Source: Flavobacterium commune
GTDB taxonomy: Bacteria; Bacteroidota; Bacteroidia; Flavobacteriales; Flavobacteriaceae
DNA: 64,000 bases
Reading direction: 5' to 3'
NCBI RefSeq assembly: GCF_001857965.1
Contig: NZ_CP017774.1
Span: 2,356,001 to 2,420,000, forward strand
Shown here: in pieces, positions 1-64,000 of the stretch
Layout of the letters: each line of letters opens with the position of its first letter
Position numbering within the stretch: the stretch's first letter is position 1
Made by a program: the position numbers and the translations under genes
The notes under the pieces: generated by a model
What the model saw: the letters and a program-made list of their open reading frames with translations, nothing else
The model's database searches: none
Told to the model about the DNA's origin: nothing

Positions 1-1
1 G

Positions 2-265
2 AGTGCTGATATTGCTAATTTGACTCAATTGACCAATTTAAGTTTGTTTGAAAATAATTTTCAAGGACAGGTGCCTTTAGCTCTTGAGAAATTAAACGGA
101 TTGAAAGAGATGAATATTTCTTATAATAAATTTAATGGTCTGGTAACTAAAAAATTGGCTATGTTAGATACACTAAATATGACTATGGTTAATGAAAGTG
201 GTGTGGCTTATTTAATGAATGTTGCTGTAGAAATGGAAAAAAGACCTATTGTAGCTGAGGATTAA
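2..265 (+). CDS. Leucine-rich-repeat protein, C-terminal end (partial)
   Basis: Only the last 87 codons are in the window; the frame is open to the left edge and ends at TAA 263-265. The visible part reads as two leucine-rich repeats of the plant/bacterial extracellular type, with the pattern LTxLxxLSLFENNFQGQVP followed by LxxLKEMNISYNKFNG, then a short non-repeat tail rich in Met, Glu and Ala. Such repeats usually form a binding solenoid on secreted or surface proteins. The function here is unknown. A shared bidirectional hairpin (343-374) separates it from the convergent SDR gene. The frame and repeat signature are clear; the role of the gene cannot be judged from this fragment. Confidence 0.75.
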   Translation, partial: SADIANLTQLTNLSLFENNFQGQVPLALEKLNGLKEMNISYNKFNGLVTKKLAMLDTLNMTMVNESGVAYLMNVAVEMEKRPIVAED

Positions 266-342
266 TAATTATTTGGTTTGGTTGTTTTTATAGAATATTG
301 GTTTTTTTATTAAGTTAGTTTTATAATAAGTTTAGTGTTTGT

Positions 343-374
343 AAAAACCTGTGATAATCTCACAGGTTTTTTTG
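343..374. terminator. Bidirectional intrinsic terminator between convergent genes
   Basis: A perfect 12-bp stem (343-354 with 360-371) with a 5-nt loop is flanked by A-tracts on the left and T-tracts on the right, so it can terminate both the LRR gene (plus strand) and the MIOX operon (minus strand). Confidence 0.85.
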
Positions 375-385
375 TTTCGGACTTT

Positions 386-1198
386 TTAAACTCCGCTAAA
401 AGCACTAAATCCACCATCTACAGGAAGTACTATTCCGGTGATGAATTGAGATGCCTCGCTGCATAAAAAGTGAATTGCTCCTGCTAGTTCATTGGCTTCT
501 CCAAATCTCTTCATTGGTGTGTTGTTAATAATGCTGTTTCCTCTTGGAGAATAGCTTCCGTCTTCATTGGTTAGCAGTTTTCGGTTTTGGTTTCCAATAA
601 AAAATCCCGGAGCAATTGCATTTACCCGAATTTTATCACTGAACTTTGTAGCCATTTCTACTGCCATCCATCGGGTAAAGTTTTCCATCGCAGCCTTAGA
701 TGCCGAATAACCTACCACACGGGTTACGGCTCTTTCAACAGTCATTGATGAGAAATTAATGATAACTCCTTCTTTTTGTTTCGCCATCAGTTCACCAAAA
801 ATTATCGAAGGAAGTACAGTACCATTTAAGTTTAAATCGGTCACAGTTTGAAAAGCATCCATCGATAAATCAAAAATTGTTTGGTCTTCACTGATGGTTG
901 CTCCCGGCATATTTCCTCCGGCGGCATTCAATAAAACATCCACTTTCCCGTAATAGTTTACGATTTTTTCTCTGGCTTCCTCTAATGATTTTTTGTTGAG
1001 AATATCGGCAGCAATTCCTAAGGCATCATAGCCATTTTTTGTAAGTGTGCTGATGCTATTGTCTATTGTTTCCTGATTTCTGCCTATGATGACAATTTTT
1101 GCGCCTGAAGCGGCTAAATGCCCGGCAATAGAGCTGCCTAAAACACCGGTTCCTCCGGTAATTACGGCAACTTTGTTTTTAATGTTAAATAAATTCAT
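386..1198 (-). CDS. SDR family oxidoreductase, probable D-fructuronate reductase (D-mannonate oxidoreductase)
   Basis: A 270-residue classical short-chain dehydrogenase. It has the Rossmann motif TGGTGVLG (from about residue 14), NAAGG near residue 91, and the catalytic Ser about 151, Tyr164 and Lys168 (YSASK). The NAAGGNMPGAT stretch and the length resemble the SDR-type D-mannonate oxidoreductases of Bacillus and Bacteroidetes that interconvert D-fructuronate and D-mannonate. It is the last gene of the minus-strand operon that starts with myo-inositol oxygenase. MIOX makes D-glucuronate, UxaC (encoded at 38680) would isomerise it to fructuronate, and this enzyme would reduce that to mannonate on the way to KDG. 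Family assignment is certain; the substrate is inferred from motif similarity and context. KduD-like or inositol dehydrogenase activity are alternatives. Confidence 0.72.
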   Translation of the reverse strand: MNLFNIKNKVAVITGGTGVLGSSIAGHLAASGAKIVIIGRNQETIDNSISTLTKNGYDALGIAADILNKKSLEEAREKIVNYYGKVDVLLNAAGGNMPGATISEDQTIFDLSMDAFQTVTDLNLNGTVLPSIIFGELMAKQKEGVIINFSSMTVERAVTRVVGYSASKAAMENFTRWMAVEMATKFSDKIRVNAIAPGFFIGNQNRKLLTNEDGSYSPRGNSIINNTPMKRFGEANELAGAIHFLCSEASQFITGIVLPVDGGFSAFSGV

Positions 1199-1236
1199 TT
1201 TTTAATTTTAAGGTTTTTGTTTTGTTCTTTTAGTAC

Positions 1237-1274
1237 AAAAGCTGCATGAATTGCTTAGAATTCACACAGCTTTT
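1237..1274 (-). other. Intercistronic hairpin between nagB/PIG-L and SDR genes
   Basis: Arms 1237-1252 and 1259-1274 pair over 16 bp with two mismatches and a 6-nt loop. There is no clear U-tract on the minus strand, so it may be an mRNA-stability or partial-attenuation element rather than a true terminator. Confidence 0.4.
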
Positions 1275-1299
1275 TTCAAAAAAAATAATAGGGTTTGTT

Positions 1300-3228
1300 T
1301 TAATATTTCCACCTAACAAAGGCTTCCATTGCAGCATAATTGGATAAGCCCAATTGGTCATACAATTCAGCGGTTTCTTTGTTACGGTCTTCGGCTCTTT
1401 GCCAAAATTCTCTGGCATCTGTGCCTTGGAATACCACACCGTCTTTTTGAGATTGATGTTTGAATATTCCGTGTCTTTTAGCTAAAACCTGATCCGGACT
1501 CATAGGTACTGCCATTTCTATTTCGTCAATGCCCCATTCCTGCCAGGCACCGCGATACAGCCACAACCAGCAGTCGTTTATAAAATCTTTTGATTTTAGG
1601 TTTTTTACTGCATCGAGAATGGCATCCAAACATACTTTGTGCGTTCCGTGCGGATCGGCAAGGTCTCCTGCTGCAAATATTTGGTGTGGTTTTATTTTTT
1701 CAATAAGATCCATTGTCAATTGAATGTCAGCCTTACCTAAAGGTTTCTTTTCGATAGTTCCGGTTTCATAAAAAGGAAGATCCATAAAGTGAATTTGATC
1801 GTCAGTCAGTCCCACAAAATGGCTGGTTGCACGGGCTTCTCCTTTTCTAATAAGCCCTTTTATGTGCCTTACTTCGGGCGTGTCTATTTGGCTTGTTTTT
1901 TTGTTGTTTAAAAATTCCTGAGCTTTCTCGTAAATTGCGTTGGCTTCAGGACTTTTAATATCAAATTTTTCGTTGTAATCACATACAAATCGCGCAAACC
2001 TTTCGGCTTCACTATCAGCTACAGCAATATTTCCTGAAGTTTGATAAGCTACATGAACTTCATGCCCCTGTTCCTGTAAACGCATAAAAGTACCTCCCAT
2101 ACTAATAATATCATCATCAGGATGCGGACTAAAAATCAACACTCTTTTTCTGGCTGGTGCGGCGCGTTCTGGTCTGTTGGAATCATCGGCATTGGGTTTT
2201 CCACCCGGCCACCCGGTAATAGTGTGTTGTAGTTTGTTAAAAATATTGATGTTGATGTTGTAAGCCGGACCTAGATCGGCCAATAAATCGCTCATTCCGT
2301 TTTCTATATAATCGGCATCGGTAAGTCGCAAGATTGGCTTTTTAAGCTCCAATGCCATTCCCAGAACAGCTTTTCGGGTTAATTTGTCTGTCCATATAAT
2401 TTTTTCAACCAGCCAGGGCTTGTTGATTCTGGTTAGCTTTGAAGCAGCTTCCTGATCTAGTACAAAAATAGCATTATTGTGTTCCTGTAAGAAAGAAGCA
2501 GGGACAAGATTGGTAACAGTTCCTTCGGCAGATGCTTTGACGATGTTTGATTTTCCTTCACCCCAAGCCAGTAGAATAACTCTTTTGGCTTCCATTATTT
2601 TTTTTACGCCTAAAGTAATGGCTGTTCTGGGCGTGTTATTTAATCCGGAGAAATCTTTACTCGCCGCTACTCTTGTAATATGATCCAGAGCAACTAATCT
2701 CGTTTTCGAGTTTTGTAAAGAGCCTGATTCGTTAAAACCAATGTGTCCGTTACCACCGATACCCAAAATTTGCAAGTCGATTCCGCCAAGTGCTTCTATT
2801 TTTTCTTCGTATTGAGCGCAGTAATCCTGAATTTGTTCTTTTGATAAAGTACCGTCAGGAATATTGTAATTTTCGGGTAAAATATCTACCTGATCCAATA
2901 GTAATTCTTTCATAAATCGCACGTAGCTATTGATAGAATCTGGTTCCATTGGATAATATTCGTCCAGGTTGAAAGTGATAACATTTTTAAAACTAAGACC
3001 TTCCTCTTTGTGCATACGCACTAATTCGGCATACAAACCTTTTGGAGAAGATCCGGTTGCTAGTCCCAGAACACAGGATTCCTGCAGTTCCTGTTTGGAT
3101 CGGATTAATGCCGCAATCTCATGAGCGACAGCTATTGAGGCAGTTTTTGAATTTTCGAAAACAACAGTATTGATATTTTCGAAACGTTTTTCAAATCCTG
3201 TAGCTTTGTCAATATTGCTTTTTATCAT
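1300..3228 (-). CDS. nagB: Glucosamine-6-phosphate deaminase (NagB) fused to a PIG-L/LmbE deacetylase-like domain
   Basis: A 642-residue two-domain protein. Residues about 20-300 are a NagB/GlcN6P isomerase domain (LATGSSPKGLY, FNLDEYY, GHIGFNESGS with His162 and Glu167), which converts glucosamine-6-P to fructose-6-P and ammonia. Residues about 360-600 are a PIG-L/LmbE-type zinc deacetylase domain with the metal motif SPHPDDDIISMGG (His369, Asp371, Asp372) and a later His in DPHGTHKVC. The fused form is known in Bacteroidetes. Residue 160 is Asn where E. coli NagB has the ring-opening Asp141, and the fourth residue of the zinc motif is Asp instead of the usual Glu. PIG-L is the family of GlcNAc-phosphatidylinositol deacetylase, which is notable beside an inositol-degrading gene. 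The gene lies in the MIOX operon, 40 nt after the symporter. A role in catabolism of amino sugar released by the neighbouring locus is inferred. Confidence 0.85.
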   Translation of the reverse strand: MIKSNIDKATGFEKRFENINTVVFENSKTASIAVAHEIAALIRSKQELQESCVLGLATGSSPKGLYAELVRMHKEEGLSFKNVITFNLDEYYPMEPDSINSYVRFMKELLLDQVDILPENYNIPDGTLSKEQIQDYCAQYEEKIEALGGIDLQILGIGGNGHIGFNESGSLQNSKTRLVALDHITRVAASKDFSGLNNTPRTAITLGVKKIMEAKRVILLAWGEGKSNIVKASAEGTVTNLVPASFLQEHNNAIFVLDQEAASKLTRINKPWLVEKIIWTDKLTRKAVLGMALELKKPILRLTDADYIENGMSDLLADLGPAYNININIFNKLQHTITGWPGGKPNADDSNRPERAAPARKRVLIFSPHPDDDIISMGGTFMRLQEQGHEVHVAYQTSGNIAVADSEAERFARFVCDYNEKFDIKSPEANAIYEKAQEFLNNKKTSQIDTPEVRHIKGLIRKGEARATSHFVGLTDDQIHFMDLPFYETGTIEKKPLGKADIQLTMDLIEKIKPHQIFAAGDLADPHGTHKVCLDAILDAVKNLKSKDFINDCWLWLYRGAWQEWGIDEIEMAVPMSPDQVLAKRHGIFKHQSQKDGVVFQGTDAREFWQRAEDRNKETAELYDQLGLSNYAAMEAFVRWKY

Positions 3229-3268
3229 AGTGTTGTTTTTGTTTTATGAAAATGAATGAAATGCTTTA

Positions 3269-4843
3269 CTAAGATAGTATGATATAAATTAAAATGGTTA
3301 ATGAAACTAAAATAGTTCCTGCCAGGTTCATTCCGGGCCATGATTTTTCATGATTTTTAGAAAGTTCTTCCTCGTATTCTGTATTGGTTGTATTAAATCG
3401 TTTTGAAACGAGTAACATAATAATGAAATTCAGTACAAATTCGATTCCCCATAAGTGCACAAAATGGATGTTGATTTTAAATACAAATGAAGTTAGGATG
3501 TAGAATACAAATCCAAAAAATAATCCCGCTTTTGCACCGGCGGCATTAATTTGCTTAAAAAATAAACCGGCAACTAATATGGATGAAACCGGGATGAAGA
3601 AGATTCCGTTTAATTCCTGTAAAAGAAGATACAATCCGGAAGGTGCATGAGCTACTAATGGTGCTACCGAAATGGCTATTACGGCGAGTATGATAGAGGT
3701 AATTTTTCCATAATAGACCAGCTTTTCTTCGGTGGTATCTTTGTTTAAGCTTTTTTTGTAAATATCCATACAAAAAATAGTACTAGCAGAATTTAAGATG
3801 CTGTTAAAAGTGCTTAGTACGGCTCCTAATATCACTGCGGCAAAAAAACCGTAGAGATAAGTGGGTAAAACTTTTTTAACCAAAAGAGGATAAATCAAAT
3901 CGGGTTTGTCATAATATTGCTCCTGGAAATAATAAAATCCAATTAATCCGGGAACTACAATGATGAGCGGCATTAATAGTTTTAGAATGCCGGTATAGAT
4001 TAAGCCTTTTTGAGCTTCTATTAAATTTTTTGCTCCCAAAGCTCTTTGGATAATGGCTTGATTCATTCCCCAAAAATAAATTTGGTTAATCATCAGTCCT
4101 GTAAAAAGTGTCGAAAAAGGTAAAACAGAATCCTCTTTTCCTATGATGTCAAACTTTTTTGGAGCAAAATTATAAATGGAACTGACTCCTTCAAAAATAT
4201 TTCCTTTTCCAATTTGATACAAGGCAATAATTGTGACTAACAGACCTCCAAGCATTAATCCTATTCCGTTGAGAGAATCGGAAAAAGCGACGGCTTTTAA
4301 CCCTCCAAAAATTGCGTAGGCTGAACCAATAATTCCAATAGCCAGTACTGTATAGACCAGGGATTCTTCTTTGGTTATCGAGAAAACAGTTGCAAAATCA
4401 AAAATACTTTCGATATTAATTGCTCCTGAGTATAAAATGATTGGTAATAAGGTAACCACGTATGAACTAACCAGTAAAACAGCAACGACGGAGCGTACAC
4501 TCGAATCGAATCGTTTTTCCAGAAATTCAGGGATGGTGGTAAGTTCTAGTTTTAGAAAGCGAGGAATGATATAAATGGCGGCTATAACTAAGGCTATTGC
4601 CGAGGTTACTTCCCAGGCAATGACGATAATTCCGTTTTTATAAGCACTCCCATTCATCCCAATTAGATGTTCGGTGGAAATGTTTGTTAACAACATAGAT
4701 CCTGCAATAACAGGTGCTGATAAACTTTTTCCGGCAAAAAAATATCCATTTGACGTGTTTAGATTGTCTTTTCGGAGTTTGTAACTCGTGTAAAAGATAA
4801 CCAGGAGTGTGAATCCAAAAAAGCCTAAATAGGTATATAACAT
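3269..4843 (-). CDS. Sodium:solute symporter (SSS/SLC5), candidate myo-inositol or sugar transporter
   Basis: A 524-residue polytopic inner-membrane protein with about 13-14 hydrophobic segments. The SSS-family N-terminus includes YFFAGKSLSAPVIAGSMLL followed by NISTEHLIGMNGSAYKNG, and a conserved WGMNQAIIQRALGAKN stretch occurs near the middle. Members of this SGLT-like branch import sugars, inositol or sugar acids with sodium. It sits 35 nt downstream of the myo-inositol oxygenase gene and 40 nt upstream of nagB/PIG-L on the same strand, so co-transcription is likely. Neighbourhood makes myo-inositol the first substrate to test; glucuronate or N-acetylglucosamine are alternatives. The family call is secure, the substrate is not. 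Confidence 0.82.
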   Translation of the reverse strand: MLYTYLGFFGFTLLVIFYTSYKLRKDNLNTSNGYFFAGKSLSAPVIAGSMLLTNISTEHLIGMNGSAYKNGIIVIAWEVTSAIALVIAAIYIIPRFLKLELTTIPEFLEKRFDSSVRSVVAVLLVSSYVVTLLPIILYSGAINIESIFDFATVFSITKEESLVYTVLAIGIIGSAYAIFGGLKAVAFSDSLNGIGLMLGGLLVTIIALYQIGKGNIFEGVSSIYNFAPKKFDIIGKEDSVLPFSTLFTGLMINQIYFWGMNQAIIQRALGAKNLIEAQKGLIYTGILKLLMPLIIVVPGLIGFYYFQEQYYDKPDLIYPLLVKKVLPTYLYGFFAAVILGAVLSTFNSILNSASTIFCMDIYKKSLNKDTTEEKLVYYGKITSIILAVIAISVAPLVAHAPSGLYLLLQELNGIFFIPVSSILVAGLFFKQINAAGAKAGLFFGFVFYILTSFVFKINIHFVHLWGIEFVLNFIIMLLVSKRFNTTNTEYEEELSKNHEKSWPGMNLAGTILVSLTILIYIILS

Positions 4844-4878
4844 GTCAAATGGATGTTTAAGTTACGTGCTAAATTCGC

Positions 4879-5760
4879 TTAGAATTTTAAAGTTGCAGGC
4901 AAATATTTAGCAACTAATTCTTCGTAATAAGGGCGTAAAGCTTTCGAATCGGGTTTTACAGGTGCTTTAGTGTACAAATCGTAAGGATTGAATTTTTTAA
5001 CCCATTCAAACATTTCAATATCATGCTCGGTCATTAAATGTGTATAAGCATTTTCCCTGTGTTGAGAATAGAATGAATGGTAACGAATCATGTATAAAGC
5101 TGGTTCAGGCAAGTGATCTTTCAGGATTTGGTACAAATATTCATCATGTCCCCAGCTCATTTTTACCTTGTCTAATCCGCAGTTAGGAGAATAAACACCA
5201 TATTTAGTGTTGTATTTTTCATTAGTACTATCCGGATTGGCAGCAAAAAACTCCGGATAAACTATTTTATCTGAGAATTTACATCCTACAGGGAATGTAT
5301 CGCCTACAACAGCCCATTGTGGTTCGCCAAATAAACATAATACTTTTCCAATGTCATGTAAAAATCCTGTTAGTACAAACCAATCCGGGTGACCATCGGC
5401 ACGAATGGCCTCTGATGTTTGCAATAAATGCTGGAATTGATCTAAGTCAATATCAGGGTCGCTATCATCTACTAAAGTATTCAGGAAATCCACGGCTTCC
5501 CATAGTGACATTTCTTTGCGATCAAATTTTAGGAACTCTTTTTCTTTTTCGCATACAAAATCATAGGTTTGATAAGTATGGTTAATTCGGTAAAACTCTC
5601 TTACGGTTTCTACTCTTTCAGAATCCACATAATTGCGGAATTCTTCTTTTTCTTTTTTTTCTAATGAAGGATCAGGATAGCGTTCGATTAAGTTTTCTTC
5701 CCAATCATCAATTTGGTGCATCGGATTATTGAATTTGTCGGTGTTGTTCGCTTTTTCCAT
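4879..5760 (-). CDS. myo-Inositol oxygenase (MIOX)
   Basis: A 293-residue cytosolic di-iron oxygenase that converts myo-inositol and O2 to D-glucuronate. The hallmark stretch [19 protein letters not shown] followed by [10 protein letters not shown] is present. Iron ligands line up with mouse MIOX: His111 (QHLLQTSE), His135 and Asp136 (LHDIGK), His205 (WGHDEYL), His228 (IRYHSFY) and Asp261 (FNPYDLYTK). Length matches eukaryotic MIOX (about 285). It is the first gene of the minus-strand operon, with the symporter 35 nt downstream. It is transcribed divergently from susC and shares a duplicated 25-bp upstream motif with it. MIOX is common in plants and animals and patchy in bacteria. Its presence beside a PI-PLC and GH115 locus suggests that inositol is a product of that locus. 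Function is near certain. Confidence 0.96.
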
Positions 5761-5840
5761 TGGTGTTGTTTTTTATGATGTTTTGCTAAATGTTTTGTCT
5801 TTTTTTTTAAAACCCCAATTATTGAGTTTATTGTGAATTT

Positions 5841-5848
5841 CAAAATTA
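5841..5848 (-). promoter_or_regulatory. Candidate -7 promoter element for the MIOX operon
   Basis: On the minus strand this reads TAATTTTG, a full match to the Bacteroidetes TAnnTTTG element. It lies 19 nt downstream of the 25-bp motif 5868-5892 and gives a leader of roughly 75 nt. No separate TTTG -33 element is evident, which fits an activator-dependent promoter. Confidence 0.55.
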
Positions 5849-5867
5849 CGCAGATAGTGTTTTTCTA

Positions 5868-5892
5868 AAATGGATAAATGGTCCAAAAACAT
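5868..5892 (-). promoter_or_regulatory. 25-bp regulatory motif, copy A (faces MIOX operon)
   Basis: Read on the minus strand it starts ATGTTTTTGG and ends ATTTATCCATTT. It matches copy B (6261-6285) at 22 of 25 positions, all three differences being in the central four bases. Position relative to the -7 element is identical for both copies (19 nt). Candidate binding site for the HTCS encoded at 30961. Confidence 0.72.
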
Positions 5893-6260
5893 GGATGGAT
5901 TTTTCATAGTGTCAATTTTTTATCAATTAAATAATGTTATATGTATTTAATAGGTCTTTTTGTTGTGGTATTGATTTGTGAAAATCAATTGGGAAAAGGT
6001 CTTTTTTAGGTAGAATTTGCTTAGAGAAATTCTAAAAGAACAGTTTAGAGTTAAAAAATAGCTGTTGTTGACTGTTGAAGATGTTAAAAAAGAGCATTCA
6101 AAATTAACTTAAATGGTTTTTGGTGTTTCAAAGATAGAGAGTCGGCTAAAGTCCTGTTTTTTAAGGTTTAGTGTTAGTGATAATACAAAAAAATAACAGT
6201 TTAAAAACGATAAATGTATTTTTTGGTCTCTTTTTTTAAGGGAATTTGATTGAATTTTAT

Positions 6261-6285
6261 ATGTTTTTGACCGATTTATCCATTT
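6261..6285 (+). promoter_or_regulatory. 25-bp regulatory motif, copy B (faces susC)
   Basis: Starts ATGTTTTTGA and ends ATTTATCCATTT on the plus strand. It is the inverted partner of copy A at 5868-5892. It ends 19 nt before TAATTTTA (6305-6312) and 58 nt before the susC ATG. Candidate activator site shared by both divergent operons. Confidence 0.72.
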
Positions 6286-6304
6286 CAAGCTGGAGTCGAA
6301 CTGT

Positions 6305-6312
6305 TAATTTTA
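6305..6312 (+). promoter_or_regulatory. Candidate -7 promoter element for the susC operon
   Basis: TAATTTTA, one base off the TAnnTTTG consensus, lies 31 nt before the susC ATG. It is chosen because its distance from copy B (19 nt) equals that of the MIOX -7 element from copy A. Confidence 0.45.
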
Positions 6313-6343
6313 CCATAATATTATTAACTAATACTAATTAAAA

Positions 6344-9300
6344 ATGAAAAAAACCAAATTCAAATTATTGACGTTATTTTTCTTGATAGCGTTTTCAATT
6401 AATTCGTGGGCACAAAAAACACAGGTGTCAGGTAAGGTGGTAGATGATCAAAATTTACCATTACCGGGTGCTAATATTTTAGAAAGCGGAACGAAAAATG
6501 GTGTAGAGACAGATTTAGATGGGAAATTCAGACTCGAAGTCTCAAATCCCAATGCTGTTATTATTGTTTCTTATGTAGGTTTTGCTGATCAAAGCGTTAA
6601 GCTAAGCGGTTCAAGATCTAACTTGACTGTTAAATTAGTATCGGGGGCTCAAAACCTTGAGCAAGTTGTGGTAGTAGGGTACGGTAAAGGTTCTCGAAAA
6701 AATTTAACTACTTCTGTTACTTCTGTTAAAGCAGAGGATATGAATAAAGGAGCTATTAGTGATGTAGGACAATTGTTGCAAGGTAAAGTTGCCGGTTTGA
6801 ATATTTCATCTAGTGGTGATCCTACAAGATCAGCTTCTGTTGTAATGCGTGGGGTTTCTACTTTAAATAGTTCACAAGGTCCATTTTATGTGGTTGATGG
6901 AGTTCCGGGTGTTGATATCTCGATGATTTCACCAGATGACATTGCAACTATTGATGTTCTTAAAGATGCTGCTGCAACTGCTATTTATGGTAACCGTGCC
7001 GCAAATGGGGTTATTATGGTAACAACTAAAAAAGGAAGTAAAGAAAGAACTCAAATTTCATATAACAGTTATTTTGGTATAGAGAATGTTTCTAATCAAT
7101 TGGATATGATGAATGCTTCTCAATTAAGAGCTTTTACAACTAAAAATAATTTGAATTTTACTCCTGAAAATGATAAGGGAGCTAATACAAATTGGCAAAA
7201 AGCTATTTTGAGATCTGGAGCACTTTCAAGCAGCCATAACTTATCGATAAGTGGCGGGGGAGAAAAAAGTAATTATTCGGCTAGTTTAACTTCTATAAAA
7301 AGAGAAGGTGTTCTTTTGAAAAGTGATTTTGGACGTGTAATTGCCCGTTTGGCAGTTGAACAATATGCTTTTGATGATAAAGTGAAATTTGGTTTGAATG
7401 TAACTAATTCTGTTAGTAACTATGTAAATGTTCCACAACGTAACTCGGTACTTTTACAATCAATTAATCACCTTCCTGTTTCTCCGGTTAGAAATGAAGA
7501 TGGTAGTTTCTTTGAAAATTTTGTTAGTACAGGATATTTTAACCCGGTTGCTTTGATTGAGCACGGAACAGATGAAACTAAAACAAACAACCTTATTGGA
7601 AATTTCACAACAGAAGTTAAGTTGCCATTTGGATTTACTTATAACCTAAACATTGCTCACCAAAAGTTGAGTACTTCTCATGGAGAGTTTTATGATAGTT
7701 ATTATTCTCAATACAACAGTGCTAACTTTTACAATAATCCAGATCCACCATTTACAAAAACTTTGGTTAATTTTGGTGTAAATGGTTCGGCATTAAGAAA
7801 CTATTATGAAAATACTAATAATATTATAGAGAGTTTCTTAAATTGGGATAAAGAAATAGGTAATCATAAAATTAAAGCTGTTTTAGGTTATTCATGGCAG
7901 GAAAACACTTTAGGAGATGGTTTTCAGGCTACAACAACTAACTTTCCTGTAGATAATGTGGGTTACAATAACTTAGCTTTAAGTAATTATACTTCAGTAG
8001 GAGGTTATGTGGTGAATTTTGGAGATAGTCAGGCATATCAAAAAACACGTTTGATTTCTCAATTTGCACGTTTGAATTATAATTTTAATGATAAATATCT
8101 TTTACAAGGTACAGTAAGAAGAGATGGAGGTTCAGTATTTGGGGCTAACAACAGATGGGGATATTTTCCTTCTGTAGGAGGAGCTTGGAGAATTGACAAA
8201 GAAACCTTCATGCAAAACCAAAATATTTTCAGCGACTTGAAACTTCGTGCCAGTTATGGTGTAACAGGAAACTCTTCAGGATTTAATGCTTATACTGCTC
8301 AATTTATTTCAGGAAGTGCCGGGACATTCTATTATAATGGACAACAAATAGGTGCTTATGGACCAATACAGGCTGCTAATCCGGATTTAAAATGGGAAAA
8401 AACTACAACAACAAACTTTGGTCTTGATTTTTCATTGTTAAAAGGAGTAATTACGGCTTCGGTTGATGTTTACGACAAGAAAACAACAGACATGATTTTC
8501 AATTATCAGGTAAACCCAGTATTAGTTCCTGTAGGTTCTATTGTCGCTAATGGAGGTATTATGTCTAATAAAGGTATTGAGATTGCTTTAGGTGCTACCC
8601 CAGTTAAAACGGCTAATTTTACTTGGTCAACTAACCTGAATATTGCTAGTAACAAGAATAAAATTGTAAAATTGACAAACCCATTCTTTATTGGTGGAGA
8701 TTCTATCAGAAGAGTACAACCTGATGGTGGAGGACAAACAGGAGCGACTTTACAAATTTTTAAAGAAGGTAAACCTCTTGGACAGTTCTTTACATTGGAT
8801 TATGCCGGGAAAAATGAAAATGGAGTTTCTCAATATTATGATAAAAATGGAAATTTAACTACAACTCCATTAAACGGTGTTGATTACCATTACTTAGGAA
8901 GTGCACAACCAAAAGTATTATTGGGTTGGTCAAATAATTTTCAATACAAGAATTTTGATTTAAGCGTTTTCGTTAGAGGAGTATTTGGAAATAAAATCTT
9001 CAATGCTACCCGCGCCGATTTATTTAGACCTGCCACAGCAATGACTACAAATATTTTAGTTGATGCACAAAACGAATCACCAAATGATTTGAATTCTTAT
9101 CGTTATTCTTCACGCTTTATAGAAGATGGTAGTTATATCAGATTAGATAATGCAACTCTTGGCTATAATTTTAAAAACATCAACAAGTTTGTTAAAAGTT
9201 TCCGCATGTACACTACAGTAAATAATTTATTTGTAATTACTAAATACAGTGGAATTGATCCTGAGGTAGAACAAGGTGGTACAGCTCCTGGTGTAGATTC

Positions 9301-9358
9301 AAATAACTTTTATCCAAAAACCAGAACGTTTTTATTAGGTTTTAACGTGGTATTCTAA
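6344..9358 (+). CDS. SusC/RagA-type TonB-dependent outer-membrane glycan transporter
   Basis: A 1004-residue outer-membrane protein. It has a signal peptide ending near AQKTQVSG (about residue 24) and an N-terminal carboxypeptidase-regulatory-like domain (VSGKVVDDQNLPLPGANI) to about residue 110. A TonB-dependent plug contains LKDAAATAIYGNRAANGVI, and a long beta-barrel ends in an aromatic residue (FLLGFNVVF). Length is typical. It pairs with the SusD lipoprotein 31 nt downstream and imports oligosaccharides or glycan-containing fragments captured at the surface. As first gene of the locus it follows a promoter whose 25-bp upstream motif is mirrored before the MIOX operon. Substrate must be inferred from the enzymes downstream; a glycosylated inositol head group is proposed. 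Confidence 0.95.
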   Translation: MKKTKFKLLTLFFLIAFSINSWAQKTQVSGKVVDDQNLPLPGANILESGTKNGVETDLDGKFRLEVSNPNAVIIVSYVGFADQSVKLSGSRSNLTVKLVSGAQNLEQVVVVGYGKGSRKNLTTSVTSVKAEDMNKGAISDVGQLLQGKVAGLNISSSGDPTRSASVVMRGVSTLNSSQGPFYVVDGVPGVDISMISPDDIATIDVLKDAAATAIYGNRAANGVIMVTTKKGSKERTQISYNSYFGIENVSNQLDMMNASQLRAFTTKNNLNFTPENDKGANTNWQKAILRSGALSSSHNLSISGGGEKSNYSASLTSIKREGVLLKSDFGRVIARLAVEQYAFDDKVKFGLNVTNSVSNYVNVPQRNSVLLQSINHLPVSPVRNEDGSFFENFVSTGYFNPVALIEHGTDETKTNNLIGNFTTEVKLPFGFTYNLNIAHQKLSTSHGEFYDSYYSQYNSANFYNNPDPPFTKTLVNFGVNGSALRNYYENTNNIIESFLNWDKEIGNHKIKAVLGYSWQENTLGDGFQATTTNFPVDNVGYNNLALSNYTSVGGYVVNFGDSQAYQKTRLISQFARLNYNFNDKYLLQGTVRRDGGSVFGANNRWGYFPSVGGAWRIDKETFMQNQNIFSDLKLRASYGVTGNSSGFNAYTAQFISGSAGTFYYNGQQIGAYGPIQAANPDLKWEKTTTTNFGLDFSLLKGVITASVDVYDKKTTDMIFNYQVNPVLVPVGSIVANGGIMSNKGIEIALGATPVKTANFTWSTNLNIASNKNKIVKLTNPFFIGGDSIRRVQPDGGGQTGATLQIFKEGKPLGQFFTLDYAGKNENGVSQYYDKNGNLTTTPLNGVDYHYLGSAQPKVLLGWSNNFQYKNFDLSVFVRGVFGNKIFNATRADLFRPATAMTTNILVDAQNESPNDLNSYRYSSRFIEDGSYIRLDNATLGYNFKNINKFVKSFRMYTTVNNLFVITKYSGIDPEVEQGGTAPGVDSNNFYPKTRTFLLGFNVVF

Positions 9359-9389
9359 GAAAATAATAATTGTAATAATTGTAAATATT

Positions 9390-11003
9390 ATGAAAAAAAT
9401 AATGAAATATTTGGGACTTCCAATACTGGCTATGGGCTTGTTTGGATCCTGTGAAAATTTAGATGTGCCAATTACGACACAACTAACCCCTGATGTGTTT
9501 CCTCAAAATTCAACTCAGTTTATTCAAACAGCAGGGCCGGTTTATGTTGCTTTCCGTGGAGATTTTTCATTTTCCTGGTGGTGGACACAATCATTAAGTA
9601 CAGATGAAGCCATTCTGCCTGCAAGAGGAGGAAACTGGTTTGATAACAGAAACTACATTGCTATGCACTTCCATGATTGGACAGTAGATAATGGTATCGT
9701 AGGAAGTCTTTGGAATTGGTCTTCTGGTGTAATTGGAAGAAGTAATCAGGCTATTTCAATCTTAGAACAGGCAATGCCGGCTGGAACTGAAAAATCGACT
9801 TTAATTGCTGAGTTAAAAACCATGCGTGCTATTTCTTATTTCATCATGATGGATAATTTTGGAGAAGTACCATTAGACACAGTATATGGAGACTTTAGCT
9901 CTAAACCAAAATCAACAAGAGTAGAGGTATTCAATTTTGTTGAAAAAGAATTGAAAGAAGCTATTCCTAATTTGAATCCTGCTTCAGGAGTAGCTACTTA
10001 TGGAAGACCAAACAGACAAACAGCTAATGCTTTACTGGCTAAAATGTATTTGAATGCTCAGGTATATACAGGGACACAACGTTATAATGACTGTATTGCA
10101 GCTTGTGACCAGGTAATAGGTTCAGGTTTGTATAATATCGAACCAAGAGCAACTTATCTTCAGATGTTCTATCCTAATAATGGACCACAAATGAAGGAGT
10201 TTATTTTTGCAGTACCTTATGATCCGGCTGTAGGTGGTGGTGGATTAATGTACCATGCGCGTTATGATGTTCCTCGATCTATGCGTGCTAAGTTTGCTCT
10301 GCCTTTTACTCCGAGTGCACCTAGAAGTACATTGCCTGAATTCTATACCCATTTTGAAAATGATGCTAATGATATTCGTAACAAACAATGGCTGACAGGA
10401 TTACAATACAATAATAATGGAACTCCATTAACTGTTACTACAACAAAAAAAGGATATGATCAATTCTATACCGGTTCTGATGGTGGAGATCCATATACTT
10501 ACCAAGTAGATTTAACTCCTAATATTGTTCTTCGTCAAAGTGTTCCATTAACAGATTTAGGTAACGATGAAATTGCATGGAATATGGGATATAGAAATAT
10601 TAAATTCTATCCTGATGCTTCTTCAACAAGCCGTAATCAAAATAATGATGTACCGTTTTTACGTTATTCAGATATTTTATTAATGAAAGCTGAAGCTATT
10701 CTTCGTGGTGGAGCTGCTACTTTAGGTGATACACCACTTTCTTTAGTAAACACGATACGTTCTAATCGCTCTACTTCAACTGCATGGACAAGTGTAACAT
10801 TAGAGGATTTGTACAAAGAAAGATCTCGTGAATTTGCTTGGGAAGCTTGGCATAGAAATGATATGATTCGATTTGGGAAATTTGAAGGACAATGGGGCTT
10901 CAAAACAGATTCAGATGTTAAACGTCGTGTTTTCCCAATTCCAACTAATGCGTTGGTGTTAAATCCTGCTTTGGTTCAAAACCCGGATTATATTAATAAT
11001 TAA
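9390..11003 (+). CDS. SusD/RagB-type surface glycan-binding lipoprotein
   Basis: A 537-residue surface lipoprotein with a lipobox (MGLFGSCENLD, Cys about 21) and typical SusD features. These are an N-terminal TPR-like helical part (LIAELKTMRAISYFIMMDNFGEVPLDT) and the C-terminal signature LYKERSREFAWEAWHRNDMIRFGKF near residues 475-500. It partners with the SusC protein encoded 31 nt upstream and caps its extracellular face. An intrinsic terminator follows at 11057, so susC-susD may be expressed more highly than the enzymes downstream. Ligand unknown. Confidence 0.94.
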   Translation: MKKIMKYLGLPILAMGLFGSCENLDVPITTQLTPDVFPQNSTQFIQTAGPVYVAFRGDFSFSWWWTQSLSTDEAILPARGGNWFDNRNYIAMHFHDWTVDNGIVGSLWNWSSGVIGRSNQAISILEQAMPAGTEKSTLIAELKTMRAISYFIMMDNFGEVPLDTVYGDFSSKPKSTRVEVFNFVEKELKEAIPNLNPASGVATYGRPNRQTANALLAKMYLNAQVYTGTQRYNDCIAACDQVIGSGLYNIEPRATYLQMFYPNNGPQMKEFIFAVPYDPAVGGGGLMYHARYDVPRSMRAKFALPFTPSAPRSTLPEFYTHFENDANDIRNKQWLTGLQYNNNGTPLTVTTTKKGYDQFYTGSDGGDPYTYQVDLTPNIVLRQSVPLTDLGNDEIAWNMGYRNIKFYPDASSTSRNQNNDVPFLRYSDILLMKAEAILRGGAATLGDTPLSLVNTIRSNRSTSTAWTSVTLEDLYKERSREFAWEAWHRNDMIRFGKFEGQWGFKTDSDVKRRVFPIPTNALVLNPALVQNPDYINN

Positions 11004-11056
11004 GTTTATTATTTATTGTTTGATTGTTAAAGTTGGTTGGTAATTTAGTTACCCCT

Positions 11057-11095
11057 GAAAAGAGAAGAAGCTCGTTCTTCTTCTCTTTTCTTCTT
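11057..11095 (+). terminator. Intrinsic terminator/attenuator after susD
   Basis: A perfect 14-bp stem (11057-11070 with 11077-11090), loop CTCGTT, then TTCTT. The U-run is short, so read-through into the GH92 gene is plausible. Confidence 0.7.
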
Positions 11096-11245
11096 AAAAA
11101 ATGAATTCAACAAGATTGTTATTCATTATCTCATTCAAAGCGTTTGTTTTAAAAATCGGTAAAATCTAATCTTTACTTATTTCAATAGTTTAATTTTTTT
11201 TAATAAAAAGAGAAATTCAACTGTTTTAAAAGTGAATGAGAAGAA

Positions 11246-11271
11246 ATGCTTTTGCCTTAATTAATCCATAT
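11246..11271 (+). promoter_or_regulatory. Possible third, degenerate copy of the 25-bp motif
   Basis: ATGCTTTTG followed by ATCCATAT reproduces both outer halves of copies A and B, but with one extra central base. It lies upstream of the first GH92 gene. The -7 element at the matching distance is poor (TAAGATTT). Low confidence. Confidence 0.3.
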
Positions 11272-11433
11272 CAATTTGTTGGTATAATGTAAGATTTCTT
11301 TAGAATGCTATTTTTTGCAACAGCATAATTAATTAAAATTCAAATACTCAAGCATAGAGCTTATTCCTGATGATTGTTGTATTGCCTTTTTAAACGCAAT
11401 ACACCAGCATCAAAAAAACACAAATCAATCAAT

Positions 11434-13749
11434 ATGAATTTGTACCGTTTATTTAGATATAGGCTCATAGCCTTCCCCGTTTTATTAGTTGTGCTTTCCT
11501 GTTCGGTAAAAACATCTGTTAGTCAATATGTAGATTTTGTCAATCCTTTAATAGGGACAGCACCTTCTACAACTATTAGTGCTTTGCAACATGGAGAAGA
11601 TGAAAAAGAGAACAATGCACAGGTAGTACCTTATGTTACTGTTCCTTTTGGAATGACTAACTGGACAGCGCAAACCAAAGCAACGGAAACCAAATGTGTG
11701 GCTCCTTATTATTATACTGATACAAAGATTTCAGGTTTTAGAGGAAGTCATTGGCTTAGCGGTTCTTGTGTTCAGGATTATGGAAGTATGACCATTATGC
11801 CTATATCAGGAAAATTAAAATGTCAGGCCGATGATAGAGCATCAAATTTTTTGCATGATACCGAAAAAACGACTCCATACAATTATAATGTTACTCTGGC
11901 TGATTACAAGATTGATGTAAACATGACAGCAACTAAGCGTTGTGGTTTGTTCCAGTTTACATTCGAAAATTCAGGCGAAGCTCATATTGTTGTGAATCCT
12001 AATAGTGATGAAGGAGAAGGTTTTATCCAAATAAATGCAGAAAAAAACGAAATTGTTGGCTATAATCCTGTACATAAAATTTACCAGGGTTGGGGTGATA
12101 AAGCTGGTTTCAGTGGCTATTTTGTAGTACAATTGAGTAAAAGTTCAGGGAGATTTGGTGTTTATCAAAATGAAAAAGTTCTTGAAGGAAACACACAAAT
12201 TTCTGATTTAGAAAATATAGGAGCCTACATCTCTTTTAATGTTGAAAAAGGAGAAACCATCGAAGCAAAAATCGGGACTTCATTCACCAGTATTGAACAA
12301 GCCAGAAAGAATTTAGCAGCTGAAACTAAAGATTTGGATTTTGAAGAAGCAAAAGAAAACCTGAAAGAAACCTGGGAAAACTTGCTTTCAAAAGTAAAGG
12401 TTGAAGGAACAAATAAAGATGATAAAGTAAAGTTTTACACCGCAATGTATCATAGTTATTTACAGCCAAGAACCTTTAATGATGTTGATGGAACGTATGT
12501 AAGTTTCAATGGTGGACAAAAATTAATGAATAGCGGCAAAGACGATTATTTTACTGATTTCTCTATGTGGGATATTTATAGAGCCTCGCTTCCGTTGTTT
12601 AATATGCTAACGCCAAAAGTGAATGGACAAATGATGAAAAGTCTGTTTTCTATGGCGGAGCAAGGTGGATGGATGCCTATTTTTCCCTGCTGGAATAGTT
12701 ATACTTCGGCTATGATTGGCGATCATTCAGTAGCGGCAGTAGCTGACGCTTATATGAAAAATAATATCGAAATATCCGACAAAGAATACAGCTATTTGAT
12801 ACAAAACGCCTTTAAAACACCGGATAATCATGCCGATTATGTAAATGGAAAAGGGCGCCGTGGTTTGGACTCTTATTTAAAATATGGTTATGTCCCATTG
12901 GAAGATGCCGTATTAGAATCGTTTCATAAAGGAGAGCAGGTTTCCCGAACTTTAGAATATGCTTTTGATGATTTTGCGCTTTCGCAAATTGCAGCCAAAA
13001 AAGGAGACACGCTTCACGCCCGACTTTTGAAAAAAAGAGCGTTGAATTATAAAAATGTGTATAGCGTAGCAGATTCTACGGTAAGAGGACGTTTTGCCGA
13101 TGGCACTTTTACTAAAGATTTTGACAAGTTTATAAGAAAACCATATATCACCGAAGGCACACCGTATCAATATACCTGGTATGTACCTCAGGATATCAAA
13201 GGATTAATGAATTTAATGGGAGGAGAAGATGGTTTTAATGCCAACCTGGATCGTTTCCATGCCGCCAAACAATACTGGCATGGAAATGAACCGGGTCATC
13301 AAATTCCGTTCTTGTATAATTATTCTGGACAAGCCTGGAAAACTCAGGAATTGGTAAGCCAAATTATGAAAACCGAGTACAGCAGTGAAGTAGGTGGATT
13401 AAGTGGAAATGACGATGCAGGACAAATGTCGGCTTGGTATGTTTTTGCAGCCTTAGGATTTTATCCGGTTGCTCCTTCAGTGCCTCAATATGTGATTTCG
13501 GGACCTCATTTTGATAAAATTACACTGAGTTTGGAAAACGGAAAAACATTGATTATTAATGCAAAAGGAGCTTCTTCCGGGAATAATTACATCCAGAAAA
13601 TAAGGTTTAACGGAGTAGAATATTATAAAACCTATTTGGATCATTTTTCTATTATGAAGGGAGGAATTTTAGATTTTGAAATGGGAAACCAACCTAATAA
13701 ATCATGGGGAACAGCTAAGGAAAGTAAGCCATTTTCATTATCGAATTAA
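11434..13749 (+). CDS. GH92 exo-alpha-mannosidase, lipoprotein
   Basis: 771 residues when started at ATG 11434, which gives a lipoprotein signal (VLLVVLSCSVKTS); the frame extends upstream but without a better signal. GH92 enzymes are calcium-dependent inverting exo-alpha-mannosidases. The family hallmarks are all present: the opening VDFVNPLIGT, the catalytic-acid motif HGNEPGHQIPFLYNY (Glu619) and the base motif GNDDAGQMSAWY (Asp660, Asp661), followed by a C-terminal beta-sandwich. The complete NEPGH motif marks it as a canonical member. It is the first enzyme of the locus, 11 nt upstream of the toroid protein. It is expected at the cell surface or in the periplasm, trimming alpha-mannose from an N-glycan, GPI or GIPC-type head group. 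Linkage specificity cannot be read from sequence. Confidence 0.93.
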   Translation: MNLYRLFRYRLIAFPVLLVVLSCSVKTSVSQYVDFVNPLIGTAPSTTISALQHGEDEKENNAQVVPYVTVPFGMTNWTAQTKATETKCVAPYYYTDTKISGFRGSHWLSGSCVQDYGSMTIMPISGKLKCQADDRASNFLHDTEKTTPYNYNVTLADYKIDVNMTATKRCGLFQFTFENSGEAHIVVNPNSDEGEGFIQINAEKNEIVGYNPVHKIYQGWGDKAGFSGYFVVQLSKSSGRFGVYQNEKVLEGNTQISDLENIGAYISFNVEKGETIEAKIGTSFTSIEQARKNLAAETKDLDFEEAKENLKETWENLLSKVKVEGTNKDDKVKFYTAMYHSYLQPRTFNDVDGTYVSFNGGQKLMNSGKDDYFTDFSMWDIYRASLPLFNMLTPKVNGQMMKSLFSMAEQGGWMPIFPCWNSYTSAMIGDHSVAAVADAYMKNNIEISDKEYSYLIQNAFKTPDNHADYVNGKGRRGLDSYLKYGYVPLEDAVLESFHKGEQVSRTLEYAFDDFALSQIAAKKGDTLHARLLKKRALNYKNVYSVADSTVRGRFADGTFTKDFDKFIRKPYITEGTPYQYTWYVPQDIKGLMNLMGGEDGFNANLDRFHAAKQYWHGNEPGHQIPFLYNYSGQAWKTQELVSQIMKTEYSSEVGGLSGNDDAGQMSAWYVFAALGFYPVAPSVPQYVISGPHFDKITLSLENGKTLIINAKGASSGNNYIQKIRFNGVEYYKTYLDHFSIMKGGILDFEMGNQPNKSWGTAKESKPFSLSN

Positions 13750-13760
13750 AAATAAAAGAG

Positions 13761-15554
13761 ATGAACAAGATAAGTCGTGGCGAATTTTTAAAACTAGGAA
13801 GTCTATCATTGCTTGGTGCTTTGGTTAGCGACGCTGTTTTGGCAAATGATGGATTTTTTAGTGCCCCGACAACTAAAGTGGATTCTCTTTTGATGAAAAA
13901 ACTTCTTTTAAGTAATGATGCAAAGGTGGAACAGCTGCTTCAAAAGGAGCTCACTGATTCTGCTATTCGTCTGAGTAGTTTTCGTTCTTTGGCAAATAGT
14001 ATTGCGGTATTATCCGCCTCGGTTTCTCATTCGGAATCGAGGTTTTATAAGTCTAAAATTGTTGTCGAACGTTTGAATCAATCGGCTGATGTATTATTAA
14101 AAGGACAATACAGCGATGGGACGGTTGATGCTGGTGGAAACAGACAGTCACCACCTGATACGGCTTTTGTTTTAGAATACATTTGTTCGGCTGCGACAGT
14201 TTTGAGAGAAAATAAACAAAAAGATTTGGATCCGGTAAAAGTGAAACTTAAAAAGTTTATTCAGAATGCCGGGGAAGCAATGATAACAGGAGGAGTTCAC
14301 ACGCCTAATCACCGATGGGTGGTTAGTGCAGCTCTGGCCAATATCAATTCGCTTTATCCGGATGTCAGATACGTTCAAAGAATTGACCAATGGTTGGCCG
14401 AAGGAGTTTATATCAATCAGGATGGACATTATTCGGAACGAAGCGGGATTTATTCGGCGGTTATAGACAAGGCCTTAATTACGATGGCCCGATTACTGAA
14501 TAGGCCGGAGTTGTTGAAAATGGTTCAAAAAAACTTAATCACAACTTATTATTACACGGAACCTAATGGCGATTTGGTTACTGTAGATTCTAAAAGACAG
14601 GATCAGTTTATGGATATCACGGTTACCAAATTTTATTTGCAATACCGTTATATGGCTATTCATACGGGAAATCCATTGTTTGCGTATATGGTAAAACTTA
14701 TTGAAAAAAGTCCCGATTTTGACAAGTATATTCTACAGGATTCATTGGTTGAATTTATGGGGGATCCAGAGTTGCAGCAGCAAATTCCTGTGAGTTCTAA
14801 TGTTGAAAATGATTTTGAAAAGTTTTTTGTTCTTTCCAATTTGGCCCGAATCAGACGAGGCAAAACTTCGATAACGCTATTTGGAGGAAATGACAAACCG
14901 GTATTAATAGCTTCAGGAAGATCGTCTAACCCTAATTTTTTAATGTATCGAAAAGGAGATGCCATATTAAAATACATGCGATTGTCGTCTTCGTTTTTCA
15001 GAATGGGTTATTTCAGTAGTGATGGTATCGAAAAAGTAGGGAATAAATACATTTTGAAAGAAACAAAAGAAGCCGATTATTATCAGCCACTGGCTCCGGA
15101 ATTCCGGAAAACTGATGGCGATTATCAATTGTCAGAGTCAAAGGATGGAAGGTTTTGGAACAAAATGGATTTTGATAATCGAGTTGCAAGCAATATAAAA
15201 ACGCAAACCACGGTTGTTGAAATTGAGGAAAATAATGGAGCCTTAAGTTTGGATTTTAAAGTGGATGGTCCGCCTAATGTGGAAATAACGGTAGAAATGT
15301 GTTTCAAAGAAGGGACTCAGGTTGCTGGAGCAACTTTGGGAGAAAAAGGAAATTATTTTTTGAAATCAGGTACGGCTCAATTATCAATGGGAACAGATGC
15401 CATCCAGCTAGGCCCAGGGATTTGTGAACATCAAAACGTAAGTAATTTAGATAGTGAAGAATACACCTATCATCAGGGAACTTTACGTACCGATGGAGTT
15501 CATGTTTATATTACCGGTTTCACACCATTTCGACATAAAATGACAATTTCTTAA
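13761..15554 (+). CDS. Secreted heparinase II/III-like alpha/alpha-toroid protein, candidate uronate lyase, uncharacterised
   Basis: A 597-residue protein I cannot place in a named family with certainty. The N-terminus (SRGEFLKLGSLSLLGALV) resembles a Tat leader but has a single Arg. Residues about 45-330 look helical like an alpha/alpha toroid and carry GGVHTPNHRWVVSAALA (Asn183, His184, Arg185) and INQDGHYSERSGIYS (Asp221, Glu226, Tyr231). These are reminiscent of the NH... and DG...E.S..Y signatures of heparinase II/III-type polysaccharide lyases. Residues about 370-597 look beta-rich, as in the C-terminal sandwiches of such lyases. It sits between GH92 and DUF4861. A lyase acting on a 4-substituted glucuronate is an attractive but untested role; a hydrolase or a binding protein is possible. 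Confidence 0.55.
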   Translation: MNKISRGEFLKLGSLSLLGALVSDAVLANDGFFSAPTTKVDSLLMKKLLLSNDAKVEQLLQKELTDSAIRLSSFRSLANSIAVLSASVSHSESRFYKSKIVVERLNQSADVLLKGQYSDGTVDAGGNRQSPPDTAFVLEYICSAATVLRENKQKDLDPVKVKLKKFIQNAGEAMITGGVHTPNHRWVVSAALANINSLYPDVRYVQRIDQWLAEGVYINQDGHYSERSGIYSAVIDKALITMARLLNRPELLKMVQKNLITTYYYTEPNGDLVTVDSKRQDQFMDITVTKFYLQYRYMAIHTGNPLFAYMVKLIEKSPDFDKYILQDSLVEFMGDPELQQQIPVSSNVENDFEKFFVLSNLARIRRGKTSITLFGGNDKPVLIASGRSSNPNFLMYRKGDAILKYMRLSSSFFRMGYFSSDGIEKVGNKYILKETKEADYYQPLAPEFRKTDGDYQLSESKDGRFWNKMDFDNRVASNIKTQTTVVEIEENNGALSLDFKVDGPPNVEITVEMCFKEGTQVAGATLGEKGNYFLKSGTAQLSMGTDAIQLGPGICEHQNVSNLDSEEYTYHQGTLRTDGVHVYITGFTPFRHKMTIS

Positions 15555-15635
15555 TAATAGAGGAATTTTTCGGGCATTGCAGAAAGTTTACTTAATTTTA
15601 CGAAAATTAAGTTTAATCTATAAATAATTGAAATT

Positions 15636-16484
15636 ATGAAATTATCATTTATGGCTGCTTTGCTGTTTTGCGGTATTTGTTTTGGACAAAATAATACAGA
15701 CAACAGTTTGTATATGAAAGCCGAAAAAATAAGTTACCTGACTGATATTGGTTCAGAATCAGGAGATTTATACCAGACTATTGGGCATCACGGTCCGGCA
15801 GTAGAAAATGAATGGATGGCATTGAGAATCTATTTTAGTGATAAAGTAGCTATCGATGTTTATAATAAAGCCAAGAAAGGTTTAGAGTTGAAAGCGGCAC
15901 ATTGGTATCCAACTCCGGCGCAACAAAAAGAAGGATGGGGAGCTGATTATTATAAAGTGGCATCAACTGTAGGTTTAGGAGGAGTGAAACTTTGGGATGG
16001 AGAAAAATTAGTTTCATTGAATCCAGTGACAAATCGTTTAGCTCGTGTTGGAAAAACAGAGAACACTTCATGGATGGAGATGATTTCCAGAGGTGTGCCT
16101 TACAAAGGGAAAAAAGTTGATATTCTGGTTCGTGTTACCGTTTTCTCTGGAAAAAGAGAAGCTAAAGTGGAAGCCTTTAGTTTGAATGGCGAAAAAGTAC
16201 AGTTTGCTACAGGAGTAAATTACTTTAAAGGATTTGAAACTAAAAAAGGAGAGAATTATATCGCTGTTTGGGGAACGCATCCTGAGGATGTAGCCGCAGA
16301 AGTAGTAGGAATTGGAGCAGCAATAAAATACAATCCTAAGAATTATGTAAAAAATACCGATGATGGAACACAGTATTTATTAATCTCTAAGCCAACAAAA
16401 TATTTAGCAACTGAAATTACATCAGCTTGTGCTAAGGAAAAAGAAATAAATACGTTAGATAAATTAGAAGCTTACATCAAATAA
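15636..16484 (+). CDS. DUF4861-type secreted protein
   Basis: A 282-residue exported protein with a signal peptide (LLFCGICFGQ). The body resembles DUF4861 proteins of Bacteroidetes glycan loci: IGHHGPAVENEWMALRIYF, then GWGADYYKVASTVGLGGVK, which is the most recognisable stretch. The family is beta-rich and often encoded with polysaccharide lyases and GH105 enzymes; the activity of this member is not known to me. At 282 residues it is a single domain, shorter than many relatives. It is followed by an intrinsic terminator at 16543. Being next to the toroid protein suggests joint action on a uronic-acid-containing part of the substrate. Confidence 0.7.
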   Translation: MKLSFMAALLFCGICFGQNNTDNSLYMKAEKISYLTDIGSESGDLYQTIGHHGPAVENEWMALRIYFSDKVAIDVYNKAKKGLELKAAHWYPTPAQQKEGWGADYYKVASTVGLGGVKLWDGEKLVSLNPVTNRLARVGKTENTSWMEMISRGVPYKGKKVDILVRVTVFSGKREAKVEAFSLNGEKVQFATGVNYFKGFETKKGENYIAVWGTHPEDVAAEVVGIGAAIKYNPKNYVKNTDDGTQYLLISKPTKYLATEITSACAKEKEINTLDKLEAYIK

Positions 16485-16542
16485 AGCATACAACAGCGCT
16501 TTATTTTTTGTAGGATTTGAAATTCTGAAACTCAAAAAAGAA

Positions 16543-16590
16543 GTGCACAGATGATACTTAATCAATCGGTGTCATCTGTGTACTTTTTTT
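16543..16590 (+). terminator. Intrinsic terminator after the DUF4861 gene
   Basis: Arms 16543-16557 and 16569-16583 pair at 13 of 15 positions and are followed by seven T. It splits the enzyme genes into at least two expression blocks unless read through. Confidence 0.7.
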
Positions 16591-16681
16591 GTGCTTTTTT
16601 TTAAGTGAAATATTGTTTTGTTAAAGAGTTAAGTATTTGAATTTTAAGTGTTTTTGAATTTAGGTAAAGAAAATGTAAAAA

Positions 16682-18268
16682 ATGAATATGATGTTAAAAA
16701 TAATTCCAAAACTGTTTTTTACCGTCTTATTAGTAAGCGTTTTGTTGTTGGGGCTTAAAGCTCAGGCACAAGAAAAAGTTAAAACTCAAAAAGAGTTTTT
16801 AATTACTAATTATGGTGCAAAAGCAGATGGAAAAACCTTAAATACAATCGCAATTCAAAAAGCGATTGATGCCGCTTTTAAAAACAAAGGTGGATCTGTT
16901 GTTTTTCCAAAAGGGGAATTTTTATCGGGTAGTATTCAAATGAAATCGAATGTGAGTCTGCGTCTGGAAGAAGGAGCCGTTTTGTTAGGAAGTACAAATC
17001 CTAAGGATTATTACAAAATGGATTTTCCGGGAAGACCTGACTCTCCAAAGAAAGACGATAATTCACAAATGGCTTTACTGTTAGCGCACAAAGCAACCAA
17101 TATTAAACTATACGGAAAAGGGAAAATTGACGGTCAAGGATTGCAATTGGCTTTAAATATAGACAGTTTGCATCATGCAGGAATTGTTGTAGATCCTAAT
17201 TACAGCAGTCGCAGAAATAGACCTAATGAAACGATGCGGCCTAAGTTGTTTCGGTTTTCTCAGTGTGATAATGTAGCCATTGAGGGGTTACAAGTGGGAG
17301 CTGCTTCTTGTTGGGGATTGTCTTTCGAGTTGTGTTCTAATCTTAGTTTGGATGGGTTGAAAGTTGTTAATCGGTCGTATTGGAATAATGATGGAATCGA
17401 TATTACCGATTGTAAAAATGTGAAGGTTACTAATTGTGATTTAGACACTGCCGATGATGGAATTTGTTTAAAATCCTATTATCCGGGATATGCTAATGAT
17501 GGAATATATATTGCCAATTGTACGATAAAATCCAGTGCCAGTGCAATAAAATTTGGAACGGCATCTTATGGCGGATTTAAAAATGTGGTAATAAAAGATA
17601 TTGAAGTCTATGATACTTTTCGTTCGGCTATCGCTATCGAATCGGTTGATGGAGCTGCCATAGAAAATATTGCAGTTTCTAATATCAATGCTGTAAATAC
17701 AGGTAATGCAATTTTTATTCGAATAGGACAACGAAGTGGGGATAAAGCAGGAAGTATTAAAAATGTGAGTATCAAAAATATAAAAGTGCAAGTGCCTTTT
17801 GGAAGACCGGACATTAATTACGATTTAAGAGGTCCTGAAGTAGATTTTTTCCATAATCCGTTTCCATCCTCAATTGTTGGAATTCCTGGATACCAAATAG
17901 AGAATGTAAGTCTTGAAAACATTACTATTTCGTATCCCGGCAGAGCCACTAAAGGAATGGCTTACGTGGCATTAAATCGATTGGATCAGGTACCGGAAGT
18001 GATAAAAGAGTATCCTGAATTTTCGATGTTTGGCGAATTACCAGCCTGGGCATTTTATGTGCGTCACGTTAAGGGAATCAGTTTCAAAAATATCAAAGTT
18101 ACTTTGGACAATACTGATTTCAGACCCGCATTTGTTTTTGATGATGTTCAAAATTTGAATATGGAACAAATTGATTTACCCGAAGACAAAAAGGAACAGC
18201 TTGTCTTAAAAAATGTCTCTGAATCCAAAATAGATTTGAAAGAAACGAATATAAAAACCATACCATAA
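16682..18268 (+). CDS. GH28-like right-handed beta-helix glycosidase with altered active site
   Basis: 528 residues with a signal peptide (LLLGLKAQAQ) and a right-handed beta-helix. The start is FLITNYGAKADGKTLNTIAIQKAID, as in GH28 polygalacturonase-like enzymes. The acidic residues are kept: NNDGID (Asp237) and TADDGICLKS (Asp258, Asp259). The canonical GHG histidine is replaced (SSASAIKFGT) and the RIK motif is not found (AIAIES instead). It is therefore either a divergent GH28 with another substrate or a different beta-helix glycosidase. It starts a gene block after the terminator at 16543 and precedes the second GH92 by 28 nt. Its location in a mannose/GlcNAc/GlcA locus rather than the pectin locus also argues against ordinary polygalacturonase activity. 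Confidence 0.72.
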   Translation: MNMMLKIIPKLFFTVLLVSVLLLGLKAQAQEKVKTQKEFLITNYGAKADGKTLNTIAIQKAIDAAFKNKGGSVVFPKGEFLSGSIQMKSNVSLRLEEGAVLLGSTNPKDYYKMDFPGRPDSPKKDDNSQMALLLAHKATNIKLYGKGKIDGQGLQLALNIDSLHHAGIVVDPNYSSRRNRPNETMRPKLFRFSQCDNVAIEGLQVGAASCWGLSFELCSNLSLDGLKVVNRSYWNNDGIDITDCKNVKVTNCDLDTADDGICLKSYYPGYANDGIYIANCTIKSSASAIKFGTASYGGFKNVVIKDIEVYDTFRSAIAIESVDGAAIENIAVSNINAVNTGNAIFIRIGQRSGDKAGSIKNVSIKNIKVQVPFGRPDINYDLRGPEVDFFHNPFPSSIVGIPGYQIENVSLENITISYPGRATKGMAYVALNRLDQVPEVIKEYPEFSMFGELPAWAFYVRHVKGISFKNIKVTLDNTDFRPAFVFDDVQNLNMEQIDLPEDKKEQLVLKNVSESKIDLKETNIKTIP

Positions 18269-18296
18269 AACCACTTTAGTATTTAAAATAGAAATC

Positions 18297-20594
18297 ATGA
18301 AGAAAAGTCGAAATTCCATTTTTGTTGGTTTGACACTGCTGTTACAGTGTTTGTCATTGAGTGCACAAAATCATCGTTATGTCGATCCTATGATTGGTTC
18401 AGAAGGATTGGGAAATGTTTTTGTAGGGCCGTCATGTCCTTACGGAATGATTAAACCAGGTCCTGATAATGACTTAAACGCTAATAGTGGTTTCACGACA
18501 GATTTAAATAAACCTATTTATGGTTTTAGCCAGGTTCATGTAAGTGGTACCGGAGGTGGAGCTAAATATGGTAATGTTTCTATCATGCCAATTTCGGGCG
18601 ATTTTGAAACTATCAAACAGGAATCTTTACGCGAAAACGAAAAGGTAGCCTTAGGATATTATGGCGCTTTATTGAAAAAATGGAATATTCAAACTGAAAT
18701 TACAACTTCTGACAGAGCTGCTTTTTATCGATTTATTTTTAATTCGAATGCTAAAAATGCAATTAAAATTGATTTAGGAAGATATTTGGACGAGTCCATT
18801 ATTCCTGACGGAAGAGAAGCACAGCAATTTGTAGGTTCTCAGGTAGAAGTGATTTCGGATACTGAAGTTCGTGGTTACACTAAAGTTCGTGGTGGTTGGA
18901 ACAACGGAGCTACTTATACCGTTTATTTTTCTGCGGTATTCGATCAGCCATTTACTAATTTCTCTACCTGGAAAGGCGAAAAGTTTTTTCCTAATGAAAA
19001 AAATCAGGTGGATAACGGAAAGAAAACAGGTGCTATGTTGCTTTTCGAAAAATTAGCGAATAAGACCGTGAACATGAAAATCGGAATTTCTTTCATCAGT
19101 TCATTGAAAGCCAGAGAAAATATCGATAACGAAATTCCGCATTGGGATTTTAATAAAGAATTGGCCGAAACCCAACAGAAATGGGAGGATTTATTAAAAA
19201 GGGTTGAGGTTGAAAAAGAAGCTTCGGTAGAAAAGAAAACCATGTTTTACACAGGATTGTATCACACGATGTTGATGCCTGTGGATCGTACAGGAGAAAA
19301 TCCGTTATGGGAAAATGATTCGCCTTATTATGATGATTTTTACGCTATTTGGGATACCTATCGTTCTTCTAGCCCATTAATTACACTTTTAGATCCTAAA
19401 CGAGAAATTGATATTGTCAATGCGATGTTGCAAATCTACAAACGCGACGGTTATTTGCCAGAAGCCAGAAGCGGAAATTCAAATGGACGAACTCAGGGAG
19501 GTTCAAACGCTGAGGTAGTAATTGCTGATGCTTTTGTAAAAGGATTGGAAGGCATCAATTACAAATTAGGTTTGGAAGCAATGATGAAAGACGCCATGTT
19601 TCCTCCAGGTGGAAATGAAGAAAAAGAGGGGCGTGGCGGATTAGTAGATTACAATAGATTAGGATATGTGTCGACTGATTATGTGCGTTCCGGAAACCGA
19701 ACTTTAGAATATTCGTATAATGATTATTGTCTGGCAATTGTAGCCAAAGGAACCAAACGCAAAGGAGAATATTGGCGTTTTATCAAGCAGGCTGACAACT
19801 GGCAAAACCTGTGGAGAGACATCGAAGACAATGGTTCCCGTGGTTTTATTATGCCAAAAGATTCCAATAGAAAATGGGTAGATAGCATTCAATGCGCTGC
19901 AACCAACGGGAAAATTTCTTATGTGCCTTACACACCTTTGGCGCAGGATTGGCCTAATTGTGTTTGCTGGTGGTGTGGTGTTTTTTACGAAGCCAGTTCT
20001 TGGGAATATTCACTTTCAGTGCCTCATGATGTGGCGATGTTAATCAAAAAAACAGGTGGAAATGAAGCTTTCAAGAAAAGACTAAACACGCTGTTTGATA
20101 AAGGATTTTATAACGTTGCGAATGAGCCTTCATTTTTGAGTCCGAATTTATACCACTGGATTGGTCGTCCTGATTTGAGTAACGACCGCATTCACCAAAT
20201 TATCGATAAAAATTATAATAGCAGCCGAAGCGGAATTCCAGGTAATGACGATTCTGGTGCCATGTCTTCCTGGTTGGCTTTTCACATGATGGGCTTGTAT
20301 CCTAATGCGGGACAATCTTATTATTTGATCAATTCGCCATATTTCAAACAAACGGTGATTCATCAGGAAAATGGAAAAGATTTCACCATCAAAGCCAAGA
20401 ATCTTTCGGATAAAAACAAATACATCAAATCGGTAACATTAAACGGAAAAGCATTCGAAAATGCATTTATTGAGCACAGCGATATTGTTGCGGGTGGTGG
20501 TGTGTTAGAATTTGAAATGGCTGCAACGCCTTCTAAAACATGGGGAACAAAACAAGTTCCGCCATCTAAATCAGATCAAATAATTGAGGAATAA
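18297..20594 (+). CDS. GH92 alpha-mannosidase, variant subgroup
   Basis: 765 residues with a signal peptide (LLLQCLSLSAQ). It has the GH92 opening YVDPMIGSEGLGNVFVGPS and the base motif GNDDSGAMSSWL (Asp651, Asp652). The acid region reads VANEPSFLSPNLYHWIG, so the glutamate (Glu610) is kept but the NEPGH histidine is replaced by Phe613, with a longer loop. This differs from the GH92 encoded at 11434, so the two probably cut different alpha-mannosidic linkages or substituted mannose. It is flanked by the atypical GH28 (28 nt upstream) and GH43 genes in one tight block. Exported, probably periplasmic. Confidence 0.9.
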   Translation: MKKSRNSIFVGLTLLLQCLSLSAQNHRYVDPMIGSEGLGNVFVGPSCPYGMIKPGPDNDLNANSGFTTDLNKPIYGFSQVHVSGTGGGAKYGNVSIMPISGDFETIKQESLRENEKVALGYYGALLKKWNIQTEITTSDRAAFYRFIFNSNAKNAIKIDLGRYLDESIIPDGREAQQFVGSQVEVISDTEVRGYTKVRGGWNNGATYTVYFSAVFDQPFTNFSTWKGEKFFPNEKNQVDNGKKTGAMLLFEKLANKTVNMKIGISFISSLKARENIDNEIPHWDFNKELAETQQKWEDLLKRVEVEKEASVEKKTMFYTGLYHTMLMPVDRTGENPLWENDSPYYDDFYAIWDTYRSSSPLITLLDPKREIDIVNAMLQIYKRDGYLPEARSGNSNGRTQGGSNAEVVIADAFVKGLEGINYKLGLEAMMKDAMFPPGGNEEKEGRGGLVDYNRLGYVSTDYVRSGNRTLEYSYNDYCLAIVAKGTKRKGEYWRFIKQADNWQNLWRDIEDNGSRGFIMPKDSNRKWVDSIQCAATNGKISYVPYTPLAQDWPNCVCWWCGVFYEASSWEYSLSVPHDVAMLIKKTGGNEAFKKRLNTLFDKGFYNVANEPSFLSPNLYHWIGRPDLSNDRIHQIIDKNYNSSRSGIPGNDDSGAMSSWLAFHMMGLYPNAGQSYYLINSPYFKQTVIHQENGKDFTIKAKNLSDKNKYIKSVTLNGKAFENAFIEHSDIVAGGGVLEFEMAATPSKTWGTKQVPPSKSDQIIEE

Positions 20595-20624
20595 TAATTT
20601 TTATTGATGATTAAAATAATAGTA

Positions 20625-21611
20625 ATGAAGAATTTTAAACCGGGTATTTTTATTTTGCTGATGAGCATGTTGCTGATTTCTTGTAAGCTAACAAGCAAGA
20701 AGGAAAATCTACAGACTAAATCAAAAATCGCAAATCCCATTATAGAAGGATATTTTGCAGATCCCTGCATTGTAAAAGAAGGAGATACTTTTTTTATTTA
20801 TGCCACAATCGATCCTTGGGGAGGTGATGAGTTGGCTGTATTTTCAACTAAGGATTTCTTGAAATTTGAACGTCATCAATTAAATTGGCCCACAAAAAAA
20901 GCCTGTACAAGTCCGGGGTCCAATGATTCTATGGTATGGGCGCCTTCTGTTAAAAAAGCAGCAAACGGAAAATATTACATGTATGTTTCTGTGGGAAGCG
21001 AAATTTGGGTTGGTGTGAGTGATGCTCCTCTAGGTCCCTGGAAAAATGCCAAAGAAGATTCTTCACCTTTAATTTCATCAAAAGACTATCCTGCTGTACA
21101 TAATATCGATGCCGATTGTTTTATTGATGAAGATGGTCAGGCTTATTTATACTGGGGTTCCGGATTTAATTGGAAAAATGGTGTTTGTATGGCGACCAAG
21201 CTGAATTCAGATATGATTTCATTTCATGGAGAACCCAAAGCAGTCACCCCTAAAGATTATTTTGAAGCTCCATACATGATTAAGCGTTTTGGAAAATATT
21301 ATTTGATGTATTCATCAGGAAAAGCCATAGATGCCACTTATAAAGTAGGATATGCTGTGGGAAATTCTCCATTAGGTCCATTTGAAACAGCTTCGAATAG
21401 TCCTATTCTGGAAACGTCTGCTGATAGTACAACTTATGGACCGGGACATCATTCCGTATTTAATGAAAATGGACAGGATTATATTTTGTACCATCGCATT
21501 TTTCCGCAAAAAGAAAAATATGTTTTACGTCAAATTTGTATTGATAGTCTGAATTTTGATGCGAATCATCAAATAATAAAAATAAAACCAACTGGTATTA
21601 CCAGTTTCTGA
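20625..21611 (+). CDS. GH43-family five-bladed beta-propeller glycosidase, lipoprotein
   Basis: 328 residues from ATG 20625, chosen because it gives a clean lipoprotein signal (LLMSMLLISCKLTS); ATG 20607 adds six residues and is also possible. GH43 catalytic triad candidates are visible: base Asp in EGYFADPCIV, pKa modulator in NIDADCFIDEDG, acid Glu in YFEAPYMIKRF. Short single-domain GH43 enzymes act on terminal alpha-L-arabinofuranose, beta-xylose or beta-1,3-galactose. In this locus arabinose or galactose decorations of the head-group glycan are the likely targets (inference). It sits 26 nt before GH89 in the same transcript. Confidence 0.88.
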   Translation: MKNFKPGIFILLMSMLLISCKLTSKKENLQTKSKIANPIIEGYFADPCIVKEGDTFFIYATIDPWGGDELAVFSTKDFLKFERHQLNWPTKKACTSPGSNDSMVWAPSVKKAANGKYYMYVSVGSEIWVGVSDAPLGPWKNAKEDSSPLISSKDYPAVHNIDADCFIDEDGQAYLYWGSGFNWKNGVCMATKLNSDMISFHGEPKAVTPKDYFEAPYMIKRFGKYYLMYSSGKAIDATYKVGYAVGNSPLGPFETASNSPILETSADSTTYGPGHHSVFNENGQDYILYHRIFPQKEKYVLRQICIDSLNFDANHQIIKIKPTGITSF

Positions 21612-21637
21612 TTTTCTATAATATAATCTAAAAAAAT

Positions 21638-23872
21638 ATGAGAACCAATCTTAAATTAATCCTATTGTTTATTGTTTTTGTTTTTGAAGCAGGAAACTGT
21701 CAATCGACAAAATCAAAAACAGAAATAGCTACTACTGCCAGCCAGCTTATTGCTCGCGTTGTGCCAAATCACGCTTCGCAGTTTAGTGTCGAAATCGAAT
21801 CTTCCAATAAAGAAGATTGGTTCGAAATTATTTCTAAAGGAGACAAAATTGTTTTAAGAGGAAACAATGGGGTTTCGGTTGCATCGGCTTTGTATTATTA
21901 TCTAAATAATTTTACGAACAGCCAAATTACCTGGAATGGAACCAATTTGAATTTGCCTAAAAAATTACCGGCAGTTCCTAAATTGATTCATAAAAAAACA
22001 CCTTATGAATACCGCTATTATTTGAACTATTGTACGTTCAATTACAGCATGAGTTGGTGGGATTGGACTCGTTGGGAAAAAGAAATTGACTGGATGGCTT
22101 TGCACGGAATCAACATGCCGCTTGCCATTACAGGAGAAGAATACATCTGGGATGAAGTTTATAAATCTTATGGTTTTACTGATGAAGATTTGAGTACTTT
22201 TTTTAGTGGCCCTGCTTATTTCTCCTGGTTTTGGATGGGAAATTTAGACGGCTGGGGCGGACCTTTGTCTAAAAACTGGAAAGACACGCACCGCGATTTA
22301 CAATTGAAAATTCTAAAAAGAGAACGTGAATTAGGAATGAAAACCGTGTTGCCTGCTTTTACAGGTCACGTTCCTGCTTCTTTCAAAAAGTTTTTTCCAA
22401 ATGCTAAATTAAAACAAACCAACTGGGGGAATGATTTTGAAGATACTTACATCTTAGATTCTGATGATCCTTTATTTGCCGAAATTGGTAAGAAATTCTT
22501 AGAAAAACAATCTGAAGTTTACGGAACCGATCACTTATATTCAGCAGATACTTTTAACGAAAATACGCCTCCATCAAATGATCCTGCTTATCTTTCTGAA
22601 TTGAGTAAGAAGATTTTCGAAGGCATGAAATCAGCCGATAAAGATGCGGTTTGGGTAATGCAGGGTTGGCTTTTTTACAGTCACAGAGAATTTTGGGAAG
22701 CGCCACAAATAAAAGGAATGCTGGATGCAGTTCCTGATGATCGCATGATTATATTGGATTTGGCTACCGAAATTGAACCCGTTTGGAAACGAACAGAAGC
22801 TTTTTATGGCAAACAATGGATTTGGAATATGCTGCACAATTTTGGTGGAAATATTTCAATGTTTGGAAGAATCGAAGCCGTTGCTAATGAACCTGCAAAA
22901 GCTTTAAAAGATCCTAAATCAGGAAAATTAAAAGGAATTGGATTGACAATGGAAGCTATTGAACAAAATCCGGTTTTGTATGAGTTGATGACGGATAATA
23001 CCTGGAGAGATACACCAATTGAATTAAATTCATGGTTAGCTAAATACACTTTAAACCGTTACGGAAAATCAAATGCTGATATTTCTAAAGCCTGGGATAT
23101 TCTGGTAAAAACAGTGTATAACGGACAGGTTATTCGTGATGGAGCAGAATCAATTATTGTGTCGCGTCCTACTTTTGAAGGCTATCGTCGTTGGGCGAGA
23201 ACCAAATTAAATTATGAACCAAAAGATTTACTTCCAGCCTGGGATCTTTTTATAAAAGCCATTCCTGTTGCTCAAAAATCAGATGGTTTCCAATATGATT
23301 TGGTGGATGTGAGCAGACAAGTTTTGGCGAATTATGCCCTGCCTTTGCAACAAGAAATAACTAAGGCGTATCAAAATAACGATAAAGTAGCATTTGATAA
23401 ATACAGCAAGGAATTTTTAGAATTGATTGACGATATGGATTTGTTATTAGCTACACGTCAGGATTTCCTTTTAGGACCTTGGATTGCCGATGCCAGAAGC
23501 TGGGGGATTGACGAAAAAGAAAAAGCATTGTATGAGCAAAACGCCCGTGATTTGATTACGCTTTGGGGCGGAGCTGACAATAGATTGCATGAATACAGCA
23601 ACCGTCAGTGGAGCGGATTGTTTACGGATTTTTACAAACCAAGATGGCAACAATTCTTTACCGATGTAAAAGCCAATTGGGGAACTTTCGATCAAACTCA
23701 ATTTGATGAAAAAATAAAACAATGGGAATGGAAATGGGTAACGGAGCGAAAAGATTTTCCTGTAAAAGCTAAAGGGAATCCGAATGTGGTTGCCAAAGCG
23801 TTACATAAAAAATACCGATCACGCATTATTCCCGTAACGGAAAGAATGGCACCAATTAAATACGATTACTAA
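21638..23872 (+). CDS. GH89 alpha-N-acetylglucosaminidase (NAGLU homologue)
   Basis: 744 residues with an N-terminal signal. Strong match to the GH89 family of human lysosomal NAGLU: NYCTFNYSMSWWDWTRWEKE, WMALHGINMPLAITGEEYIW, ADTFNENTPPSND (Glu308) and GIGLTMEAIEQNPVLYEL (Glu439). The 131-residue spacing of the two glutamates matches human Glu316 and Glu446. The enzyme removes terminal alpha-linked GlcNAc with retention. It is separated by one nucleotide from the HGSNAT-like acetyltransferase gene, reproducing the lysosomal pair in which HGSNAT acetylates a terminal glucosamine so that NAGLU can cleave it. With no sulfatase or heparin lyase in the window, the GlcN is more likely that of a GIPC or GPI-type glycan than of heparan sulfate. 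Confidence 0.95.
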   Translation: MRTNLKLILLFIVFVFEAGNCQSTKSKTEIATTASQLIARVVPNHASQFSVEIESSNKEDWFEIISKGDKIVLRGNNGVSVASALYYYLNNFTNSQITWNGTNLNLPKKLPAVPKLIHKKTPYEYRYYLNYCTFNYSMSWWDWTRWEKEIDWMALHGINMPLAITGEEYIWDEVYKSYGFTDEDLSTFFSGPAYFSWFWMGNLDGWGGPLSKNWKDTHRDLQLKILKRERELGMKTVLPAFTGHVPASFKKFFPNAKLKQTNWGNDFEDTYILDSDDPLFAEIGKKFLEKQSEVYGTDHLYSADTFNENTPPSNDPAYLSELSKKIFEGMKSADKDAVWVMQGWLFYSHREFWEAPQIKGMLDAVPDDRMIILDLATEIEPVWKRTEAFYGKQWIWNMLHNFGGNISMFGRIEAVANEPAKALKDPKSGKLKGIGLTMEAIEQNPVLYELMTDNTWRDTPIELNSWLAKYTLNRYGKSNADISKAWDILVKTVYNGQVIRDGAESIIVSRPTFEGYRRWARTKLNYEPKDLLPAWDLFIKAIPVAQKSDGFQYDLVDVSRQVLANYALPLQQEITKAYQNNDKVAFDKYSKEFLELIDDMDLLLATRQDFLLGPWIADARSWGIDEKEKALYEQNARDLITLWGGADNRLHEYSNRQWSGLFTDFYKPRWQQFFTDVKANWGTFDQTQFDEKIKQWEWKWVTERKDFPVKAKGNPNVVAKALHKKYRSRIIPVTERMAPIKYDY

Positions 23873-23873
23873 A

Positions 23874-25016
23874 ATGAACGCAATTTCTAACCCAAATTCC
23901 AATCGTTTTTTGTCCCTTGATATGTTCAGGGGACTAACGATTTGTTTAATGATTGTAGTCAATACGCCTGGAACGGGAGCTCATTTCTATGACTATTTGA
24001 CTCATGCCAATTGGTTTGGATTCACCTTAGCCGATTTGGTATTCCCTTCCTTTCTTTTTGCAATGGGAAATGCAATGAGTTTTTCTATGGGAAAAATGAA
24101 AGAAACTACGGCTAATGTTTTTTGGAAAAAAGTAATCAAACGCAGTGTTATCATTTTTCTGTTGGGGTATTTAATGTATTGGTTTCCTTTTTTTAGACAA
24201 GGAATGGATGGTGCTTGGGAATTAAAACCTTTTGCCGAAACCCGCATTATGGGTGTTTTGCAACGCATTGCTTTGTGTTATTTTGTTACGGCCATTATTT
24301 TTTATTATTTATCAGAGAAAGCAGCAATAATTCTTTCGGTAATATTGTTGTTGGGATATTGGGCAATATTGTATTTATTTGGACAACCTGAAGCCGAATT
24401 AGAAATGGCTACCAATGCTGTAACTCGTTTTGATTTATTTGTTTTAGGAGAAGGTCATATTTACAAACGCGATAGTATTCCATTTGATCCCGAAGGAATT
24501 TTAAGCACCTTGCCATCCATTGTCAATGTTGTAGGAGGTTTTATCGCTGGAAGTTTTATTCAGAGAATTGGAAAATCATTTGAAGGAATAGCAAAACTGT
24601 TGATTGTTGGGTTTCTTCTGATGGCTTTAGCACGTTGGTGGGATTTAGTTCTACCTATTTCTAAAAAATTGTGGACTGGTTCTTTTGTGCTTTATACCGT
24701 TGGAATTGATTTATCCATCATGGCTATTTTAATTTATTTTATCGAATTGAAACAAAAGCATTTTGGAGTAGAATTCACCACCGTTTTTGGTAAAAATCCT
24801 TTGTTTATTTATTTGTTTTCTGAATTGTTTTTTATCACTTTACGTCTCATTCCGGTAAATTCGAAGATGGATGCTTTTGAATGGGTGAGCGAACGTATTT
24901 TTCAAAGAATATTTCCAGGAAGTTTTGGTGCATTTGTCACCGCAATTGTATTCATGTTGGTTTGCTGGTCTTTGGGCTGGTGGTTGAATAAAAAACGCAT
25001 TTATATTAAAATTTAA
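23874..25016 (+). CDS. HGSNAT-like transmembrane acetyltransferase (glucosaminide N-acetyltransferase type)
   Basis: A 380-residue inner-membrane protein with about 10-11 hydrophobic segments. The N-terminus RFLSLDMFRGLTICLMIVVN followed by THANWFGFTLADLVFPSFLF matches the heparan-alpha-glucosaminide N-acetyltransferase family. His44 in THANWFG corresponds to the catalytic His of human HGSNAT (KHASWNG). The family moves an acetyl group from cytosolic acetyl-CoA across the membrane to a terminal glucosamine. Its gene starts one nucleotide after the GH89 stop, implying translational coupling and a joint function in removing non-acetylated glucosamine from the periplasmic substrate. The family is certain; glucosamine as acceptor is inferred from the partner. 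Confidence 0.88.
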   Translation: MNAISNPNSNRFLSLDMFRGLTICLMIVVNTPGTGAHFYDYLTHANWFGFTLADLVFPSFLFAMGNAMSFSMGKMKETTANVFWKKVIKRSVIIFLLGYLMYWFPFFRQGMDGAWELKPFAETRIMGVLQRIALCYFVTAIIFYYLSEKAAIILSVILLLGYWAILYLFGQPEAELEMATNAVTRFDLFVLGEGHIYKRDSIPFDPEGILSTLPSIVNVVGGFIAGSFIQRIGKSFEGIAKLLIVGFLLMALARWWDLVLPISKKLWTGSFVLYTVGIDLSIMAILIYFIELKQKHFGVEFTTVFGKNPLFIYLFSELFFITLRLIPVNSKMDAFEWVSERIFQRIFPGSFGAFVTAIVFMLVCWSLGWWLNKKRIYIKI

Positions 25017-25040
25017 TCTTAGAAGATAAATGTTTTTGAT

Positions 25041-26129
25041 ATGATTTCAAAAAATAAAATTTTAAGCTTGCTAATAATCTCATTGTTTTTATTGGTTTCT
25101 TTTAAAAAAGAAGAACCTGTAAAAATGAATGAAATTCAGGTTATTGGCAGTCATAATTCATATAAAATTGCTATTGAAGAGCCGCTGTGGAATTATTTGT
25201 TTCAACGGGATTCGGCAGCAGCCAAAGCACTACAATATACTCATATTTCGATTGAAAAGCAATTGGATTTAGGACTTCTAAATTTAGAATATGATGTGTT
25301 GTATGATCCAAAAGGAGGCTATTATTCGAATCCAAAAGGTTTGGAAATTGTAAAATCATTAGGGAAAGTGCCACTGGAATATGACACAGAAAATAAGTTG
25401 GCTCAGCCCGGATTAAAAATGTTTCATGTTCCCGATATCGATTTTAGAAGTCACTATTTGTTATTTAAAGAAGGATTATTCGCTTTAAAAAAATGGTCGG
25501 ATTTGCATCCAAATCACACGCCCATTTTTATTTTGATAAATGCCAAAGATGATAATAATAGAAAATTACGAGAGCCCTTGCCTTTTACAAAATCGGCTTT
25601 AGATAGTATTGATATTGAAATCCGTTCGGTTTTTGAGGATTCGAAATTGATAACTCCTGATTTGGTTCGGGGAAAATTCAATACCTTAGAAGAGGCTATT
25701 TTAAAAAAAGGATGGCCTGATTTGAATGCTGTTAAAGGGAGATTCCTTTTTGTTTTGGATGAAAATGAAACTAAAATTAATCGCTATCTTGAGGGACATC
25801 CGAGTTTAAAAAACAGAGTGTTGTTTGTAAACAGTAAAGAAGGAAATCCTGAAGCGGCTTTTAGAGTCATAAACGACCCGATTAAAAATTTTGATTACAT
25901 CAAAGAATTAGTAGCCAAAGGTTATATCGTTCGCACTCGCGCCGATGACGGTACAACGGAAGCCAGGACGAATGATTATACTAAATTCGAAAAAGCAAAA
26001 GCATCGGGAGCACAGGTCATTTCAACTGATTATTATATGCCATCAACACTTTTTAAATCATCTTACAAAGTGAGTTTTGACAATAACCGTTACGAAAGAA
26101 TTAAAAAAAGAAACCATGTTCAAAAATAA
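25041..26129 (+). CDS. Ca2+-dependent phosphoinositide-specific phospholipase C-like protein
   Basis: 362 residues with an N-terminal hydrophobic export segment (LLIISLFLLVSF). It has the TIM-barrel PLC-like phosphodiesterase layout of the Streptomyces Ca2+-dependent PI-PLC family: QVIGSHNSYKIA (catalytic His38), GLLNLEYDVLYDPKGG (metal-site acids) and GLKMFHVPDIDFRSHY (His129). Such enzymes cleave phosphatidylinositol between glycerol and phosphate, usually through attack of the inositol 2-OH. Its place between HGSNAT and GH115, and MIOX in the divergent operon, point to release of inositol phosphate from a glycosylated inositol lipid. The 3' end overlaps the GH115 signal peptide by 14 nt. 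Activity on ceramide-phosphate-inositol is inference. Confidence 0.88.
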   Translation: MISKNKILSLLIISLFLLVSFKKEEPVKMNEIQVIGSHNSYKIAIEEPLWNYLFQRDSAAAKALQYTHISIEKQLDLGLLNLEYDVLYDPKGGYYSNPKGLEIVKSLGKVPLEYDTENKLAQPGLKMFHVPDIDFRSHYLLFKEGLFALKKWSDLHPNHTPIFILINAKDDNNRKLREPLPFTKSALDSIDIEIRSVFEDSKLITPDLVRGKFNTLEEAILKKGWPDLNAVKGRFLFVLDENETKINRYLEGHPSLKNRVLFVNSKEGNPEAAFRVINDPIKNFDYIKELVAKGYIVRTRADDGTTEARTNDYTKFEKAKASGAQVISTDYYMPSTLFKSSYKVSFDNNRYERIKKRNHVQK

Positions 26130-29079
26130 GTTTACTACCATTTTTCTAGTCTTTATTTTTCTTTTTGCCAACGCAATAAAGGCACAAAATAGCAATTTTA
26201 CGATTGTTTCAGGAAATCAAAAAGCGAGTATTTTAGTTGAAGATAAAGAACCAAAAGTGGTTCATATCGCTTCTAAAATGTTGGCTGATGATGTGTTTTC
26301 TATCAGCAATCAACGATTGGCAATTGCGAAAAATAGTTCAGGAATAGTAATTATGGCAGGAACTATTGGACAAAGTAAATGGATAGATGCTTTGGTTTCG
26401 AAACAAAAAATTACTATTACTGATGTAAAAGGAAAATGGGAAACTTATAAAATTCAAGTAGTCGAAAATCCAACAGCAGCCATTAAAAAAGCATTGGTTA
26501 TTGTAGGTTCTGACCGAAGAGCTACAGCTTATGGTTTGTTAGAAATTTCAAGAATCATAGGCGTTTCTCCTTGGGAATGGTGGGCTGATGTTACGCCAGA
26601 CAAAAAAGACGATCTAGTCTTAAATATTGAAACGAAAACCTATGGTTCGCCATCAGTGAAATACAGAGGAATTTTTCTAAATGATGAAGACTGGGGTTTG
26701 CAGCCCTGGGCAGCTAAAACTTTTGAACCGGAAACGGGAGATATTGGCCCAAAAACCTATGCTAAAGTTTTCGAATTGTTGTTGCGTTTGAGAGCCAATA
26801 CCATTTGGCCAGCGATGCATAAAAGCACCAAAGCTTTTTATTCATTTCCAAAAAACAAACAAGTTGCTGATGATTATGCCATTGTGGTAGGAACTTCGCA
26901 CGCTGAACCGATGTTGAGTAATATTAACGCAGAATGGAATCATAATACAATGGGTGAATATCGTTATGATACCAACTCAGGAGTGATCAAAGATTTTTTC
27001 AGGAAAAGAGCCAAGGAAACAGCTGCTTTCGAAAATATTTATACTGTAGGAATGCGTGGTGAACACGATTCGCCGATGATTGTTGGCGAAGACGATTCGG
27101 ATTCTCAGGTTAAATTATTAGAGCAAGTAATTACCGATCAAAGAGCGATTCTGAAAAAAGCCACAGGAAAAGAACCTAAAACCATTCCGCAAGCATTTAT
27201 TCCTTACAAAGAAGTATTGGATTATTACCAAAAAGGATTGCAATTGCCGGAAGATGTGCAACTGGTTTGGACGGATGATAATTATGGATACATTCGTCAA
27301 TTGAGTAATTTAAAAGAGCAAAAACGTTCTGGTGGCGCGGGGATTTATTACCATACTTCCTATTGGGGACGTCCGCATGATTATTTGTGGTTGAATTCGA
27401 CTAACCCGGTTTTAATGTGGGAAGAAATGGCAAAAGCTTATGAATTTCAATCCCGCGATTTATGGATTTTGAACTGCGGAGATATCAAACCACATGAATA
27501 CAATATCGAATTGTTTTTGGATATGGCTTGGCATATGACTCCTTTTGCTAAAAGCCAAAGTGTAAAAACACACATGCAAAACTGGGCTTCGAGAGAATTT
27601 GGAACTCAAAACGCTACTCAAATTACTGATTTGTTTTTCGAATATTATCGTTTGGCTTTCCAGCGTCGTCCTGAGTTTATGGCCTGGAATCAGGTAGAAC
27701 CGGAAACCAAATCAAAACCAACGGCGCTGACTCAAATCCATTATGGAGATGAGGTTTCGAAAAGGATTGACGAATACCAAAATTTGATGAATACTGCCGA
27801 AAAATTGCAAAAAGAGATTCCAGCAAATCGTCAAAATGCTTTTTACGAATTGGTAACTTATCCTGTTGTTGGCGCAGCGAGTTTAAATCATAAATGGTTG
27901 TATTCGTATAAAAATAAATTTGTAGCCGAACAAGGAAGAGGAAGTGCTGCTTTTTTTGCTTCAAAAGCTGAAGAAGCTTATAAGCGAATTCAGAAAGAAA
28001 CCAACTATTTCAATGACGAATTGGCTAACGGAAAATGGAAACATATTATGAGTATGTCGCCACGTTATTTGCCTGTTTTTGGAGAAACCACAGCAACTAC
28101 TGCGGTTGCAGGAACAAAACCTGAATTGAAACTGGCTCTGGAAAGTTATGAAATGGAAGTCAACCATAAAACGGAGAATTCCTATGCCGATGTTTTGCCT
28201 GTTTTTAACGCTTACATAGACAATCAGTATTATATTGATGTTTTTATGAGAGGCGCTGGCGAAATTTCCTGGCAAGCAAAACCAAAAGCCGATTGGATTA
28301 AAATTTCGCAACAACAAGGCGTTTTGGATAACGATAAAAACAGTCAACAACGCATTTGGGTAAGTATCGACTGGAGTAAAGTTCCAAAAGGAGAAAATAA
28401 AAAAGAAGCCCCATTAGGACACGATTACCAATTGATTCCGCCAAGTTATAAAGTCAATTCGGCAATCGATTTTGTGAGTAAAGACACTTTAATCACTATT
28501 GGGATTTCGGCTTTTAATCCAAAGTTTGAAGCATTAGAAAATTACAAAGGTTTTGTGGAAGACAAAGGATATATCTCGATTGACGCAGCGAATTTTTCGA
28601 ACAAAAAAGAAGGTGCAGCAGCCCAATGGGAAACTTTTGAAGGTATTGGATATGCAGGAAAAGTAAGTGTGGCTTTGCCAAGAACGGCTAATTCTGAAGT
28701 GGATTTAAAAAGCATAAAAGATAATAGTCCGCTTATGGAATATGATTTTTATAGTTTTAATTTTGGTCAAGCCAATGTAAAAGTACAAGCCATTCCAACG
28801 CATGCTTTTTACCAGGGAAAAGGAGTGCGATGTGCTGTAGCTATTGATGATGCTGAGCCTGTGATTTTAGATTTTCAAACTTTTGGAAGAAGTGATGAAT
28901 GGTTACAAAATGTATTGAAAAATGCGGCAGTAAAATCGGCAGCACAAATTATCAATAAGGCAGGAAAACATAAATTGAGAATCTGGATGGTTGATCCCGG
29001 AGTAATGATTGACCGCGTTTTAATTGATTTGGGAGGCTGGAAGGATTCCTATGCTTTTCCAGCAGAAACAAAAATGTAA
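26116..29079 (+). CDS. GH115 alpha-glucuronidase
   Basis: 987 residues when started at ATG 26116, which provides a clean signal peptide (FIFLFANAIKAQ); the frame extends 13 codons upstream inside the PLC gene. GH115 features in order: an N-terminal domain, GSDRRATAYGLLEISRIIGV, VSPWEWWADV, YRGIFLNDEDWGLQPWAA, LRANTIWPAMH, GMRGEHDSPM, VWTDDNYGYIRQL, YYHTSYWGRPHDYLWL, then the C-terminal helical and beta domains. Length is typical (800-1000). GH115 enzymes remove alpha-1,2-linked GlcA or 4-O-methyl-GlcA. No xylanase is nearby. The GlcA-alpha-1,2-inositol bond of plant GIPC is a plausible target, and removing it would free the inositol 2-OH used by PI-PLC chemistry. Family certain; substrate inferred. 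Confidence 0.93.
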   Translation: MFKNKFTTIFLVFIFLFANAIKAQNSNFTIVSGNQKASILVEDKEPKVVHIASKMLADDVFSISNQRLAIAKNSSGIVIMAGTIGQSKWIDALVSKQKITITDVKGKWETYKIQVVENPTAAIKKALVIVGSDRRATAYGLLEISRIIGVSPWEWWADVTPDKKDDLVLNIETKTYGSPSVKYRGIFLNDEDWGLQPWAAKTFEPETGDIGPKTYAKVFELLLRLRANTIWPAMHKSTKAFYSFPKNKQVADDYAIVVGTSHAEPMLSNINAEWNHNTMGEYRYDTNSGVIKDFFRKRAKETAAFENIYTVGMRGEHDSPMIVGEDDSDSQVKLLEQVITDQRAILKKATGKEPKTIPQAFIPYKEVLDYYQKGLQLPEDVQLVWTDDNYGYIRQLSNLKEQKRSGGAGIYYHTSYWGRPHDYLWLNSTNPVLMWEEMAKAYEFQSRDLWILNCGDIKPHEYNIELFLDMAWHMTPFAKSQSVKTHMQNWASREFGTQNATQITDLFFEYYRLAFQRRPEFMAWNQVEPETKSKPTALTQIHYGDEVSKRIDEYQNLMNTAEKLQKEIPANRQNAFYELVTYPVVGAASLNHKWLYSYKNKFVAEQGRGSAAFFASKAEEAYKRIQKETNYFNDELANGKWKHIMSMSPRYLPVFGETTATTAVAGTKPELKLALESYEMEVNHKTENSYADVLPVFNAYIDNQYYIDVFMRGAGEISWQAKPKADWIKISQQQGVLDNDKNSQQRIWVSIDWSKVPKGENKKEAPLGHDYQLIPPSYKVNSAIDFVSKDTLITIGISAFNPKFEALENYKGFVEDKGYISIDAANFSNKKEGAAAQWETFEGIGYAGKVSVALPRTANSEVDLKSIKDNSPLMEYDFYSFNFGQANVKVQAIPTHAFYQGKGVRCAVAIDDAEPVILDFQTFGRSDEWLQNVLKNAAVKSAAQIINKAGKHKLRIWMVDPGVMIDRVLIDLGGWKDSYAFPAETKM

Positions 29080-29101
29080 ATTTTGAAAAATACTATATTG
29101 A

Positions 29102-30937
29102 ATGAACTATTGTAAGAAAGTAATTGTGGGCTTGACTATTGTTTTGACCGTTGTTTCTTGTACTTCGGTCAGGGAATTAACACCTAAAAGCACTCAAGTT
29201 GCATTCTTATCTGATGTTCATTTACTGGATATTTATGGGACATTTTCCGATTCAGATTATAAAGGAGTGCAGAATCCTTATGATGGGAAATATACTTTGG
29301 CGCGAACTATGAAATCCCAATTGCAATCCACCCGATTGTTTAACGAAAATTATTTTGCTTTTATTGCTGCATTGGATGATGTGGCAAAACGAAATATAAA
29401 GACGGTTCTTCTTCCTGGAGATTTTAGTGATGACGGACAACCCATAAACATTCGGGGATTAAAAAAGATTCTGAATGAGTATTCCAATAAATACGGCATT
29501 CATTTTATAATTACCACAGGAAATCACGATGTTGCAAAACCCTTTTTGACCGATTCCGGTAAAACTGATTTTCTGGGCGAAGGAGGAAAAAATCAAGTGA
29601 TAATGAGTAAAGCGGGAATGTACGTTCCTAAAAGTTCTGATGAACTTCCTGCGGTGATTACAAAAGATATCGGGACGATGGGCTATGCCGAAGTTTTACA
29701 AGAACTAGGTGATTTTGGTTTTTTTCCAAAGAAAACCGATTTGTATTGGGAAACTCCTTTTACCTCATACAATCCAGATAATTATACTTTCGAAAAAGCA
29801 TTGGAGCAATCCACAATCGAAAAAAGAACTTATGCTATTCCGCCCTACAATTCGCAAATTCCCGATTTAAGTTATTTGGTAGAAGCCCAAAAAGACGTTT
29901 GGTTTTTAGCCATTGATGGCAATGTGTATGTGCCCAAAGAAGAGGCAAAGGAGCATCCGAAAAATCCATTAAATTACAATAGTGCCAATATTGGTTACAA
30001 CCAAGTTTTAACGCATAAAAAACATTTAATTGCATGGGTGACTAAAGTGGTTCAGGAGGCAAAAAAAAGAGGCAAAACTTTAGTTGCGTTCAGTCATTAT
30101 CCGATGATTGAGTTTAATGATGGTGCTTCAGCTATGATGAAAGCATTATTTGGTGAAGATAAAATGCAGTTGCATAGAGTTCCAAGTGAAGAAGTGGCAC
30201 AAATTTTTGCGGAAGCCGGAGTGCAACTTCATTTTGCGGGACACATGCACATCAATGACACGGGAATCAGAAAATATAAAAATGGAAAGGGATTAGTGAA
30301 TATCCAGATTCCGTCGTTGGCGGCTTATATTCCGGGGTATAAAATCCTGACGATTCAAAGTAAAAATAAGATGCAGATAAGTACAGTTGCTATTGATTCG
30401 GTGCCTGGATTTAAAACGCTTTTTCCTTTGTACGAACAGGAATATGCTTATTTAAAAAGTACTGGAAATCCGGATATTTGGGATAAAGGAATCTTAGAAG
30501 CTAAAAATTATCATGAATTTACGAATTGGCATCTCAAAGAACTCGTTCGAACACGATTTCTAAAAAAGGATTGGCCTGAAGATTTTAAAGATTTCCTGTT
30601 GAAATCGACAGCAAAGGATTTGTATGCTTTTGCTAATATTTCTCATTCAAATCAACAGAAATTTAAAGATAAAAGCTGGACAGGTTTTGATTTGATTTTC
30701 GATTTTTATCGACTGTATTCAGCTGATGAACTGGCGTTAAAAGACATTGGAGAAGAGCGGATTCGTCAATATAAAATTATTATAGATTCATATAGTAATC
30801 ATTATAAAAAAAAGCCGAGACCTACTGTCTTAGAAACTTCGTTTTATGAATTTTGTTCCATTTTTAAAAGTTTTCTAAATGGTGCTCCATCAGATAATTT
30901 TATCATAAATTTGAATAGAAATACTATCCACAATTAA
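29102..30937 (+). CDS. Calcineurin-like metallophosphoesterase, lipoprotein
   Basis: 611 residues with a lipoprotein signal (IVLTVVSCTSVRE, Cys20). Metallophosphatase motifs are complete: AFLSDVHLLD (Asp38, His40), LLPGDFSDDG (Asp107), TTGNHDVAK (Asn141, His142), FSHYPM and HFAGHMHINDTG. The C-terminal 200 residues are helical and unassigned. It is encoded 22 nt after GH115 and 23 nt before the HTCS. Within this locus it could dephosphorylate inositol phosphate before import. Because acid sphingomyelinases belong to the same superfamily, it could also cut the ceramide-phosphate bond directly. Family certain, substrate unknown. Confidence 0.85.
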   Translation: MNYCKKVIVGLTIVLTVVSCTSVRELTPKSTQVAFLSDVHLLDIYGTFSDSDYKGVQNPYDGKYTLARTMKSQLQSTRLFNENYFAFIAALDDVAKRNIKTVLLPGDFSDDGQPINIRGLKKILNEYSNKYGIHFIITTGNHDVAKPFLTDSGKTDFLGEGGKNQVIMSKAGMYVPKSSDELPAVITKDIGTMGYAEVLQELGDFGFFPKKTDLYWETPFTSYNPDNYTFEKALEQSTIEKRTYAIPPYNSQIPDLSYLVEAQKDVWFLAIDGNVYVPKEEAKEHPKNPLNYNSANIGYNQVLTHKKHLIAWVTKVVQEAKKRGKTLVAFSHYPMIEFNDGASAMMKALFGEDKMQLHRVPSEEVAQIFAEAGVQLHFAGHMHINDTGIRKYKNGKGLVNIQIPSLAAYIPGYKILTIQSKNKMQISTVAIDSVPGFKTLFPLYEQEYAYLKSTGNPDIWDKGILEAKNYHEFTNWHLKELVRTRFLKKDWPEDFKDFLLKSTAKDLYAFANISHSNQQKFKDKSWTGFDLIFDFYRLYSADELALKDIGEERIRQYKIIIDSYSNHYKKKPRPTVLETSFYEFCSIFKSFLNGAPSDNFIINLNRNTIHN

Positions 30938-30960
30938 TTTTGTGCTAAACCACTTTATTT

Positions 30961-33900
30961 ATGAAATCTAAATTGATTATCATTTTAGTTTTTTTTATTT
31001 CATTCTCTACGAGTATTGGGCAGAATATAAAATTCGAACATTATAATGAGAGTAATGGACTTTCGTATAATTCGGTGAGGCATATTGTTCAGGATAAGAA
31101 CGGTTTTATGTGGCTGGGTACTTTTTTTGGACTGAACAGATTTGACGGCTATCAGTTTAAACCTTATATGAGTTCGGAACTGGGTAAGAACAAACTGTAT
31201 AATGATGATATTACCGCTTTAGAACTTGATGAAACTTCTAATAATTTATGGATAGGAACCCGAAAAGGGCTTACCTTGTATAAAATGGATACGCATGTTT
31301 TTAGTACTTTTTTTAATGAAAAAAACAATCCAAATAGCTTGCCTGAAGATGAAATTCGTGCTGTTCATGTAGATAAATTTAAAAGAGTTTGGGTAGGTAC
31401 AATGAGTAAAGGACTCGCTGTTTATTATCCTAAAGAACAACGGTTTTCTAAAATAAATATTAAAGGTTTTGAGTATGTAAAAGAAGTTTTTCAGGATAAA
31501 AAAGGAAATATTTGGGTAGGAAGTTTTGGCAAAGGTTCAGTAGCTAAAATTATACTGGGAGCCAAGGGTGAGATTTTAAAAATAACTACTTATGGTTTGT
31601 CTATCCCTAATTCGAATCAAAAAAATCCTTATATCAATTTCATTTATGAAGATTTTAAATCGGATATTTTTGTTGGTACAAGAGAAGGTCTTTATAAGTT
31701 AAACAAGTCAAAAAACACATTTGAGAATCTTTATATTAAGGATGCGGTTTTAAGAAATAAATTAGGACCTTATTTTATTTCAATTGCCCGTGCTCCCGAC
31801 GGTAAATATTGGCTTGGAACTCTTGGAGGACTTTTGGTTTGTAATCAATTAGAAGATATAGCTACGGGTAATTTTCAAAGGTATTTCTCCAAACTTACCG
31901 ATGATAATTCACTGGTAGGAAACTTAGTGAATTCCTTGTATTTTGATAAATCAGGGGTGCTGTGGATAGGTACAGAGGATGGTTTAGATAAATATGATCC
32001 TTATGGAGATCAGTTTAAAATTAACAAAGATATTTCATTGTATAATGACAATCAAAAACCTAATATCCGTGGTTTTGCTAAAACTTATGACGGCAAAGTG
32101 ATTGTGGCTACAAGATACAATGGGCTTTTTGTTTCCAGAGAAAAGTCATTTGTTCCATTGTTCAATAACAGATATGATATTGCCAGTATTTATTCTAATG
32201 ACGGAAAGCTGTTTTACTGTGGTTTGTGGGATGGTAAAATATTGGTTTATAATTATTTGTCCAATAGTTCCAGATTAGTTGATATTGGGGTGAAAAGTTC
32301 GCCTATAATTTCTTTTTTAGTAGCCGATGACAATACTTTGGTAGTAGGCTCTTTTGGGGAAGGAGCTGTAATTTTAGACGCAAAAACTTTAGAAATTAAA
32401 GTTCCAAAAGGTGTTTTGTTGTCAGATTTTCAGATTAATAAGATAAAAACAGATCGTTTTAAGAATTTATGGTTTGCAACTGAAACTGGGGTTGCAAGAT
32501 ATAATGTAAAGAGCAGAAAACTCAAACTGTATTTGAAGGGTGAGCATGAAAAAATAGGACTGCCTGCCAGTCATGTGAGTGATATTTTAATTGATGTCAA
32601 TGGAGATATTTGGGTGGCAACAGTCAAAGGTATTGGCCTTTATGATGCCAAGAAAGATAATTTTGTTCCTGTTTTAGAGCCTAAAGAACTGCATGGAAAA
32701 TGGATTACCGACTTAGAAATGGATAATGATGGCTATTTGTGGTTAAATATCAACAATAACAGTATTGCCAGATATAAGAAAAAGTCAAAGAAAATAAATA
32801 TTTATTATGTTGATAGCGGTAATAGACTAGATGTTTTTAGTTCTAAAGGATTTTACAGTTTAAATAACTCAACTATTTATTTAGGAGGCAAAAATGGAAT
32901 CATCTATTTTTCGGCTGATAAAATTAAAGAGAATAAAATAGCGCCTTCGCCAATTATAACAGAGTTTAAAGTTCAAAATGAAGAGGTGTTTCCTGGCTTA
33001 GAAATCAATGGTCAGATTCCGTTTTATAAGGATATTAACATCCATAAGGAAGTGGAACTTAATTATGATAATCGCAATTTTTCCATTCAGTTTTCGGCAC
33101 CTTCTTATACTAATGAGCGACTGAATACCTTTGAGTATATGCTGGAAGGTTTTGATAAAAACTGGATTACTACCACTAGCGATGCCAGAACTATTCAATA
33201 TACTAACCTTAATCCTAACGAATATACATTTAAAATAAGAGCTAGTAATAGTGATGGAATTTGGAGTAAAACGGCAGCTTACAAAATTACTATTCTGTCT
33301 CCTTTTTGGACTAATACAAAGATTTTCCTGTTGCTGATTTTAATACTTTCGGTGTCTTCATATTACATCCGAAAAGAAATTAAATCCCGTCTTAAGCTAA
33401 GACAGGCACTTTTGTTAGAGCGTGTAAAACGCGATAGTGACGAGCGTCTATCGAATGAAAAGCTACAGTTTTTTACTAATATTTCACATGAATTAAGGAC
33501 ACCATTAACATTGATTTTAGGCCCGGCCAAGCAATTATTAGAACAAAATGACGGCGTGGATTATGATAAATCCAAAGTTCATTTGATTTATCAAAATGCC
33601 AGTAGATTGTTGTTGCTGGTAAACCAAATTTTAGATTTTAGGAAAGCACAATCCGGAGAATTAAAATTAAAAGTGTCCAAAACAGAAATTGTTGCTAATA
33701 CGCAAACCGTTTTTGATTCCTTTACACAATTGGCACAGGACAAAGAGATTAATTTTAATTTTAACTGCGAACTTGAAAATCTCGAAGCCTGGATTGACGT
33801 AGATAAATACCATAAGATTCTCTACAATTTACTTTCGAATGCGTTGAAATTTACCAATAACTATGGTACAGTGGAATTGTTCATCGGAACAAAAGAAAAA

Positions 33901-34992
33901 GAGGGTGAAACAATATTGGTTGTTGAGGTAAGCGATAATGGAATAGGTATTCCACTGGAAAGCCAGAAAAAGATTTTCTCCAGATTTTATCAGGTTAAAA
34001 CCAGTAAAAAAAATAATACCGGATCGGGTATTGGATTGTCTTTAGTTATTTCATTGGTTGAGGTTCACAGAGGGCAATTGAAATTAAAAAGTGCTCCTTT
34101 GCAGGGAAGTGTTTTTACCTTGGAATTGCCTGTGTCTAAAAGCAGTTATAAAAAATCGGAAGTTTTTGATATTGAATACAAAGAAACCGAAGTGGCTTAT
34201 GAAGCCGCAGATAAAATAAAAAAAGGCAATCAAAGTACAGAGTTGAAACAAACTGTTTTAGTTATTGAAGACAATGCCGAGTTGCGCTTTTTTATAGTCG
34301 AATATTTATCTGAATTTTACAGAGTGTATCAGGCAGAGAATGGTGATGAGGGCTTGAATCTTTGTAGAAAAATTAAACCGGCACTTTGTGTGGTCGATGC
34401 AATGATGCCGGTTATGGGAGGATTTCAGTTTGTTGAGGCCTTAAAGAATGATGACGATATTAGTCATACAGCATTGATTATGCTGACTGCTTTATCAGAA
34501 AACGAAAATAAAATTAAAGGATACAATTTAGGTGTAGATGAGTATATGGTTAAACCATTTGATCCTTCTTTATTAAAAACCCGAATTGATAATATTATTA
34601 GAACCCGTACCGAGTTAAAACAAAAATTCTCCGGCGAAATTGAAAGTGATGTCTCAACATTGACGCATTCACAATTAGATATTGATTTAATTTCGAATAT
34701 TACCGATTTGATTGAGCAAAATATGAGTGATCCCGAATTGACGGCAAACTTCCTTTGTGCTGAATTAGGGATGAGTTCGTCTAAATTGTATCGAAAAATC
34801 AAGCAATTAACCGATTTGTCACCTAATGAGTTTATTAGAACGGTTCGTTTGAAAAAAGCGGCGCAGTTGTTAAAATTAAAAGTGAATAATGTTTCGGAAG
34901 TGGCTGATAAAGTGGGTTTTAATGATCCGCTATATTTTAGCAGGTGTTTTAAAAAACAGTTTGGATATTCGCCAAGCCGATTGATTAAGTAG
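30961..34992 (+). CDS. Hybrid two-component system regulator (HTCS)
   Basis: A 1343-residue inner-membrane one-protein signalling system. It has a signal peptide, two periplasmic seven-bladed propellers made of regulator repeats (for example DKNGFMWLGTFFGLNRFDGY, KSGVLWIGTEDGLDKYDPYG), a Y_Y_Y domain (about residues 690-780) and one transmembrane helix near residue 790. The histidine kinase follows (FTNISHELRTPLTLILGP, His843; SDNGIGIP; GSGIGLSLV), then a receiver domain (VVDAMMPVMGG, Asp1146) and a C-terminal AraC-type HTH (VADKVGFNDPLYFSRCFKKQFG). HTCS proteins bind a specific glycan fragment in the periplasm and activate their own locus. It closes the susC locus and is the natural candidate to bind the 25-bp motifs before susC and MIOX. 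Confidence 0.96.
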   Translation: MKSKLIIILVFFISFSTSIGQNIKFEHYNESNGLSYNSVRHIVQDKNGFMWLGTFFGLNRFDGYQFKPYMSSELGKNKLYNDDITALELDETSNNLWIGTRKGLTLYKMDTHVFSTFFNEKNNPNSLPEDEIRAVHVDKFKRVWVGTMSKGLAVYYPKEQRFSKINIKGFEYVKEVFQDKKGNIWVGSFGKGSVAKIILGAKGEILKITTYGLSIPNSNQKNPYINFIYEDFKSDIFVGTREGLYKLNKSKNTFENLYIKDAVLRNKLGPYFISIARAPDGKYWLGTLGGLLVCNQLEDIATGNFQRYFSKLTDDNSLVGNLVNSLYFDKSGVLWIGTEDGLDKYDPYGDQFKINKDISLYNDNQKPNIRGFAKTYDGKVIVATRYNGLFVSREKSFVPLFNNRYDIASIYSNDGKLFYCGLWDGKILVYNYLSNSSRLVDIGVKSSPIISFLVADDNTLVVGSFGEGAVILDAKTLEIKVPKGVLLSDFQINKIKTDRFKNLWFATETGVARYNVKSRKLKLYLKGEHEKIGLPASHVSDILIDVNGDIWVATVKGIGLYDAKKDNFVPVLEPKELHGKWITDLEMDNDGYLWLNINNNSIARYKKKSKKINIYYVDSGNRLDVFSSKGFYSLNNSTIYLGGKNGIIYFSADKIKENKIAPSPIITEFKVQNEEVFPGLEINGQIPFYKDINIHKEVELNYDNRNFSIQFSAPSYTNERLNTFEYMLEGFDKNWITTTSDARTIQYTNLNPNEYTFKIRASNSDGIWSKTAAYKITILSPFWTNTKIFLLLILILSVSSYYIRKEIKSRLKLRQALLLERVKRDSDERLSNEKLQFFTNISHELRTPLTLILGPAKQLLEQNDGVDYDKSKVHLIYQNASRLLLLVNQILDFRKAQSGELKLKVSKTEIVANTQTVFDSFTQLAQDKEINFNFNCELENLEAWIDVDKYHKILYNLLSNALKFTNNYGTVELFIGTKEKEGETILVVEVSDNGIGIPLESQKKIFSRFYQVKTSKKNNTGSGIGLSLVISLVEVHRGQLKLKSAPLQGSVFTLELPVSKSSYKKSEVFDIEYKETEVAYEAADKIKKGNQSTELKQTVLVIEDNAELRFFIVEYLSEFYRVYQAENGDEGLNLCRKIKPALCVVDAMMPVMGGFQFVEALKNDDDISHTALIMLTALSENENKIKGYNLGVDEYMVKPFDPSLLKTRIDNIIRTRTELKQKFSGEIESDVSTLTHSQLDIDLISNITDLIEQNMSDPELTANFLCAELGMSSSKLYRKIKQLTDLSPNEFIRTVRLKKAAQLLKLKVNNVSEVADKVGFNDPLYFSRCFKKQFGYSPSRLIK

Positions 34993-35219
34993 TTGTTTTT
35001 TAATAATTTAAATTTTGTTAGTATGGCTTTTAAATATTTCGTTATCTAAGTTCATTTTTAACGAATATTCAATAAAAATTGCGTTTTGGCATAATTTTGG
35101 CTGATTATGTTGGCTAATTTTAGAATTTAATACATACATTAGCAGATGTTAAATTTAAAAGTCTAATTTTTACAAAAACTGTTTATTTTTGTTAGATTTT
35201 TAAAATATTGAACAAAATA

Positions 35220-35250
35220 GTTGTGTTTCGATTATTAAGAATTATATTTG
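35220..35250 (+). promoter_or_regulatory. Bacteroidetes-type promoter of the transporter gene
   Basis: GTTG (35220-35223, three of four to the -33 TTTG), a 19-nt spacer, then TATATTTG (35243-35250, full match to TAnnTTTG). The operator palindrome begins at the next base. Confidence 0.7.
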
Positions 35251-35264
35251 TGTAATCGATTACA
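35251..35264. promoter_or_regulatory. LacI-type operator, copy 1
   Basis: TGTAATCGATTACA, a perfect 14-bp palindrome with the central CG typical of LacI-family sites. It covers the expected transcription start of the transporter gene. Identical copies lie at 36995 and 47729. Confidence 0.82.
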
Positions 35265-35437
35265 ATTTTTTTTGTTGTGATTATTCTCTTTTTGGTATTA
35301 ATTTATTGAATAATAGTGTTTTGCGCTTTATTTTTGGATATAGCGCTAATTTTTTTGCCTTTTTCTAAAACGATTTCGGTAAAAAAACAACAAGTAATGA
35401 ATATTTAACTTTAACTAAATTTATAAACATTTTAATT

Positions 35438-36883
35438 ATGAACCAAACAAACAAAGCTGTTGGAAACTATCGCTGGACAATCTGTTCGTTATTGTTTTTT
35501 GCAACAACTATAAATTATTTAGACAGACAGGTTCTTTCTTTAACATGGAGTGATTTTATAGCTCCTGAATTTCATTGGACTAATAACGATTACGGAAATA
35601 TTACCGCTTTGTTTTCGATTTTTTATGCAGTTTCTTTATTGTTTGCCGGGCGATTTATCGATTGGATGGATACTAAAAAAGGTTTTCTTTGGGCTATTGG
35701 AGTTTGGTCTATAGGAGCTTGTTTGCATGCTTTTGCCGGAATTGCAACTTCTGGTATTATTACCGGAAATTGGTTTGTAGGTTTTGAGGGGGCTAAGGAA
35801 GTTATTGGAACTATTGAAGATACTGCATTGGTAATTAATGTAAGTGTGACTTTGTTTATTTTTGCGCGTTTTGTTTTGGCAGTAGGAGAAGCAGGGAACT
35901 TTCCGGCGGCTATTAAAACTACGGCTGAATATTTTCCTAAAAAAGACAGAGCTTTTGCTACCAGTATTTTCAATGCCGGGGCAACTGTAGGAGCGTTGGC
36001 GGCACCAATTACAATTCCGTTTATTGCTAAGTCTTTCGGGTGGGAAATGGCGTTTATTATCATTGGAGCTTTAGGTTTTGTATGGATGGGATTTTGGATG
36101 TTTATGTATGATAAGCCTGAAAGACATTCAAAAGTAAATGCTGCCGAATTAGAATACATTCAACAAGATGTTTTAGCTGATAGTAAAATAGAAGGTTATG
36201 TTCCTGAGAATACGGATAAAGTTTCTTTGGCAGCTTGTTTTAAATACAAACAAACATGGGCATTTGCTTTTGGTAAGTTTATGACCGATGGTGTTTGGTG
36301 GTTTTTCTTGTTCTGGACACCTGCTTACTTGAGTTCTGTTTATGATATGGATTCTACAGAGGCTGCTTTTCCTTTATTTGTATTGTATATGATTACTTTG
36401 TTGTCTATCATTGGAGGTTGGTTGCCAACTTATTTTGTAGAGAAAAAAGGAATGAATCCTTATGAAGGAAGAATGAAAGCGATGTTGATTTTTGCTTTTT
36501 TTCCATTGTTAGCTTTAGTTGCTCAACCATTAGGATATATTTCATATTGGTTGCCGGTAATTATTATTGGTATTGCAGGAGCGGCTCATCAGGCTTGGTC
36601 AGCGAATATATTTACAACTGTAGGGGATATGTTTCCTAAAAAGGCAATCGCTACTATTACCGGTATTGGTGGTTTAGCAGGGGGAATTGGTTCTACAGTT
36701 ATTAATAAAGGTTCAGGAGTTTTATTTGATTATACCAAAGAAACGGATATGGTTTTCATGGGCTTTAAAGGAATTGAAGCAGGTTACTTTATCATCTTTT
36801 CTATTTGTGCAGTTTGTTATTTAATAGGCTGGACGGTGATGAAATCTTTAGTGCCTAAATATGCTCCGATAACTGATTTGTAA
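35438..36883 (+). CDS. MFS hexuronate transporter (ExuT-like)
   Basis: A 481-residue inner-membrane permease with 12 expected helices. The start WTICSLLFFATTINYLDRQV is the classic anion:cation symporter/ExuT N-terminus, and FARFVLAVGEAGNFPAAIKT is the family signature. Members import galacturonate, glucuronate or their oligomer products with protons. It is expressed from its own promoter with a LacI operator, and a terminator (36896) separates it from kduI, which has another copy of the same operator. It supplies the substrates of the uxa/kdu genes that follow. Specific sugar acid not resolvable from sequence. Confidence 0.88.
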   Translation: MNQTNKAVGNYRWTICSLLFFATTINYLDRQVLSLTWSDFIAPEFHWTNNDYGNITALFSIFYAVSLLFAGRFIDWMDTKKGFLWAIGVWSIGACLHAFAGIATSGIITGNWFVGFEGAKEVIGTIEDTALVINVSVTLFIFARFVLAVGEAGNFPAAIKTTAEYFPKKDRAFATSIFNAGATVGALAAPITIPFIAKSFGWEMAFIIIGALGFVWMGFWMFMYDKPERHSKVNAAELEYIQQDVLADSKIEGYVPENTDKVSLAACFKYKQTWAFAFGKFMTDGVWWFFLFWTPAYLSSVYDMDSTEAAFPLFVLYMITLLSIIGGWLPTYFVEKKGMNPYEGRMKAMLIFAFFPLLALVAQPLGYISYWLPVIIIGIAGAAHQAWSANIFTTVGDMFPKKAIATITGIGGLAGGIGSTVINKGSGVLFDYTKETDMVFMGFKGIEAGYFIIFSICAVCYLIGWTVMKSLVPKYAPITDL

Positions 36884-36895
36884 AATTTGTTAAAG

Positions 36896-36931
36896 CTCTC
36901 TTGTGTCGTGCAAGAGAGTTTTTCTTTTTTT
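36896..36931 (+). terminator. Intrinsic terminator after the hexuronate transporter
   Basis: An 8-bp stem CTCTCTTG/CAAGAGAG (36896-36903 with 36911-36918) is followed by a T-rich run to 36931. Confidence 0.8.
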
Positions 36932-36988
36932 AACTTTTTATGAATAACTTGTTTTTATAAAAGTTGATGTAGAAATAAATTAAATTAA

Positions 36989-37008
36989 TACCTTTGTAAT
37001 CGATTACA
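36989..37008 (+). promoter_or_regulatory. kduI operon promoter -7 element and LacI-type operator, copy 2
   Basis: TACCTTTG (36989-36996) matches TAnnTTTG and overlaps by two bases the palindrome TGTAATCGATTACA (36995-37008). The arrangement predicts repression by steric block. Confidence 0.82.
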
Positions 37009-37025
37009 CTAAACACAAAATAATT

Positions 37026-37865
37026 ATGACAAAATACAGTTCTAGATACGCATCTAGCCCTCAAGCGGTAAAAAAATATGATACAAAAGAATTAAGAGAA
37101 GAATTCTTAATTGATGATTTAATGCAAGAGAATGAAATTGTATTGACTTATTCACATTACGACAGATATATTGCCGGTTCAGCTGTTCCAGTAGCTGCTG
37201 ATTTGGTTTTAGAAACTATCGACCCTCTTAAATCAGCTTATTTTTTAGAGCGTAGAGAAATGGGAATCATTAATGTTGGAGGAAATGGTTCTGTTGTTGT
37301 TGAAGGAGAAACTTATGAACTAGGTTTTAAAGATGCTTTGTATATAGGTAGCGGAAATAAAGAAGTGATATTTAAAAGTGCTGATGCTAAAAATCCGGCT
37401 AAATTTTACATCAATTCTGCTCCGGCTCACACCACTTATCCTACTGTAAAAGTGAGTTTGGCAGAAGCAAACAAATTGCACTTAGGTACAATGGAAACGG
37501 CTAATCACCGTACAGTGAACCAAATGATTATTGGAAGTGTAGTGACTACTTGTCAATTACAAATGGGAATGACTGAATTAAATCCGGGAAGCGTTTGGAA
37601 TACAATGCCAGCGCACGTACACGATCGTCGTATGGAAGTTTATTTTTATTTAGATATTCCGGAAAATCAGGCGGTTTGTCACTTCATGGGTGAGCCACAA
37701 GAAACAAGACATATCTGGATGAACAATCATCAGGCAGTTATTTCTCCACCTTGGTCTATTCACTCAGGTTCAGGAACTTCTAATTATACTTTTATCTGGG
37801 GTATGGCAGGTGAAAACTTAGATTACGGAGATATGGATGTTTGTAAAATCACTGATTTAAGATAA
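37026..37865 (+). CDS. kduI: 5-dehydro-4-deoxy-D-glucuronate isomerase (KduI)
   Basis: A 279-residue cytosolic cupin isomerase that converts 5-keto-4-deoxyuronate, from unsaturated galacturonate, to 2,5-diketo-3-deoxygluconate. Recognised by RYASSPQAVKKYDTKELREEF and the metal-binding region PAHVHDRRMEVYFYLDIP with the later SPPWSIHSG. Length matches E. coli KduI (278). It is first in the kduI-kduD-uxaC-kdgK-eda-uxaB-uxaA operon, 18 nt after a LacI-type operator, and kduD starts 4 nt after its stop. Confidence 0.96.
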   Translation: MTKYSSRYASSPQAVKKYDTKELREEFLIDDLMQENEIVLTYSHYDRYIAGSAVPVAADLVLETIDPLKSAYFLERREMGIINVGGNGSVVVEGETYELGFKDALYIGSGNKEVIFKSADAKNPAKFYINSAPAHTTYPTVKVSLAEANKLHLGTMETANHRTVNQMIIGSVVTTCQLQMGMTELNPGSVWNTMPAHVHDRRMEVYFYLDIPENQAVCHFMGEPQETRHIWMNNHQAVISPPWSIHSGSGTSNYTFIWGMAGENLDYGDMDVCKITDLR

Positions 37866-37869
37866 AAAA

Positions 37870-38661
37870 ATGACAAATTTATTTGATATAAAAGGAAAAG
37901 TTGCTCTTATTACTGGAAGTACTCATGGTCTGGGAATGGCTATGGCTAAAGGTTTAGGTGAGGCAGGTGCAACCATTGTTGTTAATGGGAATTCCTCTCA
38001 GGAAAAAATTGATGCAGCTGTAAAGGAACTTCAAAGTGAAGGAATCAATGCAGTGGGGTGTAAATTTAATGTAACGGAAGAGCAGGAAGTTAAAGCTGCT
38101 GTTGCAAAAATTGAAAGTGAAGTTGGACCTATTGATATTTTAATTAACAACGCCGGAATCATTAAAAGAATTCCATTGCTGGATATGGAGGTTGCTGATT
38201 TCAGAGAAGTGATTGATATTGATTTAGTAAGCCCGTTTATTGTTTCTAAGCATGTTGCAAAAGGAATGATTGAAAGAAGACAAGGGAAAATCATCAATAT
38301 TTGCTCAATGATGAGTGAGTTAGGTAGAAATACTGTTTCGGCTTATGCTGCTGCAAAAGGAGGTTTGAAAATGCTGACTAAAAATATGGCAACAGAATGG
38401 GCTAAATACAATGTACAGATTAACGGAATTGGTCCTGGATATTTTGCTACAGAGCAAACAAAACCAATTAGAGTTGACGGTCATCCGTTTAACGATTTTA
38501 TCATTAGCAGAACACCGGCAGCTAAATGGGGAGATCCGGGTGATTTAGCCGGAGCGGCAATCTTTTTGTCATCTAAAGCGAGTGATTTTGTAAACGGTCA
38601 CATTTTATACGTTGATGGTGGAATTTTAGCTACCATTGGTAAACCATCAAATGAAGATTAA
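37870..38661 (+). CDS. kduD: KduD-type SDR dehydrogenase (2-deoxy-D-gluconate 3-dehydrogenase family)
   Basis: A 263-residue classical SDR: TGSTHGLGMAMAKGL nucleotide motif, INNAGI, and the YAAAKGG Tyr-Lys pair. It follows kduI by 4 nt. KduD reduces 2,5-diketo-3-deoxygluconate to KDG, the step right after KduI. Sequence also resembles gluconate 5-dehydrogenases, which is usual for KduD. Context makes the KduD role likely. It is clearly a different SDR from the one at 386-1198 (different nucleotide motif and no NAAGG). Confidence 0.88.
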   Translation: MTNLFDIKGKVALITGSTHGLGMAMAKGLGEAGATIVVNGNSSQEKIDAAVKELQSEGINAVGCKFNVTEEQEVKAAVAKIESEVGPIDILINNAGIIKRIPLLDMEVADFREVIDIDLVSPFIVSKHVAKGMIERRQGKIINICSMMSELGRNTVSAYAAAKGGLKMLTKNMATEWAKYNVQINGIGPGYFATEQTKPIRVDGHPFNDFIISRTPAAKWGDPGDLAGAAIFLSSKASDFVNGHILYVDGGILATIGKPSNED

Positions 38662-38679
38662 TATTTTAAGAAAATTATA

Positions 38680-40089
38680 ATGAGCACTTTTATAAACGAT
38701 AACTTTTTATTAGAAAATAAATTCGCAGAAGAATTATATCATAATTATTCTAAGAATCAACCGATTATTGATTACCACAATCACCTGAATCCTCAGTTTA
38801 TTGCCGAAGATAAAATCTTCAACAATATTACTGATGTTTGGATTAAAGGTGATCACTACAAATGGCGTGCAATGCGTACTTTAGGGATCAACGAACAATT
38901 TGTAACCGGTAATGGTTCTGATAAAGATAAGTTTTTAAACTGGGCCAAAACAGTTCCTTATACAATGCGTAATCCATTGTATCATTGGACGCACCTGGAG
39001 TTAGCTCGTTATTTTGATATTACTGATTTATTAAACGAAAAATCAGCTGAAAGAATTTATGACGAAACTTCGGCTAAAGTAAATTCTGCTGAATACAGCA
39101 CGAGAAACTTGTTGCGTAAAGTAAATGCTGAATTAGTATGTACTACTGAAGATCCAATTGATAGTCTGGATTTTCACGAGCAATTAGCTAAAAGTGATTT
39201 CAAAACTACAGTAAGTACTGCTTTTAGACCTGACAAAGCAATTTTAATTGCTAATGATGGTTACAACGAATACCTTGATGTTTTAGGGCAAAAAGCTTCA
39301 ATTTCGATTAATACTTATGCTGATTTACAAGCGGCTTTAAGAAACAGAATTGAATATTTTAATGCTAATGGTTGCCAACTTTGTGACCACGGATTAGATC
39401 AAATTTATTTTGAGAACTATACTGAAAGCGAAGTAAATGCTATTTTCAAAAAGAAAAGAGAAAACCAGGCTATCAGCAATGAAGAAGCTTTGAAATTCCA
39501 AAGTGCTATCTTAGTATTCTTATGTGAAACTTACCATGAATTTGGATGGGTTCAACAATTTCACTTAGGAGCTTTGAGAAATAATAATGCTCGTATGCAC
39601 CGTATTTTAGGACCTGATACTGGATGGGATTCTATTGGAGATTATCCACAGGCTCAAAAATTATCAGCTTTCTTAAATGCTTTGGATAGTAAAGATAAAT
39701 TGACAAAAACTATTATTTATAACCTGAATCCTGCTGATAACGAAGTAATGGCTACCATGATTGGTAACTTTAACGACGGAAGTGTTAGAGGAAAAGTACA
39801 ATTTGGTTCAGGATGGTGGTTCTTAGATCAAAAAGATGGTATGACAAAACAATTAAACGCTCTTTCTAACATGAGTTTAATTAGCTGTTTTGTTGGGATG
39901 TTGACTGACTCAAGAAGTTTCTTGTCTTTCCCTAGACACGAGTATTTCCGTCGTATTCTTTGTAACCTTTTAGGAGACGAAATAAAAAGAGGAGAATTAC
40001 CGGCTTCTGAAATGGAATGGATTGGAAAAATGGTTTCTGATATCAGCTATGGTAATGCTAAGGAATATTTCAAATTCCCGGTAAAATAA
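38680..40089 (+). CDS. uxaC: Glucuronate/galacturonate isomerase (UxaC)
   Basis: A 469-residue amidohydrolase-superfamily isomerase that converts D-galacturonate to D-tagaturonate and D-glucuronate to D-fructuronate. Motifs: PIIDYHNHLNPQFIAED, NPLYHWTHLELARYF, RNNNARMHRILGPDTGWDSI and the metal-site HEYFRRILCN end. Length matches E. coli UxaC (470). Within this window it is the only enzyme able to take D-glucuronate, so it links pectin galacturonate catabolism with the MIOX/GH115 glucuronate of the neighbouring locus. 18 nt after kduD and 32 nt before kdgK. Confidence 0.96.
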   Translation: MSTFINDNFLLENKFAEELYHNYSKNQPIIDYHNHLNPQFIAEDKIFNNITDVWIKGDHYKWRAMRTLGINEQFVTGNGSDKDKFLNWAKTVPYTMRNPLYHWTHLELARYFDITDLLNEKSAERIYDETSAKVNSAEYSTRNLLRKVNAELVCTTEDPIDSLDFHEQLAKSDFKTTVSTAFRPDKAILIANDGYNEYLDVLGQKASISINTYADLQAALRNRIEYFNANGCQLCDHGLDQIYFENYTESEVNAIFKKKRENQAISNEEALKFQSAILVFLCETYHEFGWVQQFHLGALRNNNARMHRILGPDTGWDSIGDYPQAQKLSAFLNALDSKDKLTKTIIYNLNPADNEVMATMIGNFNDGSVRGKVQFGSGWWFLDQKDGMTKQLNALSNMSLISCFVGMLTDSRSFLSFPRHEYFRRILCNLLGDEIKRGELPASEMEWIGKMVSDISYGNAKEYFKFPVK

Positions 40090-40121
40090 TTAAAGTATAA
40101 TTTATTAAAAATATATTTCAC

Positions 40122-41144
40122 TTGAAAAAAGTAGTCACTTTTGGAGAAATTCTACTGCGTTTGTCTACAGACAGACATTTGAGGTTTGCTCAGGCCGAGT
40201 CTTACAAAGCAACCTATGGTGGGGGAGAATTTAATGTAGCTGTTTCGCTTGTAAATTACGGGATGAAGGCTGAGTTTGTTACTAAAGTACCTAATAATGA
40301 ATTAGGAAGTTGTGCTATCCACGAAATGCGCAAACTGGATGTAGATTGTCAAAATGTACTGAGAGGTGGAGATCGTTTAGGAATTTATTTCCTTGAAACA
40401 GGAACCAGTACTCGTGCCAGTAATGTAATTTATGACAGAGCAAACAGTTCAATGTCTACTTTGAAAAAAGGAGAATTTGACTGGAAAGAAATATTAAAAG
40501 ATGCAACTTGGTTTCACTGGAGCGGAATTACTCCTGCGCTTTCTCAAACTGCTGCCGAAGCTTGTTTTGAAGCTATCAAAGTAGCTCACGAATTAGGTTT
40601 GACTATTTCTACCGATTTGAATTACCGTTCAAAACTTTGGAATTATGGTAAACAACCTAAGGATGTTATGCCTGAAATGTTAAAGTATAGTAATATTATC
40701 TTAGGAGACATTGATACAGCTAACTTTATGTTAGGTTTGGATAAGGTAGATCCTGATTATCAGCAAGTAGCGACATTGCCGGCTTTATATGATCAGGTGT
40801 TTAAACTTTGCCCTGAATTAAAATACATGTCAACTACTTTGCGTTATTCTGTTAGTGCTTCTCACCAACGTATCGGAGGAATCCTTTATGATGGTAGCCA
40901 GGTGTATAAAGCTGCTGTACAGGAAGTAACTCCGGTTGTGGATAGAGTTGGTAGTGGTGATGCTTTCATGGGAGGTTTAATCTATGGTTTAAACGAAGAA
41001 CCTTTGGATAAACAAAGAGCATTAAACTTTGCGGTTGCGGCTTGTTGTTTGAAACACACTATTTACGGAGATTATAATTTAATTACTAAAAATGAAATTG
41101 AAAAATTACTTGATGGGGATTTCACAGGTAAGGTTTCAAGATAA
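40122..41144 (+). CDS. kdgK: 2-keto-3-deoxygluconate kinase (KdgK)
   Basis: A 340-residue PfkB-family sugar kinase. The start is TTG at 40122 (giving MKKVVTFGEILLRLS); no ATG gives a complete N-terminal strand, so this start is favoured. GGGEFNVAVSLVNYG and the PfkB signature DRVGSGDAFMGGLIYG with the catalytic Asp are present. It phosphorylates KDG to KDPG using ATP. The eda gene follows after 11 nt. The two lower-pathway genes serve KDG coming from unsaturated uronates, galacturonate and, through mannonate, glucuronate. Confidence 0.92.
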   Translation: MKKVVTFGEILLRLSTDRHLRFAQAESYKATYGGGEFNVAVSLVNYGMKAEFVTKVPNNELGSCAIHEMRKLDVDCQNVLRGGDRLGIYFLETGTSTRASNVIYDRANSSMSTLKKGEFDWKEILKDATWFHWSGITPALSQTAAEACFEAIKVAHELGLTISTDLNYRSKLWNYGKQPKDVMPEMLKYSNIILGDIDTANFMLGLDKVDPDYQQVATLPALYDQVFKLCPELKYMSTTLRYSVSASHQRIGGILYDGSQVYKAAVQEVTPVVDRVGSGDAFMGGLIYGLNEEPLDKQRALNFAVAACCLKHTIYGDYNLITKNEIEKLLDGDFTGKVSR

Positions 41145-41155
41145 AAAAATATAAA

Positions 41156-41827
41156 ATGGCTCAATTTACACGTATAGAAGTTGCTACAGCAATGAAAGAA
41201 ACAGGGATGATTCCTTTGTTTTTTAGTAATGATCTGGAATTAAGTAAAAATGTATTGAAAGCTTGTTATGACGGAGGTGCCCGTTTGATGGAATTTACTG
41301 CAAGAGGGGATTTCGCTCACGAAGTTTTTGCTGAATTAACAAAATACGCTATCAAAGAATTACCTGGAATGATAATGGGAGTAGGGTCGGTAACTGATGC
41401 CGCAGCTGCTTCATTGTATATGCAATTAGGAGCTAATTTTATTGTAACTCCGGTATTTAGAGAAGATATTGCTATTGCTTGTAACCGTAGAAAAGTATTA
41501 TGGTCTCCTGGTTGTGGTACATTATCTGAAATTGCAAGAGCAGAGGAATTAGGATGTGAGATTGTTAAATTGTTCCCTGGAGAAATCTACGGACCACAAT
41601 TTATCAAAGGTGTTAAAGGACCTTGCCCTTGGACTAATATCATGCCTACAGGTGGGGTTTCAACTGAAAGAGATAATTTAAAATCATGGTTTGATGCTGG
41701 TGCAACTTGTGTTGGAATTGGATCTCAATTAATTTCAGCTGAAGTTTTGAAAAATAAAGATTATGCAGGATTAGCTCAAAAAGTAAAAGAAACGATAGCA
41801 ACTATTGCCGATTTACGTAAAAAATAA
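41156..41827 (+). CDS. eda: Bifunctional KDPG/KHG aldolase (Eda)
   Basis: A 223-residue class I aldolase that splits KDPG into pyruvate and glyceraldehyde-3-phosphate. Motifs GVGSVTDAAAASLYMQLGA, FIVTPVF, the Schiff-base Lys in CEIVKLFPGE, and NIMPTGGVS are as in KDPG aldolases. Encoded 11 nt after kdgK in the same operon. The length is slightly above the E. coli enzyme (213), as usual in Bacteroidetes. Confidence 0.94.
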   Translation: MAQFTRIEVATAMKETGMIPLFFSNDLELSKNVLKACYDGGARLMEFTARGDFAHEVFAELTKYAIKELPGMIMGVGSVTDAAAASLYMQLGANFIVTPVFREDIAIACNRRKVLWSPGCGTLSEIARAEELGCEIVKLFPGEIYGPQFIKGVKGPCPWTNIMPTGGVSTERDNLKSWFDAGATCVGIGSQLISAEVLKNKDYAGLAQKVKETIATIADLRKK

Positions 41828-41845
41828 AAAACAATACAACCAACT

Positions 41846-43300
41846 ATGTCAGAAGTAATGGAAAAATTAAACAGAAAGAATAGAGGATTAGAACAATTGA
41901 ATCCAATAAAAGTAGTACAATTTGGTGAAGGTAACTTTTTAAGAGCTTTTGTTGATTACGCTTTTCAAAGATTAAATAATGAAGTTAATTTCAATGCTGG
42001 TATTGCGATGGTTCAGCCATTGGCAGGTGGTATGGTAAACATGATTAATGACCAGGATGGTCTTTATACTTTGTTTATGAACGGAATCAAAAAAGGAGAA
42101 AAAATAGAAGACATTCAGTTAATTACTAATGTTGTAAAAGGAATCAATCCTTATACTGATTTTGCCGATTATTTAGCGTTAGCTAAAGAAGAAGAGCTTC
42201 AGTTTATTGTTTCAAATACTACTGAAGCCGGAATTGAATTCGTTGGAACAGATACTCCTGATATGCAGCCTCCAGCTTCATTTCCTGCAAAGTTGACTGT
42301 TTTGTTATATGAAAGATTCAAACATTTTAATGGTGATGCTTCAAAGGGAGTGACTATCATTCCTTGTGAATTGATTGACTACAATTCAGAAGCCTTGAAG
42401 AAATGTATCTTGCAATATTGTGAATTATGGAAGTTGGAAGAAGCATTTGTAACTTGGGTTTCTGAGGCTTGTACCTATCACAGTACTTTGGTTGACAGAA
42501 TCGTTCCTGGATATCCAAGAGCTAATATTGAAGAATACAATAGCAAATTAGATTATCAGGATAATTTAATTGTTGCGGCTGAACCATTTTTCCTTTGGGC
42601 AATTGAAGGTGGGGAAGATTTAAAAGCGAAGTTACCATTCCATAAAACAGATTTGAATGTAAAAATTGTTGACGATATTCGTCCTTTCAAAATGATTAAA
42701 GTTCGTATTTTGAATGGAGCACATACCGCAATGGTTCCTGTTTCTCTTTTATTTGGTAACAAATTAGTAATGGAAACGGTTAATGGCGATTTTACCGGAC
42801 CGTTTGTAGATAATGTTATCAGTGAAATTAGTGAAACCCTTCCTATGGATAAAAACGAAATCACTGCCTATGCTGAAGAGGTAATGGATCGTTTTAAAAA
42901 TCCATTTATCAAACATGCTTTGGCTGATATTGCTTTAAATTCAATCTCAAAATTCAAAGTAAGAGTTTTGCCTAGTTTATTAGGATATTATAATGCGAAA
43001 AAAGAACTTCCAACTAGTTTAACTTTTTCATTAGCTTGTTTGATCCAATTCTACAAAGGGACTTGGAATAATGAAGCTTTACCGGTAAAAGATACTCCGG
43101 AATTAGTTGAAGCATTCAAAAAAGCCTGGGAATTAAAAGATTTAAATTCAGTTGTAGCTACAGTTTTAGCCAATACAGAATTTTGGGGTGAAGATTTAAC
43201 AAAAGTTGACGGATTATCACAAGCTTTAGTGCTTGCTTTAAATGAAATTGAGACCAATGGTATAGAGCAGGGGTTTATCAATTTTTCTCAAAAAAAATAA
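41846..43300 (+). CDS. uxaB: Tagaturonate reductase (UxaB)
   Basis: A 484-residue long-chain mannitol dehydrogenase-family reductase that reduces D-tagaturonate to D-altronate with NADH. The N-terminal VVQFGEGNFLRAFVDYAFQ is the family nucleotide-binding motif, and FKMIKVRILNGAHTAMVP carries the conserved catalytic Lys region (KxxxxNxxH). Neighbouring uxaC and uxaA favour tagaturonate rather than fructuronate or mannitol as substrate. 18 nt after eda; 29 nt before uxaA. Confidence 0.92.
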   Translation: MSEVMEKLNRKNRGLEQLNPIKVVQFGEGNFLRAFVDYAFQRLNNEVNFNAGIAMVQPLAGGMVNMINDQDGLYTLFMNGIKKGEKIEDIQLITNVVKGINPYTDFADYLALAKEEELQFIVSNTTEAGIEFVGTDTPDMQPPASFPAKLTVLLYERFKHFNGDASKGVTIIPCELIDYNSEALKKCILQYCELWKLEEAFVTWVSEACTYHSTLVDRIVPGYPRANIEEYNSKLDYQDNLIVAAEPFFLWAIEGGEDLKAKLPFHKTDLNVKIVDDIRPFKMIKVRILNGAHTAMVPVSLLFGNKLVMETVNGDFTGPFVDNVISEISETLPMDKNEITAYAEEVMDRFKNPFIKHALADIALNSISKFKVRVLPSLLGYYNAKKELPTSLTFSLACLIQFYKGTWNNEALPVKDTPELVEAFKKAWELKDLNSVVATVLANTEFWGEDLTKVDGLSQALVLALNEIETNGIEQGFINFSQKK

Positions 43301-43329
43301 AAAAAGACAAAAAAATCAAGTTAATTAAG

Positions 43330-44946
43330 ATGCAAAAGAAATTAATAAAAGTAGATCCTTCGGATAATGTGGCTGTAGCGTTAGTAAACCTAACTGCTGG
43401 AGAAACTATCGCTTTTGAAGGAGAAGATGTTTTAGTATTATCGGATACTAAAATGAAGCATAAGATTGCAATGGTAGATTTTGAGCCTGGAGATAAAATC
43501 TATATGTACGGTGTAATCGTTGGAAAAGCTAGCCAAAAAATTGCTAAAGGTGATGTTATTGCTACTACTAATGTAAAACACGAAAGTGCTAAGGTAACTG
43601 GTAAAACAGAAACTATTGGTTGGGATGTTCCTAATGTTGACAAATGGAAAGATAAAACTTTCATGGGATACCACCGTGAAGACGGACAAGTGGGAACTGA
43701 GAATGTTTGGTTGTTCTTCCCATTAGTATTTTGTGAGAACAGAAATATCGAAATCTTAAAAGGTATTTTCGAAAAAGAATTAATGAAACCAAAAGAGAAC
43801 GATTACCAATTGTTGCTTCGTTCTTTGGTTAATTCTGAAAAAGGCGGTGATGAAGTGGTACAAAAATCAACAGAAGTAGATTTATTCCAAAATATCGAAG
43901 TAAAGTTTATTCAGCACCAAGGTGGTTGTGGAGGAATCCGTCAGGATTCTCATAGCTTGGCTAAATTGTTGGCTGGATATGTAAATAATCCTAACGTTGC
44001 CGGAGCTACTGTGTTGAGTTTAGGTTGCCAAAACTTACAAATTTCTATCTTCCAGGATGCGATGAAAGAAATTAATCCAAACTACAGCAAGCCGGTTTTA
44101 ATTTACGACCAACAATCTATTGGTACAATTGAAGAAATGTTGAGTACTGTAGTAAAAGATTCATTTGCTGCTATTAAAGAGGCTAATAAAATTGAAAGAA
44201 AACCTGCTCCATTATCTAAATTAAGAATTGGTTTAGAGTGTGGTGGTTCTGATGGATTCTCAGGAATTTCTGCAAACCCAACATTAGGAGTGTTGTCTGA
44301 TAAATTAGTGGCGTTGGGAGGAACTACAATTCTTTCTGAATTCCCAGAATTATGTGGTGTTGAGCAGGAATTAGTAAACCGTTGTATCGATGATAAAGAC
44401 GGACAACGTTTCTTAGACTTAATGAAATGGTATGAGAAAACAGTTATTGATGCTGGTTCAGGATTTGATATGAATCCTTCTCCGGGTAACATCAAAGACG
44501 GTTTGATTACTGATGCAATGAAATCAGCAGGTGCTTCTAAAAAAGGAGGAACTTCTCCAATTGTAGGGGTTTACGATTATGGAGAGTATATCAACGAGCC
44601 AGGATTTACATTGTTATGTACTCCAGGAAACGACGTTGAATGTACTACTGCAATGGTAGGTTCAGGAGCGAATATGGTATTGTTTACAACAGGTTTAGGA
44701 ACTCCAACAGGAAATCCAATTGCTCCGGTCGTAAAAGTATCGTCTAACACTCAATTGGCTCAAAAAATGTCTGATATTATCGATTTTAACACTGGTGGAA
44801 TTATAACAGGTGATAAATCGATTGAAGAAACAGCTGACGAAATGTTAGAATTTATTATAAAAGTAGCTAGTGGTGAAGTAAAAACCAAAGCTGCCATTTT
44901 AAATCAAAATGACTTCATTCCTTGGAAACGAGGAGTATCGCTATAA
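43330..44946 (+). CDS. uxaA: Altronate dehydratase (UxaA)
   Basis: A 538-residue iron-dependent dehydratase converting D-altronate to KDG. An N-terminal SAF-like part (about residues 1-100) is followed by the large catalytic domain with TFMGYHREDGQVGTENVWLF, FIQHQGGCGGIRQDS, LECGGSDGFSGISANP and GNPIAPVVKVSSNT. Length is slightly above E. coli UxaA (495). Last gene of the operon, closed by a strong terminator at 44975. Mannonate dehydratase (UxuA), needed for the glucuronate branch, is not in this window. Confidence 0.95.
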   Translation: MQKKLIKVDPSDNVAVALVNLTAGETIAFEGEDVLVLSDTKMKHKIAMVDFEPGDKIYMYGVIVGKASQKIAKGDVIATTNVKHESAKVTGKTETIGWDVPNVDKWKDKTFMGYHREDGQVGTENVWLFFPLVFCENRNIEILKGIFEKELMKPKENDYQLLLRSLVNSEKGGDEVVQKSTEVDLFQNIEVKFIQHQGGCGGIRQDSHSLAKLLAGYVNNPNVAGATVLSLGCQNLQISIFQDAMKEINPNYSKPVLIYDQQSIGTIEEMLSTVVKDSFAAIKEANKIERKPAPLSKLRIGLECGGSDGFSGISANPTLGVLSDKLVALGGTTILSEFPELCGVEQELVNRCIDDKDGQRFLDLMKWYEKTVIDAGSGFDMNPSPGNIKDGLITDAMKSAGASKKGGTSPIVGVYDYGEYINEPGFTLLCTPGNDVECTTAMVGSGANMVLFTTGLGTPTGNPIAPVVKVSSNTQLAQKMSDIIDFNTGGIITGDKSIEETADEMLEFIIKVASGEVKTKAAILNQNDFIPWKRGVSL

Positions 44947-44974
44947 AGATTGTTTTTAGATTTTGTTTTTAGTT

Positions 44975-45015
44975 AAAAAGGGAGGTGTTTTTTATAATGC
45001 CTCCCTTTTTTTATT
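44975..45015 (+). terminator. Intrinsic terminator after uxaA
   Basis: An 11-bp perfect stem (44975-44985 with 45000-45010) ending in GGGAGG/CCTCCC is followed by a T-run. Confidence 0.88.
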
Positions 45016-45043
45016 GGTTTCAAATAGAAATTTAGGTTTAATA

Positions 45044-45061
45044 GTCAAAAATAGTTGGTAA
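45044..45061 (+). repeat. IS left terminal inverted repeat
   Basis: GTCAAAAATAGTTGGTAA, identical over 18 bp to the reverse complement of 46282-46299. Confidence 0.88.
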
Positions 45062-45124
45062 AAGTTCTGTTAAGCATTGAAAAATATGACACTCCCGAAA
45101 GTTTATTGAAATTCGTTTCAATAA

Positions 45125-46111
45125 ACTTTTTTTATTTATGAAAAACTCAAAAAAAAGCGCTGTCCAACATGTAAAAGTCTTCAAACTATTAAATGGGGAA
45201 TCCAGTTAAATAAGCAAAGATTTAAATGTAAAGATTGTGGACAATTATTTACATCAAATAATAAATCTGTTTCGGATTCTAATAAAGAAATTTGGTTTAG
45301 AAACTGGGTAATTGGCAAAGATACATTTGATAAACTATCAGTCGAATCAGGATATAGCAAAAGTACATTGCAACGTTATTTTTCTAAAATGTTATCCAAA
45401 GCTCCAATTTTAGAATTTAATTCAACAGATGAAATTTACCTGGTAATTGATGGAACTTATTTTCCAAATGATATTTGTCTGGTGGTTTATAGAAACTTTC
45501 ATTTAAAGTCGACACAGCTTTATAGAATGACTAATGGAGAGCATTTTGAGGAAATAGCAGAAGACTTGCAAAATTTATTAAGTCTAGGAATCAAAATAAA
45601 AAGTATTACATCTGATGGAGACAAATCATCTATAAAAGCCATTAAAAAAGTTTGTCCACGAGTGCCTTTTCAAAGATGTTTAGTCCATATCTCAAGAATG
45701 TGTAGAATATGGCTTACACAGAACCCTAAACATAAATCTGGTTTTGAACTCAAACAAATAGCAGTAAAAATCCATCATATTGATTCTGAATACAAACGAC
45801 AATTATGGCTAATAGAGCTCATTCAATGGGAAGAACGATATAGAGATTTTATTAACCAAAAATCATATAATATTGAAACAGGAAGATATTGGTATACTCA
45901 TAAAATGGTTAGAAGATCATTTACCGTAATCAAGAAAGCTATACCTAACATGTTCCTGTACTTGAAGGATGACAAAATACCCAACTCAACAAACTCTCTA
46001 GAATCCTTTTTTGGACACTTAAAAGGTAACTTGAATATTCATAGAGGATTAAGTTTAGCTAATAGAAAGAACTTCTTGAAATGGTATTTATATTATAAAA
46101 ACCAAACCTAA
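45125..46111 (+). CDS. IS transposase, zinc-ribbon variant; start codon out of frame across an A8 tract
   Basis: The transposase frame is open from 45125 and encodes a zinc ribbon (RCPTCK ... FKCKDCG), a helix-turn-helix-like segment (KLSVESGYSKSTLQRYF) and a DDE-type catalytic domain (YLVIDGTYF, ITSDGDKSSIK, NSLESFFGHLKGN). This is typical of the IS256-like variant Zn-binding transposases. The only nearby ATG (45138) is in another frame and is separated from the zinc ribbon by a run of eight A (45149-45156). Nine A would give a continuous MKNSKKKRCPTC start. Either slippage restores the frame, or an unusual start is used, or the gene carries an indel and is inactive. Confidence 0.78.
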   Translation, partial: TFFIYEKLKKKRCPTCKSLQTIKWGIQLNKQRFKCKDCGQLFTSNNKSVSDSNKEIWFRNWVIGKDTFDKLSVESGYSKSTLQRYFSKMLSKAPILEFNSTDEIYLVIDGTYFPNDICLVVYRNFHLKSTQLYRMTNGEHFEEIAEDLQNLLSLGIKIKSITSDGDKSSIKAIKKVCPRVPFQRCLVHISRMCRIWLTQNPKHKSGFELKQIAVKIHHIDSEYKRQLWLIELIQWEERYRDFINQKSYNIETGRYWYTHKMVRRSFTVIKKAIPNMFLYLKDDKIPNSTNSLESFFGHLKGNLNIHRGLSLANRKNFLKWYLYYKNQT

Positions 46112-46143
46112 AATAGGTTTTTTGTAAGCCATATCAGATTGCC

Positions 46144-46184
46144 GATAATTAAAAGGATAGCTAAAAACTATCCTTTTAATTATC
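46144..46184. terminator. Long hairpin inside the IS downstream of the transposase
   Basis: A perfect 17-bp stem (46144-46160 with 46168-46184) with a 7-nt loop lies 33 nt after the transposase stop. A likely transcription stop or protection against read-through. Confidence 0.65.
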
Positions 46185-46281
46185 GTATAATCATCAAATT
46201 TATTGCTGGCTGGTTGCTCCTCAGCAGAGCCAACTTCCTCTTCAATTTGATAGCGTAATTTAACTAATCCAAAATGAAAAA

Positions 46282-46299
46282 TTACCAACTATTTTTGAC
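46282..46299 (-). repeat. IS right terminal inverted repeat
   Basis: Reverse complement of the left end, 18 of 18 bases. Confidence 0.88.
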
Positions 46300-46334
46300 C
46301 ACATTACCGAAATTTACTCAAGCTTAAAAAAAGA

Positions 46335-46407
46335 CCGCAGATTGCTTCGCCAATTCGCTATCGTTCGAGCCGCAGATTTTTAAAATTTATAATCTGTGAA
46401 TCTGCGG
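46335..46407. repeat. Small palindromic repeat cluster CCGCAGATT/AATCTGCGG
   Basis: CCGCAGATT occurs at 46335 and 46370, and its complement AATCTGCGG at 46399-46407. The last two form a 9-bp hairpin followed by a T-run on the plus strand. It looks like a dispersed intergenic palindrome and may serve as a transcription stop between the IS and lacI. Confidence 0.5.
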
Positions 46408-46455
46408 TAATTTTTTTTGATTTTTTTGATTCTGTAAAATCAAATCTATTGTGGT

Positions 46456-47478
46456 TTAAATTTGAGGTATTCTGGTTGAAGATTGACGGATGAGTAATTT
46501 AGGTGATAAAATCACTTTGTTTTCAGATTTTTTATTGTTGATTTTGTCTAAAAATACCTGGGCAGCCATTTTTCCCATTTCTAAAGGCGACTGGTCAATT
46601 GTAGAAATAGACAATTCCATGAATTTGGTAAAAGGTTCGTTTCCAAAACCAAAAACACAAAAATCTTCAGGGATTTTTATACCGCGCTCTTTTAATTTTT
46701 GAATAGCACCTAAAGCTGCAAAATCACTGGTAGAAAAAATAGCGTTGGGAGGATTCTCTAAGGCTAATAATTTTTCGACAGCATCTCTTCCTTCGGTAAC
46801 ATTACTTTTTATAGAGATGATATAATCGGGATTGATGGGGATATTATTGTCTAATAAGGCTTTTTCGTAACCTCTGTAGCGGTCTTCATAGATTTCTAAC
46901 GAGCGGTCTCCTGAGAAATAAGCTATCTTTTTACAGCCTTGTTCAATAAGGTGTTGGGTGGTCTGGTATGAAGCCAGATAATCATCAATAGTTACCGAAC
47001 TCACATTCTTCATTTCTTTTTTTCGGTCAAAAAAGATTAAAGGAATGTTTTTTTGGATAACGCGTTCTATGTAGTGGTTGTTTTCCTTTGGAAGATTGGA
47101 AATAGACATAAAAATACCGTCAACCTGAGCGTTCAATAAGGTGTTGACATTTTCGACCTCTCTGTTTTCGTCTTCATGAGTTTGACAAATAATAACCTGG
47201 TAGCCTTCAGGATGCAAGCCTTCTTCAATCCCCCGAATTACCGAAGCGAAAAAATTAGTGTTAATGCGAGGCACAATAACACCTACATTGTTACTTTTTC
47301 CACTTCTTAATGCTAATGCTAATTTGTTTTGCTTGTAATTCATTTTATTAGCCGTTTCAAGGACTAATTTTCGAGTGCTTTGACTTATTTTAGGATTGTT
47401 GTTTAATGCTCTCGAAACAGTTGCAGCAGTTATATTTAGCGCTTTGGCAATGTCATAAATTGTTGTTTTTCCACTCAT
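46456..47478 (-). CDS. LacI-family transcriptional regulator, candidate pectin/uronate regulon repressor
   Basis: 340 residues. The N-terminal HTH reads TIYDIAKALNITAATVSRAL and hinge helix KMNYKQNKLALALRSG; a periplasmic-binding-protein-like effector domain follows (NVGVIVPRINTNFFASVIRG, IFFDRKKEM, NAIFSTSDFAALGAIQKL). It is divergent from the GH28/GH105 cluster and faces the uxaA terminator across an IS. Three perfect copies of a LacI-type palindrome lie at promoters of the transporter, kduI and GH28 genes, so it is the clear candidate to bind them. The effector is probably a late uronate intermediate such as KDG (inference from similar regulators). Confidence 0.92.
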   Translation of the reverse strand: MSGKTTIYDIAKALNITAATVSRALNNNPKISQSTRKLVLETANKMNYKQNKLALALRSGKSNNVGVIVPRINTNFFASVIRGIEEGLHPEGYQVIICQTHEDENREVENVNTLLNAQVDGIFMSISNLPKENNHYIERVIQKNIPLIFFDRKKEMKNVSSVTIDDYLASYQTTQHLIEQGCKKIAYFSGDRSLEIYEDRYRGYEKALLDNNIPINPDYIISIKSNVTEGRDAVEKLLALENPPNAIFSTSDFAALGAIQKLKERGIKIPEDFCVFGFGNEPFTKFMELSISTIDQSPLEMGKMAAQVFLDKINNKKSENKVILSPKLLIRQSSTRIPQI

Positions 47479-47805
47479 TATAATTGGTCTATCTCGGTAA
47501 AAATACTATATTTTTTTATATAATTATTTGTTTGGTACTGATATTGATAAGATTTTAAAATCAAATTAAGGTTTTTGCCTTTGTTTTTTATCTAAAATAT
47601 GGTTTTATAGTATTTTACGAATTAAAAGCTTATTTTTTTATAAAGTAAAATAAATGTTCTTTTTTTTGTGTAAATCTATTTTTTTTGATGATTTTTATAG
47701 TTTAAATAAAAAAATAACTATAGATTTGTGTAATCGATTACATGAAATCAACCGTTTTTTAAGTCGAATAATTTTTTTGAATTTAACTTCTTTAATTTTT
47801 AATCC
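47479..47805. promoter_or_regulatory. Divergent control region between lacI and the pectin enzyme cluster
   Basis: 327 AT-rich nt. The only supported elements are TAGATTTG and the operator at 47721-47742. A promoter for lacI must lie here too, but I cannot point to a convincing element. Confidence 0.65.
47721..47742 (+). promoter_or_regulatory. GH28 promoter -7 element and LacI-type operator, copy 3
   Basis: TAGATTTG (47721-47728, full TAnnTTTG match) is directly followed by TGTAATCGATTACA (47729-47742). The -7/operator geometry is identical to that at 35243-35264. Confidence 0.82.
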
Positions 47806-49248
47806 ATGCAAAATAAACTGCATCGTTCGTTTTTTAGTTTCTCTATTGTTTTGGTTTTTGCTTTTTTAACTAATTGTTCAGCCCAAAAAGGAGCGAATGC
47901 CATTTTAGCCAATCCCTGGAAAGTAAAGCAGCAAATTGAAAAGTCAGTAGTAGTTCCTGTTTTTGTCAATAAAAACTATAGTATTGTTGATTATGGAGCT
48001 AAGAGTGGAGGATTGATTAATAATTCAGAAGCTTTTAAAAAAGCAATTGAAGCCTGCGCTAAAAACGGAGGTGGAAAGGTGGTTATTCCGTCTGGTAAAT
48101 TCTTAACAGGACCAATTCATTTGGATAACAATGTCAATCTTCATCTGGAGGCCGGAGCTGAAATTTTGTTCAGCACAAAGTCATCTGATTACCCTTTGGT
48201 GAGAACTTCATTTGAAGGAACAGAATTAATGAATCATTCTCCGCTGATTTATGCTTATAATAAAAAAAATGTTGCTGTGACAGGTAAAGGGATTTTGAAC
48301 GGTCAGGCCGATAATGATAATTGGTGGTATTGGTGCGGTGCAAAACAATACGGATGGGCTGAAGGAAGAGGGAATCAGAATGATCCTCAAAATCGTATTC
48401 GATTAGTAGAATCAGGAGAACAAAATGTTCCGGTTGATGAAAGAATTTATGGTGAGGGCTCTTATTTAAGACCCAATTTTATTGAGTTTTTTGGTTGTAC
48501 AGACGCATTGATTAAAGATGTGAAAATTATAAATGCGCCATTTTGGGTTATTCATCCTATGAAATCAACAAATGTGACGGTTGATGGTGTAACAGTTGAA
48601 AGCCATGGGCCTAATAACGATGGTTGTGATCCTGAATATTCTAAAAATGTGATTATAAAAAACTGTACTTTTAATACAGGAGACGATTGTATTGCAATTA
48701 AAGCAGGTAAAGATGGTGATGGAAGACGTGTAGCCATGAAGAGTGAGAACATTATTGTGAAAGATTGTAAAATGCTTGATGGTCACGGAGGAGTAGTAAT
48801 GGGTAGCGAAATGACGGGCGGAATTAAGAACGTTTTTGTTGAAAATTGCGCTATGGACAGTCCCAATTTAGACAGAGCCATTCGTATCAAATCCAATTCA
48901 AGAAGAGGTGGTATTGTAGAAAATGTTTTTGTTCGAAATATTAAAGTCGGTCAGGTTAAAGAAGCGGTTTTAAGAATTAATATGTTCTATAATGTGTACG
49001 GAAACCAAACAGGCAATTATATTCCTCAGGTAAAGAATGTGATTCTGGAGAATGTAAAAGTTAAAAATGGTGGAAAATATGGCGTTTTAGCTCAGGGATA
49101 TAAAGAATTACCTATTGAAAACGTATTATTGAAAAATGTAACTATTGAGAAAGTAGGAGAGGCTTATTCGATAGATAATGTGAAGAATATTCAGTTTATA
49201 AACACTTATATCAACGGAAAAAAAGTAGCTAGTCCTAAGGGATTGTAA
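47806..49248 (+). CDS. GH28 polygalacturonase-family enzyme, lipoprotein
   Basis: 480 residues with a lipoprotein signal (FAFLTNCSAQ). Complete GH28 active site: PNNDGCDPEYS (Asp272), TGDDCIAIKAG (Asp293, Asp294), DGHGGVVMGSEM (His327) and RIKSNSRRGG (Arg360, Lys362). The right-handed beta-helix starts at IVDYGAKSGG. Similar Bacteroidetes enzymes are exo-acting galacturonidases on pectin or rhamnogalacturonan fragments. First gene of the pectin cluster and directly controlled by the LacI-type operator. The GH105 genes follow. Exo versus endo mode cannot be decided by eye. Confidence 0.92.
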   Translation: MQNKLHRSFFSFSIVLVFAFLTNCSAQKGANAILANPWKVKQQIEKSVVVPVFVNKNYSIVDYGAKSGGLINNSEAFKKAIEACAKNGGGKVVIPSGKFLTGPIHLDNNVNLHLEAGAEILFSTKSSDYPLVRTSFEGTELMNHSPLIYAYNKKNVAVTGKGILNGQADNDNWWYWCGAKQYGWAEGRGNQNDPQNRIRLVESGEQNVPVDERIYGEGSYLRPNFIEFFGCTDALIKDVKIINAPFWVIHPMKSTNVTVDGVTVESHGPNNDGCDPEYSKNVIIKNCTFNTGDDCIAIKAGKDGDGRRVAMKSENIIVKDCKMLDGHGGVVMGSEMTGGIKNVFVENCAMDSPNLDRAIRIKSNSRRGGIVENVFVRNIKVGQVKEAVLRINMFYNVYGNQTGNYIPQVKNVILENVKVKNGGKYGVLAQGYKELPIENVLLKNVTIEKVGEAYSIDNVKNIQFINTYINGKKVASPKGL

Positions 49249-49319
49249 AAGGTAAGGAAGCTTTGAATCATTTTTAGACAGAATTAGAAATATTGAGTAT
49301 TCACGATAAATTTAGCATT

Positions 49320-50552
49320 ATGAGAAAATTTTCTTTGTTTGTATATTCTGGTTTGGGGATATTTACCATTTGTGTCTTGTTTTTATGTTGTAAACCAATT
49401 GAACAAGCAAGAGCCACTGCTGTAAATAAACAAGAACAATCAATTTCTGATAAGTTAAAATGGTCAGAGCGAATGGCATTGTCCATTATGAAGCGTCATC
49501 CTAAAGCCTGGCAGATTGATTATCACGAAAAACCAAAATGGGATTATAAGATTGGTATGATTTTAACGGCTTATGAAAAGTTGTATGCTCAAACTAAAGA
49601 AGAAAAATATTTTGATTACATAAAAGGATATGCCGATACATTGATTGATGATTCTGGGAATTTTCAAAATTTTAATCCTCAGGATCATAATATTGATTTT
49701 ATTAATGCCGGAAAAATTCTTTTTGGGCTTTATAATAAAACGAAGGAAAAAAAATATTTAACGGCTTTACAAACATTACGAAATCAATTTGTTGATTATC
49801 CAAGGACGGTTTCCGGGGGATTTTGGCATAAAAAAATATATCCTAATCAAATGTGGTTAGACGGTTTGTACATGGGACAACCTTTTTATGCAAGATATAC
49901 TGTTGAGTTTGAAAAGGGTGAAAAATTAGACGATGTGGCCCATCAATTTGAGTTGCTTCGCAATCATGCTTATGATAAAGAAACAGGATTGTTTTTTCAT
50001 GCCTGGGACGAAAGTAAAGCAATGCCTTGGGCCAATAAAGAAACGGGGACAGCTCCGCATATTTGGTTAAGAGCTCTGGGTTGGTACGGAATGGCGTTAG
50101 TGGATGTCTTGGATTATTTTCCTAAAGATCATCCTAAACAAAAACAATTAGTAGCTTATTTGAATGAATTAGCCAGCGGTGTTAGTAAATATCAGGACGT
50201 ATCGGGATTATGGTATCAGGTACCGAATTTACCAAACCGGGCAGGAAATTATTTAGAAGCTTCAGGTTCGTCAATGTTAGTTTACGCAATTGCAAAAGGA
50301 GTGCATAAAGGCTATTTGCCTAAAGCGATGAATAAAATTGCTCTTAAAGGTTTTAATGGTTTGACAACTAAACTGATAAAAGTGGACGATAATGGCGAAT
50401 TGCATATCACACAAGTCTGTGCCAGTGCCGGTTTAGGAGGAAATCCATACCGAGATGGTTCATTCGAATATTATATGAGTGAAAAAATCAAAGTTGACAA
50501 TTCACATGGCTTAGGGGCTTTTTTATTGGCAGCAATCGAATTAGATAAATAA
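49320..50552 (+). CDS. GH105 unsaturated rhamnogalacturonyl hydrolase, lipoprotein (copy 1)
   Basis: 410 residues from ATG 49320, which yields a lipoprotein signal (FTICVLFLCCKPIEQ); a TTG nine codons upstream is less likely. Alpha6/alpha6-barrel GH105 features: WDYKIGMILTAYEKLY, NQMWLDGLYMGQPFYARY (catalytic Asp region), YLEASGSSMLVYAIAKG, GGNPYRDGSFEYYMSEK. These enzymes remove the 4,5-unsaturated uronic acid left by pectin or rhamnogalacturonan lyases. Nearly collinear with the next gene, indicating a tandem duplication. The unsaturated product feeds KduI and KduD. Confidence 0.92.
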   Translation: MRKFSLFVYSGLGIFTICVLFLCCKPIEQARATAVNKQEQSISDKLKWSERMALSIMKRHPKAWQIDYHEKPKWDYKIGMILTAYEKLYAQTKEEKYFDYIKGYADTLIDDSGNFQNFNPQDHNIDFINAGKILFGLYNKTKEKKYLTALQTLRNQFVDYPRTVSGGFWHKKIYPNQMWLDGLYMGQPFYARYTVEFEKGEKLDDVAHQFELLRNHAYDKETGLFFHAWDESKAMPWANKETGTAPHIWLRALGWYGMALVDVLDYFPKDHPKQKQLVAYLNELASGVSKYQDVSGLWYQVPNLPNRAGNYLEASGSSMLVYAIAKGVHKGYLPKAMNKIALKGFNGLTTKLIKVDDNGELHITQVCASAGLGGNPYRDGSFEYYMSEKIKVDNSHGLGAFLLAAIELDK

Positions 50553-50577
50553 TAAAAAAAATAATTAAAAACATAAA

Positions 50578-51804
50578 ATGATGAAATTAATGAGAGCAAA
50601 ACAATTTTTATTTACGTTTATTTTAATAGGCGCATTAGGATTTACAAGTTGTAAATCGCAGTCAAACGCAGCTTCGGCATCAAAAGAGCTAACATCTCCA
50701 AAGTTAAAATGGTCAGAGAAAATGGCTTTAACGCTAATGATGCGTCATCCAAAAGCTTTTCAAATTGATGACAGAACTACTGCAAAATGGGATTATGTTC
50801 ATGGTTTAGTAGCCAGTTCTATCGAGGAATTGTACAAAAAAACCAAAGATGAAAAGTATTATGAGTATGTAAAAGGTTATGCAGATGCTTTAATTGATGA
50901 AAAGGGGAATATTGCTACTTATGAGATGGATAAATACAATATCGATATGGTCGTGGCTGCTAATATCTTGTTTGATATTTATGACAGAACAAAAGAAAAC
51001 AAGTATTTAGTTGCGATGCAAACCATTAGAAAACAATTGGATAATCAGCCTAGAACTGCAAGTGGCGGATTCTGGCACAAACAAATTTATCCTAACCAAA
51101 TGTGGTTAGATGGTTTGTACATGGGACAGCCATTCTACGCTCAATATACTACAAAGTTTGAAAATGGAAAACAACTGGATGATGTAGCCAAACAATTTGA
51201 ATTACTTGAAAAAAATGATAAAGATCCTAAAACCGGATTGTTATACCATGCCTGGGACGAAAGCAGAAAGATGCCTTGGGCTGATAAAGTAACAGGGAAA
51301 TCACCTAATTTCTGGTCTCGTGCTTTAGGCTGGTATGCTATGGCATTAGTTGATGTTTTGGATAATTTCCCAAAAGAACATCCAAAACAAAAGGAATTAG
51401 TAGGTTATTTGAACGAATTGGCAGTAGCCTTAGAAAAAGTGCAGGATAAAAAAACAGGATTGTGGTATCAGGTAACGGATATGGCAGGAAGAGAAGGAAA
51501 CTATCTTGAAGCTTCCGGTTCTTCAATGTTTGCTTATGCTTTAGCAAAAGGAGTAAACAAAGGATACTTGCCGGCTAAATTTAAAAAAGTAGCTAATTTT
51601 GCTTTTGACGGATTGACAACCAAATTAATCCGAGTGGATGCCGATGGCGGAATTACTTTGACTCAATGTTGTCAGGTAGCAGGTTTAGGAGGAAATCCAT
51701 ACCGAGATGGTTCTTATGAGTATTATGTAAATGAGAAAAAGAAAGATAATGATCCTAAAGCCACAGGGCCGTTTATCTTAGCGGCAATCGAATTAAACAG
51801 ATAA
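50578..51804 (+). CDS. GH105 unsaturated rhamnogalacturonyl hydrolase, lipoprotein (copy 2)
   Basis: 408 residues with a lipoprotein signal (IGALGFTSCKSQS). It shares the whole architecture of the preceding gene: WDYVHGLVASSIEELYKK, NQMWLDGLYMGQPFYAQY, YLEASGSSMFAYALAKG, GGNPYRDGSYEYYVNEK. The two copies have diverged clearly outside these motifs, so different aglycone preferences (RG-I versus homogalacturonan fragments) are plausible. A terminator at 51831 ends this transcript. Confidence 0.92.
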   Translation: MMKLMRAKQFLFTFILIGALGFTSCKSQSNAASASKELTSPKLKWSEKMALTLMMRHPKAFQIDDRTTAKWDYVHGLVASSIEELYKKTKDEKYYEYVKGYADALIDEKGNIATYEMDKYNIDMVVAANILFDIYDRTKENKYLVAMQTIRKQLDNQPRTASGGFWHKQIYPNQMWLDGLYMGQPFYAQYTTKFENGKQLDDVAKQFELLEKNDKDPKTGLLYHAWDESRKMPWADKVTGKSPNFWSRALGWYAMALVDVLDNFPKEHPKQKELVGYLNELAVALEKVQDKKTGLWYQVTDMAGREGNYLEASGSSMFAYALAKGVNKGYLPAKFKKVANFAFDGLTTKLIRVDADGGITLTQCCQVAGLGGNPYRDGSYEYYVNEKKKDNDPKATGPFILAAIELNR

Positions 51805-51830
51805 TTTCAAGCCATAAAAATTAAAATTTC

Positions 51831-51892
51831 ACCATTAAGAAATTAAGAAAATTTAGACTTAACGTTTCTTGATTTCTTAATGGTTTTTTTAA
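51831..51892 (+). terminator. Intrinsic terminator after the GH105 pair
   Basis: A long stem between about 51831-51850 and 51864-51883 with one mismatch is followed by a T-run. It separates GH28-GH105-GH105 from the GH43 gene. Confidence 0.78.
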
Positions 51893-51990
51893 AAATATCC
51901 TTTTGATTTATAGTGTGTTTCTAGCCAATATCTGCTTATATAAACTTTAGGTTATAAGTTGAAAAAACTTTCGTTCAGATTTATATGACT

Positions 51991-52010
51991 CCTGCCTGTC
52001 GGCAGACAGG
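51991..52010. repeat. Short REP-like palindrome
   Basis: CCTGCCTGTCGGCAGACAGG contains a CCTGTC/GACAGG stem with a GGCA loop. It is GC-rich in an AT-rich gap and looks like a dispersed intergenic repeat. Confidence 0.5.
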
Positions 52011-52054
52011 TATAGGGTAAAGAAAAACACATTATTAATATTTAATTTTCTTCT

Positions 52055-53680
52055 ATGAAGTTTCTAAATAATACATTGGCAATAGGATTAGTTATACTAT
52101 CTGGCCAACTAATTGTTGCACAAAAAACAAATGAGGTTTCTAAAGTTTGGGTAGCTGATAACGGCGACGGAACTTATAAAAATCCAGTTTTACATGCGGA
52201 TTATTCGGATCCCGATGCTATTCGTGTAGGGGACGATTATTATATGACTGCTTCTTCTTTTAATTGTATTCCGGGATTGCCTATTTTGCATTCTAAGGAT
52301 TTAGTCAATTGGGAATTAGTAAATTACGCACTTCCAAAACAGCCTCCTTTTGACATTTTTGATAAGCCACAACATGGAAACGGAGTTTGGGCACCTTGCA
52401 TTCGTTATCACAATGAGGAGTTTTATATTTATTACCCCGATCCTGATTACGGAATTTATATGATTAAAACCAAGGATCCAAAAGGACTTTGGTCAGAGCC
52501 AATATTGGTAAAAGCAGGAGTAGGATTGATTGATCCTGCGCCTTTATGGGATGATGACGGCAAAGCTTATTTAGGTTTTGCTTTTGCAGGAAGTCGTGCC
52601 GGTGCCAAAAGTTTGCTGGCTGTTTGTTCGATGAATCCTGAAGGAACAGTGGCTAATGATGATGCTGTTATGGTTCTTGATGGACATCTTGATGAAGCTA
52701 CGGTAGAAGGACCTAAGTTTTATAAACGCAATGGTTATTATTACATTTTTGCCCCAGCTGGTGGTGTTCCTACAGGCTGGCAAACCGTTATGCGTTCAAA
52801 AAATGTTTTTGGTCCTTATGAAAAACGAAAAGTAATCGATCAGGGTAAAACACCTATTAATGGTCCTCATCAGGGTGCCTGGGTGGATACTCAAACAGGT
52901 GAAGACTGGTTTTTTCATTTTCAGGATAAAGGTGCTTATGGAAGAATTGTGCATTTGCAACCGATGAAATGGATAAACGATTGGCCGGTTATTGGAATTG
53001 ATAACGACAAAGACGGGAAAGGAGAACCGGTTTTAACGTATAAAAAACCAAATGTTGGTAAAACATTTCCAATTATGACACCACCTGATTCAGATGAATT
53101 TAATTCGACTAAATTAGGGCTGCAATGGCAATGGCATGCTAACTATCAGGTGTATTGGGGAATGCCAACATCAATGGGATTTTATAATTTGTTCTGTCGT
53201 CCAATGCCTGAAAAAGCAGTTAATTTATTTGATGTTCCTAATATTTTAGCACAAAAATTCCCGGCTAATGAATTTACGGCTACCTCCAAAATGACTTTTA
53301 ACGCTCGTTTTGATGGAGAAAGTATTGGATTGGTGATTATGGGGTTGGATTATAGTGTGCTAAAAGTAAAACAGCAAAATGGCGAATTGTTTATTTCTCA
53401 GCTTGTTTGTAAAAATGCCGATAAAAAAGGCGTTGAGACAGAATTAGCAGCAGTAAAATTAGATAAAAACACTTTTTATTTACAAACTAAGGTAAAAGCG
53501 GGCGGAATTTGCAGTTTCTTTTACAGTACCGATGGTGAAAATTTTAAAGCCTTAGGCGAAGATTTTAAATCCCGTGAAGGGAAATGGATTGGAGCTAAAA
53601 TTGGTTTAACAGCTCTTAGAGAAGGAAAAATAAACGATGCCGGAAGTGTAGCGGTTGATTGGTTTAGATTTACTAAATAA
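52055..53680 (+). CDS. GH43 beta-propeller glycosidase with C-terminal beta-sandwich
   Basis: 541 residues with a signal peptide (VILSGQLIVAQ). Propeller residues about 30-330 carry the GH43 triad candidates: ADYSDPDAIRVGDDYY (base Asp), LIDPAPLWDDDGKAY (modulator Asp) and ATVEGPKFYKRNGYYY (acid Glu). Residues about 345-541 form a jelly-roll domain like those of beta-xylosidase/arabinofuranosidase GH43 enzymes. In this pectin cluster it probably trims arabinose, galactose or xylose side chains. The next gene starts 10 nt after its stop. Confidence 0.9.
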   Translation: MKFLNNTLAIGLVILSGQLIVAQKTNEVSKVWVADNGDGTYKNPVLHADYSDPDAIRVGDDYYMTASSFNCIPGLPILHSKDLVNWELVNYALPKQPPFDIFDKPQHGNGVWAPCIRYHNEEFYIYYPDPDYGIYMIKTKDPKGLWSEPILVKAGVGLIDPAPLWDDDGKAYLGFAFAGSRAGAKSLLAVCSMNPEGTVANDDAVMVLDGHLDEATVEGPKFYKRNGYYYIFAPAGGVPTGWQTVMRSKNVFGPYEKRKVIDQGKTPINGPHQGAWVDTQTGEDWFFHFQDKGAYGRIVHLQPMKWINDWPVIGIDNDKDGKGEPVLTYKKPNVGKTFPIMTPPDSDEFNSTKLGLQWQWHANYQVYWGMPTSMGFYNLFCRPMPEKAVNLFDVPNILAQKFPANEFTATSKMTFNARFDGESIGLVIMGLDYSVLKVKQQNGELFISQLVCKNADKKGVETELAAVKLDKNTFYLQTKVKAGGICSFFYSTDGENFKALGEDFKSREGKWIGAKIGLTALREGKINDAGSVAVDWFRFTK

Positions 53681-53690
53681 AAATAGAACG

Positions 53691-55733
53691 ATGAATAATT
53701 TTTTTAAAGGAATAATGATACTTTTCTGCTTTTTTCTGGCAGGGATAAACATGTATGCTCAGGTTTTGGATAAATCATGGAAGAGCATTACCGAGATTAA
53801 AGATGAAAGTTGGTTTGCATCTGCAGAAGCAAAAGCAGTTGCCGAAAATGTGTTGTTGTACCAACGCCATATTGGTGGCTGGCCAAAAAACACTCAAATG
53901 CAGAAACCTCTTTCTGATGCTCAAAAGAAAGAATTGTTGGCTCTTAAAACTTCTACAGAAGGTTGTACGACTGATAATGGAGGAACAGTTCAGGAAATGC
54001 TTTTTCTTTCTAAAATAAACAAACAACAACCGGATGTCAGCTATCAAAAAGCTTTTCTTTCGGGTTTGGATTATTTACTGAAAGCGCAATATGATAATGG
54101 AGGTTGGCCGCAATTTTTTCCTTTGAAAAAAGGCTATTATACACATATTACGTATAACGACGATTCTATGGTAAATATTCTGAATGTCTTAAAGGAAGTT
54201 AAAGATAAAACGGATTTTTATTCAATAAAGGCATCAGATGATTTGGTTGCAAAGGCTAAAATAGCTTTCGATAAAGGAATTGATTGTATTGTCAAAAGTC
54301 AGTACAAACAAAACGGAGTTTTGACTGCCTGGTGCGCACAACATGATGAGGTTACTTTGTTGCCTGCTAAAGCCCGTGCTTATGAATTACCGTCATTAAG
54401 CGGGAAAGAATCGGCTAAAATTACATTGTTGTTAATGGCTGTCGAAAATCCTTCAAAAGAGATAATTGCGGCAGTTGAGGCTGCGGTGGCCTGGTTTGAA
54501 AAAGTAAAAATTACTGGATTGAGAGAAGAACGAGTGGTAGATGCTAAAGGGAAAATTACCGATAAAAAGATGATTGCCGATGCCAATGCCCCGGCACTTT
54601 GGGCTCGTTTTATGGAATTGGATGACAATAGACCGTTTTTTTGTGATCGCGATGGCATAAAGAAATATTCTCTGGCTGAAATAGGTGACGAAAGAAGAAA
54701 TGGTTATTCCTGGTACACTAATGAGCCTAAAGAAGTGTTGAAAGCATACGATAAGTGGAAAAAAAAACTTTCAACTGAACTGAATTCGATTAAAAAAAAA
54801 GTAGCGAAAGCACCCAAAGATGAGTACAATATTGTAGTGGCGCAAGATGGCAGCGGGGATTATACCAGTATTCAGGATGCTATTTATAATTCGCCTTCTT
54901 TTCCATACAAAAGAGTTTTGATTACGGTTAAAAATGGTGTTTATCATGAAAAAGTCCGCATTCCGGAGTGGAATACTAAGATTTCTTTAATTGGCGAAAG
55001 CAAAGAAAAGACGACAATCACCTATGATGATTATTTTGGAAAAATCAATTTAGGACGAAATAGTACCTTTTTGACTCCAACAGTATTGGTGGAGGGAAAT
55101 GATTTTAAGGCAACTAATTTAACCATTAAAAATACTGCGGGTCCTGTTGGTCAGGCAATAGCTTTGTCGGTAGTTGCGGATAGAGTAGTGGTTTCAAATT
55201 GTGTAATTTCAGGAAACCAGGACACTTTATATACTTCGGGAGAAGGATTCAAACAGTATTTTAAAGATTGTTTTATTGAAGGAACAGTCGATTTTATTTT
55301 TGGAAATGCGACTGCGGTGTTTGATAATTGTGATATTCACAGCAAAAGCAATTCGTATCTAACAGCGGCTTCAACGCCTGAAAGTTCTAAATACGGTTTT
55401 GTGTTTATGAATTGCAAATTGACTGCAGACGAAAAAGCAACAGAAGTGTATCTTGGACGACCTTGGCGTATTAACGCTAAAACGGTGTATTTGAATTGCG
55501 AAATGGGGAGTCATATTCGAAAAGAAGGATGGAACAATTGGTCTAAAACAGAAGCTGAAAAAGCTTCTTTTTATGCCGAATATAATTGCTCGGGGCCAGG
55601 ATTTCAGCCAGAAAACAGAGTGGCATGGTCACATCAATTAAAAAAATCAGAAGCTAAAAAATATACTTTAGAAAATATCTTAGGAGATTCTAATTCGAAA
55701 TCTAATTCGAATTGGTATTCAAATTTTAAATAA
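53691..55733 (+). CDS. PL10 pectate lyase fused to CE8 pectin methylesterase
   Basis: 680 residues from ATG 53691, which gives a signal peptide (FFLAGINMYAQ). The first part (residues about 25-365) is a PL10 pectate lyase: ENVLLYQRHIGGWPKNTQM, LDYLLKAQYDNGGWPQFFPL and ITYNDDSM. The second part (about 375-670) is a CE8 methylesterase: VAQDGSGDYTSIQDAIYNSP, SGNQDTLYTSGEGFKQYFKD, EGTVDFIFGNATAVFDNCDI and YLGRPWR, with both catalytic Asp. One exported protein thus demethylates homogalacturonan and then cleaves it. Encoded in a block with GH43, CE12 and GH28. Confidence 0.94.
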   Translation: MNNFFKGIMILFCFFLAGINMYAQVLDKSWKSITEIKDESWFASAEAKAVAENVLLYQRHIGGWPKNTQMQKPLSDAQKKELLALKTSTEGCTTDNGGTVQEMLFLSKINKQQPDVSYQKAFLSGLDYLLKAQYDNGGWPQFFPLKKGYYTHITYNDDSMVNILNVLKEVKDKTDFYSIKASDDLVAKAKIAFDKGIDCIVKSQYKQNGVLTAWCAQHDEVTLLPAKARAYELPSLSGKESAKITLLLMAVENPSKEIIAAVEAAVAWFEKVKITGLREERVVDAKGKITDKKMIADANAPALWARFMELDDNRPFFCDRDGIKKYSLAEIGDERRNGYSWYTNEPKEVLKAYDKWKKKLSTELNSIKKKVAKAPKDEYNIVVAQDGSGDYTSIQDAIYNSPSFPYKRVLITVKNGVYHEKVRIPEWNTKISLIGESKEKTTITYDDYFGKINLGRNSTFLTPTVLVEGNDFKATNLTIKNTAGPVGQAIALSVVADRVVVSNCVISGNQDTLYTSGEGFKQYFKDCFIEGTVDFIFGNATAVFDNCDIHSKSNSYLTAASTPESSKYGFVFMNCKLTADEKATEVYLGRPWRINAKTVYLNCEMGSHIRKEGWNNWSKTEAEKASFYAEYNCSGPGFQPENRVAWSHQLKKSEAKKYTLENILGDSNSKSNSNWYSNFK

Positions 55734-55739
55734 AACATT

Positions 55740-56471
55740 ATGAAAATAAAATTATTCCTTTTTTTATTAATTGCTACCAGTTGTTTTGCACAAAAAACAA
55801 CAGTTTACACCATTGGCGATTCGACAATGGCAAATAAATCCAACCCGACAGAAAATCCCGAACACGGTTGGGCTCAGGTCTTACAGCAATTTTTTGACAA
55901 CAATGTTGTGGTTGATAACAGAGCGCAAAATGGTCGTAGTACCCGCAGTTTTATCAATGAAAAACGTTGGGATGCTATTTTGGAAACCTTGAAAAAAGGG
56001 GATTATGTTTTTATCCAATTTGGACATAATGACCAAAAAGAAAATAAACCGAGCGTTTATACTAATCCGCGAACGGCTTATCGCCAAAATCTAATCAAAT
56101 TTGTAACCGAAGCTCGTGCTAAAGGCGCAATTCCGGTTTTGTTTTCTTCGATTGTAAGAAGGAATTTTAATGCCGAAGGTACTTTGGTTGACACTCATGG
56201 TTTGTATCCAATGGAAACCCGATTAGTGGCTACGGATTATAAAGTGCCATTTATTGATTTACAATATTTGACCGAGTTGTTAGAAGAGTCTTATGGAGTA
56301 GAAGGTTCTAAAAAACTGCATTTGCATTTTAATGCAGGCGAAAACGCTTTTTACAAAACCGAAAAACATGATGATACCCATTTATCCTTGTTAGGTGCTA
56401 CTGAAATTGCTAAATTAGTTGTAGCTGAATTGAAGAAAACGGATTTGGATTTGAAAAAACACATTAAATAA
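55740..56471 (+). CDS. CE12 rhamnogalacturonan acetylesterase (SGNH hydrolase)
   Basis: 243 residues with a signal peptide (LLIATSCFAQ). SGNH blocks: VYTIGDSTMANKS (nucleophile Ser), AQNGRSTRSF, IQFGHNDQKENKPS and KHDDTHLSLLGATEIAK (Asp-His pair). CE12 enzymes remove acetyl groups from galacturonate in rhamnogalacturonan I or homogalacturonan, exposing it to the GH28, PL10 and GH105 enzymes. 6 nt after PL10-CE8 and 8 nt before GH28. Confidence 0.93.
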   Translation: MKIKLFLFLLIATSCFAQKTTVYTIGDSTMANKSNPTENPEHGWAQVLQQFFDNNVVVDNRAQNGRSTRSFINEKRWDAILETLKKGDYVFIQFGHNDQKENKPSVYTNPRTAYRQNLIKFVTEARAKGAIPVLFSSIVRRNFNAEGTLVDTHGLYPMETRLVATDYKVPFIDLQYLTELLEESYGVEGSKKLHLHFNAGENAFYKTEKHDDTHLSLLGATEIAKLVVAELKKTDLDLKKHIK

Positions 56472-56479
56472 TTATTGCT

Positions 56480-57838
56480 ATGAAAAACAATACTTTTTAT
56501 TTTGTCCTGTTGTTGTGTTTTAATGTTTTATGTTCGCAAACTAAAATTGTAGACAAAAAGATTGAAATAGAGAAAATTGTTAATAGCATTCAGTTGCCTG
56601 TTATTCCAAATTATAAAGTTAGTGTAACTAAATTTGGTGCTAAAGGCGATTCGATTACCAATTGTAAATCGGCTTTTGACAAAGCAATGAAAGCCTGTGC
56701 AAAAAAACAAGGCGGTACTATTGTGGTCCCTAAAGGAGTTTATACCATTAATGGACCAATCCATTTTGTCAGCAATGTAAAATTGCATCTGGAAGCCGGG
56801 GCTAAAATTCGTTTTGGTTCAAATCCGAAAGATTATCCTTTGGTATTGACCAGTTGGGAGGGAACCATGTTGTACAATTATAGCCCATTGATTTATGGTA
56901 ATAATGTAGAAAATGTTGCCGTAACGGGAAACGGAATTATTGATGGTGAAGCTAAGGATACCTGGATAAAATGGAAGCCTCTTGAAGAAAAAGATAAGCT
57001 TTTAAGCAGGGAAATGAATCATAAAAATATTCCCCTAAAAGAGCGTATTTTTGGTGAAGGTCATTATTTAAGACCACAACTGATCCAGTTTGTCAATTCT
57101 AAAAACATTTTGATTGAGGATGTTAAAATTGAAGATTCTCCATTTTGGTGTGTACATTTATTAAAATCCAGGAGTATTACGCTTCGCGGTTTAAAATATG
57201 ATGCGCAGAATAATAATAATGACGGAATTGATCCGGAATATTCAAGTGATGTTTTAATTGAGAATATTAAGTTTAATAACGGAGATGATAATGTTGCTAT
57301 CAAAGCCGGACGTGATAATGAAGGACGTGATAATTCCAATAGTCCTTCGGAAAATATTGTGATTCGAAATTGCGAATTCAAAGGTTTGCATGCTGTGGTT
57401 ATTGGTAGCGAAATGTCAGCTGGTGTACGCAATGTGTATGTAGATAATTGCAAGGCCGGAGGTTATTTGAAAAGAGGGATTTATATCAAGACCAATTCCG
57501 ATAGAGGAGGTTATGTTAAAGATTTGTATTTTTCTAATATTGCTTTGGGGAAAGTTGAGGATTGCATTTATATGACTGCTAATTATCACGGTGAAGGAGC
57601 TGGTTTGTATCCTTCTAAAATATCCGATATTTTGATTTCTAATGTGAGTTGTGAGAGTGCTTCTAATACCGCAATTGTTATTGAAGGTTTTCCGGAAAAG
57701 AAAGTGGAGAATGTGGTTTTGGATAAAATTACGGTAAAATCAGCTAAAAACGGAATGACCTTGACAAATACCCAGAATATAAGTGTAAACGAAATTATAA
57801 TTGGTGATAAAATAGGGGTGCCAAGCGCTGTGAAATAG
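56480..57838 (+). CDS. GH28 polygalacturonase-family enzyme (second pectin copy)
   Basis: 452 residues with a signal peptide (LLLCFNVLCSQ). GH28 motifs: NNNNDGIDPEYS (Asp248), NGDDNVAIKAG (Asp269, Asp270), KGLHAVVIGSEMS (His304) and GIYIKTNSDRGG, where the usual Arg of RIK is Tyr. It differs from the GH28 at 47806 in the His loop and this last motif, so the two are not simple duplicates; a distinct linkage or chain end is likely. The gene ends the pectin block and converges with the ECF sigma gene across a long shared hairpin. Confidence 0.9.
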   Translation: MKNNTFYFVLLLCFNVLCSQTKIVDKKIEIEKIVNSIQLPVIPNYKVSVTKFGAKGDSITNCKSAFDKAMKACAKKQGGTIVVPKGVYTINGPIHFVSNVKLHLEAGAKIRFGSNPKDYPLVLTSWEGTMLYNYSPLIYGNNVENVAVTGNGIIDGEAKDTWIKWKPLEEKDKLLSREMNHKNIPLKERIFGEGHYLRPQLIQFVNSKNILIEDVKIEDSPFWCVHLLKSRSITLRGLKYDAQNNNNDGIDPEYSSDVLIENIKFNNGDDNVAIKAGRDNEGRDNSNSPSENIVIRNCEFKGLHAVVIGSEMSAGVRNVYVDNCKAGGYLKRGIYIKTNSDRGGYVKDLYFSNIALGKVEDCIYMTANYHGEGAGLYPSKISDILISNVSCESASNTAIVIEGFPEKKVENVVLDKITVKSAKNGMTLTNTQNISVNEIIIGDKIGVPSAVK

Positions 57839-57883
57839 TTTTTTTGAAAAAAAAGTTTGTTGTTTCATCTTGTAAAAAAAAAC

Positions 57884-57934
57884 AAATCAAAGCGAAGTCA
57901 GAAAACAAGCTGTTTTTTGACTTCGCTTTGATTT
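57884..57934. terminator. Bidirectional intrinsic terminator between GH28 and the ECF sigma gene
   Basis: A perfect 17-bp outer stem (57884-57900 with 57918-57934). The loop region can extend the stem further (AAAACA/TGTTTT). A-rich on the left and T-rich on the right, so it can act for both convergent genes. Confidence 0.88.
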
Positions 57935-57954
57935 TATAAAAAAGTAAAGATGAA

Positions 57955-58494
57955 TTAATTTCTAAATAGAAAATATAATATTGCCGAAAGAGTGCTGCTG
58001 TTTTCAAATTCTCTTAAAAAAGCATACGCTCTCTTCATTTGTGTTTTTACCGTATTAACAGATATGTTGTACATTTCTGCAATTTCTGCATAGCTGTGTC
58101 CTTCCACGATATGTGATATAAAAATTTCTCTTCGGGCTTGCGGGATTTTATCTACCAAAGTGAAAATTTTAGTTTTTTTGTTTTCTTCTGCTTTTTCAAA
58201 AACATGTTGTTCCTCCATCCTCGGGAGGATGTTTTTATTGTTTTCTAAACTTATTGTTTTGTGTTTTTCTAAATATTGAAGACTTAAATTTTTTACCGCT
58301 CTTGTAGCATAAGCCTTAAACGAAATCGTGAAACTGAGTGCTTCTTCTTTTTCCCATAGATAAATAAAAAAGTCCTGTACAACATCTTTTGCCACGTCTT
58401 TATCCTTAGTTATGTTAAAAGAAACTAAAGATAGATAGGCAAAATGCTCTTTGTACAAGTCTTCAAATATTTTTAAATCTTTGTGAGATGACAT
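57955..58494 (-). CDS. ECF-type RNA polymerase sigma factor
   Basis: 179 residues. Region 2 (LYKEHFAYLSLVSFNITKD, DVVQDFFIYLWEK) and region 4 (VEGHSYAEIAEMYNISVNTV followed by KTQMKRAYAFLREF) are intact, as in Bacteroidetes ECF sigmas that usually pair with a FecR-type anti-sigma and a SusC partner. No anti-sigma gene is adjacent: the downstream neighbour is the convergent GH28 and the upstream one the PL1-CE8 gene. A TAnnTTTG promoter and a near-perfect copy of the LacI operator lie upstream (58518-58545). It may act as a secondary regulator of the pectin genes. Confidence 0.9.
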   Translation of the reverse strand: MSSHKDLKIFEDLYKEHFAYLSLVSFNITKDKDVAKDVVQDFFIYLWEKEEALSFTISFKAYATRAVKNLSLQYLEKHKTISLENNKNILPRMEEQHVFEKAEENKKTKIFTLVDKIPQARREIFISHIVEGHSYAEIAEMYNISVNTVKTQMKRAYAFLREFENSSTLSAILYFLFRN

Positions 58495-58517
58495 TTGTAA
58501 ATAAGGATTATTTGTTT

Positions 58518-58545
58518 TGTAATGGATTACATTGTGTCAAATGTA
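58518..58545 (-). promoter_or_regulatory. Sigma-factor promoter with degenerate LacI-type operator, copy 4
   Basis: On the minus strand TACATTTG (58545-58538, full TAnnTTTG match) is followed after six bases by TGTAATCCATTACA (58531-58518), which matches the operator palindrome at 13 of 14 positions. It lies about 24 nt before the sigma start codon. Confidence 0.6.
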
Positions 58546-58988
58546 AAATAAAAACTTAGTTTTTTTTTGTTATATGTAAAAATAAATAAAATTTTTTACT
58601 AAAGCTGTCACCCTAAAAGTTTTTTTTGATAACAAATATTTAACAACTAAAAATAAAAACAAGTAGTTGAATGTGTTTCTAAGGTTATAGAACTTTTTAT
58701 AGAAAATAATCGAGGGTAATTTGTTTTAATATTCAGGTATTGGGTTGTTGATTTTAGAAATAAATGAAAGGAGTTATTTCAATAAGCTGGAAGTATTTTA
58801 AAAGTTGAGATTTATAATAAAGCCAACGAATTTATTAACCATTAAATTAATTAATTTATGAAGTAAGACTGTATTTAAAAAGTGAAATACATCAAAAAAA
58901 ATCGGAAAATAGTACCAGTATTTCCCGATTTAGTAATGTGTTTCAAACGACGTATCGAAATTAAATCATTTAAAAACTGACCAAAATT
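58546..58988. other. Intergenic region before the PL1-CE8 gene
   Basis: 443 nt, very AT-rich. A hairpin at 58899-58931 (13-bp arms, one mismatch) is the only structure I can support. No convincing TAnnTTTG element or LacI operator was found for the PL1-CE8 gene. Confidence 0.5.
58899..58931 (+). other. Leader hairpin upstream of the PL1-CE8 gene
   Basis: Arms 58899-58911 and 58919-58931 pair at 12 of 13 positions around a 7-nt loop, 57 nt before the ATG. Without a T-run it is more likely an untranslated-leader structure than a terminator. Confidence 0.35.
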
Positions 58989-61900
58989 ATGAAAAAAATT
59001 TTACTTTATCTGGCCGTTCTATTTGCGTCATTGCAAATGTTTTCACAAACAGTAACTATTACTGAATCAGCCGGATGGTTAGAGTCTGCTTATGTAAAAT
59101 GGCAGCCTGTTTCCGGGGCGCAAAGTTATAATGTGTATTATAGCGGTAACGGTATTACAAATCAAAAAATAGATAACCAGCTAATTCGAAGTTATGGTAC
59201 TTATTTTCGTGCCGATGTTTTAGGACTGGCTGCCGGGAATTATACTGTTTCGGTGAAAGCTGTGATTGCGGGAGTGGAAGGAGATGCTGCAACTACACAA
59301 AGTCTTACCGTTTTAGCGCATGACCGTAATGGTTTTGCGTTTCAGGGAGGACGCATACCAGGTGGATATAATATGGACGGGACACCAAAGTCTAATGCGG
59401 TAATCATATATGTTACCGAGAACACAAAAAACACAGTTTCCTTAACAGTTACAGGGGCAACAACAAATCCTTGTATAGGTTTGCAAAATATTTTATTTGG
59501 GTTTAAAAAAGGATTAGATAATCGCCCTTTGATTGTTCGTTTAATCGGTAATATTACTGATATGAGTGTTATGGACGGTGGAGATATTGTTATTGAGAAT
59601 AAAAATAACGCATCAGGTTCTATTACATTTGAAGGTGTAGGGAATGATGCTGTTTGTAATGGTTGGGGAGTAAGATTGAAGTATGCCTCTAATGTTGAAA
59701 TTCGAAATCTCGCTACTATGAATGTCAACAGTACAGCAGGTGATGATTTTGGAATGCAACAGGATAATGATCATATCTGGGTACATAATAATGAGATGTT
59801 CTATGGTAATGCAGGTAGTGATGCGGATCAGATAAAAGGTGATGGTGCATTAGATAATAAAGGTTCAACTTATTGTACGTTCTCATACAATCACTTTTGG
59901 GATAGTGGGAAATGTAGTCTTTTAGGCTTGAGTGAAAATACAACTGTGGGTTTGTATGTGACTTATCATCATAACTGGTTTGATCATTCTGATTCACGTC
60001 ACCCTCGTGTACGTTTTTATTCAGCTCACATTTATAATAATTATTATGATGGGGTTTCAAAGTATGGTGCTGGTTCCACAAGTGGCTCTTCTTTGTTTGT
60101 AGAAAATAATTATTTCCGTAATTCTAAACGTCCTATGATGATTTCTATGCAGGGAACAGATGTTTGGAGTAGCTCTAAACAAGCCAATGATCCGGGAAAT
60201 GTTGGGACTTTTTCAGGTGAAGACGGAGGAATCATCAAAGCTTTTAATAATACTTTTGATGCAGATATTGCTACTAATGAAATGCGTTTTGTAGCCTATG
60301 GTGATCCTAATCCGTTGTATAATATTTCAGGAAAAATTAGTTCTACGATAGATTTTGATGCTTATTTAGCAACTACCAGAGGAGAGCAGATTCCTAATAC
60401 TGTAAAATCGTATGCGGGAGCAAACGTCTATAATAACTTTGATACTGATGTAGCATTATATGTGAAAAATTTAGTTCCGGATTCTCCTGAAGTGGCTAAA
60501 TCAAAAGTTATGCAATACTCAGGACGTACAGGAGGTGGTGATTTGAAATGGACTTTTAGTAATAATGTTGATGATACTTCCTCTTCTGTAATTACTGCAT
60601 TAAAAACGGCTATTACTAATTATACCAGTAGTTTAGTAGCGGTACAAGGAGAAACAGTAGTTTCCAGTCAAACTTTAACATCGACTTCTAATACGAATCA
60701 AACAGTTAACTCTGGTTCAGCAATTGCAAATATTGTATATACCTGGGGAGGAGATGCAACTGATGCTACGGTAACAGGATTGCCTGCATCGGGAATTACT
60801 TTTGTAAAAGATGCGACTGCTAAAACTATCACTATTTCCGGTACGCCTACGGCTAATGTGTCTTATTCTATTGCAACTACAGGTACAGTTGGAAATCCGG
60901 CAACAGGATCTGGAACGATTACGGTATCGACTCCCGGAACTACAACAGGTGGTGAGGTGCATAACTTTACAACTTCAGGGAAAACGAGTTCTTTTTATAC
61001 TATTACAGGAAATATGAACTCTACTGATGGTTCTCAAACTTATGATGGTTTGACTTTGACGGCTCGTTTAAAAATGGAAAGTGCTACTGTAATTAGTTAT
61101 ACAACAACGGCAACTTCAACTTTGACCTTAGTTTTTGATAGTTCATTTTCAGGAAAGGTTAAACTTAACAATGTGTCTTATACGGCGGTTGCAGGTGTGG
61201 TGGTGATTCCTTCGGTAGCTGCAGGAACGAATACGATTCTTAAAGGAGATACAGCAAATTTATTTTATATAAAAACGGTATATGATACTCCTGCGTTAAT
61301 AACTCCATCAATTTCTAATTTTACTATTGCTGATAAAGTTGTAGGCGATGCTGCTTTTGCATTAACAGCTCCTACATCTAATAGTGATGGGACTTTTACT
61401 TATACAAGCAGTAATACAGCGGTTGCTACGGTAAGTGGAAATATGGTAACTATTGTAGGGGAAGGAACAACTACTATTACGGCTAATCAGGCTGCTACTT
61501 CAATTTATGCTGCGGGAAGTATTTCAGCGACATTAAAAGTTTTGCCAGAGCAAGTAGCAAGTTCTGTTGTCTATGATTTTAGGGATGGAGTAATTATTGC
61601 TGCGGGTAAAAGTACTGATAATGTTGTTACTTTGAGTGGGGGAAGTTATAAGCTACATGGTGCCACCTATGGTCTTAATATGAAGGTTGGTGGACAAATT
61701 GATATTGCAGTAACCGGAAGTTGTACAGTTCGGTTTTTAGGGTCACAATATTCTTCATTGCAAATGGAGGGTACCGCTTCGGTAGCAGGTGATTTAGGGA
61801 CTATAGCCACTAAAGTTGTTGTTGATCGTGTGGATACTTATGAGTTTAAGTATATTGGTGGAGCAAGAACATTGCGTTTTAAATTGGTGGCTCCGGGGAC

Positions 61901-64000
61901 TGATTTATATTTGCCATCGCTAGAAATTATACCGGATAATACCGATGTTGTTAAAGCTGATGTTTGGGATTTTGGTGCGCAACAGCTGGACGATGTTTTA
62001 TATAATAACAAATTAGATGTTGCAACTATTAATTCATGGTATCCTGTTGGTTATGTGGTGGGTACGGCTAGTACAACGTATGTGATGCCTACTTCGTTTA
62101 CTGCTGGGGATTTGTCTTGGGTTGGAGGTTCCAATGATCGTCTTAGATCCAGTAACACAGCACTTACTCGATATGATAGTAATGTAGGCTCTGGTGCTGC
62201 AGCCGGATATACAGGAAGAATTTATGTAAATGGTTCGGCTCAGGCTGGTCGTTATTTAAGTTTTAATCTTAAAGAAAATGATGAGTTAACAGTTGTTGCT
62301 AACACTGACGCAGCGGGTAGATTAAATTTTGTATATCTTACTGATGCTAATGTACAATCGGATCTTGTAGAAACAACAACTACAACTAAAGAATATAAAT
62401 TTGTAGCTAAACAAACAGGAGTTTATAAAATTTATGATCAGGTAAATAAACCAAGTTATTATCGTATTATTCGAAAACCGGCAACTTTAGTAGCGGTTTC
62501 CGGGTCTATTGATGTAACTAACGCAGCAGATATTTCTTCAGGATATACAGTTGATTTTACTAATGCAGCAGGGAAAATCTGGAATGCTGTTGTGGCTAAT
62601 GGGAAGTATAATGTAACATTGCCAGCGGGATATACTTATACATTAAGTGTAGGTAATGCCAATGGATATTTAATTACTAGTGGAGATAGTTTTGAGGTTG
62701 CTGTGGGTTCAAACCAACATAATATTACAATTTCAAAAGTTACATTGTTTACAGTAACTGGAAATGTTACAGGTTTAGGAACAACTATTTCTAATCTTAG
62801 TTTGAAGTATACTTCTGATCCAGCAGCTAATAAAACCTATGTTCCGGTAGCTGTTGTTAATGCTGTTACAGGGCAGTACTCAGTAAAATTAGAATCGGGT
62901 GTAGGATATACTGTTTCAGGTGTTGGAGTTAATGAATATGAAATTTTAGCTAATTCAGTTACTGTTTCGTCAAACACTACTGTCGATGTCGCTTTTACTC
63001 TAAAACCGAAGTACAAAGTTACTATCACAGCTCCTTCTTTGGATGCAACTCAATTGACTAAATTAGGATTGAAATTCTCCAATATTAATGAGGCTGGAAT
63101 AACTTATACTTTTACGGATATTAATAATGTCAATTTACGTAAAGGAACTTATTCCGTTAGCGCTTTAGGATTGGATGAATATCCGGTAGAGTTAGCAATG
63201 ACATCTAATCTTGTAGTTTCAAATGCAGCAGTTTCAAAAGAACTAACATTTAAAACTGTTACTAATTGGTCTTTTGATGATAAAGTAATTGCTAATGGAA
63301 CAACTAGTTACAAAGGAATGTTGTTTACTGGTGCTGTTGCTAACGAAATTGCCAAAGGTCATCTAAATGCTGGGACGGGTTCTACAATTAGTGTCCCTGT
63401 AAATCCAAATCAAAAAATAACGGTTACTTATTATTATGCAGCTAATTTTTCTATACAAGGAGGTGCAGCCGTTACAACTAGTAGTAATAGTACAGGTCTT
63501 TTTGAAAAGGTTGATTATGTTTATACAGGAACTAGTCCGGGGAATGTTCTTATTGCTGTGAATGGAACAAGTTATTTTACGGATATTAATGTCGATCTAA
63601 TTGTACCTTATACTTCTGTGATTACTGTTGGAATCGACAAAGATTATCAAACGATTAATGGTGCTTTGAAAGCCATTTCTAAAATGGTTCGTACAGCTGA
63701 GCAAAGAGTAACTGTGGTAATCGATCCGGGTAACTACGAAGAAATGATTGTGGTCAATAGTCCTAATGTTACCTTTAAGAATGCTGCGGCTAAACCAAGT
63801 ATTGCTTTGAAAAACAAAGGTGTGGATATTGATGCTAATGCAGTTCGTATTACTTCTTATTATGGTTATGGCTATAGTTATTACAGTCAGGGTAATGACA
63901 ATAAATGGAATGCTGATGTTTTAGCAGTGAACAAAGCGAATAATAGTTATACCTATGAGAATGTTAGTGGAACTACCAATGGTTCTTATTGGAATGCTAC
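58989..64000 (+). CDS. Giant multidomain pectinase: PL1 pectate lyase with Ig-like/CBM-like modules and a CE8 pectin methylesterase (partial)
   Basis: ATG 58989 opens a frame that stays open to the right edge (over 1670 codons). A signal peptide (FASLQMFSQ) is followed by an FN3-like module (residues about 20-105). A PL1 pectate lyase (about 110-470) carries [24 protein letters not shown] metal-site acids ([14 protein letters not shown]) and [15 protein letters not shown], the catalytic Arg region. Then come Ig-like, bacterial Ig2-like ([20 protein letters not shown]) and several beta-sandwich or carboxypeptidase-regulatory-like modules (about 550-1540). Near residue 1544 a CE8 domain begins ([33 protein letters not shown]) and runs off the window. 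Presumably secreted or surface-anchored; a C-terminal sorting domain would lie outside the window. Confidence 0.9.

Follow-up and report, generated by a model that had tools for sequence, protein, structure and literature searches.

What does a bacterium feed on when one pair of divergent operons places a SusC/SusD importer and several glycosidases beside a PI-PLC, a GH115 α-glucuronidase and a myo-inositol oxygenase? A preliminary description of such a locus in Flavobacterium commune proposed the head group of the sphingolipid GIPC, whose core is GlcNAc(α1-4)GlcA(α1-2)inositol-1-P-ceramide (PMC8099651). One paper gives GlcA-IPC as specific to plants (PMC9113257), and another (PMC12201980) describes GIPC as the predominant sphingolipid of Earth’s biomass and as a carrier of Man, Gal, Fuc and Ara. 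Our analysis supports this proposal, in which GIPC as the substrate, every enzyme activity and the order of the steps are what we infer. The best explanation, and in our view a probable one, is that positions 386-34992 of the window (the whole 64,000-nucleotide stretch analysed) form a utilization locus for the head group of plant or algal GIPC. A literature search found no paper connecting GIPC with a bacterial utilization locus.

Results

Open reading frames and Pfam matches divide the locus into two divergent operons, separated by 583 intergenic bases (5761..6343). The reverse-strand operon comprises MIOX (4879..5760), a full-length PF05153 member (369.9 bits against a cut-off of 25; positions 2-249 of the 249-position profile) of the oxygenase family that converts inositol to D-glucuronate; an SSS Na+/solute symporter (3269..4843; PF00474), whose nearest solved structures belong to the SGLT family and which adjoins MIOX in many relatives; a NagB-like and PIG-L-like fusion (1300..3228; PF01182, PF02585; PRK02122, 1060 bits); and an SDR of the D-mannonate oxidoreductase type (386..1198; NCBIfam PRK08277, 370 bits, cut-off 281). 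The symporter is predicted to import inositol, the fusion to process amino-sugar phosphates and the SDR to convert fructuronate to mannonate. All remaining genes lie on the forward strand, beginning with SusC, a TonB-dependent outer-membrane importer (6344..9358; PF13715, PF07715, PF00593), and the glycan-binding lipoprotein SusD (9390..11003; PF07980, PF14322). Two members of the GH92 α-mannosidase family (11374..13749, likely start 11434, PF07971 530 bits; 18297..20594, 479.6 bits) are accompanied by a GH43 enzyme (20604..21611; PF04616), a predicted arabinosidase with an AbnA-like score of 60.6 bits, under the cut-off of 480. Near the end of the operon stand a calcineurin-like metallophosphoesterase lipoprotein (29102..30937; PF00149), a candidate inositol-phosphate phosphatase, and a hybrid two-component sensor/regulator (HTCS; 30961..34992; Reg_prop, Y_Y_Y, HisKA, HATPase_c, Response_reg, HTH_18). 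By a simple pattern, a lipobox is present in SusD, the first GH92, GH43 and the metallophosphoesterase.

With adjacent SusC and SusD, glycan-active enzymes and an HTCS, this is a Sus-like PUL; it also shares lipoprotein and exported glycosidases and adjoining sugar catabolism with such PULs of Bacteroidota, but its predicted target is a membrane glycolipid, and it is extended by a PI-PLC, a phosphoesterase, MIOX and a putative inositol carrier. A genome profile search finds a single strong copy each of MIOX, PI-PLC and GH89, all within the locus, and two more copies of GH115 elsewhere in the genome. Against the GIPC reading, no ceramide-catabolism gene was recognized among the genes at 386-34992. 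Every gene named in the preliminary description is an open frame where it was described and, the HGSNAT-like gene excepted, scores in the named Pfam family; the list was nevertheless incomplete, having missed an exported 597-aa protein, a DUF4861 protein and a GH28-like hydrolase. The HTCS likewise lies beyond that list, as does a glucuronate catabolism operon next door (35438..44946; MFS, KduI, KduD, UxaC, KDG kinase-like, KDPG aldolase, mannitol-dehydrogenase-type reductase, UxaA).

The GH89 α-N-acetylglucosaminidase (21638..23872) has NAGLU domains over cut-off (PF05089, 496 bits), matches human NAGLU (4xwh) at E 2e-171 and carries, at aligned FNE and (A/T)E positions, the two human glutamates that we take to be catalytic. 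Beside it, the HGSNAT/NagX-like membrane glucosamine N-acetyltransferase (23874..25016) matches no Pfam family at E 0.001 and, at 152.5 bits against 480, falls short of the NCBIfam NagX equivalog; its assignment holds at the level of the wider HGSNAT-like family, with a PDB match to human HGSNAT (E 3.8e-21) and with H44 aligned to the luminal histidine of human KHASW, presumably the catalytic one. In lysosomal heparan sulfate breakdown, an HGSNAT step is followed by NAGLU. The same two families stand side by side here and the published GIPC core holds the same GlcNAc-α1,4-uronate linkage, whereas the next sugar is predicted to be α1,2-GlcA on inositol, with GH115 instead of a β-glucuronidase.

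The exported 597-aa protein (13761..15554) matched no Pfam family and no Pfam lyase model. Foldseek on its predicted structure (pLDDT 72) suggests a polysaccharide-lyase fold of heparinase II/III-like type, with best matches to GAG/alginate lyases (E 6e-10, TM about 0.4-0.5) and with GH127 chains lower down the list; N183-H184 and Y231 are present in 26 of 26 aligned sequences, some relatives are named Heparinase, and the predicted role is that of a lyase of 4-substituted uronate. Its gene pairs in relatives with that of the DUF4861 protein (15636..16484; PF16153), and the GH28-like beta-helix hydrolase (16682..18268; PF00295, 69.6 bits) has 64-94% relatives in most sister loci possessing one. 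The preliminary description had matched an enzyme to each GIPC linkage, a fit that stands for HGSNAT with GH89, for GH115 and for PI-PLC against the published core; the GH28, DUF4861 and lyase-like genes fall outside the scheme, match no reported GIPC sugar linkage in the literature consulted and count against it.

Family score, fold and invariant candidate catalytic and ligand residues point to a PI-PLC of the Ca2+-dependent type (25041..26129), just 22% identical to those of Pseudomonas sp. (5fyp) and Streptomyces antibioticus (3h4w) and differing from them in its setting in a glycan locus, next to GH115. The Streptomyces relative works through the 6-OH by a 1,6-cyclic mechanism. Since GIPC inositol has GlcA on O2, a PI-PLC dependent on a free 2-OH would have to wait for GH115; if the enzyme works via the 6-OH, it could act at any stage, and the 6-O-GlcN of GPI anchors would block it. 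Each of the 23 PI-PLC loci assigned to this type, a class partly defined by such neighbours, holds a gene with uronic acid as its expected target (GH115, GH115-like or lyase-fold). Three observations count against the GIPC reading: the PI-PLC shows no lipobox by the simple pattern, other PI-PLCs occur in SusCD loci without glycosidases, and the PI-PLCs of these loci are not firmly monophyletic (support 54/90). The last makes PI-PLC a weak clade marker.

The GH115 gene (26077..29079; PF15979, 451.2 bits against a cut-off of 27) overlaps PI-PLC by 14 bases if read from its likely start, 26116. The residues Asp177, Arg299 and Asp303 of wtsAgu115A (7pug) are kept as D203, R327 and D331 (7pug numbering matched by spacing; active-site roles from PMC9063842), yet the window enzyme differs from the solved GH115 α-glucuronidases (BtGH115A, 5by3; the xylan enzymes 4c90 and 7pug) in having its own clade and loop motif and no xylan-type motifs. 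In a tree of 54 rows, made by a quick method, 24 rows including the window GH115 form a single clade with SH-aLRT 100 (L014 and L019, which duplicate the contig stretches of G044 and G152, were dropped from the GH115 and PI-PLC trees). Within the alignment, the stretch MRG(E/K)HDSPMI is exclusive to this clade, NDEDWGL is common to it and most other non-xylan-type rows, and NDEAPxx/MRGDGD occurs in the nine xylan-type rows, L117 and the solved xylan enzymes. The window GH115, with NDEDWGL, MRGEHDSPMIVG and a separate clade, falls outside the xylan α-1,2-glucuronidase group. On these sequence grounds a xylan role was rejected as the leading reading, and inositol is the predicted aglycone. The preliminary description had assigned this enzyme to α-1,2-GlcA and named a glucuronoxylan role as a rival; the clade lacks xylan-type motifs and is found in this dataset only at such loci.

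Among 299 genomes, all 12 window-clade GH115 genes have PI-PLC, MIOX or GH89 no more than 30 kb away, against one of 49 others (19 of these 49 are absent from the tree). For the 30 non-clade rows of the tree, neither PI-PLC nor window-type MIOX nor NAGLU lies within 30 kb, and the 15-kb surroundings of 20 non-clade rows gave no PI-PLC, MIOX, GH89 or HGSNAT match. Against the GIPC reading, five of the 24 clade rows (G153, G115, G164, G100 and G117) have no PI-PLC nearby.

The preliminary description had named a lack of co-occurrence of PI-PLC, GH115 and MIOX as one refuting result; across genomes of the family they are indeed neighbours, although not universally. The 299 genomes of the family surveyed include 21 with a strong PI-PLC, 20 with window-type MIOX and 13 with both (Fisher p 7e-13; the Fisher and binomial values ignore kinship among genomes), and the two genes lie within 25 kb in 10 of these 13. 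Window-type MIOX comprises 20 rows at 362-379 bits, a score split made after the matches had been seen; a second type (26 rows, 313-327 bits) has PI-PLC nearby in 1 of 26 cases and GH115 or NAGLU in none of 26, so that only window-type MIOX tracks these loci and MIOX in general was dropped as a marker. Weak PF16670 rows (G072, G195, G121, G127:C20), MIOX rows under 30 bits and a GH115 fragment (G002:C31, 23 bits) were left out of the counts. Searches of 13 genomes of named relatives placed MIOX and PI-PLC on one contig, 13-22 kb apart, in 10; two of these 10, G540 and G545, repeat G044 and G152. Window-type GH89 and HGSNAT are adjacent genes in 12 of the 13 loci fetched, and one gene separates them in the 13th (L006). 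Overlapping subsets of the locus genes also cluster in other genomes; F. glycines (L008), F. pokkalii (L010) and F. daejeonense (L009) are among the carriers. Because PI-PLC, MIOX, GH115 and GH89-HGSNAT are repeatedly co-located, a chance neighbourhood was rejected.

The same survey also yields counts that weigh against the GIPC reading: 11 of the 21 strong PI-PLCs sit apart from both window-type MIOX and GH115, 10 of the 20 window-type MIOX genes are not near PI-PLC, and three are near none of PI-PLC, GH115 and NAGLU. A phylum-wide draw adds to these, with one of 14 further fetched PI-PLC stretches being of this locus type (rows G383, at 39 bits, and G411:C268 lay outside the fetched set). 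A related-locus search seeded by one sequence returned 15 loci. In the neighbourhood comparisons, genes were labelled by their best BLAST matches to window proteins; labels for SusC, SusD, GH92a and HTCS, at 20-40%, hold at family level only. Sister loci carry GH125, GH2, GH29 and GH51-type enzymes, predicted activities fitting Man, Gal, Fuc and Ara on GIPC. Counting against the GIPC reading, one sister locus has a GH78 (rhamnosidase), which matches no GIPC sugar linkage reported in the literature consulted, and the stretches compared from Algibacter, Hyunsoonleella and Maribacter sister loci have no GH89 or HGSNAT.

Discussion

We propose that GIPC utilization would begin with GH92 and GH43, perhaps with GH28, trimming outer mannose, arabinose or galactose, after which the HGSNAT homologue would acetylate the exposed GlcN using cytoplasmic acetyl-CoA and GH89 would then take off the α1,4-GlcNAc. 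GH115 would take the α1,2-GlcA off inositol, the Ca2+-type PI-PLC would cut inositol phosphate from ceramide, and the metallophosphoesterase would release inositol, which the SSS carrier would bring in and MIOX would convert to D-glucuronate. UxaC, the mannonate-type reductase, UxuA, KDG kinase and KDPG aldolase would complete both glucuronate streams, and the lyase-fold protein may provide a second route that opens 4-substituted GlcA by β-elimination. Inositol catabolism runs via MIOX or the iol pathway. The production of D-glucuronate from inositol by MIOX is as predicted here, but MIOX in this setting is linked with a locus for import and deglycosylation, in which the GH115 product would likewise be D-glucuronate. 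KduI/KduD and the adjoining pectin locus imply that the uronate genes here also serve pectin, which counts against the GIPC reading.

The main rival, which we consider unlikely, is that the locus digests GPI-anchored arabinogalactan proteins or other GPI anchors, with GH92, GH89 and HGSNAT working on Man-GlcN, PI-PLC on the anchor, and GH115 and GH43 on arabinogalactan. The GH92, GH89, HGSNAT and PI-PLC families all fit GPI; GPI, however, is not known to contain GlcA, and in it the sugar of GH89 would sit on inositol O6 and not on GlcA. The plant specificity of GlcA-IPC speaks against fungal lipids and, together with the lack of GlcA in GPI, against GPI anchors. BtGH115A, the closest solved relative of the window GH115, is reportedly inactive on xylan (PMC9063842), which suits the GIPC reading; its reported activity on decorated arabinogalactan (PMC9063842, PMC13059095) favours this rival, but the GlcA of arabinogalactan is β-linked (PMC9063842). 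Moreover, the one AbnA-like GH43 is the sole arabinogalactan-type candidate at 386-34992, and L013 and L015-L018 hold GH115 with PI-PLC, GH92, a GH28-like gene and a gene for 479 residues (identified as GH125 in L070, where it was scanned) and no further arabinogalactan families.

A uronate-rich polysaccharide (xylan, pectin or gum) as the target, beside which MIOX and PI-PLC would independently serve to use free inositol and phosphatidylinositol, strikes us as quite unlikely. GH28, DUF4861, the lyase fold and KduI/KduD with a pectin locus directly after would suit such a diet, yet it sits poorly with the repeated co-location described above, with the PI-PLC/GH115 overlap if GH115 starts at 26116, with a window GH115 free of xylan-type motifs, and with 30 non-clade GH115 rows that lack the inositol-related neighbours within 30 kb. 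Another glycosylated inositol lipid (fungal Man-/GlcN-inositol-phosphoceramide, oomycete or protist lipids, or bacterial phosphatidylinositol mannosides) would accommodate GH92, GH125, GH89, HGSNAT, PI-PLC and MIOX, as well as the several sister loci where no GH89 was seen, but is improbable in view of the uronic-acid-type gene in every such PI-PLC locus, a class partly so defined, and of the stated plant specificity of GlcA on IPC (PMC9113257).

Building on the GIPC reading, we tentatively advance a broader joint claim, for which we would give somewhat less than even chances: that Bacteroidota possess a conserved modular locus for eating an intact membrane glycosphingolipid. Its core would consist of PI-PLC, the GH115 clade with a new GlcA-α1,2-inositol specificity, the phosphoesterase, the sensor, MIOX and the inositol carrier; its exchangeable sugar modules would vary with the GIPC head groups that the plants or algae of the habitat carry; and its PI-PLC would be a 6-OH enzyme tolerant of 2-O-glucuronate.

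If GIPC is indeed the substrate, the locus would offer a genetic handle on the carbon fate of this lipid, a new GH115 specificity, enzymes for reading the analytically difficult glycan structures of GIPC, and a set of marker genes for microbes that feed on membrane lipid from plants or algae. BtGH115A belongs to an α-glucuronidase family, and its assignment to a substrate with β-linked GlcA may likewise find an explanation here. PI-PLC with a neighbouring GH115 was also found in one genome outside the family, that of Ancylomarina.

Organization of the locus

Every gene named in the preliminary description is present in the window, which spans bases 2356001-2420000 of the genome, and the two divergent operons further contain a 597-residue gene (13761-15554), DUF4861, a GH28-like gene and a sensor. 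MIOX (4879-5760, minus strand) is the first gene of the minus-strand operon and is followed by an SSS carrier, a NagB/PIG-L fusion and a mannonate-type SDR, at gaps of 35, 40 and 101 bases. SusC starts 583 bases from this operon and opens a plus-strand run of 14 genes that closes at 34992 with a hybrid two-component sensor/regulator (HTCS); 11 of its 13 gaps are shorter than 100 bases, the exceptions being 430 bases (SusD to GH92) and 197 bases (DUF4861 to GH28), and from GH28 to the HTCS each gap is 28 bases or less. GH115 probably starts at 26116, within the PI-PLC gene, a 14-base overlap.

Directly downstream, a uronate operon (35438-44946) encodes an MFS carrier, KduI, KduD, UxaC, a PfkB-type kinase, a KDPG-type aldolase, a mannitol-dehydrogenase-type reductase and UxaA; with two copies of UxuA elsewhere in the genome (3.85 Mb, single contig), the families for a complete D-glucuronate route are present. 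D-glucuronate would be the product of both MIOX and GH115. Beyond a short, weak transposase remnant of the MULE/mutator type (45368-46111) lies a pectin locus (46456-57838) with a LacI-type regulator, GH28s, two GH88/105-type genes, GH43, a fused pectate lyase-pectinesterase and a GDSL esterase.

Conservation across genomes

The locus is real and is a new variant within the polysaccharide utilization locus kind. We sought four families in one set of 299 genomes of the family, and found a strong PI-PLC in 21, MIOX of the window's type (362-379 bits) in 20, both in 13, and the two at most 25 kb apart in 10 (joint presence, Fisher p 7e-13, a value that ignores the genomes' kinship). The preliminary description named a lack of co-occurrence among PI-PLC, GH115 and MIOX as grounds for refutation, and these families do neighbour each other, though 11 of the 21 PI-PLCs have neither window-type MIOX nor GH115 nearby, and none of the other families is near 3 of the 20 window-type MIOX genes. 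Among 61 full-length GH115 rows, all 12 of the window's clade lie within 30 kb of PI-PLC (7), MIOX (10) or GH89 (7), as does 1 of the 49 non-clade rows (in G115, near MIOX); 30 of these 49 were fetched and placed in our tree. The 15-kb surroundings of 20 other GH115 genes gave no match to PI-PLC, MIOX, GH89 or HGSNAT.

Judged by PI-PLC and GH115, the closest named relatives belong to the genus Flavobacterium (F. undicola, F. glycines, F. palustre, F. pokkalii and F. daejeonense), and some of them come from plant roots. The complete genomes of 13 of 15 named relatives were searched. In 10, MIOX and PI-PLC share a contig at a distance of 13-22 kb (G540 and G545, two of these, repeat G044 and G152), and in two they are on separate contigs (G534, G538); in one, whose locus lacks GH115 (L020), MIOX is again on a separate contig and belongs to the second type (313-327 bits). 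Farther afield, the gene order PI-PLC, GH115, phosphoesterase, HTCS is preserved in an Ancylomarina locus (L012; Marinifilaceae by tree listing), and a phylum-wide draw of 247 genomes held PF16670, the PI-PLC profile, in 16, with one of 14 further fetched stretches being of this locus type (L150). One second-type MIOX near a PI-PLC (G006:C3:86117-86866) is interrupted by two stop codons. The PF16670, GH115 and NAGLU (GH89) profiles also find matches in Caulobacter vibrioides, a control genome outside this phylum.

The recurring core comprises PI-PLC, GH115, phosphoesterase, HTCS, MIOX and SSS, some loci being incomplete, and the sugar enzymes around it vary: single genes scanned in sister loci include GH125, GH2 (β-galactosidase type), two GH29, GH3, GH78, a GH51-type C-terminal domain and a sialate-esterase family member. 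Of 13 fetched loci with window-type GH89 (71-91% identity), 12 have HGSNAT directly beside it (the window, G228, G115, G100, G117, G144, G297 and L007-L011), and one gene separates the pair in L006; the count covers the fetched loci among all GH89 rows.

A predicted uronic-acid-acting gene occurs in 23 of 23 PI-PLC loci of this type (19 clade GH115, three GH115-like only, one lyase-fold), which is support rather than a test because such neighbours helped to define the class. Loci without clade GH115 carry a distant GH115 relative of ~685 residues (G002, G203, G229, G211) or a lyase-fold gene with DUF4861 (L150; G127:C20); G207 has both clade GH115 and the ~685-residue relative. These relatives, which may substitute for GH115, score 52-73 bits for the GH115 profile PF15979 (L074:3130-5187, L080:14439-16496, L084:5206-7263, G211:C15:117380) and are near PI-PLC or MIOX in five of nine cases.

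A distinct GH115 clade

A tree built from 54 GH115 proteins by a quick method, with SH-aLRT support and without bootstrap, separates the 24 from the studied loci from 30 others at a branch with SH-aLRT 100, and the window genome's two other GH115 genes fall outside this clade. PI-PLC adjoins 19 of the 24, and the other five (G153, G100, G117, G115, G164) are near MIOX or GH89-HGSNAT. The clade motif MRGEHDSPMI (MRGKHDSPMI in L012) appears in no compared row outside the clade and is unread in G115 and L017, where the search pattern matched a different stretch. The clade shares NDEDWGL with most other GH115 rows and BtGH115A; NDEAPxx with MRGDGD occurs in nine rows and L117, and also in solved xylan enzymes. 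D331, D203 and R327 of the window's GH115 align with Asp303 (the proposed acid), Asp177 and Arg299 of wtsAgu115A. The clade probably has a new specificity.

The top solved match of the window's GH115 is BtGH115A (623 bits), described in two papers as the sole characterized member reported active on arabinogalactan and inactive on xylan (PMC9063842, PMC13059095). Arabinogalactan GlcA is β-linked, a misfit with that assignment (PMC9063842), which a glucuronosyl-inositol substrate could reconcile.

Proposed fit to plant inositol phosphoceramides

Glycosyl inositol phosphoceramide (GIPC) is the best single explanation of the locus, and a fairly probable one. In lysosomes, HGSNAT and then GH89 handle GlcN-α1,4-uronate, the same linkage as in the GIPC core. 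GlcNAc(α1-4)GlcA(α1-2)inositol-1-O-phosphorylceramide is the most fully described core; tobacco has both GlcNAc and GlcN forms, Ara, Gal and Man are added to the core, and Arabidopsis vegetative tissue bears Man on GlcA (PMC8099651). GlcA transfer to inositol-phosphoceramide is stated to be plant-specific (PMC9113257), and GIPCs of plants and algae carry up to 19 sugars, including Ara, Gal, Man and Fuc (PMC12201980). Loci with GH92 and GH125 but without GH89 would suit the Man-type head group. The pectin locus and KduI/KduD next door fit GIPC poorly, GH28, DUF4861 and GH78 have no matching place in the published GIPC structures considered, and we recognized no route for ceramide within the locus. 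Among the matches listed in searches of open-licence literature, none described a bacterial locus for GIPC, a result that does not prove novelty.

The 597-residue protein (13761-15554) has a Tat-like start, and some of its relatives are named heparinase. Its structure model, of moderate quality (pLDDT 72), best matches chondroitin, other glycosaminoglycan, alginate and heparin lyases (best E 6e-10, TM ~0.4-0.5), and N183-H184 and Y231, which we take to be the would-be lyase residues, are invariant in 26 of 26 sequences. Lyases of the heparinase/alginate kind remove whatever is on O4 of a uronate; since GlcNAc occupies O4 of GlcA in the GIPC core, a lyase route parallel to GH89/GH115 is possible. 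In a genome that shares only the phylum, a 40% relative of this lyase-fold gene sits between SusD and PI-PLC (L158:10711-12474).

Because GlcA sits on inositol O2, a PI-PLC attacking via the 2-OH must wait for GH115. A Streptomyces PI-PLC relative forms a 1,6-cyclic product; if the present family works in this way, its enzymes would accept GIPC and GPI would block them. We saw no lipobox in the window's PI-PLC, which leaves its contact with lipid unexplained. The PI-PLC tree does not firmly separate this locus type from others (54/90). Some relatives have PI-PLC frames of ~617 residues (L074:12867-14720; P0049, P0057), two with an added esterase-type domain in precomputed Pfam. A simpler kind of locus also recurs, consisting of SusC, SusD and PI-PLC, often with a phosphoesterase and with no glycosidase recognized (L107, L108, L109, L093, L146-L149, L151-L153, L156, L160, L161, L020), and might serve plain phosphatidylinositol.
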